Part shown: piece by piece, positions 1 through 64,000 of the stretch
Numbering within the stretch: the stretch's first letter is position 1
Layout of the letters: each line of letters starts with the position of its first letter
Assembly: GCF_026016325.1 (NCBI RefSeq)
Contig: NZ_CP087203.1
Location: 2,914,001 to 2,978,000 of the forward strand
Source: Pseudomonas sp. B21-056
GTDB taxonomy: Bacteria > Pseudomonadota > Gammaproteobacteria > Pseudomonadales > Pseudomonadaceae
Length of the DNA stretch: 64,000 bases
Reading direction: 5' to 3'
Notes under the pieces: model-generated
The model's database searches: none
The model's input: the letters and a program-made list of their open reading frames with translations, nothing else
What the model was told of the DNA's origin: nothing
Position numbers and translations under genes: made by a program

Positions 1-636
1 ACCCTGGCGGCCATTGAAACCAAGGACGCTTTCAACGCGCTGAACAAGGCCGACCTGCTGTCGAACCAGGACCGCAAGGCACCGGCTATCGATCAGCTGG
101 CCTACATCGCCCAACAGAAAATCGCCCTGGCCGAGCAGACCATTGCCGGGCGTCAGGCCGAAGCCGGCCTGAGCAACATTGCTGTGGAACGCACCCAGGT
201 TCAACTGGACGTACGCACCCAGCAGCTCAAGGCGTTGCAAGCGCTCAACGCCAAGAATACCGATCGCGGTCAGGTGGTGACCTTTGGCGATGTACTGTTC
301 GATACCGGCAAGTCTGACCTCAAGTACGGTGCGAACAACAACCTGCGTCAGCTTGCTGACTTCCTGGCTGCCAACCCGGAGCGCAAGGTGCGCATCGAAG
401 GCTTTACCGACAGCGTGGGTAATGACGCTTCCAACCAGCGCCTCTCCGAGCGTCGCGCCGACAGCGTTGCCTTTGCACTGCAACGCCTGGGTGTCGACCC
501 AAGCCGTCTGATCACTGCCGGCTATGGCCGGGAGTATCCGGTGGCCGATAACTCCAGCGCCAGCTCGCGGCAGCTCAATCGTCGGGTGGAGGTGATCATC
601 TCCAACGGTTCGGCGATGGTTCAAGGTCGCGGTTGA
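1..636 (+). CDS. DUF4398/OmpA-family outer-membrane protein, 3' part
   Basis: The reading frame is open from the first base, so the gene begins outside the window; the visible part is 211 residues. The N-terminal third is Ala/Gln-rich and helical, as in the DUF4398 region that precedes the OmpA domain in many Pseudomonas proteins. The C-terminal part is an OmpA-like peptidoglycan-binding domain: 'GDVLFDTGKSDLK', 'VRIEGFTDSVGNDASNQRLSERRADSV' is split here only for reference to the TDxxG and NxxLSxxRA motifs, and it ends with 'NRRVEV'. Such proteins tether the outer membrane to peptidoglycan. A hairpin follows 17 bases after the stop, so it probably ends its transcript. Family assignment is firm; the specific role is unknown. 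Confidence 0.88.
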   Translation, partial: TLAAIETKDAFNALNKADLLSNQDRKAPAIDQLAYIAQQKIALAEQTIAGRQAEAGLSNIAVERTQVQLDVRTQQLKALQALNAKNTDRGQVVTFGDVLFDTGKSDLKYGANNNLRQLADFLAANPERKVRIEGFTDSVGNDASNQRLSERRADSVAFALQRLGVDPSRLITAGYGREYPVADNSSASSRQLNRRVEVIISNGSAMVQGRG

Positions 637-652
637 TTCCGGTTGGCGGGCA

Positions 653-673
653 GGGCAGCAGGAGCTGCCCTTT
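653..673 (+). terminator. Rho-independent terminator of the OmpA-like gene
   Basis: GGGCAGC, a 4-base loop (AGGA) and GCTGCCC form a perfect 7-bp stem directly followed by TTT. It lies 17 bases after the OmpA-like stop codon. The T tract is short, so strength is uncertain. Confidence 0.65.
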
Positions 674-854
674 CATAGGGGAATCGCCCGCGCAACTACC
701 GGAATAGCGGGATGTTCGCTTTGAACAGAGTAGGGCCCACGCCACGCGGCGTGGGCTATCTGGCCATTTACCATCTGTGTAGAATTCCCGTTCGGCTGTT
801 CCTGAAGAGCGGTCTGATCTGCGCAGGTCCGCCATCGAATGGAGTTTCGTGCTT

Positions 855-2072
855 ATGAGTGTCAATCCCTCAAGTTTGCCCAAGACCCAGGATGGTCGTG
901 AGTCATCTTCCTCCGCTGCAAGTTTTCTTTCCCGTTTCTTCGCCGCCGAATCCTCCGGTGGCCTGATCCTGATGGCCGCGGCATTCGTCGCGCTCGTCGT
1001 TGCCAACTCTCCCTGGTCCGCTGCTTACTTCGCGACACTGCAAGTCAAGGTGGCCGGCCTGTCGATTGAGCATTGGGTGAACGATGGCCTGATGGCGATT
1101 TTTTTCATGTTGGTGGGCCTGGAGATCAAGCGTGAAATGCTGGTGGGTCAGTTGTCCACCTGGAGTGATCGCGCACTCCCGGGCTTCGCCGCGCTGGGCG
1201 GCATGCTGATACCGGCTTTCATTTATATCGCCGTCAACTGGGGCAGCGCCGACACCCTCAGTGGCTGGGCGATTCCTGCTGCAACCGATATCGCGTTTGC
1301 CTTGGGGATACTGTCGCTGCTGGGTAAGCGGGTTCCTGTTTCCTTGAAGATCTTCTTGTCGGCGCTGGCGATTCTCGATGACCTCGGTGCGGTGCTCATC
1401 ATTGCTCTGGTTTACACCACGGGGTTGTCGGTCGGCATGCTGCTGGCTTCGCTGGGGGCTGTCGTTGTCCTGGTGGTGATGAACCGTTGCGGGGTGCGGG
1501 CGCTGTTGCCCTATCTGGTAGTGGGGGCGCTGCTCTGGTTCTTCATGCTGCAATCGGGCGTCCATGCGACCCTGGCCGGGGTGATTCTGGCCCTGTGCAT
1601 TCCGCTGGGTGACCCGGCCAACGAACACACGTCGCCGCTGCTGCACCTCGAAGAAAAACTGCACCCGTGGGTGGCCTTCGCGGTGGTGCCGATCTTCGGC
1701 TTTGCCAATGCCGGGGTGTCCCTGGCCGGTATCTCTCCCGGTGACCTGATCAAACCAGTGCCGTTGGGGGTGACGCTGGGGTTGCTGGTGGGCAAGCAGA
1801 TCGGTGTGTTTGGTCTGGCGGCGCTGGCGATCCGTGCCAGGTTGGCGAAGCTGCCCGAGGGGTGTGGCTGGCTTCAGTTGTATGGTGTTGCGCTGTTGTG
1901 CGGTATCGGCTTCACGATGAGTCTGTTCATCGGCGCGCTGGCGTTTCCGAATGCTCCGGCGTTGATTGATGAGGTCAAGGTTGGGGTTCTGCTGGGGTCG
2001 ATCCTTTCCGCTGTTCTGGCTGTCATTGTTCTGCGCAGTGCCAAGCGTTCTGGTGCACACACACCGGGTTGA
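855..2072 (+). CDS. nhaA: Na+/H+ antiporter NhaA
   Basis: This 405-residue inner-membrane antiporter exchanges cytoplasmic Na+ for external H+ and serves sodium and alkaline pH tolerance. About a dozen hydrophobic segments are visible. Hallmarks are '[14 protein letters not shown]' near residue 80, '[15 protein letters not shown]' near residue 137 and '[12 protein letters not shown]' near residue 170; the last contains the Asp-Asp pair that binds the ion. The ATG at 855 is preferred because GGAG at 841-844 gives a 10-base spacing; a GTG at 849 in the same frame is too close. It stands alone: the upstream gene ends at a terminator and a REP region follows. Confidence 0.96.
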
Positions 2073-2088
2073 TGCCGTGTACCACTCT

Positions 2089-2355
2089 TGTGGCGAGGGG
2101 GGCCATCTGTGGCGAGGGGATTTATCCCCGTCGAGCCGCGAAGCGGCTCCAGTCCAGTCGTCTCAATCCACCTGATACACCGAAGTGTCAGGTTTTGGGA
2201 CTGCTGCGCAGTCCAACGGGGATGAATCCCCTCGCCACAGGGATACTGTGGTGTGAGTCACCGCAGCCAAGTTTCCAAAGTTCAGTGACCACAATCCCTG
2301 TGGCGAGGGAGCTTGCTCCCGCTGAGACGCGAAGCGGCTCCAATCCAGCCACCTC
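2089..2355. repeat. REP-type palindromes ('GTGGCGAGGG' family)
   Basis: The 424-base gap between nhaA and the EAL gene holds several inverted copies of a Pseudomonas palindromic repeat: GTGGCGAGGGGATTTATCCC near 2110, its inverted partner ending CCCCTCGCCACAGG near 2240, and CTGTGGCGAGGGAGCTTGCT near 2300. The tail GAAGCGGCTCC occurs at about 2130 and 2331. No gene is convincing here. This family differs in sequence from the 'GTGGGAGCGAGC' REPs elsewhere in the window. Confidence 0.8.
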
Positions 2356-2496
2356 GATCCATCAGACACACCGACACATCGCATTTCCCCCGTCGAATTG
2401 CTTAGGAAATTTCATACAAGCACTGAGGCCATTGCCTCGGTTGTTCCTTCGAGCCAACGCACAGAATGACCCATCACACTTTCGTGGGTGGTTCCA

Positions 2497-3702
2497 ATGT
2501 CTAATTTCTCTTTGCGTGTCATCGTTCTTGAAGACCATTCGTTTCAACGCGCCTTTGCCGTCAACCTGTTGCAGCAACTGGGGTGCACTGAAGTATTCCA
2601 GGCGGCGGACGGAGCGGAGGCGCTGGCGATTTTGAATGAGGTCGGCCCGGTCGATATCGCCCTGTGCGACCTGCGCATGGAAGGCATGGATGGCCTGGCG
2701 TTTCTGCAGGCTGTCGGGCATTCGGGGCTGGTCGGCTCGGTGATCATCAGCAGCTCGCTTTCCGCAGATCTGCGCCGCACGGTGCGGCAGATCATCTCGC
2801 TGTTGAACCTGGAGCTGCTGGGTGACATCGGCAAGCCGCTGCACTATGAAACCCTGGAGCGCCTGCTAAAAAAGCATCACAGTGTGCCGCGTACTGGAAC
2901 CCTTCCAGAGCAGCCACGAGTACTCCCTGATGAGAGTCAGGTCCGCCAGGCCCTGGCGGACCGTGGGCTGTGTGCGTTTTTCCAGCCCAAGTTCATCCTG
3001 GAAACGGGGGAGGTGACCGGGGTTGAAGTGTTGGCGCGTTGGCGGGAAGCGTCCGGCAAGGTGCTGTCGCCGGCCTTTTTCATGCCGGTCCTGGAGCGCT
3101 GTGGCCTGTTGAATGAGCTGCTGTTCCAGCAGTTGCATGAGAGCCTGGCCTTGCAGCAGCAACTGAAGGCGTTCGGGCATGAACTCGATTTCGCCTTCAA
3201 CCTGCACGCCACGCAATTGACGGACGAGACGCTCGCCACCCGGATCCACACCCTGCTGGTGGAGTACGGCGTGCGCGGCTCCAGCCTCACGTTCGAGTTG
3301 ACGGAAAGTGGCTTGCTGCAGGCGCCGGAAACCAGTCTGGAATGCCTGTTTCGCCTGCGAATGATGGGCTGCCAACTGTCCATCGATGATTTCGGTGCGG
3401 GCTTCTCTTCCCTGCAACGCCTGTATCAATTGCCCTTCAATGAAATCAAACTCGACGGTGAGTTCGCCCGGGCGATGATGCAGGAGCCGCGTTGCCATGC
3501 AGTGGTCAGCAGCACTCTGGCACTGGGTGAGAAGCTGGGCATGTCCGTGGTGGTCGAGGGCATCGAGACCGACGAGCAGCGCCAGCACCTGTTGAACATG
3601 GGCTGCACGCAAGGGCAGGGGTACTGGTACGCCAGGCCCATGAGCGGTGGCGACCTGGTTCGCTGGCTTGATGAGACCCAACCGCGGAGCCAGCGCGCAT
3701 GA
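2497..3702 (+). CDS. Response regulator with C-terminal EAL domain
   Basis: This 401-residue protein joins an N-terminal receiver (about 1-125) to an EAL phosphodiesterase domain (about 145-400). The receiver has the acidic 'VLEDHS', the phospho-acceptor Asp in 'ALCDLRMEGMDG' and a conserved Lys in 'IGKPL'. The EAL domain keeps the metal and substrate motifs: 'EVLARW' (EVL in place of EAL), 'FNLHATQL', 'ELTES', 'DDFGAGFSS', 'IKLDG' and 'VVEGIE'. It is therefore probably an active c-di-GMP hydrolase. The ATG at 2497 matches homologue starts; a GTG at 2488 is possible and the ribosome site is weak. Its stop overlaps the next gene by ATGA, so the two are co-translated. Confidence 0.88.
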   Translation: MSNFSLRVIVLEDHSFQRAFAVNLLQQLGCTEVFQAADGAEALAILNEVGPVDIALCDLRMEGMDGLAFLQAVGHSGLVGSVIISSSLSADLRRTVRQIISLLNLELLGDIGKPLHYETLERLLKKHHSVPRTGTLPEQPRVLPDESQVRQALADRGLCAFFQPKFILETGEVTGVEVLARWREASGKVLSPAFFMPVLERCGLLNELLFQQLHESLALQQQLKAFGHELDFAFNLHATQLTDETLATRIHTLLVEYGVRGSSLTFELTESGLLQAPETSLECLFRLRMMGCQLSIDDFGAGFSSLQRLYQLPFNEIKLDGEFARAMMQEPRCHAVVSSTLALGEKLGMSVVVEGIETDEQRQHLLNMGCTQGQGYWYARPMSGGDLVRWLDETQPRSQRA

Positions 3703-4130
3703 CCAATAAAGCCCTGCGTGTCCTCATCGCCGACGAGCGCCTTAGCCAGCTATTGCATCTCGAACGGCTGCTGAATCGTCTCGGTTACTACCGGGTCGCG
3801 CCGATCCGCACCTTCGATGAACTGGCTTCGCTGACCGACCATCCAGGCGAGTCGTTCGATCTGCTCATCGTCAACCGGAATCTGCCTGTGCCCAAGGGCA
3901 TCGACATGAGCGCATTCTGTCGGGCGCGTCCGCATATCCTGCATGCGCTGTTCTACGACACGCCGGACAAATCCATCGAGCTGGTGCTGCAACGGCCCGA
4001 TCAAACGGTCCAGATCCGTTGGACCGAAACTCCCGATGCCACCTCGCTGAATGTATTGATGAGCATCATCGATCCACCGAGCCGGCGGGTCGGGTTGAAA
4101 TCGTTGCCATGGTTCTGCGCGACTGCCTGA
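3699..4130 (+). CDS. Degenerate receiver-like protein
   Basis: This 143-residue protein overlaps the receiver-EAL gene by ATGA. The fold reads as a response-regulator receiver: 'LRVLIADERLSQLLHLERLL' at the N-terminus, then 'FDLLIVNRNLPVPKGID', where a receiver normally has its phospho-acceptor Asp at the end of strand 3. Here that position is Asn, and the conserved Lys near the end is not evident. It is probably not phosphorylated in the usual way and may regulate its EAL partner by protein contact. No output domain follows. The assignment is by pattern only. Confidence 0.6.
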   Translation: MTNKALRVLIADERLSQLLHLERLLNRLGYYRVAPIRTFDELASLTDHPGESFDLLIVNRNLPVPKGIDMSAFCRARPHILHALFYDTPDKSIELVLQRPDQTVQIRWTETPDATSLNVLMSIIDPPSRRVGLKSLPWFCATA

Positions 4131-4234
4131 GCGTGCCACCGGTGGCTGTATGGCTGCGAGCGTTCGTGCAGTGGGGGGAAATGACTGGTTGATAATGCAA
4201 GCGTGTAGCTGCGAACTTGAGTCTGGGGGTTTAT

Positions 4235-5350
4235 ATGGAAACTAAACAAAGCGTTTTTTCATGGAGAGCTCAAGCGGGGGCACTGGCGATTGGTGTTGCA
4301 ATTTCTTCAGGCGCAGTGCTGGGAGAGACGAGCAAACCATTCAACGAACAGGGCAACTTAGAGGTCCGAGCTACATCCTCTCACCTCGCTCATACGCAAT
4401 CCTCGCCAGTCGTTTGGCGGATGGCCACCGAGTACCCCGCAACGTCGATGCCGGGCGAGGGGCTTATAACGTTTGCGCGAGAGATCGCTGCTCGCACACA
4501 GGGCGCGATAGCACCGCAGCCCTCATTCGATGCAAGCGCAGGCTTCAAGTCGGCGCAGATGTTGATCGCGATTCGCGACGGTAAGCTGCAAGTCGGCGAC
4601 ATGTTCGGCGGTGCGTTGGGTGAGGTCGATCCGATTTTTCTTCTCTCTTCGCTGCCATTCCTGGCTACGTCCGTTGATAAGGCACGCCGATTGGCCGACC
4701 TGGCTCGGGCTGACTATGCGCGTGCTTTCGAGAAACAGGGGCAACACCTGCTCTACATCTCGCCCTGGCCGCCAACAGGTCTGTGGTCACGTAACCCCGT
4801 AGAGACTCTTGACGATCTGCATGCACTGTCTGTACGCACATACGACGAGACCTCTGCCGAGGTCATGCGTTCGGCAGGAGCGACCGCGCAGAGCCTGTCG
4901 TTTGTCGATGCCATGCCTCGCTTGGCTGACGGTTCGGTGAATGCTGTGCTGTCGTCGGGTGATGGTGGTGCCGGCCGCAAGTTATGGAACTACTTACCCT
5001 GCTTTACGGCCATTGGCTACGCCATGCCTTTGTCATTTGCGGTCATCGATGCCGCCACCTGGCAAGCGCTGACCCCGGCAGAGCGAGAGGCTGTAACCAC
5101 TGCCGCCAAAGTCACTGAAGACAAACAGTGGGCGCGGCTGAACACGCGGCTGGAGGAGAATGCCGCACGAATGCGTGCCAATGGCGTTGTAATTCAGAAT
5201 AGTCCAGCGCCTGTTGTACAGCAGGCGTTGCGCGATGCCGGTTTGCATGCGCTGGAAACCTGGCAGTCGCGGGTAGGCGAACGCGCAGAGGTTTTGTTGA
5301 AGGCCTACTTCAGTTCGGATGGTTCGCAAGTCCCCAACGAAAACAGGTGA
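4235..5350 (+). CDS. TRAP transporter solute-binding protein, DctP family (orphan)
   Basis: This 371-residue exported protein has a signal peptide over about residues 1-36. The mature part follows the DctP pattern: 'VWRMATEYP', 'FAREIAARTQGAI', 'MLIAIRDGKLQVGDMFGG', 'PFLATSVDKARRL' and 'YAMPLSFAVIDAATWQALTP'. These proteins capture carboxylates or other small anions in the periplasm for a DctQM permease. No dctQ or dctM gene lies nearby, so it is an orphan binding protein. The ATG at 4235 is chosen because GGGGG lies just upstream (about 4225) and the signal peptide starts there. Confidence 0.82.
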   Translation: METKQSVFSWRAQAGALAIGVAISSGAVLGETSKPFNEQGNLEVRATSSHLAHTQSSPVVWRMATEYPATSMPGEGLITFAREIAARTQGAIAPQPSFDASAGFKSAQMLIAIRDGKLQVGDMFGGALGEVDPIFLLSSLPFLATSVDKARRLADLARADYARAFEKQGQHLLYISPWPPTGLWSRNPVETLDDLHALSVRTYDETSAEVMRSAGATAQSLSFVDAMPRLADGSVNAVLSSGDGGAGRKLWNYLPCFTAIGYAMPLSFAVIDAATWQALTPAEREAVTTAAKVTEDKQWARLNTRLEENAARMRANGVVIQNSPAPVVQQALRDAGLHALETWQSRVGERAEVLLKAYFSSDGSQVPNENR

Positions 5351-5426
5351 GTCGCATCTGCATCAGCAAGTCCAGTGCCGCGATGTTTCCGAGTCGCCCC
5401 CAGTAATCATGCCCACCCCAAATCCC

Positions 5427-5895
5427 CTCTGGGAGCGGGCTTGCTCGCGATAGCGGTGGGTCAACTTGCGTTGATGTTGGCTGTGCCGCCGCCATCGCGA
5501 GCAAGCTCGCTCCCACAGTTTTTTTCGCGTCGCCCACAGAAGTCATGTCTACCCCAGATCCCTGTGGGAGCGAGCCTGCTCGCGATAGCGGTGGGTCAGC
5601 TTGCATTGATGTTGACTGTGCCACCGCCATCGCGAGCAGGCTCGCTCCCACAGTTTTTCCGGGTCGCCCGCAGACGTCCTGCCCACCCCCAATCCCCTGT
5701 GGGAGCGAGCCTGCTCGCGATAGCGGTGGGTCAGCTTGCATTGATGTTGACTGTGCCGCCGCCATCGCGGGCAAGCCCGCTCCCACAGTTTTTCCGAGTC
5801 GCCCGCAGAAGTCCTGCCCACCCCAAATCCCCTGTGGGAGCGAGCCTGCTCGCGATAGCGGTGGGTCAGCTTGCATTGATGTTGAATGTGCAGCC
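5427..5895. repeat. REPIN cluster ('GTGGGAGCGAGC' family), left part
   Basis: The gap after the DctP gene is filled by REPINs. Each is two inverted REPs, GGGAGCGAGCCTGCTCGCGA and its complement, separated by about 45 bases of conserved spacer containing TGATGTTG. Copies lie at about 5427-5520, 5560-5653 and 5696-5789. A fourth begins at about 5830 and is cut by the IS3-family element at 5899. No gene is convincing in this stretch. Confidence 0.92.
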
Positions 5896-5901
5896 GTCTG
5901 A

Positions 5902-7109
<1,208 letters not shown>

Positions 7110-7150
7110 AAAACACCGATTGAGGTGTCCGGAAAAAGTTGACCACCTCA

Positions 7151-7315
7151 GTCATCGCGAGCAGGCTCGCTCCCACAGTTTTTTTCGCGTCGCCCGCAGA
7201 AGTCCTGCCCACCCCAAATCCCCTGTGGGAGCGAGCCTGCTCGCGATAGCGGTGGGTCAGCTTGCATTGATGTTGGCTGTGCCGCCGTCATCGCGAGCAG
7301 GCTCGCTCCCACAGT
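7151..7315. repeat. REPIN cluster, right part
   Basis: From 7151 to about 7179 lies the second half of the REPIN interrupted by the IS element. A further complete REPIN lies at about 7222-7315. The remainder, up to the next start codon at 7535, shows no convincing gene and presumably holds the promoter of the hydrolase operon. Confidence 0.9.
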
Positions 7316-7534
7316 TTTTCCGGGTCGCCCCGAAGATCCTGCTCACCCCAAATCCCCTGTGGCTGATCTCAGCTTCCTGCCTCCAATGTATCTCTGTGTA
7401 TCCAGCCCCCTTGCCGATACGGACTGTTTCTTTACGGGCGGTTGCTGACACATCCGCGATACCTGCCCGGCCTTAAATGACCTGCGTCGAGACAGCCCAC
7501 GCTTTCTCACCACGGACTTTCAAGGAGATCCATC

Positions 7535-8863
7535 ATGCATGCAGCTTGTTCCGTTTCTACCTGGCAGCGTTGCCTGGCGTCATCCGCCATCGTCGGTCTT
7601 GCCCTGCTTGCCGGCAGCGGGGTCACCCTGGCTGCGGACAGTCCGTCCGCCAGTGCCGCATCGGCCGGATCGGAGGCCATTCGCCCTTACCATATTCACG
7701 TCGATGAAGCGCAGTTGACCGAACTGCGCCAACGCATTGCGGCCACCCGCTGGCCCGACAAGGAAACCGTCAATGACGTCTCCCAGGGCGTGCAACTGGC
7801 TCAGGTACAAGCGCTGGTGAAGTATTGGGGCGATGGCTACGACTGGCGCAAGGCTGAGGCCAGGCTCAATGCCTTGCCGGAGTTCATCACCACCATCGAT
7901 GGCGTCGACATCCAGTTCATCCACGTGCGTTCGCGCCACCCCAACGCCATGCCGCTGATCCTCACCCATGGTTGGCCCGGATCGCAGTTCGAGTTCCTCA
8001 AGACTATCGGCCCGCTGACCGATCCGACCGCTTACGGCGGCCGTGCGGAAGATGCCTTCGATGTGATCATCCCGTCGATTCCCGGCCATGGTTTTTCCGG
8101 CAAACCGACCGAACTAGGTTGGGGTCCCGACCGGGTGGCGAAGGCCTGGGACGTGCTGATGAAGCGCCTGGGCTACAGCCATTACGTGTCCCAGGGCGGC
8201 GATCACGGTTCGGTGATTTCCGATGCGCTGGGCCGCCTGGCGCCGCCCGGGTTGCTGGGCATCCACCTGAACATGCCGGCCACTGTGCTGCCGGAACTGG
8301 TGAAGCCGATCAACAGCGGCGATCCGGCACCCGCCGGGCTGACCGATCCGGAACGCCGAGCCTACAGCTCCCTGAGTACGTTCTTCGGTCGTAATGCGGC
8401 CTACGGCGCGATGATGGTGACCCGGCCGCAGACCATCGGCTACCTGCTGGCCGACTCGCCCACCGGTACGGCAGCGTGGATGTACGAGAAATTCGCGGCC
8501 TGGACCGACAGTGACGGCAAGCCTGAGCGCGTGCTCAGCCGCGATGAAATGCTCGATGACATCAGCCTGTACTGGCTGACCGACACCGGGGCGTCGTCCT
8601 CCCGTTTCTACTGGGAGAACAACAACAATAACTTCAGCGCCGCCGCGCAGAAGACCACGGACATCAAGGTGCCGGTGGCGATCACGGTGTTCCCGCACGA
8701 GATCTACCAGGCGCCGAAGACCTGGGCACAGCGTGCGTACCCGTCGCTGTCCTACTTTAATGAGGTCAACCAGGGCGGTCACTTCGCAGCCTGGGAACAA
8801 CCTCAACTGTTCAGTGAAGAACTGCGCGAAGCATTCCGGCCATTGCGGGCGGCGGCCAAGTAA
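7535..8863 (+). CDS. Secreted epoxide hydrolase (EHN family)
   Basis: This 442-residue exported protein has a signal peptide of about 33 residues. The epoxide-hydrolase N-terminal domain ('PYHIHVDEAQLTELRQRI', 'TRWPD') precedes an alpha/beta-hydrolase fold. The oxyanion loop is 'HGWPGS' and the nucleophile elbow 'GGDHGS' carries an Asp, as in epoxide hydrolases. The catalytic His is likely in 'NQGGHFAAWE' near the C-terminus. It should open an epoxide by an Asp ester intermediate; the natural substrate is unknown. AAGGAG 9 bases upstream sets the start. It is the first gene of a three-gene plus-strand set. Confidence 0.9.
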   Translation: MHAACSVSTWQRCLASSAIVGLALLAGSGVTLAADSPSASAASAGSEAIRPYHIHVDEAQLTELRQRIAATRWPDKETVNDVSQGVQLAQVQALVKYWGDGYDWRKAEARLNALPEFITTIDGVDIQFIHVRSRHPNAMPLILTHGWPGSQFEFLKTIGPLTDPTAYGGRAEDAFDVIIPSIPGHGFSGKPTELGWGPDRVAKAWDVLMKRLGYSHYVSQGGDHGSVISDALGRLAPPGLLGIHLNMPATVLPELVKPINSGDPAPAGLTDPERRAYSSLSTFFGRNAAYGAMMVTRPQTIGYLLADSPTGTAAWMYEKFAAWTDSDGKPERVLSRDEMLDDISLYWLTDTGASSSRFYWENNNNNFSAAAQKTTDIKVPVAITVFPHEIYQAPKTWAQRAYPSLSYFNEVNQGGHFAAWEQPQLFSEELREAFRPLRAAAK

Positions 8864-8946
8864 CCCAGCGCCGCAGCGTGTCCGCTAAACACCTTCGATC
8901 ACATGATTCGCAACCGCCGTGCGGCGGTTCGCAAGGGAGACTCACC

Positions 8947-10017
8947 ATGACCAAAATCTTGAACCACACCTCCAAACCACGGCATCGGCGTCTGCTCGCA
9001 CCGGCTCTCCTGGCGGTCGCCATGATGCAGTTGGGCGCCCTGGCCGTGACCTCGTCACAGGCCAGCGCTGCCGAGGTGCCGGCCGGTACCATCGGCGCCA
9101 TCACGCCGGGGGCCAATACTTCGTTCGGCCCGTTGAAGCACGTCAAGGCGGGTTTGCTGGACGTTTCCTATGCCGAAGTCGGTCCCGCCGATGGGCCGGT
9201 GGTCATCCTGTTGCACGGCTGGCCCTACGACATTCACAGCTACACCGATGTGGCGCCGGAGTTGGCGCAGAAGGGCTATCGCGTGTTGATTCCCTATGCG
9301 CGGGGCTATGGCGATACGCGCTTCCTGTCGGCCAAGACCGTGCGCAACGGCCAGCCGGCCGCGCTTGCCAGTGACCTGATCGACTTCATGGACGCGCTGC
9401 ACATCAAGCAGGCCGTGCTCGGCGGTTATGACTGGGGCGCGCGCACCGCCGACATCGTCGCGGCGCTGTGGCCGGAGCGGGTGAAGGCGCTGGTGGCGGT
9501 GAGTGGTTACCTGATCGGCAGCCAGGAAGCCGGCAAGACACCCTTGCCGCCGGCCGCCGAGTTGCAGTGGTGGTACCAGTTCTACTTTGCCACCGAGCGC
9601 GGCCGCCTGGGCTATGAAAAGAATACCCACGACTTCGCCAAGCTGATCTGGAAACTGGCCTCGCCGAAGTGGGATTTCGACGACGCCACCTATGATCGCA
9701 GCGCCGCCGCGTTGCAGAACCCCGATCACGTCCCGGTATCGATCTTCAACTACCGCTGGCGCCTGGGCCTGATCAAGGGCGAGGCCAGGTACGACGCGTT
9801 GGAGAAGAAACTGGCGGCGTTCCCGTCCATCGGCGTGCCGACCATCACCCTTGAAGGCGATGCCAACGGCGCGCCGCACCCACCGGCCGAGGCCTATGCC
9901 AAGCGCTTCACCGGCAAGTACGAGTACCGGTTGATCAGCGGCGGTGTCGGTCACAACTTGCCGCAGGAGGCCCCACAAGCCTTCGCCCAGGCCGTCATCG
10001 ATGCCGATCATCTCTGA
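8947..10017 (+). CDS. Secreted alpha/beta hydrolase (epoxide hydrolase/haloalkane dehalogenase-like)
   Basis: This 356-residue protein has an N-terminal signal segment of about 41 residues ending 'SSQASAAE'. The fold shows the oxyanion motif 'LLHGWPYD', the nucleophile elbow 'GGYDWGARTA' with Asp as nucleophile, and a C-terminal catalytic His in 'GGVGHNLPQEAP'. Asp nucleophiles mark epoxide hydrolases and dehalogenases rather than esterases. GGGAGA lies just upstream of ATG 8947. It follows the first epoxide hydrolase by 83 bases in the same direction, so the two are probably co-transcribed. Substrate is unknown. Confidence 0.85.
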   Translation: MTKILNHTSKPRHRRLLAPALLAVAMMQLGALAVTSSQASAAEVPAGTIGAITPGANTSFGPLKHVKAGLLDVSYAEVGPADGPVVILLHGWPYDIHSYTDVAPELAQKGYRVLIPYARGYGDTRFLSAKTVRNGQPAALASDLIDFMDALHIKQAVLGGYDWGARTADIVAALWPERVKALVAVSGYLIGSQEAGKTPLPPAAELQWWYQFYFATERGRLGYEKNTHDFAKLIWKLASPKWDFDDATYDRSAAALQNPDHVPVSIFNYRWRLGLIKGEARYDALEKKLAAFPSIGVPTITLEGDANGAPHPPAEAYAKRFTGKYEYRLISGGVGHNLPQEAPQAFAQAVIDADHL

Positions 10018-10039
10018 TCCGGCGCAAGGGAGAGCAACG

Positions 10040-10546
10040 ATGAAACTCAAGCATCTGGCGGCATCCGCCGCTGTTGCATCGGCGGCGTTGATCAACACCG
10101 GCCTGGCCCTGGGCGATGCCGGCGGCGGCGAGGCTTCACCGATCTATGGGGTGAAGCTTCCCGATGGCTATCGCACCTGGCCGCTGATAGCGCCGGCACA
10201 GGAAGCCGAGCCGCTGAACGAGCTTCGAGCGGTGCTGGGCAATGACCGGGCCATCAAGGCGTACCAGGACGCGACCCTGCCGTTCCCTGACGGCACGGTC
10301 CTGGTGAAGCTGGCCTGGAAGCACGTGCAGTCACCGGAGTTCGAACCGGCCTCGATTCCTGGAGCGGCCACCACCGTCCAGGTCATGGTCAAGGACTCGA
10401 AGAAATATGCGTCAACCGGCGGTTGGGGGTTTGGTCGATTTATCAACGGCAAGCCCGCCGACGAGGCCCAACACCAGACCTGTTTCGCCTGCCACCAGGC
10501 GCGGGTGCAGAACCATGATTTTGTCTTTACGCGTTTCGCGCCATAA
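10040..10546 (+). CDS. Cytochrome P460-like protein
   Basis: This 168-residue exported protein has a signal peptide of about 26 residues. The body matches the cytochrome P460 pattern: 'YRTWPLI', 'FPDGTVLVKLAWK', 'VQVMVKDSKKY', 'GGWGFGRF', and the C-terminal heme site 'CFACHQARVQNHDFVF' (CxxCH). P460 proteins are periplasmic c-type hemes with a Lys cross-link that oxidise small nitrogen compounds. The function of the Pseudomonas members is not settled. It follows the second hydrolase by 22 bases and is the last gene of the set, convergent with the minus-strand operon. Confidence 0.85.
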   Translation: MKLKHLAASAAVASAALINTGLALGDAGGGEASPIYGVKLPDGYRTWPLIAPAQEAEPLNELRAVLGNDRAIKAYQDATLPFPDGTVLVKLAWKHVQSPEFEPASIPGAATTVQVMVKDSKKYASTGGWGFGRFINGKPADEAQHQTCFACHQARVQNHDFVFTRFAP

Positions 10547-10642
10547 CCCAGGTATCCAAGGCGTTTTCCATGTCGTGATAGTCCCCCCGGACCCGTGGCC
10601 CGGTTGATCGAGGAAGCTGCCGCGATGAAGTGATGTAACTCC

Positions 10643-10736
10643 CTGTGGGAGCGAGCTTGCTCGCGAAGGCGGTGGTTCAGGCTGCACTGATGTTGAATGT
10701 GCCGTCGCCATCGCGAGCAAGCTCGCTCCCACAGTT
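10643..10736. repeat. REPIN between convergent genes
   Basis: One complete REPIN (GTGGGAGCGAGCTTGCTCGC, about 45 bases of spacer, then the inverted copy ending CTCCCACAG) occupies the space between two convergent transcripts. It ends about 10 bases before the stop codon of the minus-strand beta-propeller gene and may help stop transcription from both sides. Confidence 0.9.
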
Positions 10737-10746
10737 TTCTGCGTTG

Positions 10747-11796
10747 TCAGAGCTGCACCCGCCGAAGCCTGCCACTGAGCGGCACGACGTGGCCGTCGGG
10801 CGTGGGCAGTCGCCTTCCGGTCAGTCCCATGCCTTCGCTCACCAGCACCGCATCCTCCACCACACACAGGTTGGACGGGGTATCCAGGCCCTGGGCGAGC
10901 ACGCTGACCTGGGCGGTCAGCAGGTTGCAGCTCAGCAATCGACCGGTGAACCGGGTGAAGCCGCCGTGCAGCGGTTCGCCGTTCCAGTCCGGCAGCAGGG
11001 GTTGTTGCAGGCGGTCGCAGAGTTCCAGCACCAGCACGTTTCCGGCCGGGCACAGCGCCAGGCCGGTGGGCAGTTGCAGTCCGCTGATCAGCACTTCGAT
11101 CTGTCCGCTGCCGGGATGGACCCGGATCACCTGGCCCGCCTTGTCGACGAAGTCGATGCCCTTGCGCGTCGGGTCGCTTTGTCGTTCGCCGGAGAACAGG
11201 CTGATCAGCACGGCATCGGTTGCCGGTTCGTACACCAACGTCACGGGCACGGCTTCCTGGCCATGGTCCAGTTCGGGCAACTGGACCAGTACCCGCTCGT
11301 CCTGGCCGGCGGCGAATTCCACCAACTGGTTGGTATCGGGCTTGACCGCCAGCCAACTACGGCGAGAAGGGTGGTAACACAGCGCATTCAGATTGCCGCG
11401 GCTGCGAAACACCGGCTCGGGTGGGGTGAATTGCAGGTCGAGCAGTTTGGAACCCTCGACGTAATCGGTCTGGCTGACCAGGTAGCGGCCATCTCCACAG
11501 GCAACGTCCGACAGCCCCATGATTTCATCACGCAGCATACGGACCTGCATGTTCATGGCGCGAAAGCCGTCTGCCAGTGTCTCGCGGGGCAAGTAGGCGC
11601 CGGGCCGCTGGGGATCGGGGCGCAGGCGACTGATGCGCCCGCTGAATGTCTGTTCCGGCAGGCCGGAGCCGGCCTCAACCAGCAGCAAGCTGCCATCGGC
11701 CCGCACGCAGATGCCGCGAGGGTTCAACAGGCCTTCGGCAATGATCGTACTTGGATGCAGGCTTTCGCCGGGCTGCGCAGGGATCTGGATAGACAT
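10747..11796 (-). CDS. ScyD/ScyE-like (SMP-30/NHL-type) beta-propeller protein
   Basis: This 349-residue protein reads as a repeated-sheet propeller. The N-terminus 'LLNPRGICVRADGSLLLVEAG' matches the opening of ScyD/ScyE-type and NHL/SMP-30 proteins, and similar blades recur ('LQLPTGLALCPAGNVLVLE', 'LDTPSNLCVVEDAVLVSEG'). No signal peptide is obvious. ScyD and ScyE are encoded in the cyanobacterial scytonemin cluster, whose export genes are the ebo genes, so this last gene of an ebo-containing run is suggestive. It starts 32 bases after the preceding gene, with GGAG at a good distance from ATG 11796. A gluconolactonase-like enzyme is an alternative reading. Confidence 0.65.
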   Translation of the reverse strand: MSIQIPAQPGESLHPSTIIAEGLLNPRGICVRADGSLLLVEAGSGLPEQTFSGRISRLRPDPQRPGAYLPRETLADGFRAMNMQVRMLRDEIMGLSDVACGDGRYLVSQTDYVEGSKLLDLQFTPPEPVFRSRGNLNALCYHPSRRSWLAVKPDTNQLVEFAAGQDERVLVQLPELDHGQEAVPVTLVYEPATDAVLISLFSGERQSDPTRKGIDFVDKAGQVIRVHPGSGQIEVLISGLQLPTGLALCPAGNVLVLELCDRLQQPLLPDWNGEPLHGGFTRFTGRLLSCNLLTAQVSVLAQGLDTPSNLCVVEDAVLVSEGMGLTGRRLPTPDGHVVPLSGRLRRVQL

Positions 11797-11828
11797 GAAG
11801 TTTCTCCGTCGTGAAGGGGTGGGCGCGA

Positions 11829-13640
11829 TCACTGCGGCGGTTGCCACGGCTCACCGGTGAGATAGGCCCGCAACAGTGCCCGCTGGCAGGGCGACATCGA
11901 GCGCACCACGGGCATGAACAGGGTGGTGCCTTTGTAGGCATCCGAGGTCCGGGCAAGGATCGGGTTCTTGGCGCCCATGATCGCGTCGGGCTGGTTCAGC
12001 GGGATGTAGCGCGACATGGCGGGGAAGGCCAGGTAGTGAAAGCGCAGGACGTTGGGGTACATCAGCGGCCAGGTGATGGTGGTGCCCTTGGGGATGCCGA
12101 AATCGGTCTGGGCGTATTTGCGGAAGCTGGTGAAGTAGGCGCTGCTGTCCAGGCCATTGGCGGTGCAGGTCAGGGCCACGAAACCCGCCTGGGCGGCACT
12201 GCCCGGCTTGAGTGTGACGGGGAAACTGACCGAAAGCTGGCCGGGGTTGATGGTCAGCGAGTCGGGGAAGTCGAGGAAGTCCCAATACTGTGGTTCCGTA
12301 TACGCGGCAGGCGGAGCCGCTTTCAGGTCGATTTCGGTGGTACTGGTCACCGGGCCGCCCAGGTATCGGACCTGCAGGGTGATCGACAGGCCTTTGGGGT
12401 AGTCCTCGAGATAGACATTGCGTTGGTCGGCATAGAGCCGATAGGTCGACTCGGTGGCTTGCAGCGTGGTGCCGGCGACCTTGTTGGGGGCCTTGATCGC
12501 CAAGGCGCTGGTCCGCACCGCCTGCTGTTGGCTGGCGGTCATGGGCAGGTCGACGATGCCGCCATACACGTAGTAGTTCAACAGCGGGCTGCTGGTCGGG
12601 TCCAGGGTCGCCAGGGCGGTGGTGCCGGCCGAGATGGTGACGGGGCCGTAGTTGGCGTTGGGGCCGATGGGGCTGGTGATGTCGTCCCTGACGGCGCGGA
12701 AGGTTTCCTTCGGAATGACATTCACCATGTCGATGCTCAGGTAACCGTTGTTGGTGCCCAGGTCGGCATAGCCGGCATTCCCCGTGGCCTGGTTGACCAG
12801 TTGTCGGCCCGGCTGACAGCTCAGCGGCTCGTCGGCGAAGGCTGGAGCGAGTGTGCCGATGACCCGACCGATGCTCGGGTTGGGCGTGTACTTGCCGGCG
12901 GCGTAGTCGGCGTCCAGTTGCTCGGTGGTCATCGTCGGGCACATCTCGAACATGACAAAACGCAGGACGATCCCCGTCGCGCCCGGCGCCTGGATGATCG
13001 AGCGCAGACCGGCGCTGTTCTGGTTCCAGCTGACGATGCTGCTCAGGGGGAAGGTCAACTGGAACGTGCCGCTGGCATGGAAGGAGCCCGGCGCGTCCAT
13101 CTTCGCCGGCAGCAGCACACGCCCGGCCACGTCGAAACTGCTGCACACGGTGTTGCCGTGGATCAACAGCTGGATGTCGCTGTTGCCGCCGATCTGCAGG
13201 CCGCCGACGAAGATCTGGGTGGTGCTCGAGGAGGTGGGGTCCAGATCCACCATCATCGGGCCGGAAACCGGGCCCTGTTGGGTCAGCGGATCCACCGAGC
13301 CAAGCAGGTAGACCGGCTGGCCCACCAGGTCGCCGGTGGTGCTGATGCCGCCCGGTATCCCCTGGGAACTGATCAAGGCGTTCTGCATGTCGACGACGTG
13401 CTGCCCGTAGTGATTCCAGCCGCCGGCGGTGTAGTAGTTGCCGGTGGGCGCATTGATCATGTCATTCAACTGGTCGTCGGTGTAGGACTGCGCACCCGGT
13501 GCCAGGGTCGAGGTGGTCAGGTCGAAGAGCGGCCAGTTGGCGTTGCCGTTGTAAGGGATGGTGGGGGAGTTGTTCGGCAGGCTGACGTCGGTGCGGATGC
13601 CGCCCCAGAAATTCAGTCGGGGTCCGTTCAGGATGCTCAT
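11829..13640 (-). CDS. VioB N-domain-like protein, shorter paralogue
   Basis: This 603-residue protein has no signal peptide. The start 'MSILNGPRLNFWGGI' resembles the start of VioB/RebD-type iminophenylpyruvate-dimer (chromopyrrolate) synthases. The C-terminal segment 'YPNVLRFHYLAFPAMSRYIPL' followed by 'FMPVVRSMSPCQRALLRAYL' parallels the VioB segment just before its ferritin-like domain. That catalytic ferritin-like domain is absent, so this is at most the N-terminal half of such an enzyme. It is a paralogue of the 793-residue protein at 16014-18395, and likewise follows a CxxCH protein (gap 3 bases). GAGGA precedes the ATG. Function is unknown; the likeness is from memory and needs a profile search. 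Confidence 0.6.
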   Translation of the reverse strand: MSILNGPRLNFWGGIRTDVSLPNNSPTIPYNGNANWPLFDLTTSTLAPGAQSYTDDQLNDMINAPTGNYYTAGGWNHYGQHVVDMQNALISSQGIPGGISTTGDLVGQPVYLLGSVDPLTQQGPVSGPMMVDLDPTSSSTTQIFVGGLQIGGNSDIQLLIHGNTVCSSFDVAGRVLLPAKMDAPGSFHASGTFQLTFPLSSIVSWNQNSAGLRSIIQAPGATGIVLRFVMFEMCPTMTTEQLDADYAAGKYTPNPSIGRVIGTLAPAFADEPLSCQPGRQLVNQATGNAGYADLGTNNGYLSIDMVNVIPKETFRAVRDDITSPIGPNANYGPVTISAGTTALATLDPTSSPLLNYYVYGGIVDLPMTASQQQAVRTSALAIKAPNKVAGTTLQATESTYRLYADQRNVYLEDYPKGLSITLQVRYLGGPVTSTTEIDLKAAPPAAYTEPQYWDFLDFPDSLTINPGQLSVSFPVTLKPGSAAQAGFVALTCTANGLDSSAYFTSFRKYAQTDFGIPKGTTITWPLMYPNVLRFHYLAFPAMSRYIPLNQPDAIMGAKNPILARTSDAYKGTTLFMPVVRSMSPCQRALLRAYLTGEPWQPPQ

Positions 13641-13643
13641 GAT

Positions 13644-14936
13644 TTATTCCTCGTCCTTGATGGATTTGATGACCGGCGAATTGGCAAATTTGAACAGGTA
13701 GGAGAAATCGGACTTGTAGAGGCTCTTGACCGGCGTCGCCATGGAATGGCAGTTCATGCAACTGCTGTTGGGCTGGATGTAGCTCTCCATGGTCACGTTG
13801 GCCGAGAGCGCCGGGGTCGGCTGGCCCAGGGGGTTACTGGGGTTGTCCGGCATCAACGGGCGCTGGGTGGTGATGAGTTGGTAGTACTTCAACACGCTTT
13901 TCTGCAGGTCCGGGTTGCTGCGGTAGTTGGCGTTGACCCCATCGGTAATCTCGGCAATCGGCGTGACCCGGTTCAACGGGTTCGGGGTCTGGAAGGTGGT
14001 GCCGGACTTGGGCACGCAGACCAGGTGTGTGCCCTGGGTCTGCCAGTCACAGGGTGACTGGTTGAGGCTGGCGGCGGGGGCGCTGGCATTGAAGTACGAA
14101 TAGGCCGTGCCCGTTGCCGGTTGATCGACCCACTGGCCGTGCACCAGCGCCTTGGGCGGTACGTTGTCGATCTGCTCGAAGGTCGACCAGATCCACTGCG
14201 GATAGCCGTTCACCTTGGTGATGATGTGCAGGCCCACCAGGCCCAGGTAGGCCTCGGTCACGCCGGTGCGCTGGCCCTGGTCATCGAAGGTGGCGACGCG
14301 GGCGAACTGGGTCAGGTAGTGGCTGGCGTTGTCATTGGAAGTGAGGATGCGCCAGCTCGACTTGATCTCGATGACGCCGTTGGGGAAGTTGATGTTGTTG
14401 GCCTTGGACACGACATCGGCGTTGTAGTACTGGTTGTTGACGATGTAGTCGTAGGAGGACTCGTTGGCCGAGATGTCGTAGTAGGTCGGGTTGCCGGCCT
14501 GATCGATCAACCAGCCGCCGACGGCCTGGTCGACGGCGTTGACCTGGGTGCTGTTCTTCAATGCGGCAATGTTGATGATGCCCAGGCTCTTGGCTTTCTG
14601 CGGGGTATTCCAGGGGCCCGGATTCGCCCCCTGGGGCAGGAAGATTTCCTCCACGGTCTTGTAGGTCTGCCAGACGGTGTAGCCGGGGTCCCCCGGCTGC
14701 TTGCTGCAGTCGGGATCACCGCGTTGCCCATTCTGAGCGGGCCAGTTCATGGCGATGAACATCTGCCAGCTGTACTGATCGAACAGATCCTGGCTGGCGT
14801 TGGCGGCGGGCGCGGAAGTGGGGGGCTGGCAATTGAGGGTGCTGGCCTGTGCCGGTTTGTTCTGGTTCTGGGTTTGATCCAGGGCCAGGGCCGGCAGGCT
14901 GGCAAGCCCCAGTAACATCATGGTGAATGTTTTCAT
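13644..14936 (-). CDS. Exported single-heme cytochrome-like protein (paralogue 2)
   Basis: This 430-residue exported protein has a signal peptide (about 19 residues, ending 'LPALA'). One CxxCH heme site lies near the C-terminus in 'NSSCMNCHSMATPV'. The middle shares a series of blocks with the 379-residue protein at 18408-19547: 'GANPG', 'YDYIVNNQYYN', 'FPNGVIEIKSSWRIL', 'LVGLHIITKVNGYPQWIWSTFEQI'. They are clearly paralogues. The domain before the heme site is not one I can name. AAGGAT precedes the ATG. It sits directly before a VioB-N-like gene, repeating the gene order further upstream. Confidence 0.7.
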   Translation of the reverse strand: MKTFTMMLLGLASLPALALDQTQNQNKPAQASTLNCQPPTSAPAANASQDLFDQYSWQMFIAMNWPAQNGQRGDPDCSKQPGDPGYTVWQTYKTVEEIFLPQGANPGPWNTPQKAKSLGIINIAALKNSTQVNAVDQAVGGWLIDQAGNPTYYDISANESSYDYIVNNQYYNADVVSKANNINFPNGVIEIKSSWRILTSNDNASHYLTQFARVATFDDQGQRTGVTEAYLGLVGLHIITKVNGYPQWIWSTFEQIDNVPPKALVHGQWVDQPATGTAYSYFNASAPAASLNQSPCDWQTQGTHLVCVPKSGTTFQTPNPLNRVTPIAEITDGVNANYRSNPDLQKSVLKYYQLITTQRPLMPDNPSNPLGQPTPALSANVTMESYIQPNSSCMNCHSMATPVKSLYKSDFSYLFKFANSPVIKSIKDEE

Positions 14937-15027
14937 GGCAATCCTTCGTCTTGAGTTTATCCACTGTTGCTGAGCCTGCCCCCGTCTGTAGGAGCAATCA
15001 CCCTCACTCCAGATCCTTAATGAGTGT

Positions 15028-15951
15028 TCAGGGCTTGCGCTGCATCAGCTTGTTCCACTGCGCCTTCTGGCCGTTGCTCTGTGAAGCCGGCGGCTCGAAC
15101 AACTGGCAGGGCGGCGGGTTCGACGGGCACATGGCGGCCACTTGTGCCCAGGTCTGGGCCGGGTCGGGCTTGGCAATGCGGAAGTTGGTGTAGTTCTGGC
15201 TGACGATGGGCGCGTTGGCGACGCTGGTGTCACCGGAGAAATAGAACGACTGCGGCGGCCGGTAGGGCGGTTGCCCCGACATCTTCTTGTAGAAGGCGTA
15301 ACCGAACAGGATCGGCCCCTGCGGTGAATCGAGATCCAGGGCATAGGCCTGTACGCTGCCATTGAGGTTCTGACTGCGCGCGGCGCTGTAGGGCAGGTGC
15401 TGGATGAAATCCTGCCGCGGTGGATGATTCATCGGCGAGAACATGCAGCAGGCCGGCATGTCCTTGGGGCGGTCCTGCGGATAGGTCAGGAAGTACGCCT
15501 TGTTGCCCAGGGACACGAAGGAGCAGGTGTAGTTGTTGTTCTTGATCGGGAAGATCGGCAGGCAGTATTTCTCGTAGTGCTCCATCATCGCGCCGAAGCC
15601 GTCGCCGTCTGGCGGGATGTAGGTGGTGTCGTAGTAGCTGGTGCCCCGGGACACGGTGTAGTCCGCCGGGACGAGGGTGGTGGGTGGGTTGCTGTAGGGC
15701 GGCGGGTTCTTCTCGTAGTTGTGCATCACCCGGTACATGGTCCAGTCGCTGATCCAGAACGCCGGGAAGAACGGGTCGGAAGGGTCGCCCGGTGCGCGTT
15801 TGGCGATGCAGTTGCCGTTCTGTTCGTTACAGCCTTCGGTGTTGTGCACCCCCATGGTGAAGTAGACGGCGCCGCTGTCCTGTTGGGCAAACACCCAAGG
15901 ACTGAGCAGCAGGGTCAACAGTAGCAGCCGTTTCAAGATACTGGCTTTCAT
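15028..15951 (-). CDS. Exported Cys-rich protein of unknown function
   Basis: This 307-residue protein starts at ATG 15951, preceded by AGGAG. The signal peptide is 'MKASILKRLLLLTLLLS' followed by 'PWVFAQ'. The mature part has about a dozen Cys (for example 'EGCNEQNGNC', 'YTCSF', 'MPACCMF', 'MCPSNPPPCQLF') and many Pro and Tyr. This suggests a disulfide-bonded periplasmic or secreted protein. No CxxCH heme motif is present. I do not recognise the family. It lies between the two paralogous gene pairs, 91 and 62 bases from its neighbours, so it likely belongs to the same transcript. Confidence 0.7.
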   Translation of the reverse strand: MKASILKRLLLLTLLLSPWVFAQQDSGAVYFTMGVHNTEGCNEQNGNCIAKRAPGDPSDPFFPAFWISDWTMYRVMHNYEKNPPPYSNPPTTLVPADYTVSRGTSYYDTTYIPPDGDGFGAMMEHYEKYCLPIFPIKNNNYTCSFVSLGNKAYFLTYPQDRPKDMPACCMFSPMNHPPRQDFIQHLPYSAARSQNLNGSVQAYALDLDSPQGPILFGYAFYKKMSGQPPYRPPQSFYFSGDTSVANAPIVSQNYTNFRIAKPDPAQTWAQVAAMCPSNPPPCQLFEPPASQSNGQKAQWNKLMQRKP

Positions 15952-16013
15952 ATCGACACTCCTGTGAAGTGCCGGGTGGCGGGTGTGCCACCCGGTGTTC
16001 CTGGGTGAAATCG

Positions 16014-18395
16014 TCAAAGGCTGTTGTAGTCACTCATGCTGAGCGTCGTGGGCGGAAAGTTGAGCTTCACCAGGCGCTTGGCCCACAGCTCCAGTACGGC
16101 GCGACGGCTTTGCGACAGGTCGCGGGTGATGGGCATCGCCAGGGTGCTTTCGTCCTGGTTCTGCTTGCTGATCAATATGATCAACTGGTCGACGGCGCCC
16201 TCTACACGCGTGCGGGAATCGAGCGGCATGTACTTGTTCATGATGGGGTACAGGTAATAGAAGGTTTGCAGGACCTTTGGAAAGATGAACGAGTTCCAGA
16301 TCTTTTCCGGGGCGTCCGTGGAAGTGCACATGCCATTCCAGGTGCTGATGAAGTCCTCTTGCAGCTGCATGTCCACCGGCAGGACCCGTATCGGCGCGAG
16401 GAAGTCGACGAAGGTCTGGGTGATCGGGAAGCTGAACGGAATGACCGGTTTCTTGTCGTCCTCCTGCACGAAGAAGCGCAAGGTGGGGAAGCCCGGCGCC
16501 ACTGCCCGGTAGCCTATCTGGGCGATGCCTTGGGCGTTGGTGGTGATGATGGCGTAGGAGTAACTGACGCTGCTGGCCTTCTGGTCCTGCAGTGTACCGG
16601 TGCCAGTGCGACCCTTCTCGAGAACCAGGCAGGGGCGCAGGTCGACGGCGACCGGTGTGCCGGAATGTCGGAGGAAGTCTTGATAAAAGACCGGGTTGCC
16701 CACGGGTTGGGTCACGTCCTGCAGGTCGGTCAACTGGCGACCGCTGCCGCTGCTGCGATAGAGCGCGACCGCAGGCGCGTCGGTGAACTGCGGCAGATTG
16801 GCCGTGTTCTTGGTACGGTCCGGCGGGTTGTCGTAGAACAGGGTGAAGTCGGCTGCGTTGCTGAATGCCAGGTAATAGTTGCTGCTGGTGACCATGAAGG
16901 GATTGCCATACTCCGCCACATACAACGTGGTGTTGGCGGCTGGCTGACCATTTTTCTGCACCATGATGCTCATTATCTTGCGCTCACCGACGTCGATGAA
17001 GCTGCCGCTCTCGATCACTTCGGCGGTCCACAGTTGCTGCTGGGCGGCCATTATCGAAGGGGTTGGGGCGGGGTTGCGCTGTTGCAGGAGCAGGGGACCG
17101 GACTGCAGTATTCCCTTGGTCTCGCGGCTGAGGATGAGGTCGAGGATGCCTGAACGTTTTTCGAAGGCCGATTGCTGGTATTGCTCGAAACCGAAGCCGG
17201 CCGCTGCGGTGAATTGCCCTTGCTTGCGGACGCCCAACAGGTAGCCGCCGGAGTTGAATTTCTCCGGAACGAGGATGTCGGCGTCGGGGTTCACCGGATA
17301 GCATGGAAACGTGTTGCTCAGGTCCAGTGACAGGACGTTGTCGGTGAACTGCGCCGAGATCACCCCCAAGCTCGCACTTTGATCACTCTGCCCCGGTTGA
17401 GTCATCGTCACTGGCTGGTTGGGCACCAGGCGCAGCCCGGCGGGGGCGGTGGGGTATTCGTTGGCGAACCACAGGCCCAGCACCGCCGAGGTGCGGCTGT
17501 AGGCGGGGTTGAAGAAGATCTGGTTGACGTTGTCCAAGCCCTTCTTGTACAGCTCGCGCACATGCGCCATGACTTCCGGGTTGTTGGAACGGGTGTTGAG
17601 GCGCTGGGGGTAATCGTTGAATATCCCGTTCTTGTCGTAGCAGGTCAGGTAGGCGGAAAACCGGAACATCAGGCCCTGCGCCCCTTGCTGCTTCATCTGC
17701 TGCTGGAGGTTGCTCAACAGGGATGAGTTGCCGATCAGCCATTCCAGATTCTCTTTGGGGAAGCAGGTCTGCCAGGTGGTGCTGACATTCACCAGCCCAC
17801 CCAGGGCGCCCCAACTGAAGTTCAGGAAACGGTCCATCATCCGGTACTTGCGGTTGAGGGTCAGGCCGCAGGACCCGTCCCCCAGCACCAGTTTGTCGAA
17901 ATACAGTGCTGTGAACGTGTTCTGCCATGGGCTGATGTCCACGAAGCGCGCCGGAGTCGGGGCAGAGCTGCCCAGGGGGCTGCCGAGCAGTTGGTATGGC
18001 TTGCCGACCAACTGATCCTGGTCGATGTAGGTATTGGCCTGCATTTCACCGCCGATGACGGTCGAGGTGGTTTTCCCGTAGTTCACCAGGCCGCAACCGT
18101 TGTCGCCGAACAGGTCCCATTCGGCGGGCATGTAGGGATCGTGTTTTGGATTGACATTGCCGGGTACCTGCTGAACATAGGTCGGCATGTTAGCCATGTA
18201 CTGAGTGGAGAGGGTCCATGGCATCAGTGTGTCGGGGGCATTTTTTTGGTCGATGCCGAAGTGCTGCACGAACGGCCAGTTGATGTCCATCTTCACCGCG
18301 TCATACAGCGGGTACACATCGTTGTTGTTGGCCGTCGGCGGGTTCCAGAACATCTCGCCGTTGAGGTAGATGCGGGGGAAATTCAATACGCTCAT
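16014..18395 (-). CDS. VioB N-domain-like protein, longer paralogue
   Basis: This 793-residue protein has no signal peptide. The opening 'MSVLNFPRIYLNGEMFWNPP' then 'TANNND' mirrors the VioB start (M-S-I-L-D-F-P-R-I-H ... PTANRD). The central 'SAVLGLWFANE' then 'YPTAPAGLRLVP' matches the VioB 'GVVGLW ... YPAGRLLRP' stretch. The C-terminus 'FPKVLQTFYYLYPIMNKYMPL' plus 'MPITRDLSQSRRAVLELW' matches the segment that leads into VioB's ferritin-like domain. That domain is missing, so the oxidative-coupling iron site is absent. AAGGAG precedes the ATG. It follows a CxxCH gene by 12 bases. Substrate and activity are unknown. Confidence 0.62.
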   Translation of the reverse strand: MSVLNFPRIYLNGEMFWNPPTANNNDVYPLYDAVKMDINWPFVQHFGIDQKNAPDTLMPWTLSTQYMANMPTYVQQVPGNVNPKHDPYMPAEWDLFGDNGCGLVNYGKTTSTVIGGEMQANTYIDQDQLVGKPYQLLGSPLGSSAPTPARFVDISPWQNTFTALYFDKLVLGDGSCGLTLNRKYRMMDRFLNFSWGALGGLVNVSTTWQTCFPKENLEWLIGNSSLLSNLQQQMKQQGAQGLMFRFSAYLTCYDKNGIFNDYPQRLNTRSNNPEVMAHVRELYKKGLDNVNQIFFNPAYSRTSAVLGLWFANEYPTAPAGLRLVPNQPVTMTQPGQSDQSASLGVISAQFTDNVLSLDLSNTFPCYPVNPDADILVPEKFNSGGYLLGVRKQGQFTAAAGFGFEQYQQSAFEKRSGILDLILSRETKGILQSGPLLLQQRNPAPTPSIMAAQQQLWTAEVIESGSFIDVGERKIMSIMVQKNGQPAANTTLYVAEYGNPFMVTSSNYYLAFSNAADFTLFYDNPPDRTKNTANLPQFTDAPAVALYRSSGSGRQLTDLQDVTQPVGNPVFYQDFLRHSGTPVAVDLRPCLVLEKGRTGTGTLQDQKASSVSYSYAIITTNAQGIAQIGYRAVAPGFPTLRFFVQEDDKKPVIPFSFPITQTFVDFLAPIRVLPVDMQLQEDFISTWNGMCTSTDAPEKIWNSFIFPKVLQTFYYLYPIMNKYMPLDSRTRVEGAVDQLIILISKQNQDESTLAMPITRDLSQSRRAVLELWAKRLVKLNFPPTTLSMSDYNSL

Positions 18396-18407
18396 GTCGT
18401 GCTCTCC

Positions 18408-19547
18408 TTAGCGTTTCCACTGGGCGCGTTTCAGCGACCAGACAAAATCCAGTTTGTTGTAGCCGTTGAAGGCTTTGTCCGGCAGCGGTGCAGTGGGGTA
18501 GGTGAGCCCCCCTGAGCTCGGGATGGCGAAATTGAAGTAACCGTCGTTCTTCGAGTAGGCGGCGGTGCTGTGGCAGGCCAGGCAGGACGACGAATCCTGG
18601 AACGCCGATTCCAGCTGCGAGTTCGCCAGGACCTGGGTAATGGGTTGGAACTCCACGCCGATCAGCTCGTACTTCGACAGCGTCGGGTTACTGGCCTGGA
18701 ACCGGGCATTGACCGGTATGGCATCCGGTGTCGGCCCGGTGAGGTTTGTCATCGGCTTGGGTGGATGGCCCTTGGTCACGGTGTATTTGTGGTTGTTGAT
18801 GTTTTCGAAGGTGGTCCAGACCCAGTTGGCGTCCAGCTTGTTGACGACGTGCAAACCACTCAACGCCGCATAACCGACCTGGTAGCCGGTGCCCACGGCG
18901 TAGTAGGCCTGGGCCACGTAGTAGCCATCTTTTTCCAGCTGCGTCTTGTAGTTCGCGTCCGTGCCGATCCACAGCCAGGAGGCTTTCAACTCCCAGGCCG
19001 TGGCCGGAAAGTTCAAGTTGCTCGTCAGGGCCGCTTGGCCATTCACGTTGTAGACGTTGTTTTTTACGATGTAGTCGTAGGTGTCCTGGCCCATCAGCAG
19101 TTGAAAGCGCACGACGTGACCTTTTTGTGCCTCAGGCACGGCTTTGCCGCCCATTTCCAGGCTCAGGCCGTCGACCTGCTGCACGGCGTTGAGGTTATGC
19201 AGCAGACGATTCGAGTTCAGCCCCAGGGCTCGGGCTTGCCTGATCACCTCATCCGGTAGTTTCATGCGGCTGTAATACGAGCCGGGGTTGGCGCCATTGG
19301 CCAGATAGACCTGATCGGAAGGTTTGAACAACTCCCACTGACGGTTGTAGCTGTTGGCCTGGAACTGGTTCAAACAGACGAACCAGTTCCAGGCCATGGT
19401 CTCGGGACTTTGCTGGAACGCAGCCCGGGTCTGATCGACGCTCGCTCCGAATTGCAGGAAGTTGCTGCAGTCGAAGGTGTTGGTGTTCTCGGCCTGGGCC
19501 AAACCGGCCAGGGCACTCAGAACTGTGATGGTAATGGCTCGCCGCAT
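18408..19547 (-). CDS. Exported single-heme cytochrome-like protein (paralogue 1)
   Basis: This 379-residue exported protein has a 19-residue signal peptide ending 'GLAQAE'. One CxxCH heme site lies in 'SSSCLACHSTAAYS'. Blocks such as 'GANPGSYYSRM', 'YDYIVKNNVYN', 'FPATAWELKASWLWIG' and 'LSGLHVVNKLDANWVWTTFENI' align it with the 430-residue protein at 13644-14936. AAGGAG precedes ATG 19547. It overlaps the 3' end of eboF by 31 bases, which ties it to the ebo genes as one transcript. It might pass electrons to or from an oxidative step in the periplasm, but nothing in the sequence proves that. Confidence 0.7.
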   Translation of the reverse strand: MRRAITITVLSALAGLAQAENTNTFDCSNFLQFGASVDQTRAAFQQSPETMAWNWFVCLNQFQANSYNRQWELFKPSDQVYLANGANPGSYYSRMKLPDEVIRQARALGLNSNRLLHNLNAVQQVDGLSLEMGGKAVPEAQKGHVVRFQLLMGQDTYDYIVKNNVYNVNGQAALTSNLNFPATAWELKASWLWIGTDANYKTQLEKDGYYVAQAYYAVGTGYQVGYAALSGLHVVNKLDANWVWTTFENINNHKYTVTKGHPPKPMTNLTGPTPDAIPVNARFQASNPTLSKYELIGVEFQPITQVLANSQLESAFQDSSSCLACHSTAAYSKNDGYFNFAIPSSGGLTYPTAPLPDKAFNGYNKLDFVWSLKRAQWKR

Positions 19548-20971
19548 GGAAGCTCCTTGGCATTGGCCGTGTCGGTGTGAGAGCGCCCCAGGAAGTGTTC
19601 CAGGAGCAGTTGTTTCACCGCCGTGGCCGCAAGCTGCTGGGGCAATGGCAGATCACAATTGGTGATGAGCAGCGGGCCGGCCGGCTCACTGCCGGGCAGA
19701 CGTCCATGGCTGCCGCGAACCAGTCCGGTGTCCAGCGGAATCAGGTCCATGTAGTAGCGAAAACCGAGCTTCTTCTGCAGCAGGCGGCGCGCCACTTTCA
19801 GTTTTGGGAAACGAATGGCCGGGTCGATGAACAGCTCCAGCGGGTCGTAGCCCGGCTTGCGGTGGATGTCCACGGTGCGGGCAAAGTCGGGGGCCTTGCG
19901 GTCGTCGAACCAGTAGTAGTAATCGAACCAGTGCCCCGGCTCGGCCACGGCCACCAGCTCACCGCTGCGCGGATGGTCCAGGTGCCAGGCCCGTTGTTCG
20001 GCTTTATCCAACACCTGCTCGATGCCGGGTTGACGCAATAACAGCGCCTTGACCCGAGGAATGTCCTGCGCCTGCTTCACGTAGACATGGGCGATCTGAT
20101 GATCGGCGACGGCAAACGCGGCGCTGGCGCCGGGGTCGAGCAATTCCCAGCTCAGGGATTGCCGTACCTGCAACAAGCCTTCCGAGCGCAACAAGCGGTT
20201 GATGGACACCGATTGCCGGACGGCCTCGATGCCGTACTCGGACAACAGCATCACCGCCGCGCCTCGTGCCTGGGCAACGTCGAGCAGGCGACCCACCTCA
20301 CTGTCGATGGCCCGCACTTCGTCGGCAATCGACGGATGATCAGGGCCCAGGCGTTGCAGGCTGTAGTCCAGGTGAGGCAGGTAGACCAACTGCAGATCGG
20401 GGCGGTTGATGTCGAATTCGGCGATGGCGCAGTCGACGATCCAGCGGCTCGACGCGATGCCCGCCGCCGGCCCCCAGAAGGCCGGGAACGGAAACTCACC
20501 GATCTGCTGTTCGATACGTTCGTGCAACGTGGACGGTGCCGAATACAGGCCGAACATCTTGCGACCATCGGCGGGATAGTGCGGGCGCGGGGTGATGGCG
20601 GCGTCCACGTCCGCGTACATGTTGTACCACCAGAACAACTGGCTGCAGCGAAACCCTGGAAGCTGGCGCTTGAGTGTGTGCCAGACCTTTTCGCCCTGGA
20701 TCAGGGCATTGGGTTGCAGCCAGAAGCGTACTTCGGCCTGATCGCGAAAATACCAGCCGTTGCCGACGATGCCGTGCGCTGCCGGCGTCAGCCCGGTGAG
20801 GATCGAAGCCTGCACCGACGAGGTGACGGCCGGAAACACCGGTTGCAGGCTGGCCATCCTGGCTGTTTTCAGCAAGGCATTGATGTGCGGCGTCGCCGCG
20901 CCCAACAACGCCGGGGTCAGCCCCACCACGTTGATCAACAGCAGCGGTTGGCGCGGGCGCTCAGAGGACAT
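19517..20971 (-). CDS. eboF: EboF-like alkaline-phosphatase-superfamily protein
   Basis: This 484-residue protein resembles nucleotide pyrophosphatases/phosphodiesterases. The nucleophile region is 'FPAVTSSVQASILTGLTPAAHG' with Thr as the expected nucleophile, and 'LPHLDYSLQRLGPDHPS' holds the D...H...GP ligand set. Two usual metal ligands look altered: the first-strand 'DG' is 'VVG', and the 'DHG' motif is 'SEYG'. The family in ebo clusters is annotated the same way. ATG 20971 is chosen because it overlaps the eboE stop by 11 bases and is where the fold begins. In scytonemin-making cyanobacteria the ebo genes are needed to bring a precursor to the periplasm. Confidence 0.8.
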   Translation of the reverse strand: MSSERPRQPLLLINVVGLTPALLGAATPHINALLKTARMASLQPVFPAVTSSVQASILTGLTPAAHGIVGNGWYFRDQAEVRFWLQPNALIQGEKVWHTLKRQLPGFRCSQLFWWYNMYADVDAAITPRPHYPADGRKMFGLYSAPSTLHERIEQQIGEFPFPAFWGPAAGIASSRWIVDCAIAEFDINRPDLQLVYLPHLDYSLQRLGPDHPSIADEVRAIDSEVGRLLDVAQARGAAVMLLSEYGIEAVRQSVSINRLLRSEGLLQVRQSLSWELLDPGASAAFAVADHQIAHVYVKQAQDIPRVKALLLRQPGIEQVLDKAEQRAWHLDHPRSGELVAVAEPGHWFDYYYWFDDRKAPDFARTVDIHRKPGYDPLELFIDPAIRFPKLKVARRLLQKKLGFRYYMDLIPLDTGLVRGSHGRLPGSEPAGPLLITNCDLPLPQQLAATAVKQLLLEHFLGRSHTDTANAKELPCGEPLPSQF

Positions 20972-22190
20972 TGGCGTACGCCTCCCGCGCCTGGGGTTGC
21001 AGCAGTTGCCGTCGGTGCAGTTGCTTCTCGACCCAGCGCAATTCCCTGGCGATGCCCTGGAGCTGGGCGTGCATGGTAGTGGGGCGCAGCAACTCGGGCA
21101 GGACACCCCAGCTGTAGGTTTCCACCTCCAGTACCGGACGGAAATCCTCGTGGTCGGCAAGGAAGTCGAAGGTCTGTTCCAAAGCATTCTGGCTGCCGCT
21201 GAGCTCGGGCAGCAGCAAGTGTTCGCTGAACAGCGGAATGTGGAAATGAATCCGCAGTTCGGGGTGTTGCCCCGGGGTTTTTGTGCAATCGTCGAGGGCG
21301 GCCGGAAGGTCGGCCCAGGCTGCCAGGCGATCCTGCCCATCGCGGGCCTTCACCTGATGCAGGTAGGTGGCTTCGGCAAAATCTCCCAGGGTCCTGAGCA
21401 CCTGTTCGCGGCGCTCGTCCTCCTGGGGCAAGCGACAGATCAAGGCGTTGGACAGTTGGATCTTGCCCACGGGCACCCGGGCCTGTCGCAGCTTGTCCAG
21501 CGACTGATAACAATCTTCGAAGACCACGGCCTGGTGGCACACGTCAAAACACAGCGCCAGATGATCATGGTGCGGATCGCTGGCTTGCAGGCGCTGGAAG
21601 AACGCGATGGCCTGGTCGGTGTGTTCCAGCACGCAGTCCGGTTCCATCTCCAGGCAGAACACGATCTTCTTGCCGGTTTCCTGATGCAGCCTGTGCAACG
21701 AGGCCGTGAGTTGGCGCAGCTGATGCTCGGCGTGCCGATGCAGGATTGCATTCCAGTGGGCGGCATAGCCCAGTGGCACGGTGGAAATCACCCCCTGATC
21801 ACAATCCGGCGGCAGGGCCTGGGCTAGGATCCGGGCCAGGTTCAGGCTGTACACCAGCCGCTTCGGATCGGCCCAACTGGGCAGGTAGACCTCGGCCTTC
21901 ACCGCGCCCTGATGAAACTGGCCGTAGGGAAAACCGTTGAGTGAGGTCAGGCGCATCCCACTGCTTTGCAGCAGGCTGAGAAAGTCCGTACGTGCCGCCG
22001 TTTGTTGCAGTTCGGCGGCGGCGAGGGCGCTGATCCACAGGCCGCTGTCCTGCTCGTCGAGCCTGCGTAGCGTGCGCACGCCCCGAAAATGCTGTTCGAT
22101 GGAAGACCGCAGCCCGGCCAGGTCACGGGTCGGGTGCACGTTGCTGCAATAGCCGACCTGCCCGGCTTGCCAACCCGTGCCGCCGCTCAT
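20961..22190 (-). CDS. eboE: EboE-like metabolite traffic protein
   Basis: This 409-residue protein begins 'MSGGTGWQAGQVGYCSNVHP', and 'GYCSNVHP' is a hallmark of EboE. The rest reads as a xylose-isomerase-like TIM barrel: 'CLEMEPDC' (acidic), 'HDHLALCFDVCHQAVVFED' and 'HFHIPLF' supply the acidic and His residues typical of metal sites in that fold. The ATG at 22190 overlaps the eboB stop by ATGA; an upstream ATG is in the same frame but lies inside eboB. It is one of six ebo genes in an unbroken run. The actual reaction, if any, is unknown. Confidence 0.85.
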   Translation of the reverse strand: MSGGTGWQAGQVGYCSNVHPTRDLAGLRSSIEQHFRGVRTLRRLDEQDSGLWISALAAAELQQTAARTDFLSLLQSSGMRLTSLNGFPYGQFHQGAVKAEVYLPSWADPKRLVYSLNLARILAQALPPDCDQGVISTVPLGYAAHWNAILHRHAEHQLRQLTASLHRLHQETGKKIVFCLEMEPDCVLEHTDQAIAFFQRLQASDPHHDHLALCFDVCHQAVVFEDCYQSLDKLRQARVPVGKIQLSNALICRLPQEDERREQVLRTLGDFAEATYLHQVKARDGQDRLAAWADLPAALDDCTKTPGQHPELRIHFHIPLFSEHLLLPELSGSQNALEQTFDFLADHEDFRPVLEVETYSWGVLPELLRPTTMHAQLQGIARELRWVEKQLHRRQLLQPQAREAYANVL

Positions 22191-23071
22191 TTGATCACCG
22201 GTTCCTGGCCGCGCAGGGCGGAATTTTCCTGCCACTGCCGACGCTGGTCGATGGGCAGCGGGGTGCCGACCAGGGTCTTGTCCAGTTGGCCGCTCTGGGC
22301 AAAGAAGTCCACCGGGTTGTGGAACAGCACTTGCTCGACCTGAGCCTCACTGAAGCCGGCCGCCAACATGGCCTGACCGGTTTTCGGCACCTTGAGCGGG
22401 TCGCTGATGCCCCAGTCGGCGGCGCTGTTGACCACCATTTTCTCGGTGCCGTATTCCTGCAACAGGGCGACCATGCGCTGTTCCGACATCTTGGTATTGG
22501 GGTAAATGGAGTGGCCGCGCCAGCAATCGGTTTCCAGCACCAGGGGCAGGGTCAATTCGTTGAGGTGGTCGATGATCACCAGGTGCTCGGCAATCCCGAC
22601 TTCACGAATGACCGCCAGGGTTCGCTTGGTACCGCCGATCTTGTCGCGGTGTGGGGTGTGTACCAGCACCGGCAGATTGAACTGCCGGGCCAGTTCCAGT
22701 TGCGCGGCGAGGAAACGATCCTCTTCCGGGGTGATGTCGTCATAACCGATTTCGCCGACCGCGACCACGCCGTCTTTCACCAGGTAGCGCGGCAGGATCT
22801 CCAGCACCTCATTGGCGATCGACAGGTCATTGGCCTCCTTGGGGTTGAGGCCGATGGTGCAGAAGTGATGGATACCGAACATGCTGGCGCGAAAGCGCTC
22901 CCAGCCCAGCAGGGTGTCGAAGTAGTCGATGAAACTGCCGACACTGGTCCTGGCCTGGCCCTGCCAGAAGGCCGGTTCGATGACCCCGGTGATGCCGGCG
23001 GCCGCCATGTTCTGGTAGTCATCGGTGGTACGGCTGACCATATGAATGTGCGGATCGAAGTACTTGGGCAT
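22187..23071 (-). CDS. eboB: EboB-like TatD-family metal-dependent hydrolase
   Basis: This 294-residue protein is a TIM-barrel amidohydrolase of the TatD type. Metal ligands are visible in order: 'FDPHIHM' (HxH), 'VGEIGYDD' (Glu), 'VLVHTPH' (His), 'VIIDHLNE' (His) and 'NSAADWG' (Asp). All are present, so it should be an active hydrolase. The phosphate-ester or amide substrate is not known for ebo members. It follows eboA by 38 bases and overlaps eboE by 4, so the cluster order here is eboD-C-A-B-E-F. Confidence 0.87.
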   Translation of the reverse strand: MPKYFDPHIHMVSRTTDDYQNMAAAGITGVIEPAFWQGQARTSVGSFIDYFDTLLGWERFRASMFGIHHFCTIGLNPKEANDLSIANEVLEILPRYLVKDGVVAVGEIGYDDITPEEDRFLAAQLELARQFNLPVLVHTPHRDKIGGTKRTLAVIREVGIAEHLVIIDHLNELTLPLVLETDCWRGHSIYPNTKMSEQRMVALLQEYGTEKMVVNSAADWGISDPLKVPKTGQAMLAAGFSEAQVEQVLFHNPVDFFAQSGQLDKTLVGTPLPIDQRRQWQENSALRGQEPVIK

Positions 23072-23109
23072 GGTGAGTCCTCATCAGGAATGCAGGGAAC
23101 CGTTGAGCA

Positions 23110-23883
23110 TCAGTTCAGTGAAATGTGGGCCAGATAGTCGTGCCATTCCGGCGGCAACCGTTGCTGCTGGGCCAGGCCGACCAGGCGCTGGCGTTGTGCC
23201 GGGCTGAGCAGGTCGAAATCGATGGCTCGCGGCAGCCCGGCGGACACCGTTCGTTCGGCGGCGAGTTGTTCGGCCAGCAGGTCGAGGGCCAACTGGTTGA
23301 GGCTGACACTGTGCCGTTGGGTCAGGCCGAGCAGTCGGCGCACATCGAGTCCCATGCCCAAGGCCTTCAGCACCAGTTGATGGAAGGCCCGCTCGTCGTA
23401 GTGGCGCGACGGATAGAGGGTGTCCAGGGCGAGGGCGGCAAACACCTGGCTGTTGCTGGTGCGCCCGGCTTGCAGCGCAAGCTCCACGCACGCCCCCTGG
23501 CTGTCGAGCCAGTCGAGGGCTTTCAAGAGCGCGATCTTTTCCTGATCGTCGCCCCACAGGAACAACTGGCGGAGCAAGGGCAACTGTTCGGCGGCGGGCT
23601 GTTGCGCCAGCACCTGGGCCAGCAACAAGGCCCGTGTGAGCTGCACATTGCTCCAGTGGGCCTTGCCGGGCAGGGCATGCTCCTTGAGATGACGCTTGCA
23701 CTGGCTGCTCAATAGCGCCGTGGTCGTCGCGTCCGGGTGTTGGGCAAGCTGCTCCTGCGCCTGGGTCCACCATTGCTGCTCGGCAGCATCGAGCTGTTGC
23801 GTGAGCAACTGGCGATGTTCGGCGAGGCAGTCGTGACGCATTTCAAAGGCCGCCGATGACGGCGCGGTAACGTCCGTGTTCAT
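23110..23883 (-). CDS. eboA: EboA domain protein
   Basis: This 257-residue, mostly helical, Leu/Gln/Ala-rich cytoplasmic protein is recognised by position in the ebo run and by blocks such as 'LLRQLFLWGDDQEKIALLKAL' (shortened motif: LFLWGDDQEK) and 'NLALDTLYPSRHYDERAFHQLVLKALG' (shortened: YPSRHYDERAF). These are shared by EboA domain proteins as I remember them. No catalytic motif is known. It overlaps eboC by ATGA. In P. fluorescens NZI7 the same gene set, called EDB, is required to repel grazing Caenorhabditis elegans. Confidence 0.8.
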   Translation of the reverse strand: MNTDVTAPSSAAFEMRHDCLAEHRQLLTQQLDAAEQQWWTQAQEQLAQHPDATTTALLSSQCKRHLKEHALPGKAHWSNVQLTRALLLAQVLAQQPAAEQLPLLRQLFLWGDDQEKIALLKALDWLDSQGACVELALQAGRTSNSQVFAALALDTLYPSRHYDERAFHQLVLKALGMGLDVRRLLGLTQRHSVSLNQLALDLLAEQLAAERTVSAGLPRAIDFDLLSPAQRQRLVGLAQQQRLPPEWHDYLAHISLN

Positions 23884-24770
23884 GTCGGTTTGATCCAGCG
23901 TTGGAAGTGTGGGAGCAGGAAAAACACCAGGACACAGGCCAGGCTGCCCAGCGGCTGGTCGGCCACTGCCAGCACCAGGGCATCGAACAGTGGCAGCGCC
24001 GCCAGGCCGGCACCGATAAACCCCCGGACCTGCCGTTGCTGTGGTCTAGCCAGATGACGCCAGTAACTGCGTCCCAGCCAGCCCAGCCAGAGCAGCATGA
24101 CCGGCCAGAACCAGAGGTTATTCGAGTAGATCGCCAGCACCAGTGGGCTCAGCATCAACAGCAGGGGCAGCCGGCTGAGCAACTGGTTACGGTGTTCCTG
24201 GCGGGCCAGGTAGGTCAGGCCGCTGATGTAGACACCGAGCAGGATTGCGCAAAGCCAGATCGGCCCCGGCGGGAGCGCCAGGCTGGCCGCCGCCGTGAGG
24301 TAGAGCGTCGAGCGGCAGGCGCCCATCAGCCAGACGCTGTGGGCGTACTTCTTGTGCAGCAGGTTGTAACCCAGGATGCAGCCCACCAGCAGGGTGGCGC
24401 TGCCCAGCAGCCAGTGCGGCTGATCGATCAACCGGCTCAGGCCCAGCAGTGCCGCGGCGGCCAGCATCAGCAACAACGCCGTGGCCAACCGCACCTGCTG
24501 GCGGCTGACCAGGCCCAGGGTGATGGGGCGAGGATTCTGGTGCTGCTGGTCCCAATCGGCGTCCAGCAGGTCATTCAACAACATGCCGGCCAGGTACAGC
24601 AGTGACAGCGCGGCCAGCAGCAGGAGCCACACCAGGGACGACGGTGGCGCCAGGGCCCCGGCGCTGCTGGCGAGCAGGGCGGCGGCCAGGGTGTTGGTCC
24701 ACACCGTGGGCAGGTTGGACACCCGGCCCAGGGTCATCCAGGTCTTGAGATTCAGCGGTGCCTGGCTCAT
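23880..24770 (-). CDS. eboC: EboC-like UbiA-family prenyltransferase
   Basis: This 296-residue membrane protein has about eight hydrophobic segments. The first prenyl-diphosphate motif 'NDLLDADWDQQ' (NDxxDxxxD) lies at about residues 65-75. The second Asp-rich motif of UbiA enzymes is not evident: the matching loop reads 'LTYLARQEHRN'. It may therefore bind a prenyl-like substrate in an altered way. It overlaps eboD and eboA by 4 bases each. Family membership is clear; the transferred group and acceptor are unknown. Confidence 0.87.
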   Translation of the reverse strand: MSQAPLNLKTWMTLGRVSNLPTVWTNTLAAALLASSAGALAPPSSLVWLLLLAALSLLYLAGMLLNDLLDADWDQQHQNPRPITLGLVSRQQVRLATALLLMLAAAALLGLSRLIDQPHWLLGSATLLVGCILGYNLLHKKYAHSVWLMGACRSTLYLTAAASLALPPGPIWLCAILLGVYISGLTYLARQEHRNQLLSRLPLLLMLSPLVLAIYSNNLWFWPVMLLWLGWLGRSYWRHLARPQQRQVRGFIGAGLAALPLFDALVLAVADQPLGSLACVLVFFLLPHFQRWIKPT

Positions 24771-26644
24771 TGCGCGCAGCCTTCGCTCAGGGTGAGCGCC
24801 GGATCACCGAGGGCGGACAACCGTTGCAGCGCCTGCTCCATTCGGCCGGCATCGATCTCATGCAGGTCCAGCGACTCGCCGATCCGACTGAGCATGGGGA
24901 TGGAGAGCGCCCCGCCCAGGTGCTGGCGGAACTCTTCCAGCCCGAGCAACACCCGCGAACGACCCTGTTCATCTTTCAGGTCCAGTTCGGGTGGGTTGAG
25001 GCAGAAACCGAGCTTGAGCAGCAGGCGCAGGATGCGTTCGCTGTCGGCATCGCTCAACAGTCCCAGGGCATTGGCGTAGAGGCTGTCCAGGGCGATGCCC
25101 ACCGCCACCGCCTCACCATGGCGGAGCCGGTGATGGCTGAGATTTTCCAGCTTGTGCGCCGCCCAGTGTCCATAGTCCAGCGGGCGGCCGTTACCGCGCT
25201 CGAATGGGTCGCCGGCCCCGGTGATGTGCGCCAGGTGCAACTCGGCGCAGCGACGGATGGCATAGCGGCTGGCGGCGTGGTCGAAGTGGGCGAGGGCGTC
25301 GGCCTGTTGCTCCATCCATTGGAAGAAAGCCTGGTCCTTGATCAGCGCGACTTTCACCGCTTCGGCCAGCCCGGCGATCTGATCGCGCCGGCTCAGGCTG
25401 GTCAGCAATTGGAAGTCGTTGATCACCGCCGTGGCGGGGTAGAACGCGCCGAGCAGGTTCTTCTGGCCGAAGGCATTGATGCCGTTCTTCACGCCGATGC
25501 CCGCGTCGTTCTGGGCCAGCACCGTGCTCGGGATCCGGATCAGGCGCATGCCACGATGGAAGGTGGCACAGGCATAGCCCACCGCATCCAGCACAGCACC
25601 ACCGCCCAGGACCAACACATAGCAATGCCGGTCCAGGCCATGCTGCAGCATGTCGCTGTAGAGCTGCTGCAGTACCTGTGAATCCTTGCTCAGTTCGCCG
25701 GCCGGTACGGCAATCGGTGGCGCTTGCAGATGCAGGTCCGCAGGGTGGGCGGCGAAGTAGGCGTCGATTTGCTCCCGCAACGATGGGACGCTGTGCAGCA
25801 GTTGTTCATCGACAAACACCAGTACCGTCACTGGGCCCCGTTGTCGGGCGGTGAGCTGGCGATGGAGGCAGGGATTGAGCGGGTCGAACAGGTGATCAGT
25901 GAATATCACCGGGTAGTCGTAACTGACCTCGAAGCGCCCGCGCAGGGGTTGTTCGCTGTCGCGCTTGCGCAGGCTTTTGAACAGGCTGTACCCGGCAATG
26001 AACAATCCGGGCAAGACCATGCTGGCGAGCAGGGTCACCAGCAACGCATTCTGCTCGACGAGGAAGCTGCCGATGGCGCTGTAGGCCAGCGCCAGGCCGG
26101 CATTGGCCAGGACGATCACCGGCACGAAGGCACGCAGCGGGTAGCGTTGCATCCCGGCGGCCACCACCGAGGTTTCCGCCAGCACCGGCACGCCCCGCAG
26201 GCAGATCAACGACAGCGTGCCCAACCGATACCCCAGTTGCCCCGGCTGGCGCTGATGCAGGCCCAAGCGGCCGGACAGCAGTCGGAAATAACCGGCTCCC
26301 AGGGCATAACCCAACCCGGCCCCCAGGCACAGCCCGAGGAAAATCACCAGGTAACCACCGAGGCTGCCAAGCATCGCCACGGCCATCAGCGCGACCATGC
26401 TCGAAGGCACCGGCAACACCACGTCCAACGCCAGCAGAGCGATCAGCAACAGCGCCAGGTTGAGTTTCTGGGCAGGCGTGGAGGGCAGGTACAGATTGAG
26501 GTGGGTCAGGAAGTCCTGGATCTGCTGTTCGAACAGCAGGAAGCTGGCGATCACCAGACCTGAGAAGCAGATCAACGACAGCCAGAAAGGCGTGGCTGGA
26601 CCTTTTTGCGCGAGCGCACGAAACCACCGGCTACGCTTCATCAA
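24767..26644 (-). CDS. eboD: EboD-like 3-dehydroquinate synthase fused to an N-terminal VTT/DedA-like membrane domain
   Basis: This 625-residue protein has two parts. Residues about 1-230 hold several membrane helices with a VTT/TVP38-like pattern ('VVLPVPSSMVALMAVAMLGS', 'LICLRGVPVLAETSVVAAGM'). Residues about 235-625 form a dehydroquinate-synthase fold with 'LGGGAVLDAVGYACATFHRG', 'GLAEAVKVALIKD' (Zn Glu), 'GHWAAHKLE' (Zn His) and 'LRHGEAVAVGIALDS' (Zn His). All metal ligands are kept, so a sugar-phosphate cyclase reaction is possible. The fusion anchors it to the membrane. Standard EboD proteins, as I know them, lack the membrane part. GAGGGA precedes the ATG. It is the first gene of the minus-strand operon. 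Confidence 0.88.
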   Translation of the reverse strand: MMKRSRWFRALAQKGPATPFWLSLICFSGLVIASFLLFEQQIQDFLTHLNLYLPSTPAQKLNLALLLIALLALDVVLPVPSSMVALMAVAMLGSLGGYLVIFLGLCLGAGLGYALGAGYFRLLSGRLGLHQRQPGQLGYRLGTLSLICLRGVPVLAETSVVAAGMQRYPLRAFVPVIVLANAGLALAYSAIGSFLVEQNALLVTLLASMVLPGLFIAGYSLFKSLRKRDSEQPLRGRFEVSYDYPVIFTDHLFDPLNPCLHRQLTARQRGPVTVLVFVDEQLLHSVPSLREQIDAYFAAHPADLHLQAPPIAVPAGELSKDSQVLQQLYSDMLQHGLDRHCYVLVLGGGAVLDAVGYACATFHRGMRLIRIPSTVLAQNDAGIGVKNGINAFGQKNLLGAFYPATAVINDFQLLTSLSRRDQIAGLAEAVKVALIKDQAFFQWMEQQADALAHFDHAASRYAIRRCAELHLAHITGAGDPFERGNGRPLDYGHWAAHKLENLSHHRLRHGEAVAVGIALDSLYANALGLLSDADSERILRLLLKLGFCLNPPELDLKDEQGRSRVLLGLEEFRQHLGGALSIPMLSRIGESLDLHEIDAGRMEQALQRLSALGDPALTLSEGCAQ

Positions 26645-26666
26645 GCATCCCTCTTTTATATTTTTG

Positions 26667-26713
26667 ACTGATTCCGTGTCAGTAATCTAAAAGCAGCGTC
26701 AGGTGGTTTTCAG
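26667..26713 (-). promoter_or_regulatory. Candidate promoter and operator of the ebo operon
   Basis: Reading the minus strand, CTGAAA (26708-26713), a 17-base spacer and TTAGAT (26685-26690) fit a sigma-70 promoter. Just downstream lies ACTGATTCCGTGTCAGT (26667-26683), an inverted repeat with 5-base arms that would overlap the transcription start, as a repressor site would. The start codon is at 26644. All of this is pattern-based. Confidence 0.4.
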
Positions 26714-26896
26714 GTCGATAGATGCTCTCGCTGGAGGGGCTGGCCCCGGTGCGTTGGGTTGTGCAGGTGAAGACAGTTTTGAATCTAGACGGGCCTTGTT
26801 TTTTTGCAAGGCGATTTGATGGCAAAGTGGTTTTTCGCCGACATCCTCAGGAAAGTGTCGGGCGTGGAGACCGCCTGGGGCCTTGGGAATACGGGC

Positions 26897-27062
26897 TGTG
26901 GGAGCGAGGCTGGCTCGCGATAGCGTCCAGCCTGCTTGCTTCGATATTGAATGTGCTACCGCTATCGCGAGCAGGCTCGCTCCCACATTATCCGGGTTGC
27001 ACTCGGTACCTGCGCCCGATCACCGATCCCCTGTGGGAGCGAGCCTGCTCGCGATAGCGGAG
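26897..27062. repeat. REPIN and extra REP upstream of the ebo operon
   Basis: In the 432-base gap between eboD and the YodC-like gene there is one REPIN (CTGTGGGAGCGAGGCTGGCT at about 26898, inverted partner ending about 26987) and a single REP at about 27031-27061. The rest of the gap shows only the ebo promoter candidate. Confidence 0.85.
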
Positions 27063-27077
27063 GGTCAGCTGAGAGAG

Positions 27078-27290
27078 TCAGGTTCCTTCGCCATCGGGTA
27101 CCGTGGACGCCGGGATCAGGTCGCGGATGGCATAGAAACCTTGCACCAGTCGATTCTTGGCCCGGTACTCGCACAGGAGCAGCAGGGTATCGGGCAGTTG
27201 GGCGATCGACGAGGCAGGCTTGACCACCATGGTCTTGCCGCCCGAGCGTAAACGGACAAGTGTTCCAGGTTCGAATGTGTCCATTTTCAT
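27078..27290 (-). CDS. Small YodC-like (DUF2158) protein
   Basis: This 70-residue protein contains 'FEPGTLVRLRSGGKTMVVKP', the beta-rich opening of YodC/DUF2158 proteins, followed by 'LLLLCEYRAKNRLVQGFY'. The ATG follows the stop codon of the outer-membrane factor gene with no gap (TGAATG), and the AGGTGA that ends that gene can serve as its ribosome site. Translation of the two is therefore likely coupled. The function of the family is unknown. Confidence 0.7.
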   Translation of the reverse strand: MKMDTFEPGTLVRLRSGGKTMVVKPASSIAQLPDTLLLLCEYRAKNRLVQGFYAIRDLIPASTVPDGEGT

Positions 27291-28715
27291 TCACCTCACA
27301 GTCAACGTGTTTGTGCGTTCGACCCAACCTCCACCCAGCGCCTTGTAGAGATTGACCTCGGCGAGCAGTTGCGACAGCCGGTCGACAATGAGGGTCTGCC
27401 GGGCGCTGAACAGCGAGCGTTGTGCATCGAGGAACGTCAGGCTGCTGTCGACGCCGATGCGATAGCGCCGCTCCGCCAGCCTGTAGTAGTCCTGGTTGGC
27501 TTGCACCAGATCGGTCTGCGCGACCAGTTGTTCCTGGTAGGTCTTGCGCGCGGCCAGGCCATCGGAGACTTCCCGGAAAGCGGTCTGGATCGACTTCTCG
27601 TACTGGGAGACGCGGATATCCTTCTGGATCTTCGAGTAGTTCAAACTCGCCCGAAGGCTGCCGGCGTTGAAAATCGGCAGGTTGATCTGCGGCTGGAACA
27701 GCCAACTGCCCGACCCGCTCTTGAACAGCCCGGACAACTCGGTGCTCGAAGTGCCGGCGTTGGCGGTCAGGCTGATGCTCGGGAAGAAGGCGGCACGGGC
27801 CGCGCCGATATTGGCGTTGGCCGCTTGCAGCAGGTATTCGGCCTCGAGCACATCCGGACGGCGTTGCAGCAGGTCCGACGGCAGGCCGGCGGGTACTTCG
27901 CTCAGCAGCTCGGAGGCCAGTGGGCGGGCGGGCAGGTTATCGTCCACCAAAGTGCCGACCAGCAAGGTGAGATTGTTGAAGTCCTGGGCGACCTGGCGTT
28001 GGAACTGGGCCAGGCGGGCCCTGGCGTCTTCTACCGAGGTGCGTGACTGGCTCAGGGCCAGGGCCGAGGCGGTGCCTACCTGATTGCTGCGTTCCGTCAG
28101 GCGCAGGCTCTGTTCATAGGATTGCAACGTGTCACGGGTCAGTGCCAGTAACTCCTGATCGGCACGCCAGGTCAGGTAGGCACTGGCGACACTGCCCACC
28201 AGGCTCAACTGGGTACTGCGACGGGCTTCTTCGCTGGACAGATAAATGAGCGAAGCCTGGTCGCTGAGGCTGCGTATACGTCCGAACAGGTCCAGCTCAT
28301 AGGAACTGATGCCCAGCGTGGCGGAATACGAGCTGCTGATCGCCGGCTGGCCGGTTTGCGTCAGGCTGCCGGGCAGTCGTTGGCGCGAGCCGGTGCCGTT
28401 GGCGCTGATGGCCGGGAAGAGGTCCGCGCGCTGGATCCGGTACTGCGCCTGATAGGCCTCGACGTTCAGCGCCGCCACGCGCAGGTCGCGGTTGTTGATC
28501 AAGGCGCTTTCGATGAGTTGTTGCAGCGCCGGATCACGGAACTGGTCTCGCCAGCCCTGATCGGCCGCCGCGGGTCCCGACAGGGCCGGGGCGTAGGCGG
28601 ACGTCTGGGGGTATTGCGCGGCGACGGGGGGATCGGGGCGCTGGTAGTCCGGGATCAGCGAGCAACCGCCGAGCAGGAGTGTCGCGGCCGTCATGGGGCT
28701 CAGGAGTTTATGCAT
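27291..28715 (-). CDS. OprM/NodT-family outer-membrane efflux lipoprotein
   Basis: This 474-residue protein starts with a lipoprotein signal ending 'LLLGGC', where Cys is lipidated. The body has the two repeated outer-membrane-factor segments: '[21 protein letters not shown]', '[16 protein letters not shown]', '[21 protein letters not shown]' (RRPDVxxAE motif) and '[14 protein letters not shown]'. It forms a trimeric channel to the outside. No membrane-fusion or RND pump gene is beside it in the window. In P. syringae the related PseA belongs to the PseABC pump that exports syringomycin-type lipopeptides, so a lipopeptide export role is plausible here. It follows the LuxR gene by 86 bases. 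Confidence 0.9.
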
Positions 28716-28801
28716 CGACCTGTCTCATCGTGATGCCTGCCAGGCCCCGGTGGCACGGGCAGGAGGGTTCGGTTGGATCCGTGCTCGCCCGTGCCGGAGG
28801 A

Positions 28802-29629
28802 TCAGGATCCGATCATCCATTTCGCCAGCCCATGCCGTCCGCTGACGCCAAGCTTGGCGGCGGCGCGTTTGAGGTAGGTTTCGATGGAACTGTTCTTGAC
28901 CTGCAGCTTTTCCGCGATTTCCGGGACGGTACCGCCTGCCAGGAGTCCCAGGCAGACCTCTTTTTCCCGCACCGAAAGGGTCACGTCACAAGGGCTCAGC
29001 CGTTCATCGAAATCTCGTTGCAGCTGCGTCTGGTCAGCGATGTTCAGCGAATGAGGCGTGGCGCTGCCCGGACTCCTGATGCAGGACTGCCGATTGAGGT
29101 GGGCGTGGCGCTCCCCCAGCGGTAGCAGCGTCTCGGAGAGGTATTTCAAAAAGGACAGTTCCTGGAGGGAAAAGTCACGCTGTGCCTGGGGGCGATGCAA
29201 CGAGATCACGCAACGACGATTGCCTTTGCGCGAAATCAGGCTGCATTGATGGGAAGTCCCCAGGCAGTTGTTATCCTTTTCGTTTTTCATCCGTGCGCCC
29301 AGATGGATCAGCAGGGCGTCGTCTACTTCCAGCACCCGCCTTACCAGGGGGTGGTCGTTGCGCTGTATCGCAGTGGTAGGGCAGACCGATTGCATCTGCG
29401 GGCCCTTCGGCAGACCCGCATCCCCGAGCAACTGCACGTCGAGGACCGTCGCCTGGGCATCGTCAATGGTCCATTCACTCAGTTCGAGCCGACTGACAGG
29501 CACCGATGTTTCGATCAGTTGGTGCATGTTGGTCAAGAAACTCTCGTGTCCGACACTTGAAATCAGCTTTCCTAGCTCCGCGTAGATGTGCGTGTTCTGC
29601 GCACCTCCAAAAACCGCATGTCGATTCAT
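28802..29629 (-). CDS. LuxR-family transcriptional regulator (no autoinducer domain evident)
   Basis: This 275-residue protein has a C-terminal LuxR-type helix-turn-helix at about 210-270: 'LSVREKEVCLGLLAGGTVPE', 'IAEKLQVKNSSIETYLKRAA', 'AKLGV'. The N-terminal part shows no autoinducer-binding pattern and no receiver Asp. It resembles the SalA/SyrF/SyrG-type regulators that sit beside Pseudomonas lipopeptide clusters. ATG 29629 is chosen because AGGA lies 7 bases upstream; earlier ATGs at 29644 and 29662 lack a good site. Its promoter carries the same 20-bp dyad as the glycosyltransferase promoter, which suggests autoregulation and control of the brabantamide-type genes. Confidence 0.85.
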   Translation of the reverse strand: MNRHAVFGGAQNTHIYAELGKLISSVGHESFLTNMHQLIETSVPVSRLELSEWTIDDAQATVLDVQLLGDAGLPKGPQMQSVCPTTAIQRNDHPLVRRVLEVDDALLIHLGARMKNEKDNNCLGTSHQCSLISRKGNRRCVISLHRPQAQRDFSLQELSFLKYLSETLLPLGERHAHLNRQSCIRSPGSATPHSLNIADQTQLQRDFDERLSPCDVTLSVREKEVCLGLLAGGTVPEIAEKLQVKNSSIETYLKRAAAKLGVSGRHGLAKWMIGS

Positions 29630-29793
29630 ATGCTTATCCTGCATATTGAAACTGCTTTGCATCTCAGTGACCGTCGACGGAGAAAAATCCGACCGCTTCC
29701 TAAAATGCCGAAGCCTTTTCTGGATTTAAGACCTGAGGATCAAAATCACCTGTGAATCCATTCACCTGAAAAACGATTCAGCCGGTAGGAACT

Positions 29794-29840
29794 ATTAAGC
29801 ATTCTCATGTAGGAAAAGTCTGTAAGGGAAAACAGGGACA
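29794..29840 (-). promoter_or_regulatory. Promoter of the LuxR gene with syr-syp-box-like dyad
   Basis: On the minus strand, a 20-bp element (29821-29840; on the plus strand TGTAAGGGAAAACAGGGACA) has TGT and ACA ends 14 bases apart. It overlaps a -35 hexamer CAGACT (29817-29822), followed by 17 bases and a -10 hexamer CTTAAT (29794-29799). The layout and the TGTCCC half resemble the syr-syp box TGTCccgN6cggGACA bound by LuxR-type regulators in P. syringae. The same arrangement recurs at 40261-40307. Confidence 0.65.
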
Positions 29841-30067
29841 GTCCTACGGCCCAGTCCTAGCTGACGATTCTCGGCGAAAACGTCTCCCTCACAAAACCCT
29901 TAGGGCCGTATGGACATCCAGCTTGTTCGGATTTTTTTTTAATTTTCAATATAAAACATGAGGTTACAGAGATGCCTGGATCGTTTGGCGGTTCCTGCGT
30001 CTGATTTTCAACGTCCCGATAGGGCTTTTTTCCTGAAGGAACGTCCAGAATTAAAGTTCCAGATTTG

Positions 30068-30086
30068 TAGGGCGTCCCCTATTTTT
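30068..30086 (+). terminator. Possible plus-strand terminator in an intergenic region
   Basis: TAGGG, loop CGTC and CCCTA form a 5-bp stem followed by TTTTT. The T tract is on the plus strand, yet both flanking genes run on the minus strand. If it is real, it would end an unannotated plus-strand transcript, perhaps a small RNA. Confidence 0.35.
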
Positions 30087-30123
30087 GAATTTTTTTTGTT
30101 TTTTGTCTATGCGTGAGTCGGTT

Positions 30124-31311
30124 TCAGTCATTGACGTAGGCTGCAGCCGGTTGTATGCCGCGCTTGAACGACAGAATGTCGAGGTTCTTTTTGCGCCAGC
30201 TGCTCTGGGGCGTCAGGCGGAAGTACCATTCCCGGGCCCAGCAGGCGAATGCCGACTCGGCCTGTTCGATGCCGCTCATGAAGCGTGCGGCATTGACGAT
30301 ACCGTTGGCCCGGGGGAGTCGATGCGCCTGGTAGCGTGCCAGCGCGCTGCGAAGGTCCGGCGTCTGCGCCAGGCAATCGGCAAGCACCACGGCATCTTCA
30401 ATGGCTTGTGCAGCACCCTGGCCCAGGCTGGGCAGCATCGGATGAGCCGCATCGCCCAACAGCACCACATGTCCATCACAGCATTGCTTCACGGGGTGAC
30501 GATCCCGGGCGTGCATTTTCAGCAAGGCGCTCTCGGGCGTGGCCTCGATGGCCGCAACGACTTCCGGGGCCCAGCCGGCATAGGCGCCGAGCACTTCCTG
30601 TTTACTGACGTTCAAGGCGTCATCCGCCGCATTGGCACGGTTGCAGGTTCCCCACCAATACGCGTGGCCATCCCCTACGTCACACAGCCCGAACCGCTTG
30701 CCGCGCCCCCAGTAATGCGCCACGTAACCCTCGGTCATCACCGGATGGCGCAAGGGCGTGACCGCCAGCCAGGCGATATAGCCCGAAGGGCGGGTAGCCG
30801 TCTCGCCGAGCATCTGCTGGCGGATAACCGAGTTCAGGCCATCGGCGCCGATCAACAGGTCCGCCTCATGGCTGCTGCCGTCTTCGAACTGTACCGCCAC
30901 GCCATCCGGGCGATGGCTGTAGCCCGCGCAACGCAAGCCGGTCACCAGACTGTCGGGTGCGAGCTGCTGCGCCAGGGCGCGCAGCAGCAACGGCCGTTGG
31001 ATATTCACGTTCGGGTGGCCGAGTTGCTCGCCGATCTCGTGGATCGGCATGCGGGTGATGGGCTCGCCGTTGTGCTTCTTGAAGAAAAACTGCCGGATCG
31101 CCTGGCCCGCCTGTTCCACCGGAACGTGGGCGTCGATCGAATGCAGCGCCGCCATGGCATTGGCCATGATGGACAAGCCGGTGCCGCCGGTGCGCAGCGT
31201 CTGGGCCGCTTCGAAGACCTTGACCTGCCAGCCCGCTCGTTGCAGGGCAATGGCTGCGGTCAGTCCACCGATACCGGCGCCCGCCACGATGGCTTTCCTG
31301 GGTTGTGTCAT
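30124..31311 (-). CDS. braC: FAD-dependent monooxygenase, BraC-like
   Basis: This 395-residue class A flavoprotein monooxygenase starts with the FAD dinucleotide motif 'AIVAGAGIGGLTAAIALQRAG'. It continues with 'LLIGADGLNSVIRQQM' (DG motif) and 'LLGDAAHPMLPSLGQGAAQA' (GD motif). It lies downstream of a Ser-Pro bimodular NRPS in the same direction. In the brabantamide pathway, as in related pyrrolizidine pathways, a flavin monooxygenase converts the Ser-Pro-derived bicycle; BraC is thought to do the oxygen insertion giving the cyclic carbamate. The gap from the NRPS is 221 bases and holds a REP-like palindrome. Enzyme class is certain; the BraC identity rests on cluster content. Confidence 0.82.
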   Translation of the reverse strand: MTQPRKAIVAGAGIGGLTAAIALQRAGWQVKVFEAAQTLRTGGTGLSIMANAMAALHSIDAHVPVEQAGQAIRQFFFKKHNGEPITRMPIHEIGEQLGHPNVNIQRPLLLRALAQQLAPDSLVTGLRCAGYSHRPDGVAVQFEDGSSHEADLLIGADGLNSVIRQQMLGETATRPSGYIAWLAVTPLRHPVMTEGYVAHYWGRGKRFGLCDVGDGHAYWWGTCNRANAADDALNVSKQEVLGAYAGWAPEVVAAIEATPESALLKMHARDRHPVKQCCDGHVVLLGDAAHPMLPSLGQGAAQAIEDAVVLADCLAQTPDLRSALARYQAHRLPRANGIVNAARFMSGIEQAESAFACWAREWYFRLTPQSSWRKKNLDILSFKRGIQPAAAYVND

Positions 31312-31454
31312 GTTGGTTTCACCTGTTTCGTGGTGCTGTTCGCTTGAGGTTTGTATGGGGCATTGTGGCTAGGGGGGGTAGCGAAACGTCGCACTGCCCT
31401 GTTGCTCTGTAGGCGCTGGTGAAGCCTGTGTTCACTCTGGACTCAATGGTCAGG

Positions 31455-31496
31455 GGAAAGATCGCAGCCTCGCTGCGCTCGACAGCTCCTACAAGC
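31455..31496. repeat. REP-like palindrome between braB-like and braC-like genes
   Basis: GATCGCAGCCTCGCTGCGCT followed by CGACAGCTCCTACA is a common Pseudomonas REP type. It sits in the 221-base gap within the brabantamide-type operon. Confidence 0.65.
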
Positions 31497-31532
31497 CAGC
31501 AGATATTCAATCCCGGTTGATTCCGTGGGCAG

Positions 31533-34500
31533 CTAGGCCAACGCCGCTAAGGAGCCCGTATGTGCGGCCCGGGCCGCGTCCATTCGTGAGCGGATGATGT
31601 CGCCGACCCGCTCGATGTACGGCTCGCGCATCATGCTCAGATGGTCGCCTTCCACGGCCACCCGCTGCACCTGGGGCGCGATCGTCCGCCAGCCGCGATA
31701 CGGATCGTGAAAGGCAGTGCCCACCAATTCATGGGGGGCTTGCAGCACGTCGGGCAGTTCGACATCCGCGGCGAACAGCGTGATCGGCAAGTCCAGCGGC
31801 GGGAAGCGATAGTCCAGCAGCGATTGCCAGTTGGCATGGAACACCTGGAACAGTTGATTCAAGGTCGACCGGGTGATGTTGTTGTCGAAAATGCCTTGCT
31901 CGATGCCATGCCGCTTGATCGCGTCGAAGGCGTCCGTGTCGGTCATGCAAGAGAAGTCCAGGGCCTGGTAGTCGTATTCCTTCTGACCGTCGCCGCTGAG
32001 CAATTCCCACATGAACCAGTTCATGAACTCGCTGCGTTCTATCCGGACCTCGCCCTGCCTGACGCGCACGATGGTGTCCAGCAGGAACACGTTGTGCAGG
32101 CGCCGTCCGCGCCGGCGCAACTCGCTCGCCAGTTCATAGGCGACGATGCCGCCATAGGACCAGCCACCAATGTTCAGCGGGCCCTGGGGCGCGACTTGTT
32201 CGATGGCATCCGCGTAGCACACGGCCTGGGCCTGCACCGATTGCAGCGGTTCACGGGCATCCCAGGTCCCCGGTGCTTGCAGTGCGTAGAGATGGACCTG
32301 GTCCTTGAGCCTCCGGGCGAGTGCGGCGTAGCACAACACATGCCCGCCGATGGGGTGGACCAGGAACAGCGTCGGCGCCCGACTGGCATTCTTGAAATCC
32401 ACCAGCGCACCGGTGTCGCAAGGCGCGGCGTCGGTCCGCTGCAACACCTGGGTGAACTCGGCAATGGTCGGGGCCTGGATGAAGTCGGACAAGGACGGTG
32501 CCAGGCCCTGGTGCCGGGTCAGCATGGCGACCAGTTGCACGGCCTTGAGCGAATTGCCGCCGAGTTCGAAGAAGTTGTCGTGCACGCTGACGTCCTCCAG
32601 GCCCAGGGCCTCTTGCCAATAGGCTTGCAACAGGTCCTCGGTGGCATTCCTGGGTGCGGTGAACGGGCGCAGCAGGGTGGTCTGTACCTCGACCTTCTGT
32701 AGTTGCCGACGGTCGATCTTGCCGGTGGGGCCAAGGGGGATCCGTGCGATGCCGACCAGGCTGTTCGGCACCATGTAGTCGGGCAGCGCCAGGCGCATTT
32801 CGGCCTTGAGCTGGTCCAGGTCCGGCTCGCGGCCCGGCATGGCCTGGACGAAGCCCACCAGGTAGCGACTGCCATCCGCTGCCGCCTTGTCGATGACCGC
32901 CACCTGTTGGATGTCGGCGCCGAAGCGGCTGGAGCCGAGCATGGCCACCTCGATTTCCCCCAGTTCGACGCGATAGCCGCGGATCTTCACCTGCGCATCG
33001 CTGCGGCCCTGGTAGACGAGATCGCCCGAAGGCAGGTAGAAGCCGATGTCGCCGGTTTCATAAAGGCGCCGGGTCTTGCCGTCCAACTGGCGATAGATGA
33101 AGCGCTCGTCAGTCAGGTCCGGTCGATTCCAGTAGCCGTTCGCAAGGCAGACGCCTTCGATGAACAGGTCTCCGGTGACCCCGACCGGGCAGGCGTTGCC
33201 CGTTGCATCCAGGACATGCATGCGGACCCCATCGATGGGCGCGCCAATCGGCGGCATGCTCGGCCAGGACGCCGTGGCGCCTTGCAGTCTCAAGCGCGTG
33301 ACCACATGGGCTTCGGTTGGACCGTAGTGGTTTTCCACCCGGCAATCGCCCAGGCCATCCAGCAGGCTGCGGATTTCGGCGGTGATTTTCAGCTGCTCGC
33401 CGGCCACGCTGATCTGGCGCAGGGAGACGGGGCGGAGCGCAAGCTGCTGGGCGACTTCGGCCAGCCCCTGAAAGGCGACGTAGGGCAGGAACAGCCGATT
33501 GATGTCCTGCACCTGGATAAATTTCAGCAGCCGGATGAAGTCATAGCGTAGCCCTTCGTCGATCATCGCCAGCTCTGCACCGCAGCACAGGGTGGAGAAA
33601 ATTTCCTGGAACGAGACGTCGAACGAAATGGGCGAGTACTGCAGGGTCTTCAACGGTATGTCGACGTCCTGCTGGCGGTTCTGCCAGAGCACCAGATTGG
33701 TCAGTGCACGGTGCGGCATGGCCACGCCCTTGGGACGTCCCGTCGAGCCCGAGGTATAGAGCAGGTAGGCGTTATCCTCGCCGGCAATGCCGGCGGCAAT
33801 GGTGGCGACCAGCGCGTGGCTGCGCGCCAGATCGTCGTCGAACCCGGCGGCCACCTCATTCCAATGCCACTTGACCGTCTGGCCGGCCAGGGTGGTCGCC
33901 AGGTTCGCCGATGCATCGGCGAACAGCAGCAGGCTCGGCTGGGCGTCTTCAAGAATCAGGCGGATACGTTCATCGGGGTAACTCAGGTCAATCGGCACAT
34001 ACGCCGCGCCGGCCTGCACGACGCCGAGCAGGGCGACGATCAGTTCGGGCGAGCGGGGCATCATGATCGCCACCCGATCGCCCTGACCGATACCCTGCCG
34101 GTGCAGCCAACTCACCAACTGCGCGCAGCTGTCGCTCAGTTGACGGTAGGACAGGCGGGTCTGCTCGAAACTCACGGCGGTCTGTTCGCCGTGGCGCGCC
34201 AGGCTGTCCAGCAACAAGGTCGACAGATTGTCATGGGGCATTGCGCTGACCGCCGTCGGCATGGCTTGGTCGGGGTCGGGCAGCCAGGCCGGTAGGCTCG
34301 GCGCGGAACCGGGCCCGGCGATCATCAGTTCAAGGGTGCGCAACAGGTAATCGGCGTAGGCCTCGACCTGGCTGGTGGCGACCCGCGCCGTGCAATAGTC
34401 CATTTTCAGCGTCAGCGAACCATTGGCCGGATGGCGCCCCATCGTGGTCAGCAGGTCATAGTTGCTGGCTTCCGTGGTGTCCCATTCGGTGAGGATTTCC

Positions 34501-37500
34501 TGGTCCTGCGTCAGCATGTCCTTGAGCACATAGAAGTCGACGTAGTTGAACACCACGTCCAGGGCGACGGCGGTTTCGCGATGGATCAGTGCGAACGGAT
34601 AACGGCGGTGAGGGAATACCTGCTGTTCCTCGGCAATCAGGGCGCGGATCACTTCAAGCCAATTGCGGCCCTGGGTGCTGAAGCGGATGGGCAAGGTATT
34701 GAGGAACAGGCCCAGCACCGAGGCCGCGTCCTCGAATTCCGGACGGCCATGGCTGATGACGCCACACAGCACTTCGTTCTGGTTGGACAGGATGGCTTGG
34801 GCGAAACCGTGGGCCGCCAGCAGCACGGCGCGCAACGGCAGGTCATGGGCGCGGCAGAACGCTTCGAGCCGTGCCAGGTCTGCCGGGGGCAGTTCCCGCC
34901 AGGCCGAGCGATGCGGTGTCGGGTCGGGGGCAACCACGGCGACCCAACTGGTCATGGAGGCGGCCGGCGCGTCGCGTAGGTAGTCGTTCCAGAAGTTACG
35001 GTGGACCTCGGATGCCGTGGCTTCCAGCTCCAGGGCGATGAAGTCGGCCGGCGTGGTCGTCAGCACAGGCAATGCCTGTGTACCGGGTGCCGAAGTGTAG
35101 AGCGTGATCAGGTCACGCATCAGGGTGGCGACGCTCCAGCCGTCGAGAATCGCATGGTGGAAACTCAACACCAGGTCGATTTCCTCGGCCGCGACAAACA
35201 CACAGAACTGATACAGCGGCGCCCGTTGCCAGTCCTCGCGGTAACGCTTGCGCTCCTCTACGTAGGCGGCAATCGCTTGGCCCCGTGCATCTGGGCTCAG
35301 TGACACCGCGTCGATGACCTGCACCAGTGGTTCGACATTGGCGTGCACCCGGGCCATCGGGGTTTCGGCATGGCCGATGTCGAACGACATGCGCAACGCC
35401 GGATGGCGGTGGATCAAGGCACGACACGCCCGGTCCCAGGCAACTGGGTCCCAGCGCAGGCGCAGGCGGTAGCGGAAGATGTCGTGATAGATCGCCGAGT
35501 CCGGGTGCATCATCGAGTGGTAGATCATCCCGACCTGCAATTGCGAGGCCGCGAACACGTCCTCGAATTCACCTTCGCTGGCCAGGCGGATCGCCTCCGG
35601 CACCTGGGCGAACGGCGCCACATGGGGCGAGGGCAACAGCTCCGGCGACGCGGCGGCTTGCGCCTTCAGGCTTTGAGCCAGTTCAGCGATGGTCGGGTGC
35701 TGGTAGACCTGCGCCAGGGTCAGGGCAAGTCCTTGTTCACGGGCCTTGATCTGCAAGTGGATGACTTTCAGGGAGTCGCCGCCGAGCATGAAGTAGTTGT
35801 CGTGGACGCCTGGCACGGGGCGTTGCAGATTGTCCGCCCAGAGCTCGGCCAATGTCTGCTCCAGGGCGTTGCGCGGCGCCGTCGCGTCGGTGCTGCCGAA
35901 GGCTTGCGCAGGTTCCGGCAAGGCCTTGCGGTCGAGCTTGCCGTTGGCGTTCAAGGGCAATTGTTCGAGCTGGATCAGGTGCCTGGGCACCATGTAGTCG
36001 GGTACTTGCTGGCGCAAGGTTGCATTCAGGACCTGGGGTGACAGCACGCAGCCGGGCTCGCCCACCAGATAGGCACTGAGGCAGGCATCGCCTTCGGTTT
36101 CCTGGCGCGCAATGACCACGACTTCCTTGACGCCTTCACAAGCCGCCAGGCGCGCTTCGATCTCACCGAGTTCGATGCGCAGGCCACGGATCTTCACCTG
36201 GAAATCGTTGCGCCCCAGGTATTCGATGCTGCCGTCGGGCAACCAGCGCCCCAGGTCGCCGGTCTTGTACAGGCGTGCTTGCGGGTCGGCCTGGAACGGG
36301 TCGCGGATAAACCGCTCGGCGGTCAGTTGCCCACGGTTCAAGTAGCCCCGTGCGACCCCGATGCCGCCGATGTGAAGCTCGCCGGCAATGCCCGGCGGCA
36401 ACAATTGCAGGTGGGCGTCGAGGACGTACAGCTGGGTGTTGGCGATCGGTCGGCCAATCGGGACGATGCCCGGATGCACATCGGCTCGGCAATGCCAGGC
36501 CGTCACGTCAATGGCCGCCTCGGTGGGACCATAGAGGTTGTGCAACTGTACCCCCGGCAGGCGTTCGAAAAAACGCGTCTGCAAGGCATAAGGCAAGGCT
36601 TCGCCGCTGCACAGGACTTTTCGCAGGTCTGGCAATTGTTGCGCTGTGACCTGATCGAGGAAGACTTGCAGCATCGACGGCACGAAATGCAGCAGGGTGA
36701 TGCCGGCGCTCGCCATGATGTCCATCAGGTAGCGCGGATCCTGATGCCCGCCGGGCGCGGCGACCACCAGTTGCGCGCCGCTCAGTAACGGCAGGAAAAA
36801 CTCCCAGACGGACACGTCGAAACTGAACGGGGTTTTTTGCAGGACGCGGCTATGCTCATCCACCTGATAGGCATCGCGGGCCCAGAGCAGTCGGTTGACC
36901 ACCCCGTCATGCTGGTTCATCACACCTTTGGGCAGGCCGGTGGAGCCGGAGGTGTAGATCACGTAGGCCAGGTGCCGAGGCGTCAATCCCAGCGCGACGG
37001 GGTCCGGGTTGTGCTGCGGTTGGCGGCACAGGTGCGTAAGGTCTGTGTCCAGGCACAGTACCGGCGTCGTCACGGTGGGCAGGCTGGTGAGTAAAACGCT
37101 GCGGGTGATCAGCGCGCTGGGGGCACTGTCGCTCAGCATGTGGCTCAAGCGGTCGGCGGGATACCCCGGGTCCAGGGGCACGTAGGCGCCGCCCGCCTTG
37201 AGAATGCCCAGCAGACCCACCACCATTTCCAGGCTGCGTTCCAGGCAGATGGCGACCCGTGCGTCCGGGCCAATACCTGTTTCGAGCAGGGCATGGGCCA
37301 CCTGATTGGCCCGGCGGTTCAGTTCGTCATAGGTCAGGGTCCGGTCTTCGAAGCGTACCGCGATGGCTTCGGGGCACGCGGCGACCTGGGTTTCGATCAG
37401 TTGATGGAGCAGCACATCCCTGGGGTAGTCGACCGGGGTGTGGTTCCATTCATCCGCCACCTGGTTGCGCTCGGCAGCAGGCATGATATCGAGGGCGTTG

Positions 37501-38798
37501 ACCGGCACCTCGAAATCGTCGACCACGCATTGCAGCACGTGCATGAAGCGCTGTTGCAACGCCTCGATCTGCGCCTGGTCGAACCAGGCCTCGTTGTAGA
37601 TGAAATGCATCCACACATCGTCGTCCGGCGCGGATTCGCGGATGTGCATCGCCAGGGGCATCTGTTCGTAGCCGTTGCTGAGCTTGACCGGCTGGGCGGG
37701 GGCCGAGCCGTACCAGGTGTCCTGGTCTTGTTCGTAGGACACCACCAGGTCGAACAGTTGCCGCCGGCCCTCGTTCTGCAAGCCCAACTCACGGTTCAGT
37801 TCGCTCAAGGGATAGCGTTGATGGCGATAGTCCTGCTTGAGTGTCAGGGCGATCCGGGCCACCAGCTCACCGAAACTCAGTTCGGTGCCCAGGCTGAGGC
37901 GTACCGGGCTCATGCCGACGAACAGGCCGACCGTGGCCTTGTGCGCGGCATTGGCACGGTTGAGGATCGGCATGCCGATCACGATGTCATCGCGTTGTGT
38001 CACCCGTGCGAAGTAGGCGTAAAGCAGGCCCAGCATGGCGTGGAAGACCGTCGCCTGTCCGCAGGCCTTGGCCCACTCACCGAGACGATTGTAGAGCGCA
38101 CGCGGCAAGCGCCAGGCGTGGTTCTGGCTGGGGACCAGGCGTTGCTCGAATCGACCCGGATGACGGGGCGCGAGCAAGGGTTCGGGCACGTTGCAGTATT
38201 TGTCCAGCCAGTACTGGCGCTGACGCTGGAACGAAGGTGAGTCCTTGTGGTTTTTCTGCTGCTCGACATACGCCCGGTAGGTCGGCGCCGGCATCGGCGC
38301 TTCCGTCGGGTCCTGTGCGGCGGTATACGTTTCGCTGATCGCCCGGCCGATCATGGCGAAGGACCAGCCGTCGATGACCAGATGGTGGCAGTTGACGAAA
38401 AAGTAGTGGAGGTCTTCGCGAAGCTTGATCAGGTCCGTGCGAAACAGCAGTCCACCCTCGAAGGAAAACGGTGTTTGCAGGTTGACTTGCAACAAGGCCA
38501 GGGCACTGGCCCGCGGATCGGCCTCTGCCGATACATCGTGCAGGGTCAACGGTGCGCTGGCTGACTCCAGGAAGCGTTGCCGCGGCAGGGGATGCTCCGC
38601 CGAGCCGGGCACCAGTTGAATGCGCAAGGCGTCGTGGCGACTGATCACCTGGTCAATCGCCTGCTTCAGCCTTGCGGCGTCGACCGGGCCGTTGATGCAG
38701 GCATACCCGCCGATGTTGTACAGCGGGCTGTCGCCGTGCAGCACTTGGTCCAGCCAGATGTCCAACTGCGGGGCGGTAAGCGGGTAGAGCACGTCCAT
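31533..38798 (-). CDS. braB: Bimodular NRPS, C-A(Ser)-T-C-A(Pro)-T-TE, BraB-like
   Basis: This 2421-residue synthetase reads as C (about 1-430, 'CHHLVIDGW'), A1 (450-960), T1 ('GGDSLKV' near 1003), C2 (1090-1520, 'HHAILDGW'), A2 (1530-2040), T2 ('GGNSLKAVQ' near 2080) and TE ('GGWSYGG' near 2216). A1 specificity residues are D-V-W-H-L-S-L-I, the serine code. A2 residues are D-V-Q-L-S-A-H-V, close to the proline code D-V-Q-L-I-A-H-V. A Ser-Pro synthetase with TE, next to a glycosyltransferase and a FAD monooxygenase, is the brabantamide (BraB) layout; the first C domain would acylate Ser. ATG 38798 has AAGGAC upstream; a longer in-frame start lacks support. Pyrrolizidine NRPSs such as PxaA are the closest alternative. 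Confidence 0.88.
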   Translation of the reverse strand: MDVLYPLTAPQLDIWLDQVLHGDSPLYNIGGYACINGPVDAARLKQAIDQVISRHDALRIQLVPGSAEHPLPRQRFLESASAPLTLHDVSAEADPRASALALLQVNLQTPFSFEGGLLFRTDLIKLREDLHYFFVNCHHLVIDGWSFAMIGRAISETYTAAQDPTEAPMPAPTYRAYVEQQKNHKDSPSFQRQRQYWLDKYCNVPEPLLAPRHPGRFEQRLVPSQNHAWRLPRALYNRLGEWAKACGQATVFHAMLGLLYAYFARVTQRDDIVIGMPILNRANAAHKATVGLFVGMSPVRLSLGTELSFGELVARIALTLKQDYRHQRYPLSELNRELGLQNEGRRQLFDLVVSYEQDQDTWYGSAPAQPVKLSNGYEQMPLAMHIRESAPDDDVWMHFIYNEAWFDQAQIEALQQRFMHVLQCVVDDFEVPVNALDIMPAAERNQVADEWNHTPVDYPRDVLLHQLIETQVAACPEAIAVRFEDRTLTYDELNRRANQVAHALLETGIGPDARVAICLERSLEMVVGLLGILKAGGAYVPLDPGYPADRLSHMLSDSAPSALITRSVLLTSLPTVTTPVLCLDTDLTHLCRQPQHNPDPVALGLTPRHLAYVIYTSGSTGLPKGVMNQHDGVVNRLLWARDAYQVDEHSRVLQKTPFSFDVSVWEFFLPLLSGAQLVVAAPGGHQDPRYLMDIMASAGITLLHFVPSMLQVFLDQVTAQQLPDLRKVLCSGEALPYALQTRFFERLPGVQLHNLYGPTEAAIDVTAWHCRADVHPGIVPIGRPIANTQLYVLDAHLQLLPPGIAGELHIGGIGVARGYLNRGQLTAERFIRDPFQADPQARLYKTGDLGRWLPDGSIEYLGRNDFQVKIRGLRIELGEIEARLAACEGVKEVVVIARQETEGDACLSAYLVGEPGCVLSPQVLNATLRQQVPDYMVPRHLIQLEQLPLNANGKLDRKALPEPAQAFGSTDATAPRNALEQTLAELWADNLQRPVPGVHDNYFMLGGDSLKVIHLQIKAREQGLALTLAQVYQHPTIAELAQSLKAQAAASPELLPSPHVAPFAQVPEAIRLASEGEFEDVFAASQLQVGMIYHSMMHPDSAIYHDIFRYRLRLRWDPVAWDRACRALIHRHPALRMSFDIGHAETPMARVHANVEPLVQVIDAVSLSPDARGQAIAAYVEERKRYREDWQRAPLYQFCVFVAAEEIDLVLSFHHAILDGWSVATLMRDLITLYTSAPGTQALPVLTTTPADFIALELEATASEVHRNFWNDYLRDAPAASMTSWVAVVAPDPTPHRSAWRELPPADLARLEAFCRAHDLPLRAVLLAAHGFAQAILSNQNEVLCGVISHGRPEFEDAASVLGLFLNTLPIRFSTQGRNWLEVIRALIAEEQQVFPHRRYPFALIHRETAVALDVVFNYVDFYVLKDMLTQDQEILTEWDTTEASNYDLLTTMGRHPANGSLTLKMDYCTARVATSQVEAYADYLLRTLELMIAGPGSAPSLPAWLPDPDQAMPTAVSAMPHDNLSTLLLDSLARHGEQTAVSFEQTRLSYRQLSDSCAQLVSWLHRQGIGQGDRVAIMMPRSPELIVALLGVVQAGAAYVPIDLSYPDERIRLILEDAQPSLLLFADASANLATTLAGQTVKWHWNEVAAGFDDDLARSHALVATIAAGIAGEDNAYLLYTSGSTGRPKGVAMPHRALTNLVLWQNRQQDVDIPLKTLQYSPISFDVSFQEIFSTLCCGAELAMIDEGLRYDFIRLLKFIQVQDINRLFLPYVAFQGLAEVAQQLALRPVSLRQISVAGEQLKITAEIRSLLDGLGDCRVENHYGPTEAHVVTRLRLQGATASWPSMPPIGAPIDGVRMHVLDATGNACPVGVTGDLFIEGVCLANGYWNRPDLTDERFIYRQLDGKTRRLYETGDIGFYLPSGDLVYQGRSDAQVKIRGYRVELGEIEVAMLGSSRFGADIQQVAVIDKAAADGSRYLVGFVQAMPGREPDLDQLKAEMRLALPDYMVPNSLVGIARIPLGPTGKIDRRQLQKVEVQTTLLRPFTAPRNATEDLLQAYWQEALGLEDVSVHDNFFELGGNSLKAVQLVAMLTRHQGLAPSLSDFIQAPTIAEFTQVLQRTDAAPCDTGALVDFKNASRAPTLFLVHPIGGHVLCYAALARRLKDQVHLYALQAPGTWDAREPLQSVQAQAVCYADAIEQVAPQGPLNIGGWSYGGIVAYELASELRRRGRRLHNVFLLDTIVRVRQGEVRIERSEFMNWFMWELLSGDGQKEYDYQALDFSCMTDTDAFDAIKRHGIEQGIFDNNITRSTLNQLFQVFHANWQSLLDYRFPPLDLPITLFAADVELPDVLQAPHELVGTAFHDPYRGWRTIAPQVQRVAVEGDHLSMMREPYIERVGDIIRSRMDAARAAHTGSLAALA

Positions 38799-38888
38799 GT
38801 TCGTCGTCCTTTGCAAAGCCCGACAGGAAAACGGCTGGCGTTCTCCTGTAGGTGACTGGTTCATCCTTGATTACGCGAGTGGCCTGCG

Positions 38889-40151
38889 TTACGCGGCCCG
38901 TGACCTGGCTGTGCGGGCGAGTGCCTCGATCTGTAGCGCTGCCGCTTCACTGGCGCTGTCACCACTTGGGATCAGCGTGCGATAGCGCTCGCAACTGGCG
39001 CGCACCTCCTGGCTGTTCAAGACCTTGTCCAGCGCTGCGGCCAGCGACTCGGCGGAGGCGGGCGGGAAGACTCGCACACCACAGCCCAGGCGCTCCATCC
39101 GTGCAGCGTTGTCGAACTGGTCATGAGCAAATGGCGTGGCGATCTGTGGAACGCCGGTCGCCATGGCCAGGGCCGTGGTCCCGACGCCGCCGTGGTGTAC
39201 CAGCGCTGCGCTGTGGGGCAGGATGCGACTCATCGGCACGTAGCGCCGTACCAGGATCCTGCCTTCGCTGGACACCGTCGGGTCCACCGGCTGACTGGTC
39301 AGGAACACGCCGCGGCGGTTGGTCAATTTCAGGGCCTCGACCGCCGCGGTGAAGTACTGCTCGCCATTGACCATGGTCGAACCGGGGGTGAACACCACCG
39401 GTGATGCTTCGTTCAAGAAGTCTTCCAGTTCGGCATCGATCGGTTGGAAACCTGATTCGTCGAACAACGGGAACCCGGTCAGGACGGTCTGGGTGGGCCA
39501 GTCATGTTGCACCGGGGCGAACCAGTCCGGAAACAAGCCCAATACCCGATCAGGCGAGGAAATCCACTGGCTGATGATGCGTTTGGTCGGCGGCAGCCCC
39601 AGTTCACTGCGGAAACTGTTGAGTTCCGGTGCCATGACCCGGTCGAGAAATGCTCGTTCGATCACTCCCAGCAGCAGCCGTTTCACGGGATACGGCACGA
39701 AGGCCGGCAGGTTGGCGCCTGGTGGATGGGTCGAGGGGGCGGCGGCCGACCAGAAACCGAACGGCGAGACCTGCGCGGTGACCAGTGGGATACCGTGTTT
39801 TTCCTGTAGCAGACGCGCGGAAAATGCCCACAGGGACCCCAGCATGACAGTCTCGTCGTCGCAGGCCTGTTCCAGCAGTCGATACTGTTCGCGCAGGGTG
39901 CTGGCGATGGTTTTCCAGAGGGTCGGCAGCGACGTGCGCGGATGCCACAGCGCGGGGTCGGCCATGACCTCTTCGTATTCCTCACGGGTGCCCAATGGCA
40001 AGAAGTTGAAACCACAGCGCTCGATCAACGGCGCGAACGCCGCGCTGGCGCAAAACGTGACCCGGTACCCGCGCGCCAGGAGCGTGCGGCCGATCCCGAC
40101 AAATGGATGAACGTCACCGGCTGAGCCGACGGCCGTAATGATCACATGCAT
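38889..40151 (-). CDS. braA: RhlB-like glycosyltransferase, BraA-like
   Basis: This 420-residue GT1-family enzyme begins 'MHVIITAVGSAGDVHPFVGI', as in RhlB and other MGT-type transferases. The C-terminal sugar-nucleotide site is 'HHGGVGTTALAMATGVPQI' followed by 'PFAHDQFDNA'. Brabantamide carries rhamnose on its hydroxy-fatty chain, and BraA is the proposed rhamnosyltransferase, so the role here is likely to glycosylate the 3-hydroxy acyl group. GGAGG lies 7 bases upstream of ATG 40151. The gene starts the brabantamide-type operon, preceded by its own promoter, and is followed by the NRPS after 90 bases. Confidence 0.85.
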   Translation of the reverse strand: MHVIITAVGSAGDVHPFVGIGRTLLARGYRVTFCASAAFAPLIERCGFNFLPLGTREEYEEVMADPALWHPRTSLPTLWKTIASTLREQYRLLEQACDDETVMLGSLWAFSARLLQEKHGIPLVTAQVSPFGFWSAAAPSTHPPGANLPAFVPYPVKRLLLGVIERAFLDRVMAPELNSFRSELGLPPTKRIISQWISSPDRVLGLFPDWFAPVQHDWPTQTVLTGFPLFDESGFQPIDAELEDFLNEASPVVFTPGSTMVNGEQYFTAAVEALKLTNRRGVFLTSQPVDPTVSSEGRILVRRYVPMSRILPHSAALVHHGGVGTTALAMATGVPQIATPFAHDQFDNAARMERLGCGVRVFPPASAESLAAALDKVLNSQEVRASCERYRTLIPSGDSASEAAALQIEALARTARSRAA

Positions 40152-40260
40152 AAGGTTCCCTCCAGAGTGATCCTGCGGTGGTAGGCCACCCTGATCAGCA
40201 ACAATCAGAGACTCCGTCCGTGAACTCCGTCCACTAAAACGATTCAGCCTGTCGGGGGGC

Positions 40261-40307
40261 ATTAGGCATGGGCAGGGAGCAAAAGTCTGTGGCGGAAAAC
40301 GGGGACA
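40261..40307 (-). promoter_or_regulatory. Promoter of the brabantamide-type operon with syr-syp-box-like dyad
   Basis: On the minus strand a 20-bp element (40288-40307; plus strand TGTGGCGGAAAACGGGGACA) overlaps the -35 hexamer CAGACT (40284-40289), followed by 17 bases and CCTAAT (40261-40266). The downstream block containing GGCTGAATCGTTTT (plus-strand complement starting at 40236) is also shared with the LuxR-gene promoter. Both promoters share about 71-72 bases with near-equal spacing, so common control is likely. The start codon lies about 110 bases downstream of the -10. Confidence 0.7.
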
Positions 40308-40382
40308 CTCGACGGCTGGTAGTCGCAGCAGGCTCCCACAGGGTTTGGTGGCATATACAAGTACTGCGTACACCCCGAATCC

Positions 40383-40547
40383 AATGTGGGAGCGAGCCTG
40401 CTCGCGATAGCGGTGGGTCAGCTGGCATCAGTGTCGAATGTGCCGCCGCCATCGCGAGCAGGCTCGCTCCCACAGGGTTGGTGGCATGTACAAGTACTGC
40501 GTACACCCCGAATCCAATGTGGGAGCGAGCCTGCTCGCGATAGCGGT
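40383..40547. repeat. REPIN plus REP between the lipopeptide NRPS and the braA-like gene
   Basis: The 434-base gap holds one REPIN (about 40383-40474) and a single REP (about 40517-40547), each with GTGGGAGCGAGCCTGCTCGC. A 36-base spacer ending GTACACCCCGAATCCAATG is repeated before both. With the promoter at 40261-40307 this accounts for the gap, and suggests that the two NRPS systems are separate transcripts. Confidence 0.9.
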
Positions 40548-40585
40548 AGGTCAGCCAACATCGAGTTGACTGACCCACCTCTACC

Positions 40586-43500
40586 CTATGACACCGCGCG
40601 AGCCTTCAATGCCTGGGACATTGCCTCGCCGAGCCTGGCCACATGAGGGGCCTTGACCAGGGTGTTGTGGTTGCCGGGAAGGGCGGTCACGCTGACCTGC
40701 TCATTGAGCAACCCGCGCCAGCCCAGGGTCGGGTCGTCGCGGTGCTGTTCGCTCGCGGTGAACAGCGATACCTCGAGCGGGCTCGGTGGGCTGACATAGG
40801 CGCCGATGGCCTGCCGCATCGCATAGGCCACCCCCAGGTGGGTGCGCAGCAGGGCGGCGTCGATGTCGTGGGGCAGTTCCTCCGGTAACAGGCGGTGGCT
40901 GATGCACAGTGTCAGCATCGCATCGATGGCCGAGTGTTGCGCCAGCTCTGACAATTGTCCGAGCAGGTCGGGGGCGATCTGTTCGGGCAGCCAGGCCATC
41001 AGGAACTGCGCTTCGCTCAGCGCTTGCGTCGGCACCGGATCAGGCCGTGCTGACGCGTCGATGATGCCGAGGAATTCCACGATCTCACCAGCGGCCAACA
41101 ACTGACGGGCCATTTCATAGGCGATCAGCCCACCAGCCGACCAACCGGCAATCCGGTACGGCCCTTGCGGTTGGACCTGACGGATGCCCGCCAGGTAACG
41201 CGTCGCCATGGACGGCACATCCGACAGCGGCGCTTCTCCCGCCACCAGGCCACTGGCGGCCAGGCCATAGACCGGCACCTGGGGATCCAGCGACGGCGCC
41301 AGGTCCCGGGCGTATTGCACCTCGCCACCGAGTGGATGCACCAGGTACAGCGGCCGCTGGGAACCGCTGCGACGGATCGGCACCAGATTGCTGTTGGCGC
41401 CCGGCCGGGCCTGCCCATCGAGGGTCCTGGCGAAGCCGGCAATGGTCGGTTCGACAAACAGGTCGCGCACGGCGATGGGCTTGCCGAGCACCTTGCGCAG
41501 ACGTGACGCCATCTGCACCGCCATCAACGAAATACCGCCGAGGCTGAAAAAGTCATCGTGACGGCTGATGCGCTCCTGTTTGAACAGATCCTGCCAGAGC
41601 GCCGCGATGGCGATTTCGGTATCGCCCCGAGGCGCTTCGTAAGGCAAGGCTGGGACCGGGTTGTCTTCGGTGCTGGTCGGTGAGGTCACGGCGGTGACCG
41701 AGCGCACCAGCGGCGGGGTGCTTTCCAGCAGTTGGCCGATGGATTGTCGTGGATCGGTCACCAGGTTTTCCAGCACCTTGGCGAACAGCTCGGCAATGTT
41801 CTGCACGGTCTCCCGGTCGAACAGATCGTTGGCATATTGCAGGCTGCCGCCGATGCGCTCGCCATTGTCGATCAGCGACAGCGACAGGTCGAACTGGGTG
41901 GTGTTGTGCGGACTTTCCAGGGTTTGCACCGCGAGCCCCGGCAGTTGCAGCGGTGCCGGGGGCGTGTTGTTCAGGCTCAACATCACCTGGAACAGCGGGC
42001 TGTGGCTCATGCTGCGAGTCGGTTGCAGCGCACTGACCACTTGCTCGAACGGCAGGTCCTGGTGACTGTAGGCTGCCAGGGTCTGGTCCTTGATCCGCGC
42101 CAGCAACTCGTCGACACGGCTGTCGCGCCCGGTGTCGACCCGCAACGCCAGGGTGTTGGCGAAGAAGCCGATCAACGCCTCCAGCTCCGGACGCTGACGG
42201 TTGGCCACTGGCGTGCCGACCACCACATCGTGTTGGCCGCTCAGGTGGCTCATCAACACCGACCAGCCGGCCAGCAGCACCATGAACAGCGTGCTGCCCT
42301 GGGCCTGGCTGAAGGCCCGCAGCTCGGCGCTGAGGGACACTGAAAAGGCATAGTCGACAATGCCGCCGGCATAGCTCTGTATCGCCGGACGCGGGCGATC
42401 CAGCGGCAGGTTCAACAGCGCGGGCGCGCCTTCCAGATGTTGCCGCCAGAAGTCGATCTGCGCCTGCAAGGCCGGGCCTTCGAGGGATTTGCGCTGCCAG
42501 GCGGCGTAGTCCACGTATTGCAGCGCCAGTGGCGGCAACGGGTCTTTCTGGCCTTGGGCGAAGGCGCTGTAGAGTACGCTCACCTCACGGGCCAGGACGC
42601 TGTTGGACCAACCGTCGGAGACGATGTGGTGCAAGGTCATGAACAGCACATGCTCCTCGTCCGCCAGTTGCACCAGGTGGCCGCGCATCAACGGCCCCTG
42701 GTTCAGGTCGAACAGCTGCGTGGCGTTGACCTGGCCGAGGCGCTTCAGGGTGATCGAGCGTTCGTCGGCCGGCATCGAGCGCAGGTCCTGTTGTTCCAAC
42801 TGGAAGCGGTAGTCGGCCGGGGCGATCTTCTGCACCGGCTCGCCGTCCACCAGCTCGAAACGGGTGCGCAGGGTTTCATGACGCGCCACCAGACGATCGA
42901 GGGTCGCCTGCAAGGCCGCCTTGTCCAGCGAACCCGTCAGGCGCAAGGCCAGGGGCAGGTGGTAGGCGGCGCCAGCGGCGTGGTCCAGGTGATCGAGGAA
43001 CCACAGCCGTTGCTGGGAGAAGGACAACGGCAGGCGGCCTGAGCGATTGGCCAGTGGAATCGATGCCGCCTCGTTGGGCGACGCGCTGTGGACCAGCGCG
43101 GCGAGGCCACGCACGGTCGGTGCGTCAAACAGTTCGCGCAGGGTGATCCGCGCGCCCAGTTTGCGGCGCAGCCGCGAGAGCAACTGCACGGCGAGCAACG
43201 AGTGGCCGCCCAGTTCGAGGAAGCCATCGTGACGGCCGACCTGATCCAGGTGCAGCAGGCCTTTCCAGATCTCGGCAATGGCGATCTCGGTATCCCCCAG
43301 CGGCGCCTCGTAGGCTTTGCTGGCGAGGGACTCCTGGCCCGGTTCGGGCAGGGCGCGGCGGTCGAGCTTGCCGTTGGCGGTCAGGGGCAAGGCGTCCAGG
43401 TGCACAAAGGCGCTGGGCACCATGTACTCGGGCAGGCCACTCAACAGCGTGCTGCGCAATTGCTCGGCCGGGACCGGCTCGCCGCAGACGTAGGCGACCA

Positions 43501-46500
43501 GGCGTTTGTTCTCCGCGTCGCCCTGGCTGTCCTCACGGGCGATCACTACGGCTTCGCGGATACCCGGGCAGGCCACCAGGGCATTCTCGATCTCGCCCAA
43601 CTCGATCCGGAAGCCACGGATCTTCACCTGGAAGTCGTTACGCCCCAGGTACTCCAGCGTACCGTCGGCCAACCAGCGACCGAGGTCGCCGGTCTTGTAC
43701 AGGCGTGCGTTCGGCTCAAGGCTGAACGGATCGGCCATGAAGCGCTCGGCGCTCAGCTCCGGCCGGTTCAAATAACCCCGGGCCACACCAACACCGCCGA
43801 TGTGGATTTCCCCGGCGACGCCCAGCGGCGCTGGCTCACCTCGCGCATCCAGCACGTGGACCTGGACGTTGGCAAACGGCCGGCCGATGCTCGGCCTTTC
43901 ACCCAGGTCACGGATCAGGTCGATGGTGGCGTCCACCGTGCACTCGGTGGGGCCGTACATGTTGTAGAAACGGATGCTCTGGCAGTTGCGCAGCTTCTCC
44001 CAGGTGGCGGCGTTGATCGCCTCGCCCCCCAGCAACACGCTGACCGGTTGGTAGCTCTGACGCTCCAGCAGACCGGCGGCGAGCAGAGTATCGAGCTGCG
44101 ACGGGGTGGAGTCGAAGGCATGCACCTGGTGCTGTTCGAGGAAATCCAGTAACTCGCTGCCGCTGGCGCGGATCAGTTGCGGGATGATCACCAGGCGGTG
44201 GCCGGAGAACAGCTGGGAGATGCCCTTGATCGACATGTCGAAGAAGAACCCAGCGTTCAGGGCCACGGTAGCCGGGGTCGGGCAGTGCTGGTGGGTGGTG
44301 CGGGTCAGCACGTGCCAGAAGTTGAACACCGAACGGTGCTCGACCATCACGCCTTTGGACTGGCCGGTGGAGCCGGAGGTGTAGATCACGTAGGCCAGAT
44401 GGTCCGCGGTCAGGCCCGCTACCTGTGGGTTGCTATCGAAAGCCGCATCGTCCGCCGCTTGCAACGATTCCACGATGTCCAGCAGCAATACTGGCAGCTC
44501 CCCGGACGGCAGGGACAGCGCCGATTGGGTCAACAGTACCTGGGGTTGACTGTCAGCCAGCATGAACGCCATGCGCTCCGCCGGGTGAGCCGGGTCGATG
44601 GGCACGTAGGCCGCGCCGGCCTTGAGCACGCCCAACAGGCCAACGATCATCTCCAGGCTGCGCTCGGCACAGATCGCCACGCGCTGATCGGGTTGCACGC
44701 CAAGGTCGAGCAACTGCCGGGCCAGGTGGTTGGCGCGGCGATTGAGCTGGCGATAGCTCAACTGGCGGTCTTCGCAGACCAGGGCCACCGCGTCAGGGTT
44801 GGCCTGCACCTGGGCTTCGAACAGCTGGTGGATCGGTTGCGCCGCACCGAAATCGCTGGCGGTGCGGTTGAAGTCCTCAAGCAGCAACTGGCGTTCGCTG
44901 GCGGGCACTACGTCGAGGCTGCTGGCGAGGCGTTCCGGCGACTGCTCGAGGGCATCCACCAATGCAGCCACGGCTTGGCCAAGATAGGCGGCGATGCGTT
45001 GCGGATCGATGCCAGTGATGGATTGAGCCGTCAGCGAGAAGCCGTCAGCCACATTCGCCACGGCGATTTCGATGGGGTAGTTGGTGCGGGTTTCCGAGGC
45101 GATGAAGTGCATGCCTTCGTGCTCGCCCATGTCCTCGACATTTTCCCCGGAAGCGTTCACCAGGTCGCCATGACGGCAGTTGAGGATCACCGTGAACAGC
45201 GGCAACGAAGCGTCCACCGCGCTGCAACGCTGGGCCAGGGCCAGGGAGGCCTGTTCGTGGGTCAGCAGTTCGCTCAGTTGCTGGTAGGCGTCATGGACGA
45301 TGTCGCTGACGGTGTGCTGCTGCAAGCGGATGCGCATCGGCAAGGTGTTGATGAACATGCCCAACGCATGGTCGGCGCCGGCGGTGCCTTGGGAGCGACC
45401 CGACAGCACCGTGCCGAAAATCCCGTCGTCGCGGCCGCTGGTCGCGGCTACCACCAGGCCCCACGCTGCATGGAACAGCACCGAGGTCGGCACTCCTTGC
45501 CGGCGCGCCGTGTGGCGAATCCGGGCGCTGAGTTCGTCGCTCAGATACTTGACCGAGCGTTGGATCCCGACGCCGCTGCCGCGGACATCCAGCATCCCGT
45601 AAGGCGCAGTGGTGGTGTCGACATCGGCCAGCAAGCGTCGAAAGTAGGCTTCGTGCCCGGACTGGGGCACGCTGGCAGCCTGGGCGATGAAGTTGCGGTA
45701 CGGCTGGGACGGCGGCAGGCTGTGGGCCTCACCGGCCAGCACTGCCTGAATCTCACGCATGATCAGGCGCAGGGTCACATTATCGCTGACCAGGTGGTGG
45801 TCGAGCAGCGCCAGCAGCCATTGCCCGCGAGGCTCGTCCTGGATGATGTACGCGGCGATCAACGGCGCCCGCTGCAGGTCGAGGCGCAGATGATGGGTGT
45901 CGGTGGTGTCACGCAGGATCTGCAAGGCGTCTTCGCCGGGGAAACACTCCAGGGTCACCACCGGCAGTTGCGCCTGGCGATGGACGATCTGCACCGGCTG
46001 CGGCAGGCCCTGCCAGCGCAGGGCGCTGCGCAGGATATCGTGGCGATCGATCACCACCTGCACGGCGGCCAGGAAATCATCGAGCAACTGGCGCCGATTG
46101 AACGTCACCACCGTGCGCATCAGGTAGGCATCGCCTTCGGACTGCAACAGGTGGTGGAACAGGATGCCTTCCTGCAACGACGACAGCGGATAGATGTCCT
46201 GCACATTGGCAGCGCCGCCGGGAACATCGGCGACAATCTGCTCGATTTCCTGCGGGCTGAGGGTCACCAGCGGCAGCATGTGCGGTTCGATGGCCGTGCA
46301 GTCAACGGGGATCAGGTTCGCCGGCACGACCCGTTGCGCGTTGTTGCCGCCGGCCAGGACAGCAGCCATGGCCTTGAGGGTTGGTGCCGAGAACACCGTG
46401 CGCACGTCCAGTTGCAGGTCGGCCTGGCGCAGACGTTCGATCAGGCTGATGACCAGGAAGGAATGGCCGCCGAGTTCGAAGAAGTGGTCCTGGCGACCCA

Positions 46501-49500
46501 CCCGTTCTAGCCCGAGCAGTTCCTGCCAGGCATTGGCCAGAGTGATTTCGATCGTCCCCAGCGGCGCCTCATACTGCTGGCTCGCGGCGGCGGAGGCGTC
46601 CGGTGCCGGCAGGGCGTTGCGGTCCAGCTTGCCGTTGGTGGTCAGCGGCCAGGCCGCGAGGGTGACGAAGGCACTGGGCAGCATGTGCTCGGCCAGCACG
46701 CTCGCCAGTTGGCTGCGCAAAGCCGACGACTCCACAACGACCCCATCATGGGCGATCAGGTACGCCACCAGGCGCTTGTCGCCGGGTTGGTCTTCGCGCA
46801 CGGTCACCAGGGCTTCGCGGACTTCGGCGCAGGCCAGCAGTTGGGCCTCGATTTCCCCCAGCTCGATGCGGAAACCACGGATCTTGATCTGCGAGTCGTT
46901 GCGGCCCACGTAGACCACGCCGCCGTCGGCGCGGTAGCGGGCGACGTCGCCGGTGCGGTACAGCCGCGCACCCGCTTGTGACGCGAACGGGTCGGGAATG
47001 AAGCGCTCGGCATTCAGCTCATCGCGATTCAGATAATGCCGGGCGACACCGGCGCCGCCGATATGGATCTCGCCATTGACCCCCACCGGCACCGGTTGCC
47101 CATAGTCGTCGAGAATGCGCAGGCACAGGTCGGGCAGGGGGGGGCCGATCAGGCTTGGCGCGCCCGCGTCGATTTCATCCTGGCTGACCGGGTAGTAAGT
47201 GGCGTGCACGGTGATCTCGGTGATGCCGTACATGTTCACCAGGCGCGTGCGGGATAGCGCCGTGCGGGCGGTCCATGGCCGCAGGCTGCGGAAGTCCAGG
47301 GCCTCGCCGCCGAAGATCACCTCCCGCAGGCTGTGCTCCAGGTCGCTGCGCTCACGGGCCTCGATGAACTGGCGGAACGCGCTCGGGGTCTGGTTCAGCA
47401 CGGTCACCTGTTGCTGGCAGACCAGTGCGTAGAAGTCGTCGGGCGAACGGGCCACGTCGCTCGGGACCACCACCAGTTTGCCGCCGTAGCTCAGCGCGCC
47501 CCAGATTTCCCAGACCGAGAAGTCGAACGCAAAGGAGTGGAACAGCGTCCAGACGTCGTTGCGAGTGAAGTCGAACAGTTGCGCAGTGGCGTCGAACAGG
47601 CGTGCGACGTTGCCGTGCTCCACCAGCACCCCTTTGGGCAGCCCGGTGGAACCCGAGGTGTAGATGACGTAGGCCAGGTGCCGCGACGTCAGGCCGAGGG
47701 CGTCGGCGTCCGGATTGCGGTCCAGCTCTGGCAGGTCATCGGCCGCGAGGTCTTCGTCGAGGCTGACCACCGGCACGGCGTGCCCAGGCAGCGCGTCGAG
47801 GCAGTCCGGTTGCGCCAGCAGTGCTACCGGGGCGCTGTCGTCCAGCAGGTAGCCGAGCCGTTCGGCGGGGTAGGCCGGGTCCAGTGGCACGTAGGCCGCC
47901 CCGGCCTTGAGCACCGCCAGTACCGCGCAGACCATTTCCACGCCACGTCGGGCCAGGATGGCGACCCGATCATCGGGGCGCACGCCTTGGGCCAGCAGCG
48001 CCTGGGCGATGCGGTTGGCGCGGCGGTTGAGGGCCTGGTAACTCAGTTCCGTTTCGCCGAAGACCAGGGCAATGTTCTGGGGCTGGACGGCGGCGAGTTG
48101 TTCGAAGCGCTGATGAATCAACGCTTCGGGGCTGAACACGGCCTTGGGCGGCAGCACCGCCGGCGAGGCCAGGCGCTGTGCCGGGCTGAGCAATGGCAAG
48201 GCCAGCGCCGGTTGCTCGACATCCGTCACCATCGCTTCGAGCAGGGTCTGGAAATGCTGGGCGAAGCGCTCCACGGTGGGGCGGTCGAACAGGTCGGTGG
48301 CGTATTCGATCACCCCGGCCAGCATTCCGCCGTTATTGCCCAGCGTCAGCATCAGATCGAACTGTGAAGTTTCATGGGCCTGGGCTACAGGGATCAGAGT
48401 CAGGCCGGGCAGGTCCAACTCAACACCACCAGGGGTATTGTTCAGCGACAGCGCTACTTGGCACAGCGGGTTGTGACTCAGCGAGCGCGGCGGCTGTACA
48501 GCTTCGATGACCTGTTCAAAAGGAATGTCCTGATGCTCGTAGGCAGTCAAGGTTGTCTGTTTGATCTGTTCCAGCAACTGCACCACGCTCGGGTTCTGCG
48601 TCAGGTCGACGCGCAGGGCCAGGGTGTTGACGAAGAAGCCGATCAGGTTTTCGGTCTCGGTGCGGCTGCGGTTGGCCGTCGGTACGCCGATGACCACGTC
48701 TCGTTCGTTGCCCAGGCGCGCCATGAGCACCGACCAGGCACTGAGCAGCGCCATGAACAGGGTGACGTTGTGTGCCTGGCAGAACTGCTCCAGGCGTTCG
48801 CGCAAGGCCGGGGCGATGGTCACCGCAACGTCGCCGCCGCGGTAGCTTTGCATCGCCGGACGTGGGCGGTCGGTGGGCAGGGACAGCAACGCCGGCGCGC
48901 CTTCCAGATGCTCACGCCAGAATCCTGCCTGGCGATTGAGCCGTTCGCCGTCGAAGGTCTGGTGTTGCCAGGCTGCGTAGTCGGCATATTGGATCGGCAA
49001 CGCCGGCAGGGGATCGGGTTGCTGCTGGCTGAAGGCCCGGTAGAGGGCGGCGAATTCCTTGACCAGCACACCCACCGACCAGCCGTCGGAGATGATGTGG
49101 TGCTGGGTGATCAACAGGATGTGTTCGTCATCGGCCAGGCGCAGCAGGCGTCCACGAATCAATGGCCCACGGCTCAGATCGAACGGCGCCAGGGCCTCGG
49201 TGTTGCCGATGCGTGACGCGCTGAGGCTGGCCTGCTCATAGGGCAGCGCGCGCAGATCCTGTTCGGCCAGGATGAAGCCGCAGTCCGCCGGGGCGATGAC
49301 CTGCACCGGTTGTTCGCCACGGCGTTCGAAGGTGGTGCGCAGGCTTTCATGCCGGGCCACCAGGCGGTCCAGCGCGGCCTTGAGAGCCGCCCGGTCAAGA
49401 TCGCCGCGTAGCAGCAAGGCCGCCGGCATGTGATAAGCGCTGCCGGCGCCGGAATCGAGCTGGTCGAGGAACCACAGGCGTTGCTGGGCGAACGACAACG

Positions 49501-52500
49501 CCAGCGGCCCGTTGCGGTCGACCTGGCCGATGGTCGCGGCCTCGGTGGTTTGCGGCTGACCCACCACCCGCGCCAGCTCCTCCACGGTGGGATGGCTGAA
49601 CAGCTCGCGCAGCATCAGCTCGCCGCCCAACTGTTGCCGTACCCGGGACACCAGTTGTGCGGCCAGCAGGGAATGCCCGCCCAGCTCGAAGAAACTGTCA
49701 TGGCGACCCACGCGCTCCAGGCCCAGCAACTCCTGGAAAATCTGCGCCAGGGCGGTTTCGGTAGCGCCCTCGGGGGCGGTGTAGCCGCGCTCGGACATGG
49801 CGCCCAGGTCCGGCTCGGGCAAGGCATCCTGGTCGAGTTTGCCGTTGGCCGTCAGCGGGTAGGCGTGCAGGCTGACGAAGGCCGTCGGGATCATGTAGTC
49901 GGGCAGGGTGGCCCCCAGTTGCTTGCGCAAGGCCGCTACTTCCAGCACCGCGCCCGAACGGGGAATCAGGTAGGCGATCAGGCGTTTGCCCTGGTTCGCG
50001 TCCTCACGGGCCAGCACCTTGGCTTCCCGCACGCCCTCACAAGCCAGCAGCTTGGCTTCGATCTCCCCCAACTCGATGCGGAAACCACGGATCTTCACCT
50101 GGGCGTCCATCCGGCCCAGGTGCACGATCTCGCCATTGTCCAGCAACTTGCCCAGGTCCCCGGAGCGATACAGTCGCTCGCCGGGACGGAACGGGTCGGC
50201 AATGAAGCGTTCGGCGCTGAGGGCCGGACGGTTCAGGTAGCCACGGCCGACCCCCAGGCCGCCGACGCAGATCTCACCGGCCACGCCCACGGGCAGCAGC
50301 CGCTGCTGGGCGTCGAGCACATAGGCGACGGTGGTCGGAATCGGCCGGCCGACGTTGGAGATACCAGCGGCGATGTCCGCCGCGCCAATGGCTTTGTAGG
50401 TGACGTGGACACAGGTTTCGGTGATGCCGTACATGTTCACCAGTGCCACATGCCCGAAGGCACGGTGGAAGGCGTCGAGCTTGCCCAGCTCCAGGCTTTC
50501 CCCGCCGAAAATCACGTAGCGCAAATGCTCCAGACGCACATCCGCCGCGGCCAGTGCGGCGGCACTGAGCTGGTGGAACGCCGACGGAGTCTGGTTCAGC
50601 ACCGTCACCTGTTCGCGTTCGAGGAAACCCAGCAGTGCTGCCGGATCGCGACGCAGGGTCTCGGGCACCAGGGTCAGGCGGGCGCCATGGAGCAGCGCGC
50701 CGAAGATTTCCCAGACCGAGAAGTCGAAGGCGTTGGAATGGAACAGCGACCAGACATCCTCGGCATTGAACTGGAAGTCCGGGCGGTTGTTATGCAGCAG
50801 GCGCACGACGTTGCGGTGTTCGAGCAGCGCACCCTTGGGTTCACCGGTGGAGCCCGAGGTGTAGATCACATAGCAGAGGTGGTCCGGGCTGTTGACGTTG
50901 GCCGGATTGGCGACGCTGGCGTCGACGCTGCCGAGGGTCGGATCGAGGACCTCGATACCCAATGCCTGCAACGCCGGCTCCATGGCCTGGCGAGCGATGG
51001 CCTTGCGCGCGCCGCTGTCGCGCAGCACATAGGCAATGCGTTCCTGGGGCGAGGCCGGGTCGATGGGCACATAGGCGCCGCCAGCCTTGAGCACCGCCAG
51101 GGTGGCGACGATCATCTGCACCGAACGCTCCAGGGCAATCGCGACCAACTCCTGGGGGCGCACACCGGCAGCGCGCAAACGGTGGGCGAGACGGTTGGCC
51201 TGTTCGTTGAGCTGGCGATAGGTCAGTTGTTCCTGGTCGAGGTTGACCGCAATGCGCTCCGGGGTCCGGCGGGCCTGCTCCTCGAAAATCTGTTGCAGGG
51301 TCAGGGTGTCGGGCCAGGCCGCTTCGCTGTCGTTGAAGTCGATGATCTGCCGCTGCCGCTCGGCGGTATCCAGCAGGGGAACGTCGTCGACGCGTTGCTG
51401 GAAGTCATCGACGAAGGCTTCCAGCAGGCGCACGTAATGACGCATCAGTTGCTGGATGAAGGCAGGGTCGAAGAACTCCGCGTTGTACACCACATGCCCG
51501 GCCCAGTGTTGCTCAGCCGCGTTGATCAGCAGGTGCAGGTCGTTCTTGCCATAGCCCAGGTTGCTTTCCAGGGTGTTGACCGCCAGCCCGGCGACCAGGG
51601 CGTTGCTGTCGCTATCGCGTTGGAAGTTGAACAGGACGTCGAACAGCGCGGTGCGACTCATGTCCTTGGCCGGATTCAGCGCCAGCACCAACTGGTCGAA
51701 CTGCATGTGCCGATGGCGCAGGGCCTGGGTCAGGTTGCCGGTGGTCTGTTCCCAGAGCTGTTGCAGGGTGGTGTCGCTGTCGCAGAAGCCGCGCATGACC
51801 AGCAGGTTGTCCAGCGGCCCGACGATGTCGTGCAGGATGGCTTCACGGCAGGCGGCCGTGGTGCCGATCACCAGTTCATCGTGGCCGGCATAGCGGCGCA
51901 GCAAGGCGGTGAAGGCGCTGAGGGCCAGGCTGTCGCTGCTTGCGCCGACTTCCCGGGCCAAGGCTTCGAGGCGGCGAACCAGCGACGCTTCGAGGGTGAA
52001 GGCGTGGGTCGCTTCGGCGAAGACGTGCACGGCCATGCGCGGGCGATTGAGCGGCAGCTCCAGGGCTTGCAGCTTGCCGCGCAACTGATAGGCCCAATAG
52101 GCCCGCAGGTTCTCCAGCACCGCGGCCGGGAGCTGGCGTTGCCAGGCGGCAAAGTCACCATAGCCCAGCGGCAGGGCCGGCAGTTCGGCGTCGCGTTCGG
52201 CGCAGGCGGCGGCATAGAGGGCCAGCAGGTCGCGCTTGAGCAACTGCATGGAGGTGCGGTCGGCCAGCAAATGATGTACGGCAATCGCCAGCACGGCGGT
52301 GCGTTCGTCCGCTTGCACCAGGCTGGCGCGCACCAGGCTGCCGCCGTTCATGGCCAGCGGCCGGCGGGTCTCGGCCAGGGCCTGGGCGGCGAGGGTGTCC
52401 GGGTTGCCCTGGAGCCGTTCAAGGGGCAGGGTGGCCGGCCCGTCGAAACGCTGCCAGGCGCTGGCGCCGTCGCTCGACAACCGGCAGCGCAGGATAGTGT

Positions 52501-54172
52501 GGCGGGCCAGCAGGCCGTCGAGGGCGGTTTGCAGGGCCGTTTGATTGATCTCGCCGGTCAGCTCCAGCAGCAAGGGGATGTTGTGGTAGACCGGGTTGGC
52601 GTCGTACAGGTAGCCGGTCTCGAAGGTGTCGACGAACCATAGCCGCTCCTGGTGATAGGACAGCGGCATGCGCTCCGGCACCGGCGTCAGCGCGGTGATG
52701 GCCGGCAGGGCCAAGGGCGGGTCCAGTTCCAGCGCACCGACACGGGTGTCCGGGGCTTCGGTGAAACACTGCAGCAGGCGCTCGAAGCGCGCGGCGAGGC
52801 GTTCGATGGTGGCGGCGTCGAACAGGGTGGTGGAATACGACAGGCTGCACGACAGGTTCGGGCCGCTTTCGTCGATGTGCAAGGACAGATCGTGTTGGGT
52901 CGTGTCCTTGGCCGAGGGCAGGAACTCCAGGTGCAGCCCCGGCAGTTGCAACCGATGGCCGCTGGCCCCTCCGGCATTGGTGTAGAGCATGGTCTGGAAC
53001 ACCGGGCTGTAGCTGGCGCTCCGTGCGGGTTTCAGGGCTTCGACGACCTGTTCGAAAGGTGTGTCCTGCCGGGTGGATGACTCCAGCATCAGATCCTTGA
53101 CCTGCCGCAGCACCTGATCGAGGGTCGGATTGGCGTCCAGACGCACGCGCAGCGCCAACGTGTTGACGAAGAAACCGATCAACGACTGGACATCCTGGCG
53201 GTCGCGGTTAGCGACAACGGTGCCGATCACCAGATCCTGCTGGCCACTGATCCGGGCCAGCAGCACCGCCCAGGCAGCCATCAGGGCCATAAACGAGGTT
53301 GCAGCGCGGGATTTGGCGAACTGGCCGATAGCGCTGGACAGCGACGCGGACAGCTCGAACTTCATGGTTTCACCACGATAGCTCAGTACCGCCGGCCGCG
53401 GCCGGTCGGTCGGCAGCGAAAGCAGCGCCGGGGCACCGGCCAGGTGGCTGCGCCAGAACTCCACCTGCTGGTTCAGACGCTCGCCTTCCAGATGCTGGCG
53501 TTGCCAGGCGGCATAGTCAGCATATTGCAGGGCCAGCGGTGGCAGGGGGTCGGGCCGCTGAGCGCTGAATGCCTCATACAGCGTGGCAAACTCCTTGACC
53601 AGAATGCCGATAGACCAGCCATCGGAGATGATGTGATGTTGAGTGATCAACAGGATGTGCTCGTTGCTGGCCAGGCGTAGCAAGCTGCCACGGATCAGCG
53701 GGCCATGGAGCAGGTCAAAGGGCGTCAAGGCCTCGCTTTCGGTCAGGCGAGCCGCCTGTTGCTCGACCTGATCCCGGGGGAGGTGGCTTAGATCGTGTTC
53801 CACCAGGGTGAACCCGCATTGCTCGGGAGCGATGACCTGGACCGGGTGTTCGCCTTCGCGGCGGAAGGTGGTGCGCAGGCTTTCATGTCGGGCCACCAAA
53901 CGGTCAAGGGCCGCCTTGAGGGCCGGTTGATTCAGCTCGCCACGCAGCAACAACGAGGCGGGCATGTGATAGGCGACGCTGGCTGTCGGGTCCAGCTGAT
54001 CGAGGAACCACATCCGCTGCTGGGAAAATGACAGCACCAACGGGCTGTTGCGGTCGACGACAAGCATCTCGTCGGGCGTGGTATCGATGACCCGTGTCGC
54101 TCCGCGTTGCTTGAGCAGTTGCAGGAGTGCGGCACGTTTCAACTGGTCGAGACTATCGTTATGTTCGTTCAA
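40586..54172 (-). CDS. Terminal NRPS of a syringomycin-family lipopeptide, C-C*-A-T-C-A-T-E/C-A-T-C-T-TE
   Basis: This 4528-residue synthetase has C (about 45-490, 'HHIISDG'), a second C-like domain (about 500-940, 'HHLLADR'), A (960-1450), T, C (1570-2010), A (2030-2520), T, E/C-type C (2620-3060, 'HHLVSDN'), A (3110-3600), T, C (3680-4120), T and TE ('GWSAGG' near 4342). The first two A domains both read D-F-W-N-I-G-M-V, the threonine code. The third reads D-M-K-D-L-G-M-V; its place in the chain suggests Asp. The last C-T-TE has no A domain, as in SyrE, where 4-chloro-Thr is loaded in trans. It starts with TTG (AAGGA 10 bases upstream), four bases after the previous stop. The order aThr-Dhb-OHAsp-ClThr of cormycin, thanamycin and pseudomycin fits. 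Confidence 0.9.
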   Translation of the reverse strand: MNEHNDSLDQLKRAALLQLLKQRGATRVIDTTPDEMLVVDRNSPLVLSFSQQRMWFLDQLDPTASVAYHMPASLLLRGELNQPALKAALDRLVARHESLRTTFRREGEHPVQVIAPEQCGFTLVEHDLSHLPRDQVEQQAARLTESEALTPFDLLHGPLIRGSLLRLASNEHILLITQHHIISDGWSIGILVKEFATLYEAFSAQRPDPLPPLALQYADYAAWQRQHLEGERLNQQVEFWRSHLAGAPALLSLPTDRPRPAVLSYRGETMKFELSASLSSAIGQFAKSRAATSFMALMAAWAVLLARISGQQDLVIGTVVANRDRQDVQSLIGFFVNTLALRVRLDANPTLDQVLRQVKDLMLESSTRQDTPFEQVVEALKPARSASYSPVFQTMLYTNAGGASGHRLQLPGLHLEFLPSAKDTTQHDLSLHIDESGPNLSCSLSYSTTLFDAATIERLAARFERLLQCFTEAPDTRVGALELDPPLALPAITALTPVPERMPLSYHQERLWFVDTFETGYLYDANPVYHNIPLLLELTGEINQTALQTALDGLLARHTILRCRLSSDGASAWQRFDGPATLPLERLQGNPDTLAAQALAETRRPLAMNGGSLVRASLVQADERTAVLAIAVHHLLADRTSMQLLKRDLLALYAAACAERDAELPALPLGYGDFAAWQRQLPAAVLENLRAYWAYQLRGKLQALELPLNRPRMAVHVFAEATHAFTLEASLVRRLEALAREVGASSDSLALSAFTALLRRYAGHDELVIGTTAACREAILHDIVGPLDNLLVMRGFCDSDTTLQQLWEQTTGNLTQALRHRHMQFDQLVLALNPAKDMSRTALFDVLFNFQRDSDSNALVAGLAVNTLESNLGYGKNDLHLLINAAEQHWAGHVVYNAEFFDPAFIQQLMRHYVRLLEAFVDDFQQRVDDVPLLDTAERQRQIIDFNDSEAAWPDTLTLQQIFEEQARRTPERIAVNLDQEQLTYRQLNEQANRLAHRLRAAGVRPQELVAIALERSVQMIVATLAVLKAGGAYVPIDPASPQERIAYVLRDSGARKAIARQAMEPALQALGIEVLDPTLGSVDASVANPANVNSPDHLCYVIYTSGSTGEPKGALLEHRNVVRLLHNNRPDFQFNAEDVWSLFHSNAFDFSVWEIFGALLHGARLTLVPETLRRDPAALLGFLEREQVTVLNQTPSAFHQLSAAALAAADVRLEHLRYVIFGGESLELGKLDAFHRAFGHVALVNMYGITETCVHVTYKAIGAADIAAGISNVGRPIPTTVAYVLDAQQRLLPVGVAGEICVGGLGVGRGYLNRPALSAERFIADPFRPGERLYRSGDLGKLLDNGEIVHLGRMDAQVKIRGFRIELGEIEAKLLACEGVREAKVLAREDANQGKRLIAYLIPRSGAVLEVAALRKQLGATLPDYMIPTAFVSLHAYPLTANGKLDQDALPEPDLGAMSERGYTAPEGATETALAQIFQELLGLERVGRHDSFFELGGHSLLAAQLVSRVRQQLGGELMLRELFSHPTVEELARVVGQPQTTEAATIGQVDRNGPLALSFAQQRLWFLDQLDSGAGSAYHMPAALLLRGDLDRAALKAALDRLVARHESLRTTFERRGEQPVQVIAPADCGFILAEQDLRALPYEQASLSASRIGNTEALAPFDLSRGPLIRGRLLRLADDEHILLITQHHIISDGWSVGVLVKEFAALYRAFSQQQPDPLPALPIQYADYAAWQHQTFDGERLNRQAGFWREHLEGAPALLSLPTDRPRPAMQSYRGGDVAVTIAPALRERLEQFCQAHNVTLFMALLSAWSVLMARLGNERDVVIGVPTANRSRTETENLIGFFVNTLALRVDLTQNPSVVQLLEQIKQTTLTAYEHQDIPFEQVIEAVQPPRSLSHNPLCQVALSLNNTPGGVELDLPGLTLIPVAQAHETSQFDLMLTLGNNGGMLAGVIEYATDLFDRPTVERFAQHFQTLLEAMVTDVEQPALALPLLSPAQRLASPAVLPPKAVFSPEALIHQRFEQLAAVQPQNIALVFGETELSYQALNRRANRIAQALLAQGVRPDDRVAILARRGVEMVCAVLAVLKAGAAYVPLDPAYPAERLGYLLDDSAPVALLAQPDCLDALPGHAVPVVSLDEDLAADDLPELDRNPDADALGLTSRHLAYVIYTSGSTGLPKGVLVEHGNVARLFDATAQLFDFTRNDVWTLFHSFAFDFSVWEIWGALSYGGKLVVVPSDVARSPDDFYALVCQQQVTVLNQTPSAFRQFIEARERSDLEHSLREVIFGGEALDFRSLRPWTARTALSRTRLVNMYGITEITVHATYYPVSQDEIDAGAPSLIGPPLPDLCLRILDDYGQPVPVGVNGEIHIGGAGVARHYLNRDELNAERFIPDPFASQAGARLYRTGDVARYRADGGVVYVGRNDSQIKIRGFRIELGEIEAQLLACAEVREALVTVREDQPGDKRLVAYLIAHDGVVVESSALRSQLASVLAEHMLPSAFVTLAAWPLTTNGKLDRNALPAPDASAAASQQYEAPLGTIEITLANAWQELLGLERVGRQDHFFELGGHSFLVISLIERLRQADLQLDVRTVFSAPTLKAMAAVLAGGNNAQRVVPANLIPVDCTAIEPHMLPLVTLSPQEIEQIVADVPGGAANVQDIYPLSSLQEGILFHHLLQSEGDAYLMRTVVTFNRRQLLDDFLAAVQVVIDRHDILRSALRWQGLPQPVQIVHRQAQLPVVTLECFPGEDALQILRDTTDTHHLRLDLQRAPLIAAYIIQDEPRGQWLLALLDHHLVSDNVTLRLIMREIQAVLAGEAHSLPPSQPYRNFIAQAASVPQSGHEAYFRRLLADVDTTTAPYGMLDVRGSGVGIQRSVKYLSDELSARIRHTARRQGVPTSVLFHAAWGLVVAATSGRDDGIFGTVLSGRSQGTAGADHALGMFINTLPMRIRLQQHTVSDIVHDAYQQLSELLTHEQASLALAQRCSAVDASLPLFTVILNCRHGDLVNASGENVEDMGEHEGMHFIASETRTNYPIEIAVANVADGFSLTAQSITGIDPQRIAAYLGQAVAALVDALEQSPERLASSLDVVPASERQLLLEDFNRTASDFGAAQPIHQLFEAQVQANPDAVALVCEDRQLSYRQLNRRANHLARQLLDLGVQPDQRVAICAERSLEMIVGLLGVLKAGAAYVPIDPAHPAERMAFMLADSQPQVLLTQSALSLPSGELPVLLLDIVESLQAADDAAFDSNPQVAGLTADHLAYVIYTSGSTGQSKGVMVEHRSVFNFWHVLTRTTHQHCPTPATVALNAGFFFDMSIKGISQLFSGHRLVIIPQLIRASGSELLDFLEQHQVHAFDSTPSQLDTLLAAGLLERQSYQPVSVLLGGEAINAATWEKLRNCQSIRFYNMYGPTECTVDATIDLIRDLGERPSIGRPFANVQVHVLDARGEPAPLGVAGEIHIGGVGVARGYLNRPELSAERFMADPFSLEPNARLYKTGDLGRWLADGTLEYLGRNDFQVKIRGFRIELGEIENALVACPGIREAVVIAREDSQGDAENKRLVAYVCGEPVPAEQLRSTLLSGLPEYMVPSAFVHLDALPLTANGKLDRRALPEPGQESLASKAYEAPLGDTEIAIAEIWKGLLHLDQVGRHDGFLELGGHSLLAVQLLSRLRRKLGARITLRELFDAPTVRGLAALVHSASPNEAASIPLANRSGRLPLSFSQQRLWFLDHLDHAAGAAYHLPLALRLTGSLDKAALQATLDRLVARHETLRTRFELVDGEPVQKIAPADYRFQLEQQDLRSMPADERSITLKRLGQVNATQLFDLNQGPLMRGHLVQLADEEHVLFMTLHHIVSDGWSNSVLAREVSVLYSAFAQGQKDPLPPLALQYVDYAAWQRKSLEGPALQAQIDFWRQHLEGAPALLNLPLDRPRPAIQSYAGGIVDYAFSVSLSAELRAFSQAQGSTLFMVLLAGWSVLMSHLSGQHDVVVGTPVANRQRPELEALIGFFANTLALRVDTGRDSRVDELLARIKDQTLAAYSHQDLPFEQVVSALQPTRSMSHSPLFQVMLSLNNTPPAPLQLPGLAVQTLESPHNTTQFDLSLSLIDNGERIGGSLQYANDLFDRETVQNIAELFAKVLENLVTDPRQSIGQLLESTPPLVRSVTAVTSPTSTEDNPVPALPYEAPRGDTEIAIAALWQDLFKQERISRHDDFFSLGGISLMAVQMASRLRKVLGKPIAVRDLFVEPTIAGFARTLDGQARPGANSNLVPIRRSGSQRPLYLVHPLGGEVQYARDLAPSLDPQVPVYGLAASGLVAGEAPLSDVPSMATRYLAGIRQVQPQGPYRIAGWSAGGLIAYEMARQLLAAGEIVEFLGIIDASARPDPVPTQALSEAQFLMAWLPEQIAPDLLGQLSELAQHSAIDAMLTLCISHRLLPEELPHDIDAALLRTHLGVAYAMRQAIGAYVSPPSPLEVSLFTASEQHRDDPTLGWRGLLNEQVSVTALPGNHNTLVKAPHVARLGEAMSQALKARAVS

Positions 54173-54175
54173 TTG

Positions 54176-57100
54176 TTAAGCATCCTTGGAGACGATAGCG
54201 AGCAGTTCGCTTTCAGACAGCGAAGCCATTTCTTGTTGCAGGTCCATCAATTCATCCGACTCGTACTGGGCCAACTGCAGGCTGTTGATCAGATCGGCCA
54301 GGGCCGGCAGCGATGGGTGTTCGAACAGGCCCTTGAGCGGTACTTCAACGCCGAAGGTTTCGCGTGTCCGGAGCGTGACTTGCACCGCCAGCAGCGAGTG
54401 CCCACCGAGTTCGAAGAAGTTGTCATGCCGACCGATCCGCTCCAGCCCCAGCAGGTCGGCCCAGATCTGCGCCAGCAGCTCTTCGGTTTCGCCGTTGGGG
54501 GCTTCGTACTCGCGGTAGGCGAAGTCCTCGTCGCGAGGCGCGGGCAGGGCACGGCGGTCGAGCTTGCCGTTGGGGCTCAGCGGCAGTTGCTCGACCACCA
54601 CGAACGCCGCCGGGACCATGTAGTCCGGCAACTGCGAGGTCAGGTACGGGCGCAAGGTGCTGCTGGCATTGCGGCCGGCCAGGTGCGGCTCGACGCTCAG
54701 GTACGCCACCAGGCGCATCGCCCCGGGGGTGTCTTCGCGAGCGATGACAGCGGCTTCGCGCACACCCGGCAAGGTCAGCATCAGGGCTTCGATTTCACCG
54801 GGCTCGATACGGAAACCGCGGATCTTGACCTGCTGGTCGTTGCGCCCGAGGAACTCCAGTACCCCGTCGGCGCGCATGCGCACCAGGTCGCCGGTGCGGT
54901 ACATCCGAGCCTCGTCGTCGAGGCCGAACGGGTCGGCGAGGAAGTGTTCGGCGTTCAGTTGTGCACGGTCCAGGTAGCCCCGGGCAACGCCCGCGCCACC
55001 CACGTACAGTTCGCCCGGCACGCCGAGTGGCACCGGCCGGCCCTGTTCGTCGAGCACGTACAAGCGGCTGTTGGGGATCGCCCGACCGATCGGCACCGTG
55101 CCCTGGTCCTCGGCGGTGCAGCGATGCACCGTGGCCCAGACAGTGGCTTCGGTGGGACCGTACTCGTTGTACAGGGCGATGGCCGGTTCCAGGTCGGCAC
55201 ATTCCTGCACCAACTGCGTCGGGCAGGCTTCACCGGCGACGATCATTTCCCGCAGGCTGCCATGGCCGTTTGCGCCGGCAAGGCTTGCCAGCACCAGCCG
55301 GCCAAGGGACGGTACGCACAGCAGTGAGGTGACGGCCTGTTCGTCGATGAAGCGGGCGATGGCTTGCGGATCGCGTGCGGTGTCGGCCGCCGGGATGCAC
55401 AAGGTGCCGCCGCTGACCAGGGTGCCGAAGATCCCCGCCACGGAGCTGTCGAAGGCAATCGACGAGAGCAGCAGGAAACGCTTGTCGGTCGCCGGCCCGT
55501 ATACCGTGCGCCGGGCCAGGGTCGAGGCGACCAGGTTGCGGTGTTCGATCATCACCCCCTTGGGCTTGCCGGTGGAGCCGGAGGTGTAGATCACATAGGC
55601 CAGGTGTGTCGGGGTCAGGCCGGTGGCATCCCAGCGCGGATCGCGAGTGCTCGTCTGCGCCGCCAGGGCTTGTCCGAGGGCCAGGTAGCGGGTGCCTTCC
55701 TGGAGCGTGCCGACGGCTGCGCGACCGACCGGATCGGCCAGCAGCAGGCGCGGCCGCGCATCTTCGACAATCGACGCGAGGCGTTCGGCCGGGTAGGTCG
55801 GATCCAGTGGCACGTAGGCGCCGCCGGCCTTGAGAATGCCGAGCAGGCCGCTGATCATCGCCGCGCTGCGCTCAACGCAGATTGCCACCAGATCCCCCGG
55901 CTGGACCCCGGTCGCAGTCAAGTGATGGGCCAGGCGATTGGCCTGGGCGTTGAGCTCCGCGTAGGTGAAGGCTTGCCGGGCGTCGACCAGGGCACAGGCG
56001 TCCGGTGTGCGCAGTACCTGCTCTTCGAACAGGTGCTGGATGCACAGGTGCGTCGGGTAGTCCTCGCGGGTCTGGTTGAAGGTGTCCAGCAGCAGGCTGC
56101 GTTCCCCGGCCGGCAGGACGTCCAGTTGGGTGAAAGAGATCCGTGGGGTGTACATCAGGGCCTGGGTCAGTTGCTCCAGGGCGCGTTGCATCAGCGCGCA
56201 GATACGCTGCGGATCCACTGCCCGGACGCTTTGCACCGTCAGGCCCAGGGCATCGCCATAATCGTTGACCGACAGGGTCAGCGGGTAGTTGGTCCGTTCG
56301 GCGCTGTTCAGGATGCGCATGCCCGGCCACTGAAACTGATTTTGTTCACTCTGGTGTCGATAGTTGAGCAATGTGGTGAACAACGGCAACGCATTGGGGA
56401 CGCCGCTGCAGCGCTGTGCCAGCGCCAGAGAAGCCTGTTCATGGGACAACAGTTCACTGAGATCCCGATGGGTTGCCAACACCCGTTCCTCGACGCCGCC
56501 CTCGGCCAGTTGGACGCGCACCGGCAAGGTATTGATAAACACCCCAAGGGCGCGTTCGGCTCCGGCCGAGCCTTGCAACCGACCGGCGACTACGGTGCCG
56601 AACACCACGTCATCACGACTGGTGCAGCGGGCCAGCACCTGTGCCCAGGCAACATGGAACAGCACCGCTGGGGTAATGCCACGCTCACGGGCCTGGGCAC
56701 GTATGCGCAGGTTGAGTTCGTCGCAGAGCGGCAGGCTCGCTTCGTCGATGTGATTGCCGTCACCCTGGACTTCCAGCAGGTCGAAGGGCGCGGTGGGCGC
56801 AACGACGTCGGCCAGTCGGCGGCGGAAGTAGGCTTCGTGTACTTCGGCCGGAGTGGTCTGGGTCTGGGCGATGAAGTTGCGGTAGGGTTGCGGTGTTGTC
56901 AGATTGTCGCCCTGCTCATGGAGAATCGCGTGGATTTCTTCCAGAACGATTTGCAGCGTTACGTGGTCGCTGGCCATGTGATGGTTGAGTAACGCGAGTG
57001 TCCAGCGTTCGGAATGTACATCGCGGGCGATGTAGGCTCGCATCAAGGGTGCCTCACGCAGGTCCAGGCGCATTTGCCGTGGATTGGTCAGGGCTTCAAG

Positions 57101-60100
57101 TTGGTTGAGCGGGTCTTCATGATTGTCGAGAGTGACGGTCTGCACCACCAGTCGCGCCTGACGCCGCACCACTTGTACCGCTTGAGGCAAACCGTCCCAA
57201 TGCACGCAGGTGCGCAGGATGTCGTGGCGATCTATCACTGTCTGTAACGCCGTGATGAAGGCATCGAGACGCTGGCGATCATCAAATTCAAGCATCGAGC
57301 GCATGAGGTAGGCATCGCCTTCATGCGCCAGCAAGTGGTGAAACAGGATGCCTTGTTGCAGTGGCGCAAGGGGGTAGATGTCCTGGATGTTCGCGGCACC
57401 GCCGGGTACCGCGGCGACGATCTGTTCGAGCTGGGCCTGAGTCAGTTCCACCAGCGGCAACATCTGCGGGGTCAGCGCCGTGCAGTCGGTCGGGATGCGG
57501 TTGGCCGGTGCCTCGAAGGTGTGCTCCTTGGCATTTACCATGGCCTGGGCCAGCTCTCGCAGGCTTGGGGCGCTGAAAACACTGCGCACATTGGCGTTCA
57601 GGCCCTGTTCGCGAAGACGCTCGATCAGGCTGACAGCCAGCAGCGAGTGGCCGCCGAGTTCGAAAAAACCGTCGTGCCGACCGACGCGCTCCAGGCCCAG
57701 CAGTTGTTGCCAGATTTGCGCAATGGCCAGTTCCACGGGACCTTGCGGCGCCTCGTAGGTCCGGCTGGCGTAGGCGGTCTGCCCGGGTTCGGGCAAGGCA
57801 CGGCGGTCGAGCTTGCCATTGGGGGTCAGGGGCAATGCCTCCAGTACCACGAAAGCACTGGGCACCATGTAGTCGGGCAGACGGTCAAGGAGCTCGGCGC
57901 GTAGCTGTTCAGCCGTTGCCGGAGTGCCGCATAAGTAGGCGACCAGGCGCTTGTTTTCGGCCTGGTCCGTCTGGTGGTCGCGAGCAACGACCGCCACTTC
58001 CCGCACACCCGGAAGGGCGGCGAGCGCGGCTTCGATCTCGCCCAGTTCGATACGCAGGCCGCGGATCTTCACCTGATCATCGTTACGCCCCAGGTATTCC
58101 AGCGTGCCGTTGGGTAACCAACGGCCGATATCCCCGGTCTTGTACAGGCGGGCGTTGGCGCTGCCTGCGAATGGGTCCGCGATGAAACGCTCGGCACTGA
58201 GCACTGGCTGGTTCAGGTAGCCGCGAGCGACACCGACTCCGCCAATATGGATTTCGCCGCGTACACCCACCGGCTGTAATTGACCGTGGCTGTCCAGTAC
58301 GTGCATCTGCATATTGCGGATCGGCCTGCCGATCGGGATCGACTGATCCCGATACGTGGTGAGATCGGGATTCACCCTGTGCCAGCCGACGACGCCGCTG
58401 CACTCGGTCGGCCCATAACCGTTCACTACGGTTGGCCGTGGCTCAGCCATTTTGTCCAACAGGGCGAGCGGAATCGGTTCGCCTCCCAACACCACCCGTT
58501 TCAGGCCGGCAACAGCCTCTCGATCGGCAGCCACCAGCGTATGGAAGGCACTTGGCGACATGTTGGTGTGGGTGATACCGGCTTCTGCAATCTGCGCGAC
58601 GATGGCACCGGGGTTGAAAGGTTCTTCGGCCAGATGCAGGGGGGCGCCGACCATCAAAGGGGCCAGGATGTTCTTCTGGGTCAGGTCGAAGTTGTAGGAC
58701 GAGGCCACCAATACGGCATCTGCGGCATTGAACGCCAGGTCGTTGAGATACCAGTCCAGCAGGTTGCGAAGGCCGCGATGTTCCACCATCACGCCTTTGG
58801 GCAAACCGGTTGAACCCGAGGTGTAGATCACATAGGCCAAATGATCGAAGTTCAGGTCTGGCACCTGGGGGTTGTGCGCGGGGGCTTGCGACAGCAACGG
58901 GCAGCCCAGTTCAACGGTTTCCAGCCCTTGAGGGACCTGCAGTTTATCCAGACCTTGCTGGCGAACCAGTACCCGTGGGGCACTGTCGTTCAGCATGTGG
59001 GCCAGGCGTTCCGCCGGGTACTGTGGATCGAGCGGTACATAGGCCGCACCGGATTTCATAATGGCCAGCAAGCCGATCACCATCTCCGGGCTGCGGCGAG
59101 CGAACAGGCCGACGGTGTCGTCGGGTTGCACGCCCAGCGCGATCAGGCGGTGGGCGACGCGGTTGGCCTCGGCGTTGAGCTCGGCGTAGCTCAGGGCTTG
59201 TCCGGCGCAAACCAGCGCCACAGCGTCCGGGGTGCGGCTCGCTTGTGCTTCGAAGACCGAGTGAGGGAAGCGGTTTGGGTTTTCGTCGAGGCCAGTATTG
59301 GCGGGATTGAACTCCACCAGCAGTTGCTGACGTTGATGCGGGTCCAGCAATGGCAGGGTCGCCAGCGGTTGGGTGGCGTCGTCGAGCAGCGCGTCGAGCA
59401 GGTGCAGCAGGTGCTGGCCCCAACGGGCAATGGTGGTTTCGTCAAACAGGTCAGTGGCATACATGAACTGGCCGCTGATGGTGTTGCCGTCGTCGTTGAG
59501 CGACAGGCTTACGTCAAAATGACTGGTACCGGTGGTTTGGGCCAGTGAGGTCAAGTTCAGCCCCGGCAACGCCAGCGTCTGGTCATTGGGCGTGTTGCCC
59601 AGCACCAGCGAGGCCTGGAACAGCGGGCTGTGCCCGAGGCTGCGTTCCGGTTGCAGGGCTTCGACGACCTGTTCGAATGGCAAGTCCTGATGATGGTAGG
59701 CGTCGAGGGTGATGGCCTTGATTCGCTCCAGCAGTTGATCGACGCGGCTGTGGGCTTGCACATCGATGCGCAGGGCCAGGGTGTTGACGAAGAAACCGAT
59801 CAAGGCCTCGGTTTCACGCCGTGGACGGTTGGCGACCGGCGTGCCGATAACCACTTCCGGCTGATTGCTCAGGCGCGAGAGCAGGATCGACCAGGCCCCC
59901 AGCAGGGTCATGAACGGGGTCAGGCCTTGCTGCTGGCTGAAACGACGTAGCCTGGCGCTCAACGGCGCGGGCAGTTGCAACGCTAGCGCGGCGCCCTGGT
60001 AGCTTTGCATCTGTGGCCGTGGACGGTCAGCCGGCAGTTCCAGCAGCGCTGGGGCACCGGCGAGGTGTTCTTTCCAGAATTGCGTCTGGGCTTGCAGGCG

Positions 60101-63100
60101 CTGGCCTTGCAGGTGCTGGTGTTGCCAAGCGGCGTAGTCGGCGTATTGCAGGGCCAGCGGTGGCAGCGGGTCTTCGTGGTCCTGGCTGAACGCGGCGTAC
60201 AGCGCATTGAACTCACCGATCAACACGGCCACCGACCAGCCGTCGGAGACGATGTGGTGCTGGGTCACCAGCAGGATGTGCTCGTCCTCGGCCAGACGCA
60301 GTAGGAGGCCGCGAATCAGTGGGCCGGCGCTCAGATCGAACGCGGCGCGGGCTTCTTCCTGGGACAGTTCTTCGACAGCCTGCTGCCGGGCCTCGGGGGC
60401 CAGGGCTTGCAGGTCATGTTCGACCAGGGCGAAACCGATGTCGGCCGGGGCGAAACGTTGCCGCACTTCGCCGTCCTGACGCTCGAAGGTGGTGCGCAGG
60501 CTTTCGTGGCGGGCGACGATGCGGTCCAAGGCCCGTTGCAAGGCTTCGCGGTCCAGATCGCCGCGCAGGTGCAGCGCAGCAGGCATGTGGTAGGCGACGC
60601 TGGCGGCGTGGTCCAGTTGATCGAGGAACCACAAACGCTGCTGGGCCAGGGACAGTGGCAGCGGCTGTTCGCGGGAGATCAGCGCAATGGCCTGGAGGCG
60701 GGACTGGTCGGCCTGTTCCACGTGCCGGGCCAGCTCACTCAACGAGGTCTGGGCGAACAGCGTGCGCAGGTCGATCTCGGCACCGAGGTCCTGGTGCAGG
60801 CGGGCTTGCAGTTGCACGGTCAGCAGTGAGTGGCCGCCGAGTTCGAGGAAGCCATCGTGACGGCCGACCTGATCCAGGTGCAGCAGGCCTTTCCAGATCT
60901 CGGCAATGGCGATCTCGGTATCCCCCAGCGGCGCCTCGTAGGCTTTGCTGGCGAGGGCGTCCAGGCCCGGTTCGGGCAGGGCGCGGCGGTCGAGCTTGCC
61001 GTTGGCGGTCAGGGGCAGGGCATCCAGGTGCACGAAAGCGCTGGGCACCATGTACTCGGGCAGGTGCTTGAGCAAGGCGCTGCGCAGGTGTTCGGCACTG
61101 GCCGGTTCGCCACACAGGTACGCCACCAGGCGATTGTCGTCCCGGGCGATGACCACGGCGTCGGTGACGCCAGCACAACCGAGCAGCACGTTCTCGATTT
61201 CGCCCAACTCGATACGGAAGCCACGGATCTTCACCTGGAAGTCGTTACGCCCCAGGTACTCCAGCGTACCGTCGGCCAACCAGCGACCAAGGTCGCCGGT
61301 CTTGTACAGGCGTGCGTCCGGCTCGCTGCTGAACGGGTCGGCGATAAAACGCTCGGCGCTCAACTCCGGCCGGTTCAGGTAACCCCGGGCCACACCGACA
61401 CCGCCGATGTGGATTTCCCCGGCGACGCCCAGCGGCGCCGGCTCGCCCCGGGCATCCAGCACGTGGACCTGGACGTTGGCAAACGGCCGGCCGATGCTCG
61501 GGCGTTCACCGAGGTCGCGGATCAGGTCGATGGTGGCGTCCACCGTGCACTCGGTGGGGCCATACATGTTGTAGAAACGGATGCTCTGGCAGTTGCGCAA
61601 CTTCTCCCAAGTCGCGGCGTTGATCGCCTCGCCACCGAGCAACACGCTGACCGGCTGATAACTCTGACGCTCCAGCAGGCCGGCGGCGAGCAGGGTGTCG
61701 AGCTGCGACGGCGTGGAGTCGAAGGCGTGCACCTGATGCTGTTCGAGGAAGTCCAGCAACTCGCTGCCGCTGGCGCGGATCAGTTGCGGGATGATCACCA
61801 GGCGGTGGCCGGAGAACAGCTGGGAGATGCCCTTGATCGACATGTCGAAGAAGAACCCGGCGTTCAGCGCCACGGTGGCCGGGGTCGGGCAGTGCTGGTG
61901 GGTGGTGCGGGTCAGCACGTGCCAGAAGTTGAACACCGAACGGTGCTCGACCATCACGCCCTTGGACTGGCCGGTGGACCCGGAGGTGTAGATCACGTAG
62001 GCCAGATGGTCCGCGGTCAGGCCCGCTACCTGTGGGTTGCTATCGAAAGCCGCATCGTCCGCCGCTTGCAACGATTCCACGATGTCCAGCAGCAATACTG
62101 GCAGCTCCCCGGACGGCAGGGACAGCGCCGATTGGGTCAACAGTACCTGGGGTTGACTGTCAGCCAGCATGAACGCCATGCGCTCCGCCGGGTGTGCCGG
62201 GTCGATGGGCACGTAGGCCGCGCCGGCTTTCAGCACGCCCAACAGGCCGACGATCATCTCCAGGCTGCGCTCGGCGCAGATCGCAACGCGCTGATCGGGT
62301 TGCACGCCAAGGTCGAGCAACTGCCGGGCCAGGTGGTTGGCGCGGCGATTGAGCTGGCGATAGCTCAACTGGCGGTCTTCGCAGACCAGGGCCACCGCGT
62401 CAGGGTTGGCCTGCACCTGGGCTTCGAACAGTTGGTGGATCGGCTGCGCCGCACCGAAATCGGTGGTGGTGCGGTTGAAGTCGCTGAGCAGCAACTGGCG
62501 TTCGCTGGCGGGCAGCACGTCGAGGCTGCTGGCGAGGGTTTCCGGTGACTGCTCGAGGGCGTCCACCAGGGCGGATACGGCGTGCTTCAAGTAGGCCGCG
62601 ATGCGTTGCGGGTCGATGCCGGCGACAGCCTGGGCAGTCACGGAGAAATCATCGCCTTCATCCGCCACGGCCACTTCAATCGGGTAGTTGGTGCGGGCTT
62701 CGTTGCTCAGGAAGCGCACACCGTCCCAGGCCAGGATCTGATCGGCATTGGCCAGCGAGCCGCCGTCTGTTTGATGGCGGTAGTTGAGCAGCGTGGTGAA
62801 CAGCGGCAGGCCGGGGCCGACGCCGCTGCAGCGTTGGGCCTGGGCCAGGGAGGCCTGTTCGTGGTTCAGCAGTTCGCTGAGGTCGCGGTAGGTTTCGTCC
62901 ACCAACGCGCCAACCCCGAACCCGGCCAGTCGGACCCGCACGGGCAAGGTGTTGATGAACACCCCCAATGCCCGGTCGGCGCCCACCGAACCTTGCAGGC
63001 GGCCGGCGACCACGGTGCCGAACACCACGTCGTCACGCTCGGTGCAGCGTCCCAGCACCTGAGCCCAGGCGACATGAAACAGCACGGCCGGCGTCACCCC

Positions 63101-64000
63101 GGCCGCTCGTGCCTGAGCGCGAATCCGCTGGCTCAGGATCGGGTCGAAATGCAGGCTGGCGTCCACGACTTGGCTACCATCGCCTTGGATATCCAGCACG
63201 CCAAACGGCGTGGTGGGTTCATCCACGCTCGCCAGCCGGTTGCTGAAGTAGGCTTCGTGGAGCAGGGGAGGCGTGGCGAGGATGTGGGCGACAAATTCCC
63301 GGTAAGGCACGGGTTCTGGAAGAGCGGCGTTCTGATCCTGCAACAGGGCCTGGATTTCTTCGAGTACGATCCCTTGGGACACGTGATCGCTGATCATGTG
63401 ATGGTCGAGCAGCGCCAGCAACCAGCGTTCGGAATGCGGATCGCGAGCGACATAGGCTCGGGTCAGCGGTGCTTGCTGCAGGTCAAGACGCAGATGCCGT
63501 GGATCGCTCATACGTTCCAGCTGGGTACGCGGATCCTCATCGGCACTCAGCGTGATGTGCTGGACGGGTAGCTCTGCCTGGCGGTGTACTACCTGAACCG
63601 GTTGTGGCTGGCCTACCCAATGCACGGCGCTGCGCCGAATATCATGACGATCGATCACTGCCTGCAAGGCTCTGATAAAAGCATCGAGGCGTTGGCGATC
63701 GTCGAATTCGATGATCGAGCGCACCAGGTACGTGTCGCCTTCGTGACCGAGCAAATGATGGAACAGGATGCCTTGCTGTAGCGGGGCCAGCGGGTAAATA
63801 TCCTGGATATTTGCCGCGCCGCCGGGGACGGCGGCGACGATCTGGTCGAGTTGGGCCGGGGTCAGTTCCACCAGCGGCAGCATATCCGGGACCAGGGCTG
63901 TACAGTCGCTCGGAATCAGGTTGGCCGGTGCCCGGAGTCTCTCGTTGCCGCGGCTTAGCGCCTGAGCCATTTCTCGCAGGCTGGGTGCCGTGAACACGGT
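54176..64000 (-). CDS. Upstream NRPS of the same lipopeptide, partial, (T)-E/C-A-T-C-A-T-E/C-A-T
   Basis: The frame is open to the window edge, giving 3274 residues without the N-terminus. Order: the tail of a T domain, E/C ('HHMISDH'), A1 (61000-62470), T, C ('HHIVSDG'), A2, T, E/C ('HHMASDH'), A3, T. There is no TE, and the chain passes to the next protein. A1 reads D-M-K-D-L-G-M-V and is almost the same as the Asp-position A domain downstream. A2 reads D-L-K-N-V-G-G-G, starting like homoserine codes. A3 reads D-S-A-L-I-A-E-V, a histidine code. E/C domains placed after the unseen module and after A2 predict D residues there, as in cormycin (D-Orn, D-Hse). The short acidic C-terminus ('[14 protein letters not shown]') may dock with the next protein. 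Confidence 0.9.

Follow-up and report, generated by a model that had tools for sequence, protein, structure and literature searches.

An EDB-type ebo operon of Pseudomonas with VioB-like and probable P460-like partners as a candidate system for an exported aromatic compound

Gene content and identity of the operon

Do the twelve genes packed on the minus strand at positions 10747-26641 of the window (the whole 64,000-nucleotide stretch of Pseudomonas DNA that was analysed) constitute a single system and, if so, what might it make? All twelve reading frames are open and form one tight unit of six ebo and six accessory genes with tiny gaps or overlaps, as the original prediction held, and family scans name its six ebo candidates as eboA-eboF. 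From the upstream end these are eboD (24767-26641), with an N-terminal VTT/DedA-type membrane domain and a DHQ-synthase-like (sugar phosphate cyclase) domain (Pfam DHQ_synthase, 118 bits); eboC (23880-24770), a UbiA-type prenyltransferase (Pfam UbiA, 48 bits); eboA (23110-23883; NF035938, 137.5 bits); eboB (22187-23071), a TatD-like hydrolase (Pfam TatD_DNase, 45 bits); eboE (20961-22190), a TIM barrel (NF035939, 408 bits against a cut-off of 250); and eboF (19517-20971), which is phosphodiesterase/pyrophosphatase-like (Pfam Phosphodiest, 215 bits). The accessory genes cytA, vioA, cys, cytB, vioB and prop follow in that order; the label vioA does not here denote the VioA oxidase. By alignment, eboD starts at the ATG at 26641 and not at the TTG at 26644, and the starts of eboE, eboF, cys and prop were corrected to 22190, 20971, 15951 and 11796. 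With these starts eboF and cytA overlap by 31 nt, and the intergenic gaps are 12 nt (cytA-vioA), 62 nt (vioA-cys), 3 nt (cytB-vioB) and 32 nt (vioB-prop), the widest in the cyt/vio part being the 91 nt between cys and cytB.

With eboA-F all present and clustered in a Pseudomonas, alongside exported non-ebo reading frames, the locus most plausibly represents the EDB cluster of Pseudomonas, matched by description (ebo set plus exported reading frames) and not gene by gene. The EDB ("edible") cluster was described in Pseudomonas fluorescens NZI7 (Burlinson 2013), where, in the portion of the account available, it is reported to hold ebo genes together with signal-peptide reading frames, to make the soil bacterium repellent to worms and to be under GacS control. 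The two share the Pseudomonas host, the full ebo set and the signal-peptide reading frames; unlike in the available part of the published description, the accessory genes of the window operon are resolved into two modules. The product had been taken as not yet named, an idea partly overtaken because tryptophan-derived indoles were reported from EDB in 2022 (Zhou 2022, as conveyed by a review), the two repellent products named in that review being monoindoles.

EboD and the export step

The VTT/DedA domain (PF09335) of EboD scores 34.2 bits in the window against a cut-off of 33.9, and clears the cut-off in the EboD of all six relatives with the same gene arrangement (41.7-55.4 bits). A profile of the EboD N-terminus found no separate VTT gene above 17 bits outside the EboD frames of the fetched loci. 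It is plausible from these domain matches that the DedA/VTT domain is the translocase for a prenylated carrier. Two known systems provide context, each as set out in the available part of its source. In Nostoc punctiforme the ebo genes export an indolic compound and a ScyE-family propeller belongs to the scytonemin pathway (PMC6282210). The window operon likewise combines ebo genes with a ScyE-family-like propeller, and differs in the VTT domain on EboD, in a propeller devoid of a signal-like N-terminus and in the VioB-like and CxxCH partners. Further, UbiA-297, the EboC of marine bacteria, farnesylates quinolines (PMC9235831) and is, like the EboC of the window, a UbiA-type prenyltransferase encoded inside ebo.

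The CxxCH proteins

The products of cytA (18408-19547) and cytB (13644-14936) each carry a single CxxCH motif and a signal-like N-terminus, which bears out the earlier call of two exported CxxCH proteins; the N-terminus survey used a hydrophobicity proxy on proteins of at least 250 residues and set aside five plasmid-only cyt loci. On the strength of a predicted fold, a sub-threshold Pfam signal and an invariant lysine (Lys192), they seem to form a divergent group of the cytochrome P460 kind. A structure search with the predicted cytB model, from which the probable fold of cytA is also read, returned P460 in rows 1-17 of the match list. The Pfam family matched by most members was PF16694, a sub-threshold signal seen in 4 of 39 at E up to 5, with a best score of 16.9 bits against a cut-off of 27 and no match for the window cytB; searched against the sequences of solved structures, the CxxCH alignment matched no P460. 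Beyond the probable likeness in predicted fold, the proteins share with cytochrome P460 and cytochrome c'-beta a C-terminal CxxCH and an FP-x6-K-x2-W motif, while being two to three times longer and scoring below the Pfam cut-off. All 105 of the CxxCH proteins preserve K192, H237, W250, E254, N258, N380 and E384, of which Lys192 aligns with the P460 VK-x2-W motif in a second-best local alignment. We take this lysine to be the one that bonds haem in P460, which would make Lys192 its counterpart.

These proteins might instead be ordinary periplasmic electron carriers, fed by a partner oxidoreductase and not themselves catalysts. Genes of the wider CxxCH family adjoin those for GMC-type oxidoreductases, tyrosinases or molybdopterin dehydrogenases, and the first and last of these would suit such a role. 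Against this, numerous polar and aromatic positions outside the haem motif are invariant in 105 of 105 proteins, and the only dehydrogenase family match among the twelve genes is that of the DHQ-synthase part of EboD. We therefore regard this alternative as somewhat doubtful.

Conservation, modularity and transfer

A survey of 199 Pseudomonas genomes placed EboE in 25 and the VioB-like genes in precisely those 25, with no ebo cluster lacking vioA and no vioA lacking ebo (25 of 25), and cys and vioB share the same 19; the VioB-like and cys counts, from the best six candidates scored per genome, are lower bounds. The accessory genes prove to be modular, cytA-vioA-prop being found in all EDB genomes and cys-cytB-vioB in 19 of the 25, so that the six do not always travel together, as the original prediction had asked. 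Of 24 further Pseudomonas loci, 17 have all twelve genes and seven lack cys-cytB-vioB. All 24 keep the genes that they have in the same order and on the same strand, eboF and cytA overlap by 22 or 31 nt in all 24, and the spacing between cytB and vioB is 3 nt without exception in 18 loci, L025 included; the arrangement is beyond chance, given that order, strand and overlap persist in 24 of 24. The eboC gene of locus L009 is degenerate. In the tabulation of cassette states, which set aside L029 and the broken L086, 4 of 54 vioA rows (L036, L040, L047, L089) carry no state. The operon boundaries are sharp: the upstream flanks of 45 loci fall into 24 groups and the downstream flanks of 44 loci into 23, separate groups having no tblastx match at 1e-15 within some 1.3 kb on the upstream side or at most 3 kb on the downstream side. 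The shared 25 genomes, the conserved overlaps and the sharp boundaries against changing flanks uphold the earlier notion of a single system, and we infer that EDB is one transferable operon, as part of the best explanation.

A recent local duplication seems a less likely source of the two cyt-vio pairs, since a branch of the tree sets each type, A or B, apart together with members from other classes or phyla (support 63 for vioA, 100 for vioB, 100 for cytA and 85 for cytB, with a long-branch warning and the deep order unsure).

Outside the EDB Pseudomonas, relatives of the accessory genes adjoin ebo in Telmatospirillum, Nitrospirillum, Kangiellaceae, Rheinheimera and Azomonas and on plasmids of Mycetohabitans and Gloeothece, and lie on the same plasmid as ebo in Azospirillum B510, where a profile search found the VioB-like gene that a plasmid tblastn with vioB had missed. 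Hence, ebo-linked relatives extend to a cyanobacterium and to further classes of proteobacteria, though the linkage is not universal. EboE is found somewhere in all seven tested non-Pseudomonas genomes carrying a VioB-like gene, though EboE is itself rare (3 of 299 and 4 of 117 genomes, centres included).

Against this background, one may ask whether two systems merely share a transcript, with ebo exporting one compound and the cyt and VioB-like genes forming an independent oxidative module expressed downstream of eboF. The wider CxxCH family indeed often occurs apart from ebo, being present in at least 58 of the 199 Pseudomonas genomes, 25 with ebo and 33 without (lower bounds, from the best nine candidates scored per genome), and its above-mentioned oxidoreductase neighbours would fit a separate module, as would Gilvimarinus, with cytB-vioB and no ebo inside 10 kb, and genome G350, in which cys and a VioB-like gene occur without EboE (from a survey that scored the best three candidates per genome, hence a minimum). 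The occurrence of such genes without ebo had been named as the observation that would undo the single-system idea, and it holds for these wider relatives; close EDB-type cytA/cytB (above 360 bits) were found in none of the 199 beyond the 25 EDB genomes, all other matches being at most 256 bits. The inseparability of ebo and vioA, the overlap of eboF with cytA in 24 of 24 loci and the seven of seven genomes with EboE, rare as it is, make two systems quite unlikely.

The VioB-like proteins

The prediction that vioA (16014-18395, module A) and vioB (11829-13640, module B) encode VioB N-half-like proteins is sustained, weakly in the window and firmly in a relative: matches to TIGR04492 (VioB, the iminophenylpyruvate dimer synthase) reach 22.8 bits (E 1.7e-5) and 25 bits (E 3.7e-6), respectively, and 58.9 bits (E 2e-16) in a relative, the window scores lying far below the equivalog cut-off of 1250 bits. 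As a group, the VioB-like proteins match VioB residues 1-583; unlike VioB, those of the window lack the ferritin-like C-half both in the protein and in the genome, PF12902 having no match in the window's own genome and not being found in 24 of the 25 EDB Pseudomonas. By the hydrophobicity proxy, neither has a signal-like N-terminus (0 of 55 and 0 of 46). The AlphaFold2 model of vioB has a pLDDT of 87, and Foldseek and a second structural comparison picked out mainly an Ig-like domain at 400-510.

A separate ferritin-like gene adjoins the VioB-like gene in Mycetohabitans, Azospirillum and Gloeothece, that of Mycetohabitans belonging to PF12902 with a weak match to VioB 658-736 (E 0.0018). That the VioB-like proteins and such a partner form a split VioB coupling two indole-pyruvate imines, for which this adjacency and the joint coverage of residues 1-583 speak, is nevertheless very doubtful in view of the above-noted absence of PF12902 from the window genome and most EDB Pseudomonas, the lack of any match between the Azospirillum ferritin-like protein and VioB, and the monoindole nature of both repellents named in the available part of the review.

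The propeller and the Cys-rich protein

The prop product (10747-11796) is beta-propeller-like, with likeness to ScyE_fam and strictosidine synthase; at 54 bits against a cut-off of 80 it falls outside the ScyE family (NF033206), which leaves the ScyD/E-like label of the original prediction as a resemblance. By the same proxy, none of 52 prop relatives has a Sec signal-like N-terminus, whereas the Nostoc ScyE is described with a Sec signal peptide in the part of its source available. The cys product (15028-15951) is an exported, highly conserved Cys-rich protein with 55% identity to a cyanobacterial homologue. The periplasmic location once proposed for the system fits the CxxCH and Cys-rich proteins alone, because the propeller and both VioB-like proteins are devoid of signal-like N-termini.

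The leader

The operon leader (26642-26690, minus strand) carries one conserved GGA site at the ribosome-binding site and a second conserved one in what may be a small hairpin, in a Rsm/Csr-like pattern. The alignment comprised 39 of 49 leaders after removal of six near-copies (L059, L063, L073, L078, L083, L087), a shortened one (L040), two whose start was misplaced (L075, L077) and that of Rheinheimera (L082); the Rheinheimera leader has no upstream GGA site. The minimum free energy was not below that of shuffles (z -0.11 in the window), and pairing in the TGAC/GTCA stem reaches 85.8% of cells (shuffles, 81.1%), both sides having changed in 4 cells (shuffles, 0.8); our claim is therefore limited to the GGA sites, the hairpin being possible. 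An alternative ACTGA/TCAGT stem had no excess. From its sequence, the GGA leader appears consistent with the Gac/Rsm control reported for EDB. A scan of 10000-27400 found no sigma-70-like site against 2.7 in shuffles; as it also missed the promoter expected before eboD, it is powerless and says nothing of a promoter between eboF and cytA. No known RNA family exceeded its gathering score in the window.

A proposed mechanism and its implications

Taken as a whole, we consider it about an even chance (roughly 0.5) that a transferable EDB operon makes a cell-associated aromatic compound, probably a tryptophan-derived indole, and exports it across the inner membrane. First, the cytosolic VioB N-half-like proteins and the propeller may bind and shape an indolic intermediate. 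Second, the Ebo proteins, by analogy with the export shown in Nostoc, whose ebo mutants keep the product in the cytoplasm, would carry the compound to the periplasm: EboC could place a prenyl chain on an aromatic acceptor or carrier, EboD would make the cyclitol part, as proposed in the literature available, and, as we suggest here, its fused DedA/VTT domain would flip the prenylated species. Third, the exported P460-like haem c proteins might oxidise the exported compound, standing in for VioB's ferritin-like half, with the cys-cytB-vioB cassette as an optional second oxidation module that would vary the product. Expression could be set by the leader in a manner fitting Gac/Rsm control. A stricter version, which we put forward tentatively and deem unlikely to hold in full, sees EDB as a split, membrane-spanning indole oxidation in which VioB N-halves devoid of the ferritin half work with a lysine-modified P460-type haem partner across the inner membrane and the DedA-Ebo cyclitol synthase fusion acts as the prenyl-carrier flippase.

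If true, this split-system reading would put a name to the translocase still missing from ebo export. How ebo genes carry small molecules across the membrane is a question that extends across many phyla, and the natural EboD-DedA fusion offers, for the translocating component, a candidate that can be tested directly. Additionally, VioB-like and ferritin-like genes lying side by side point to a greater modularity of VioB-type proteins than would be expected from the fused enzyme of violacein synthesis. Further, related strains with nine or all twelve of the genes constitute a natural experiment on the effect of the second VioB-like/haem module on the product.

Operon anatomy and prior knowledge

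The window (G000:C1:2914001-2978000) comes from a 6.45 Mb Pseudomonas genome of one contig and carries a twelve-gene run on the minus strand from the eboD ATG at 26641 to the end of prop at 10747, and the original prediction had accurately recognized it as six ebo and six accessory genes. Family scans give the order as eboD-C-A-B-E-F, cytA, vioA, cys, cytB, vioB and prop, where cytA and cytB encode exported mono-CxxCH proteins, cys a Cys-rich exported protein and prop a beta-propeller-like protein. The label vioA denotes here a VioB-like protein distinct from the VioA oxidase, and VioN the family of the VioB N-terminal half. In these scans the two VioN proteins of the window score 22.8 and 25 bits against the VioB family and prop 54 bits against ScyE_fam, while cytA, cytB, cys and both VioN proteins retrieve no Pfam family at E 0.05. 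On the vioA tree the closest rows to the window are P. mediterranea and then P. corrugata.

The cluster is best read as one of an already reported kind, the EDB cluster of P. fluorescens NZI7, which is described as containing ebo and repels C. elegans. When EDB was expressed in E. coli, according to a review, tryptophan was the source of (1H-indol-3-yl)oxoacetamide, indole-3-aldehyde and two other products. The earlier view that the product is not yet named is thus partly superseded by the EDB indoles of that review, while the proposed kinship to the VioB N-half stands.

Several other genes surround the cluster. Upstream, three very long minus-strand ORFs (31533-63997; 2443, 4528 and at least 3273 aa) look peptide synthetase-like by eye and are accompanied by genes for an outer-membrane efflux protein and a LuxR-type protein. 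On the plus strand, two ORFs at 5911-7109 resemble an IS3-type transposase pair by eye, and 7535-10017 holds two adjacent alpha/beta hydrolase-like genes, the first with an epoxide hydrolase N-terminal domain and the second judged by eye.

Modularity and control in Pseudomonas

EboE is present in 25 of 199 sampled Pseudomonas genomes, and VioB-like proteins in the identical 25; vioA occurs in all of these and vioB in 19, precisely the genomes that also contain cys. Across the 24 fetched loci (the 25 minus the window's own), the order and strand of the genes present are kept, eboF and cytA always overlap by 22 or 31 nt, and cytB-vioB spacing is 3 nt in 18/18 cases (L025 counted). Seventeen loci have all twelve genes and seven are nine-gene versions missing cys-cytB-vioB; hence, the accessory genes, earlier taken to form a single system with ebo, do not always co-occur. 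Along the vioA tree (55 rows, 51 with an assigned state) there are five switches between the nine-gene and twelve-gene states. Among named GTDB genomes, upstream flanks fall into 24 groups (45 loci) and downstream flanks into 23 (44 loci), so what the loci share breaks off abruptly at eboD and at prop, as it would in a transferable unit.

The nine-gene cluster of Pseudomonas sp. FEN (G169; L079 and L095) combines a degenerate eboC with a shortened eboD. About 200 kb away, at a contig start, this genome holds eboC-cys-cytB-vioB, which suggests a rearrangement or a second copy. In Pseudomonas sp. TH31 (L086), most EDB genes appear in at least two reading-frame pieces, through sequencing error or decay.

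An ACGGA/AAGGA/ATGGA-type site is common to the 39 aligned eboD leaders, and in nearly all of them the ribosome-binding site coincides with one of AGGGA type; sequence farther upstream is variable, and the Rheinheimera leader lacks the upstream GGA site. The Rsm/Csr consensus comprises GGA-type sites, and the sites in these leaders fit such control. EDB has been reported to be under GacS.

Relatives outside Pseudomonas

A VioN alignment scan of genome contigs retained 80 of 96 matches, representing 64 loci, whose genes were assigned with profiles built for this analysis. Rheinheimera and Azomonas have the complete twelve-gene set, whereas a Kangiellaceae MAG has eboDCABEF-cys-cytB-vioB-prop without cytA-vioA. 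In Telmatospirillum cytA-vioA adjoins eboA-B-F-D-E-C, in Nitrospirillum a ferritin-like-cytB-vioB group adjoins ebo, and in Gilvimarinus cytB-vioB has no ebo gene within 10 kb. Plasmids carry further versions: Gloeothece verrucosa has cytA-vioA, eboB, eboD, a second VioN, a ferritin-like gene and cys; Mycetohabitans has VioN, ferritin-like, eboD, cys, eboE and eboC; and Azospirillum B510 has VioN-ferritin-cys, with ebo elsewhere on the same plasmid.

EboE is rare, being found in 3/299 Pseudomonadota and 4/117 cyanobacteria, totals that include the window's genome and the VioN-bearing cyanobacterial centre. Among the 299, VioN was found in the window's genome (G000), G083 and G350, and EboE in G000, G083 and G382; G350 thus has cys-VioN without EboE and G382 ebo without VioN. 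In the 117 cyanobacteria, VioN was found only in the centre itself, leaving three EboE genomes without it, and among plasmid records EboE is found in 47 and vioB-like proteins in 3 (tblastn). This distribution indicates that VioN mostly accompanies ebo, and ebo mostly occurs without VioN. The cys gene adjoins VioN in a gammaproteobacterium without EboE (L139:7717-11007).

The original prediction held that the single-system idea fails if the accessory genes occur freely without ebo. Relatives of these genes do occur without EboE, as cys-VioN in G350; however, EboE was found in all seven searched genomes with non-Pseudomonas VioN loci, although around five of these loci the retrieved flanks of VioN contain no ebo gene. 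The cys-VioN pair may predate its link to ebo.

VioB halves and probable haem partners

Taken together, the VioN proteins cover VioB residues 1 to 583: the Gloeothece protein matches 482-583 (E 2e-16) and that of Nitrospirillum 1-417 (34 bits), with no VioB match at 0.01 for those of Mycetohabitans and Azospirillum. The separate Mycetohabitans ferritin-like protein (PF12902, 206 bits) weakly matches VioB 658-736 (E 0.0018). Given VioN and adjacent ferritin-like matches, some bacteria appear to encode the VioB halves as two neighbouring genes. The window's genome has no PF12902 match, and only 2/199 Pseudomonas genomes have one, of which G079 alone has EDB; in EDB the neighbour of VioN is a predicted haem c protein in place of the ferritin-like gene. 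A VioN structure model (pLDDT 87) is rich in beta structure; residues 400-510 form an Ig-like domain, the tail is helical, and no enzyme fold was recognized in it.

The haem c partner is probably P460-like, on sequence and modelling grounds. A cytochrome P460 gene proper lies at 10040-10546 (plus strand), convergent with prop; it is the sole PF16694 match in the genome, and a P460 gene also flanks the cluster in 4/64 named loci (L058, L059, L063, L064). Further CxxCH-family relatives in the window's genome lie outside the cluster, at L140:4016-5395 (460 aa) and L141:1789-4281 (831 aa).

A simple hydrophobicity proxy detects signal-like N-termini in cytA (53/56), cytB (44/45) and cys (35/42), but in none of vioA (0/55), vioB (0/46) or prop (0/52). 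As Nostoc ScyE is reported to be periplasmic with a Sec signal, prop differs from it in location, if not in fold. The cys protein is, by its alignment, unusually constrained: 84 positions are invariant across 11 sequences, and the window's version is 49-55% identical to those of Azospirillum, Mycetohabitans and Gloeothece.

EboD, export and implications

At the N-terminus of the window's EboD a VTT (DedA) domain scores 34.2 bits, barely above the cut-off; in six relatives with the same arrangement it reaches 41.7 to 55.4 bits. VTT was not detected in four EboDs from other arrangements, including one of the same order (L100), or in three Pseudomonas EboDs (L079, L085, L090). DedA proteins are known as lipid-carrier flippases. 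A prenylated lipid carrier has been proposed for ebo export (Klicki et al.), and EboC relatives are reported to farnesylate quinolines; the words DedA and flippase are absent from the paper by Klicki et al., and DedA from that by Yurchenko et al.

The literature covered was that on ebo, EDB and scytonemin, and the DedA, VioB/RebD and P460 points are not claimed as unpublished. To the reported system this analysis adds, by sequence and prediction, a modular anatomy, a cross-phylum kinship to the VioB halves, a probable P460-like partner and an EboD-DedA fusion.
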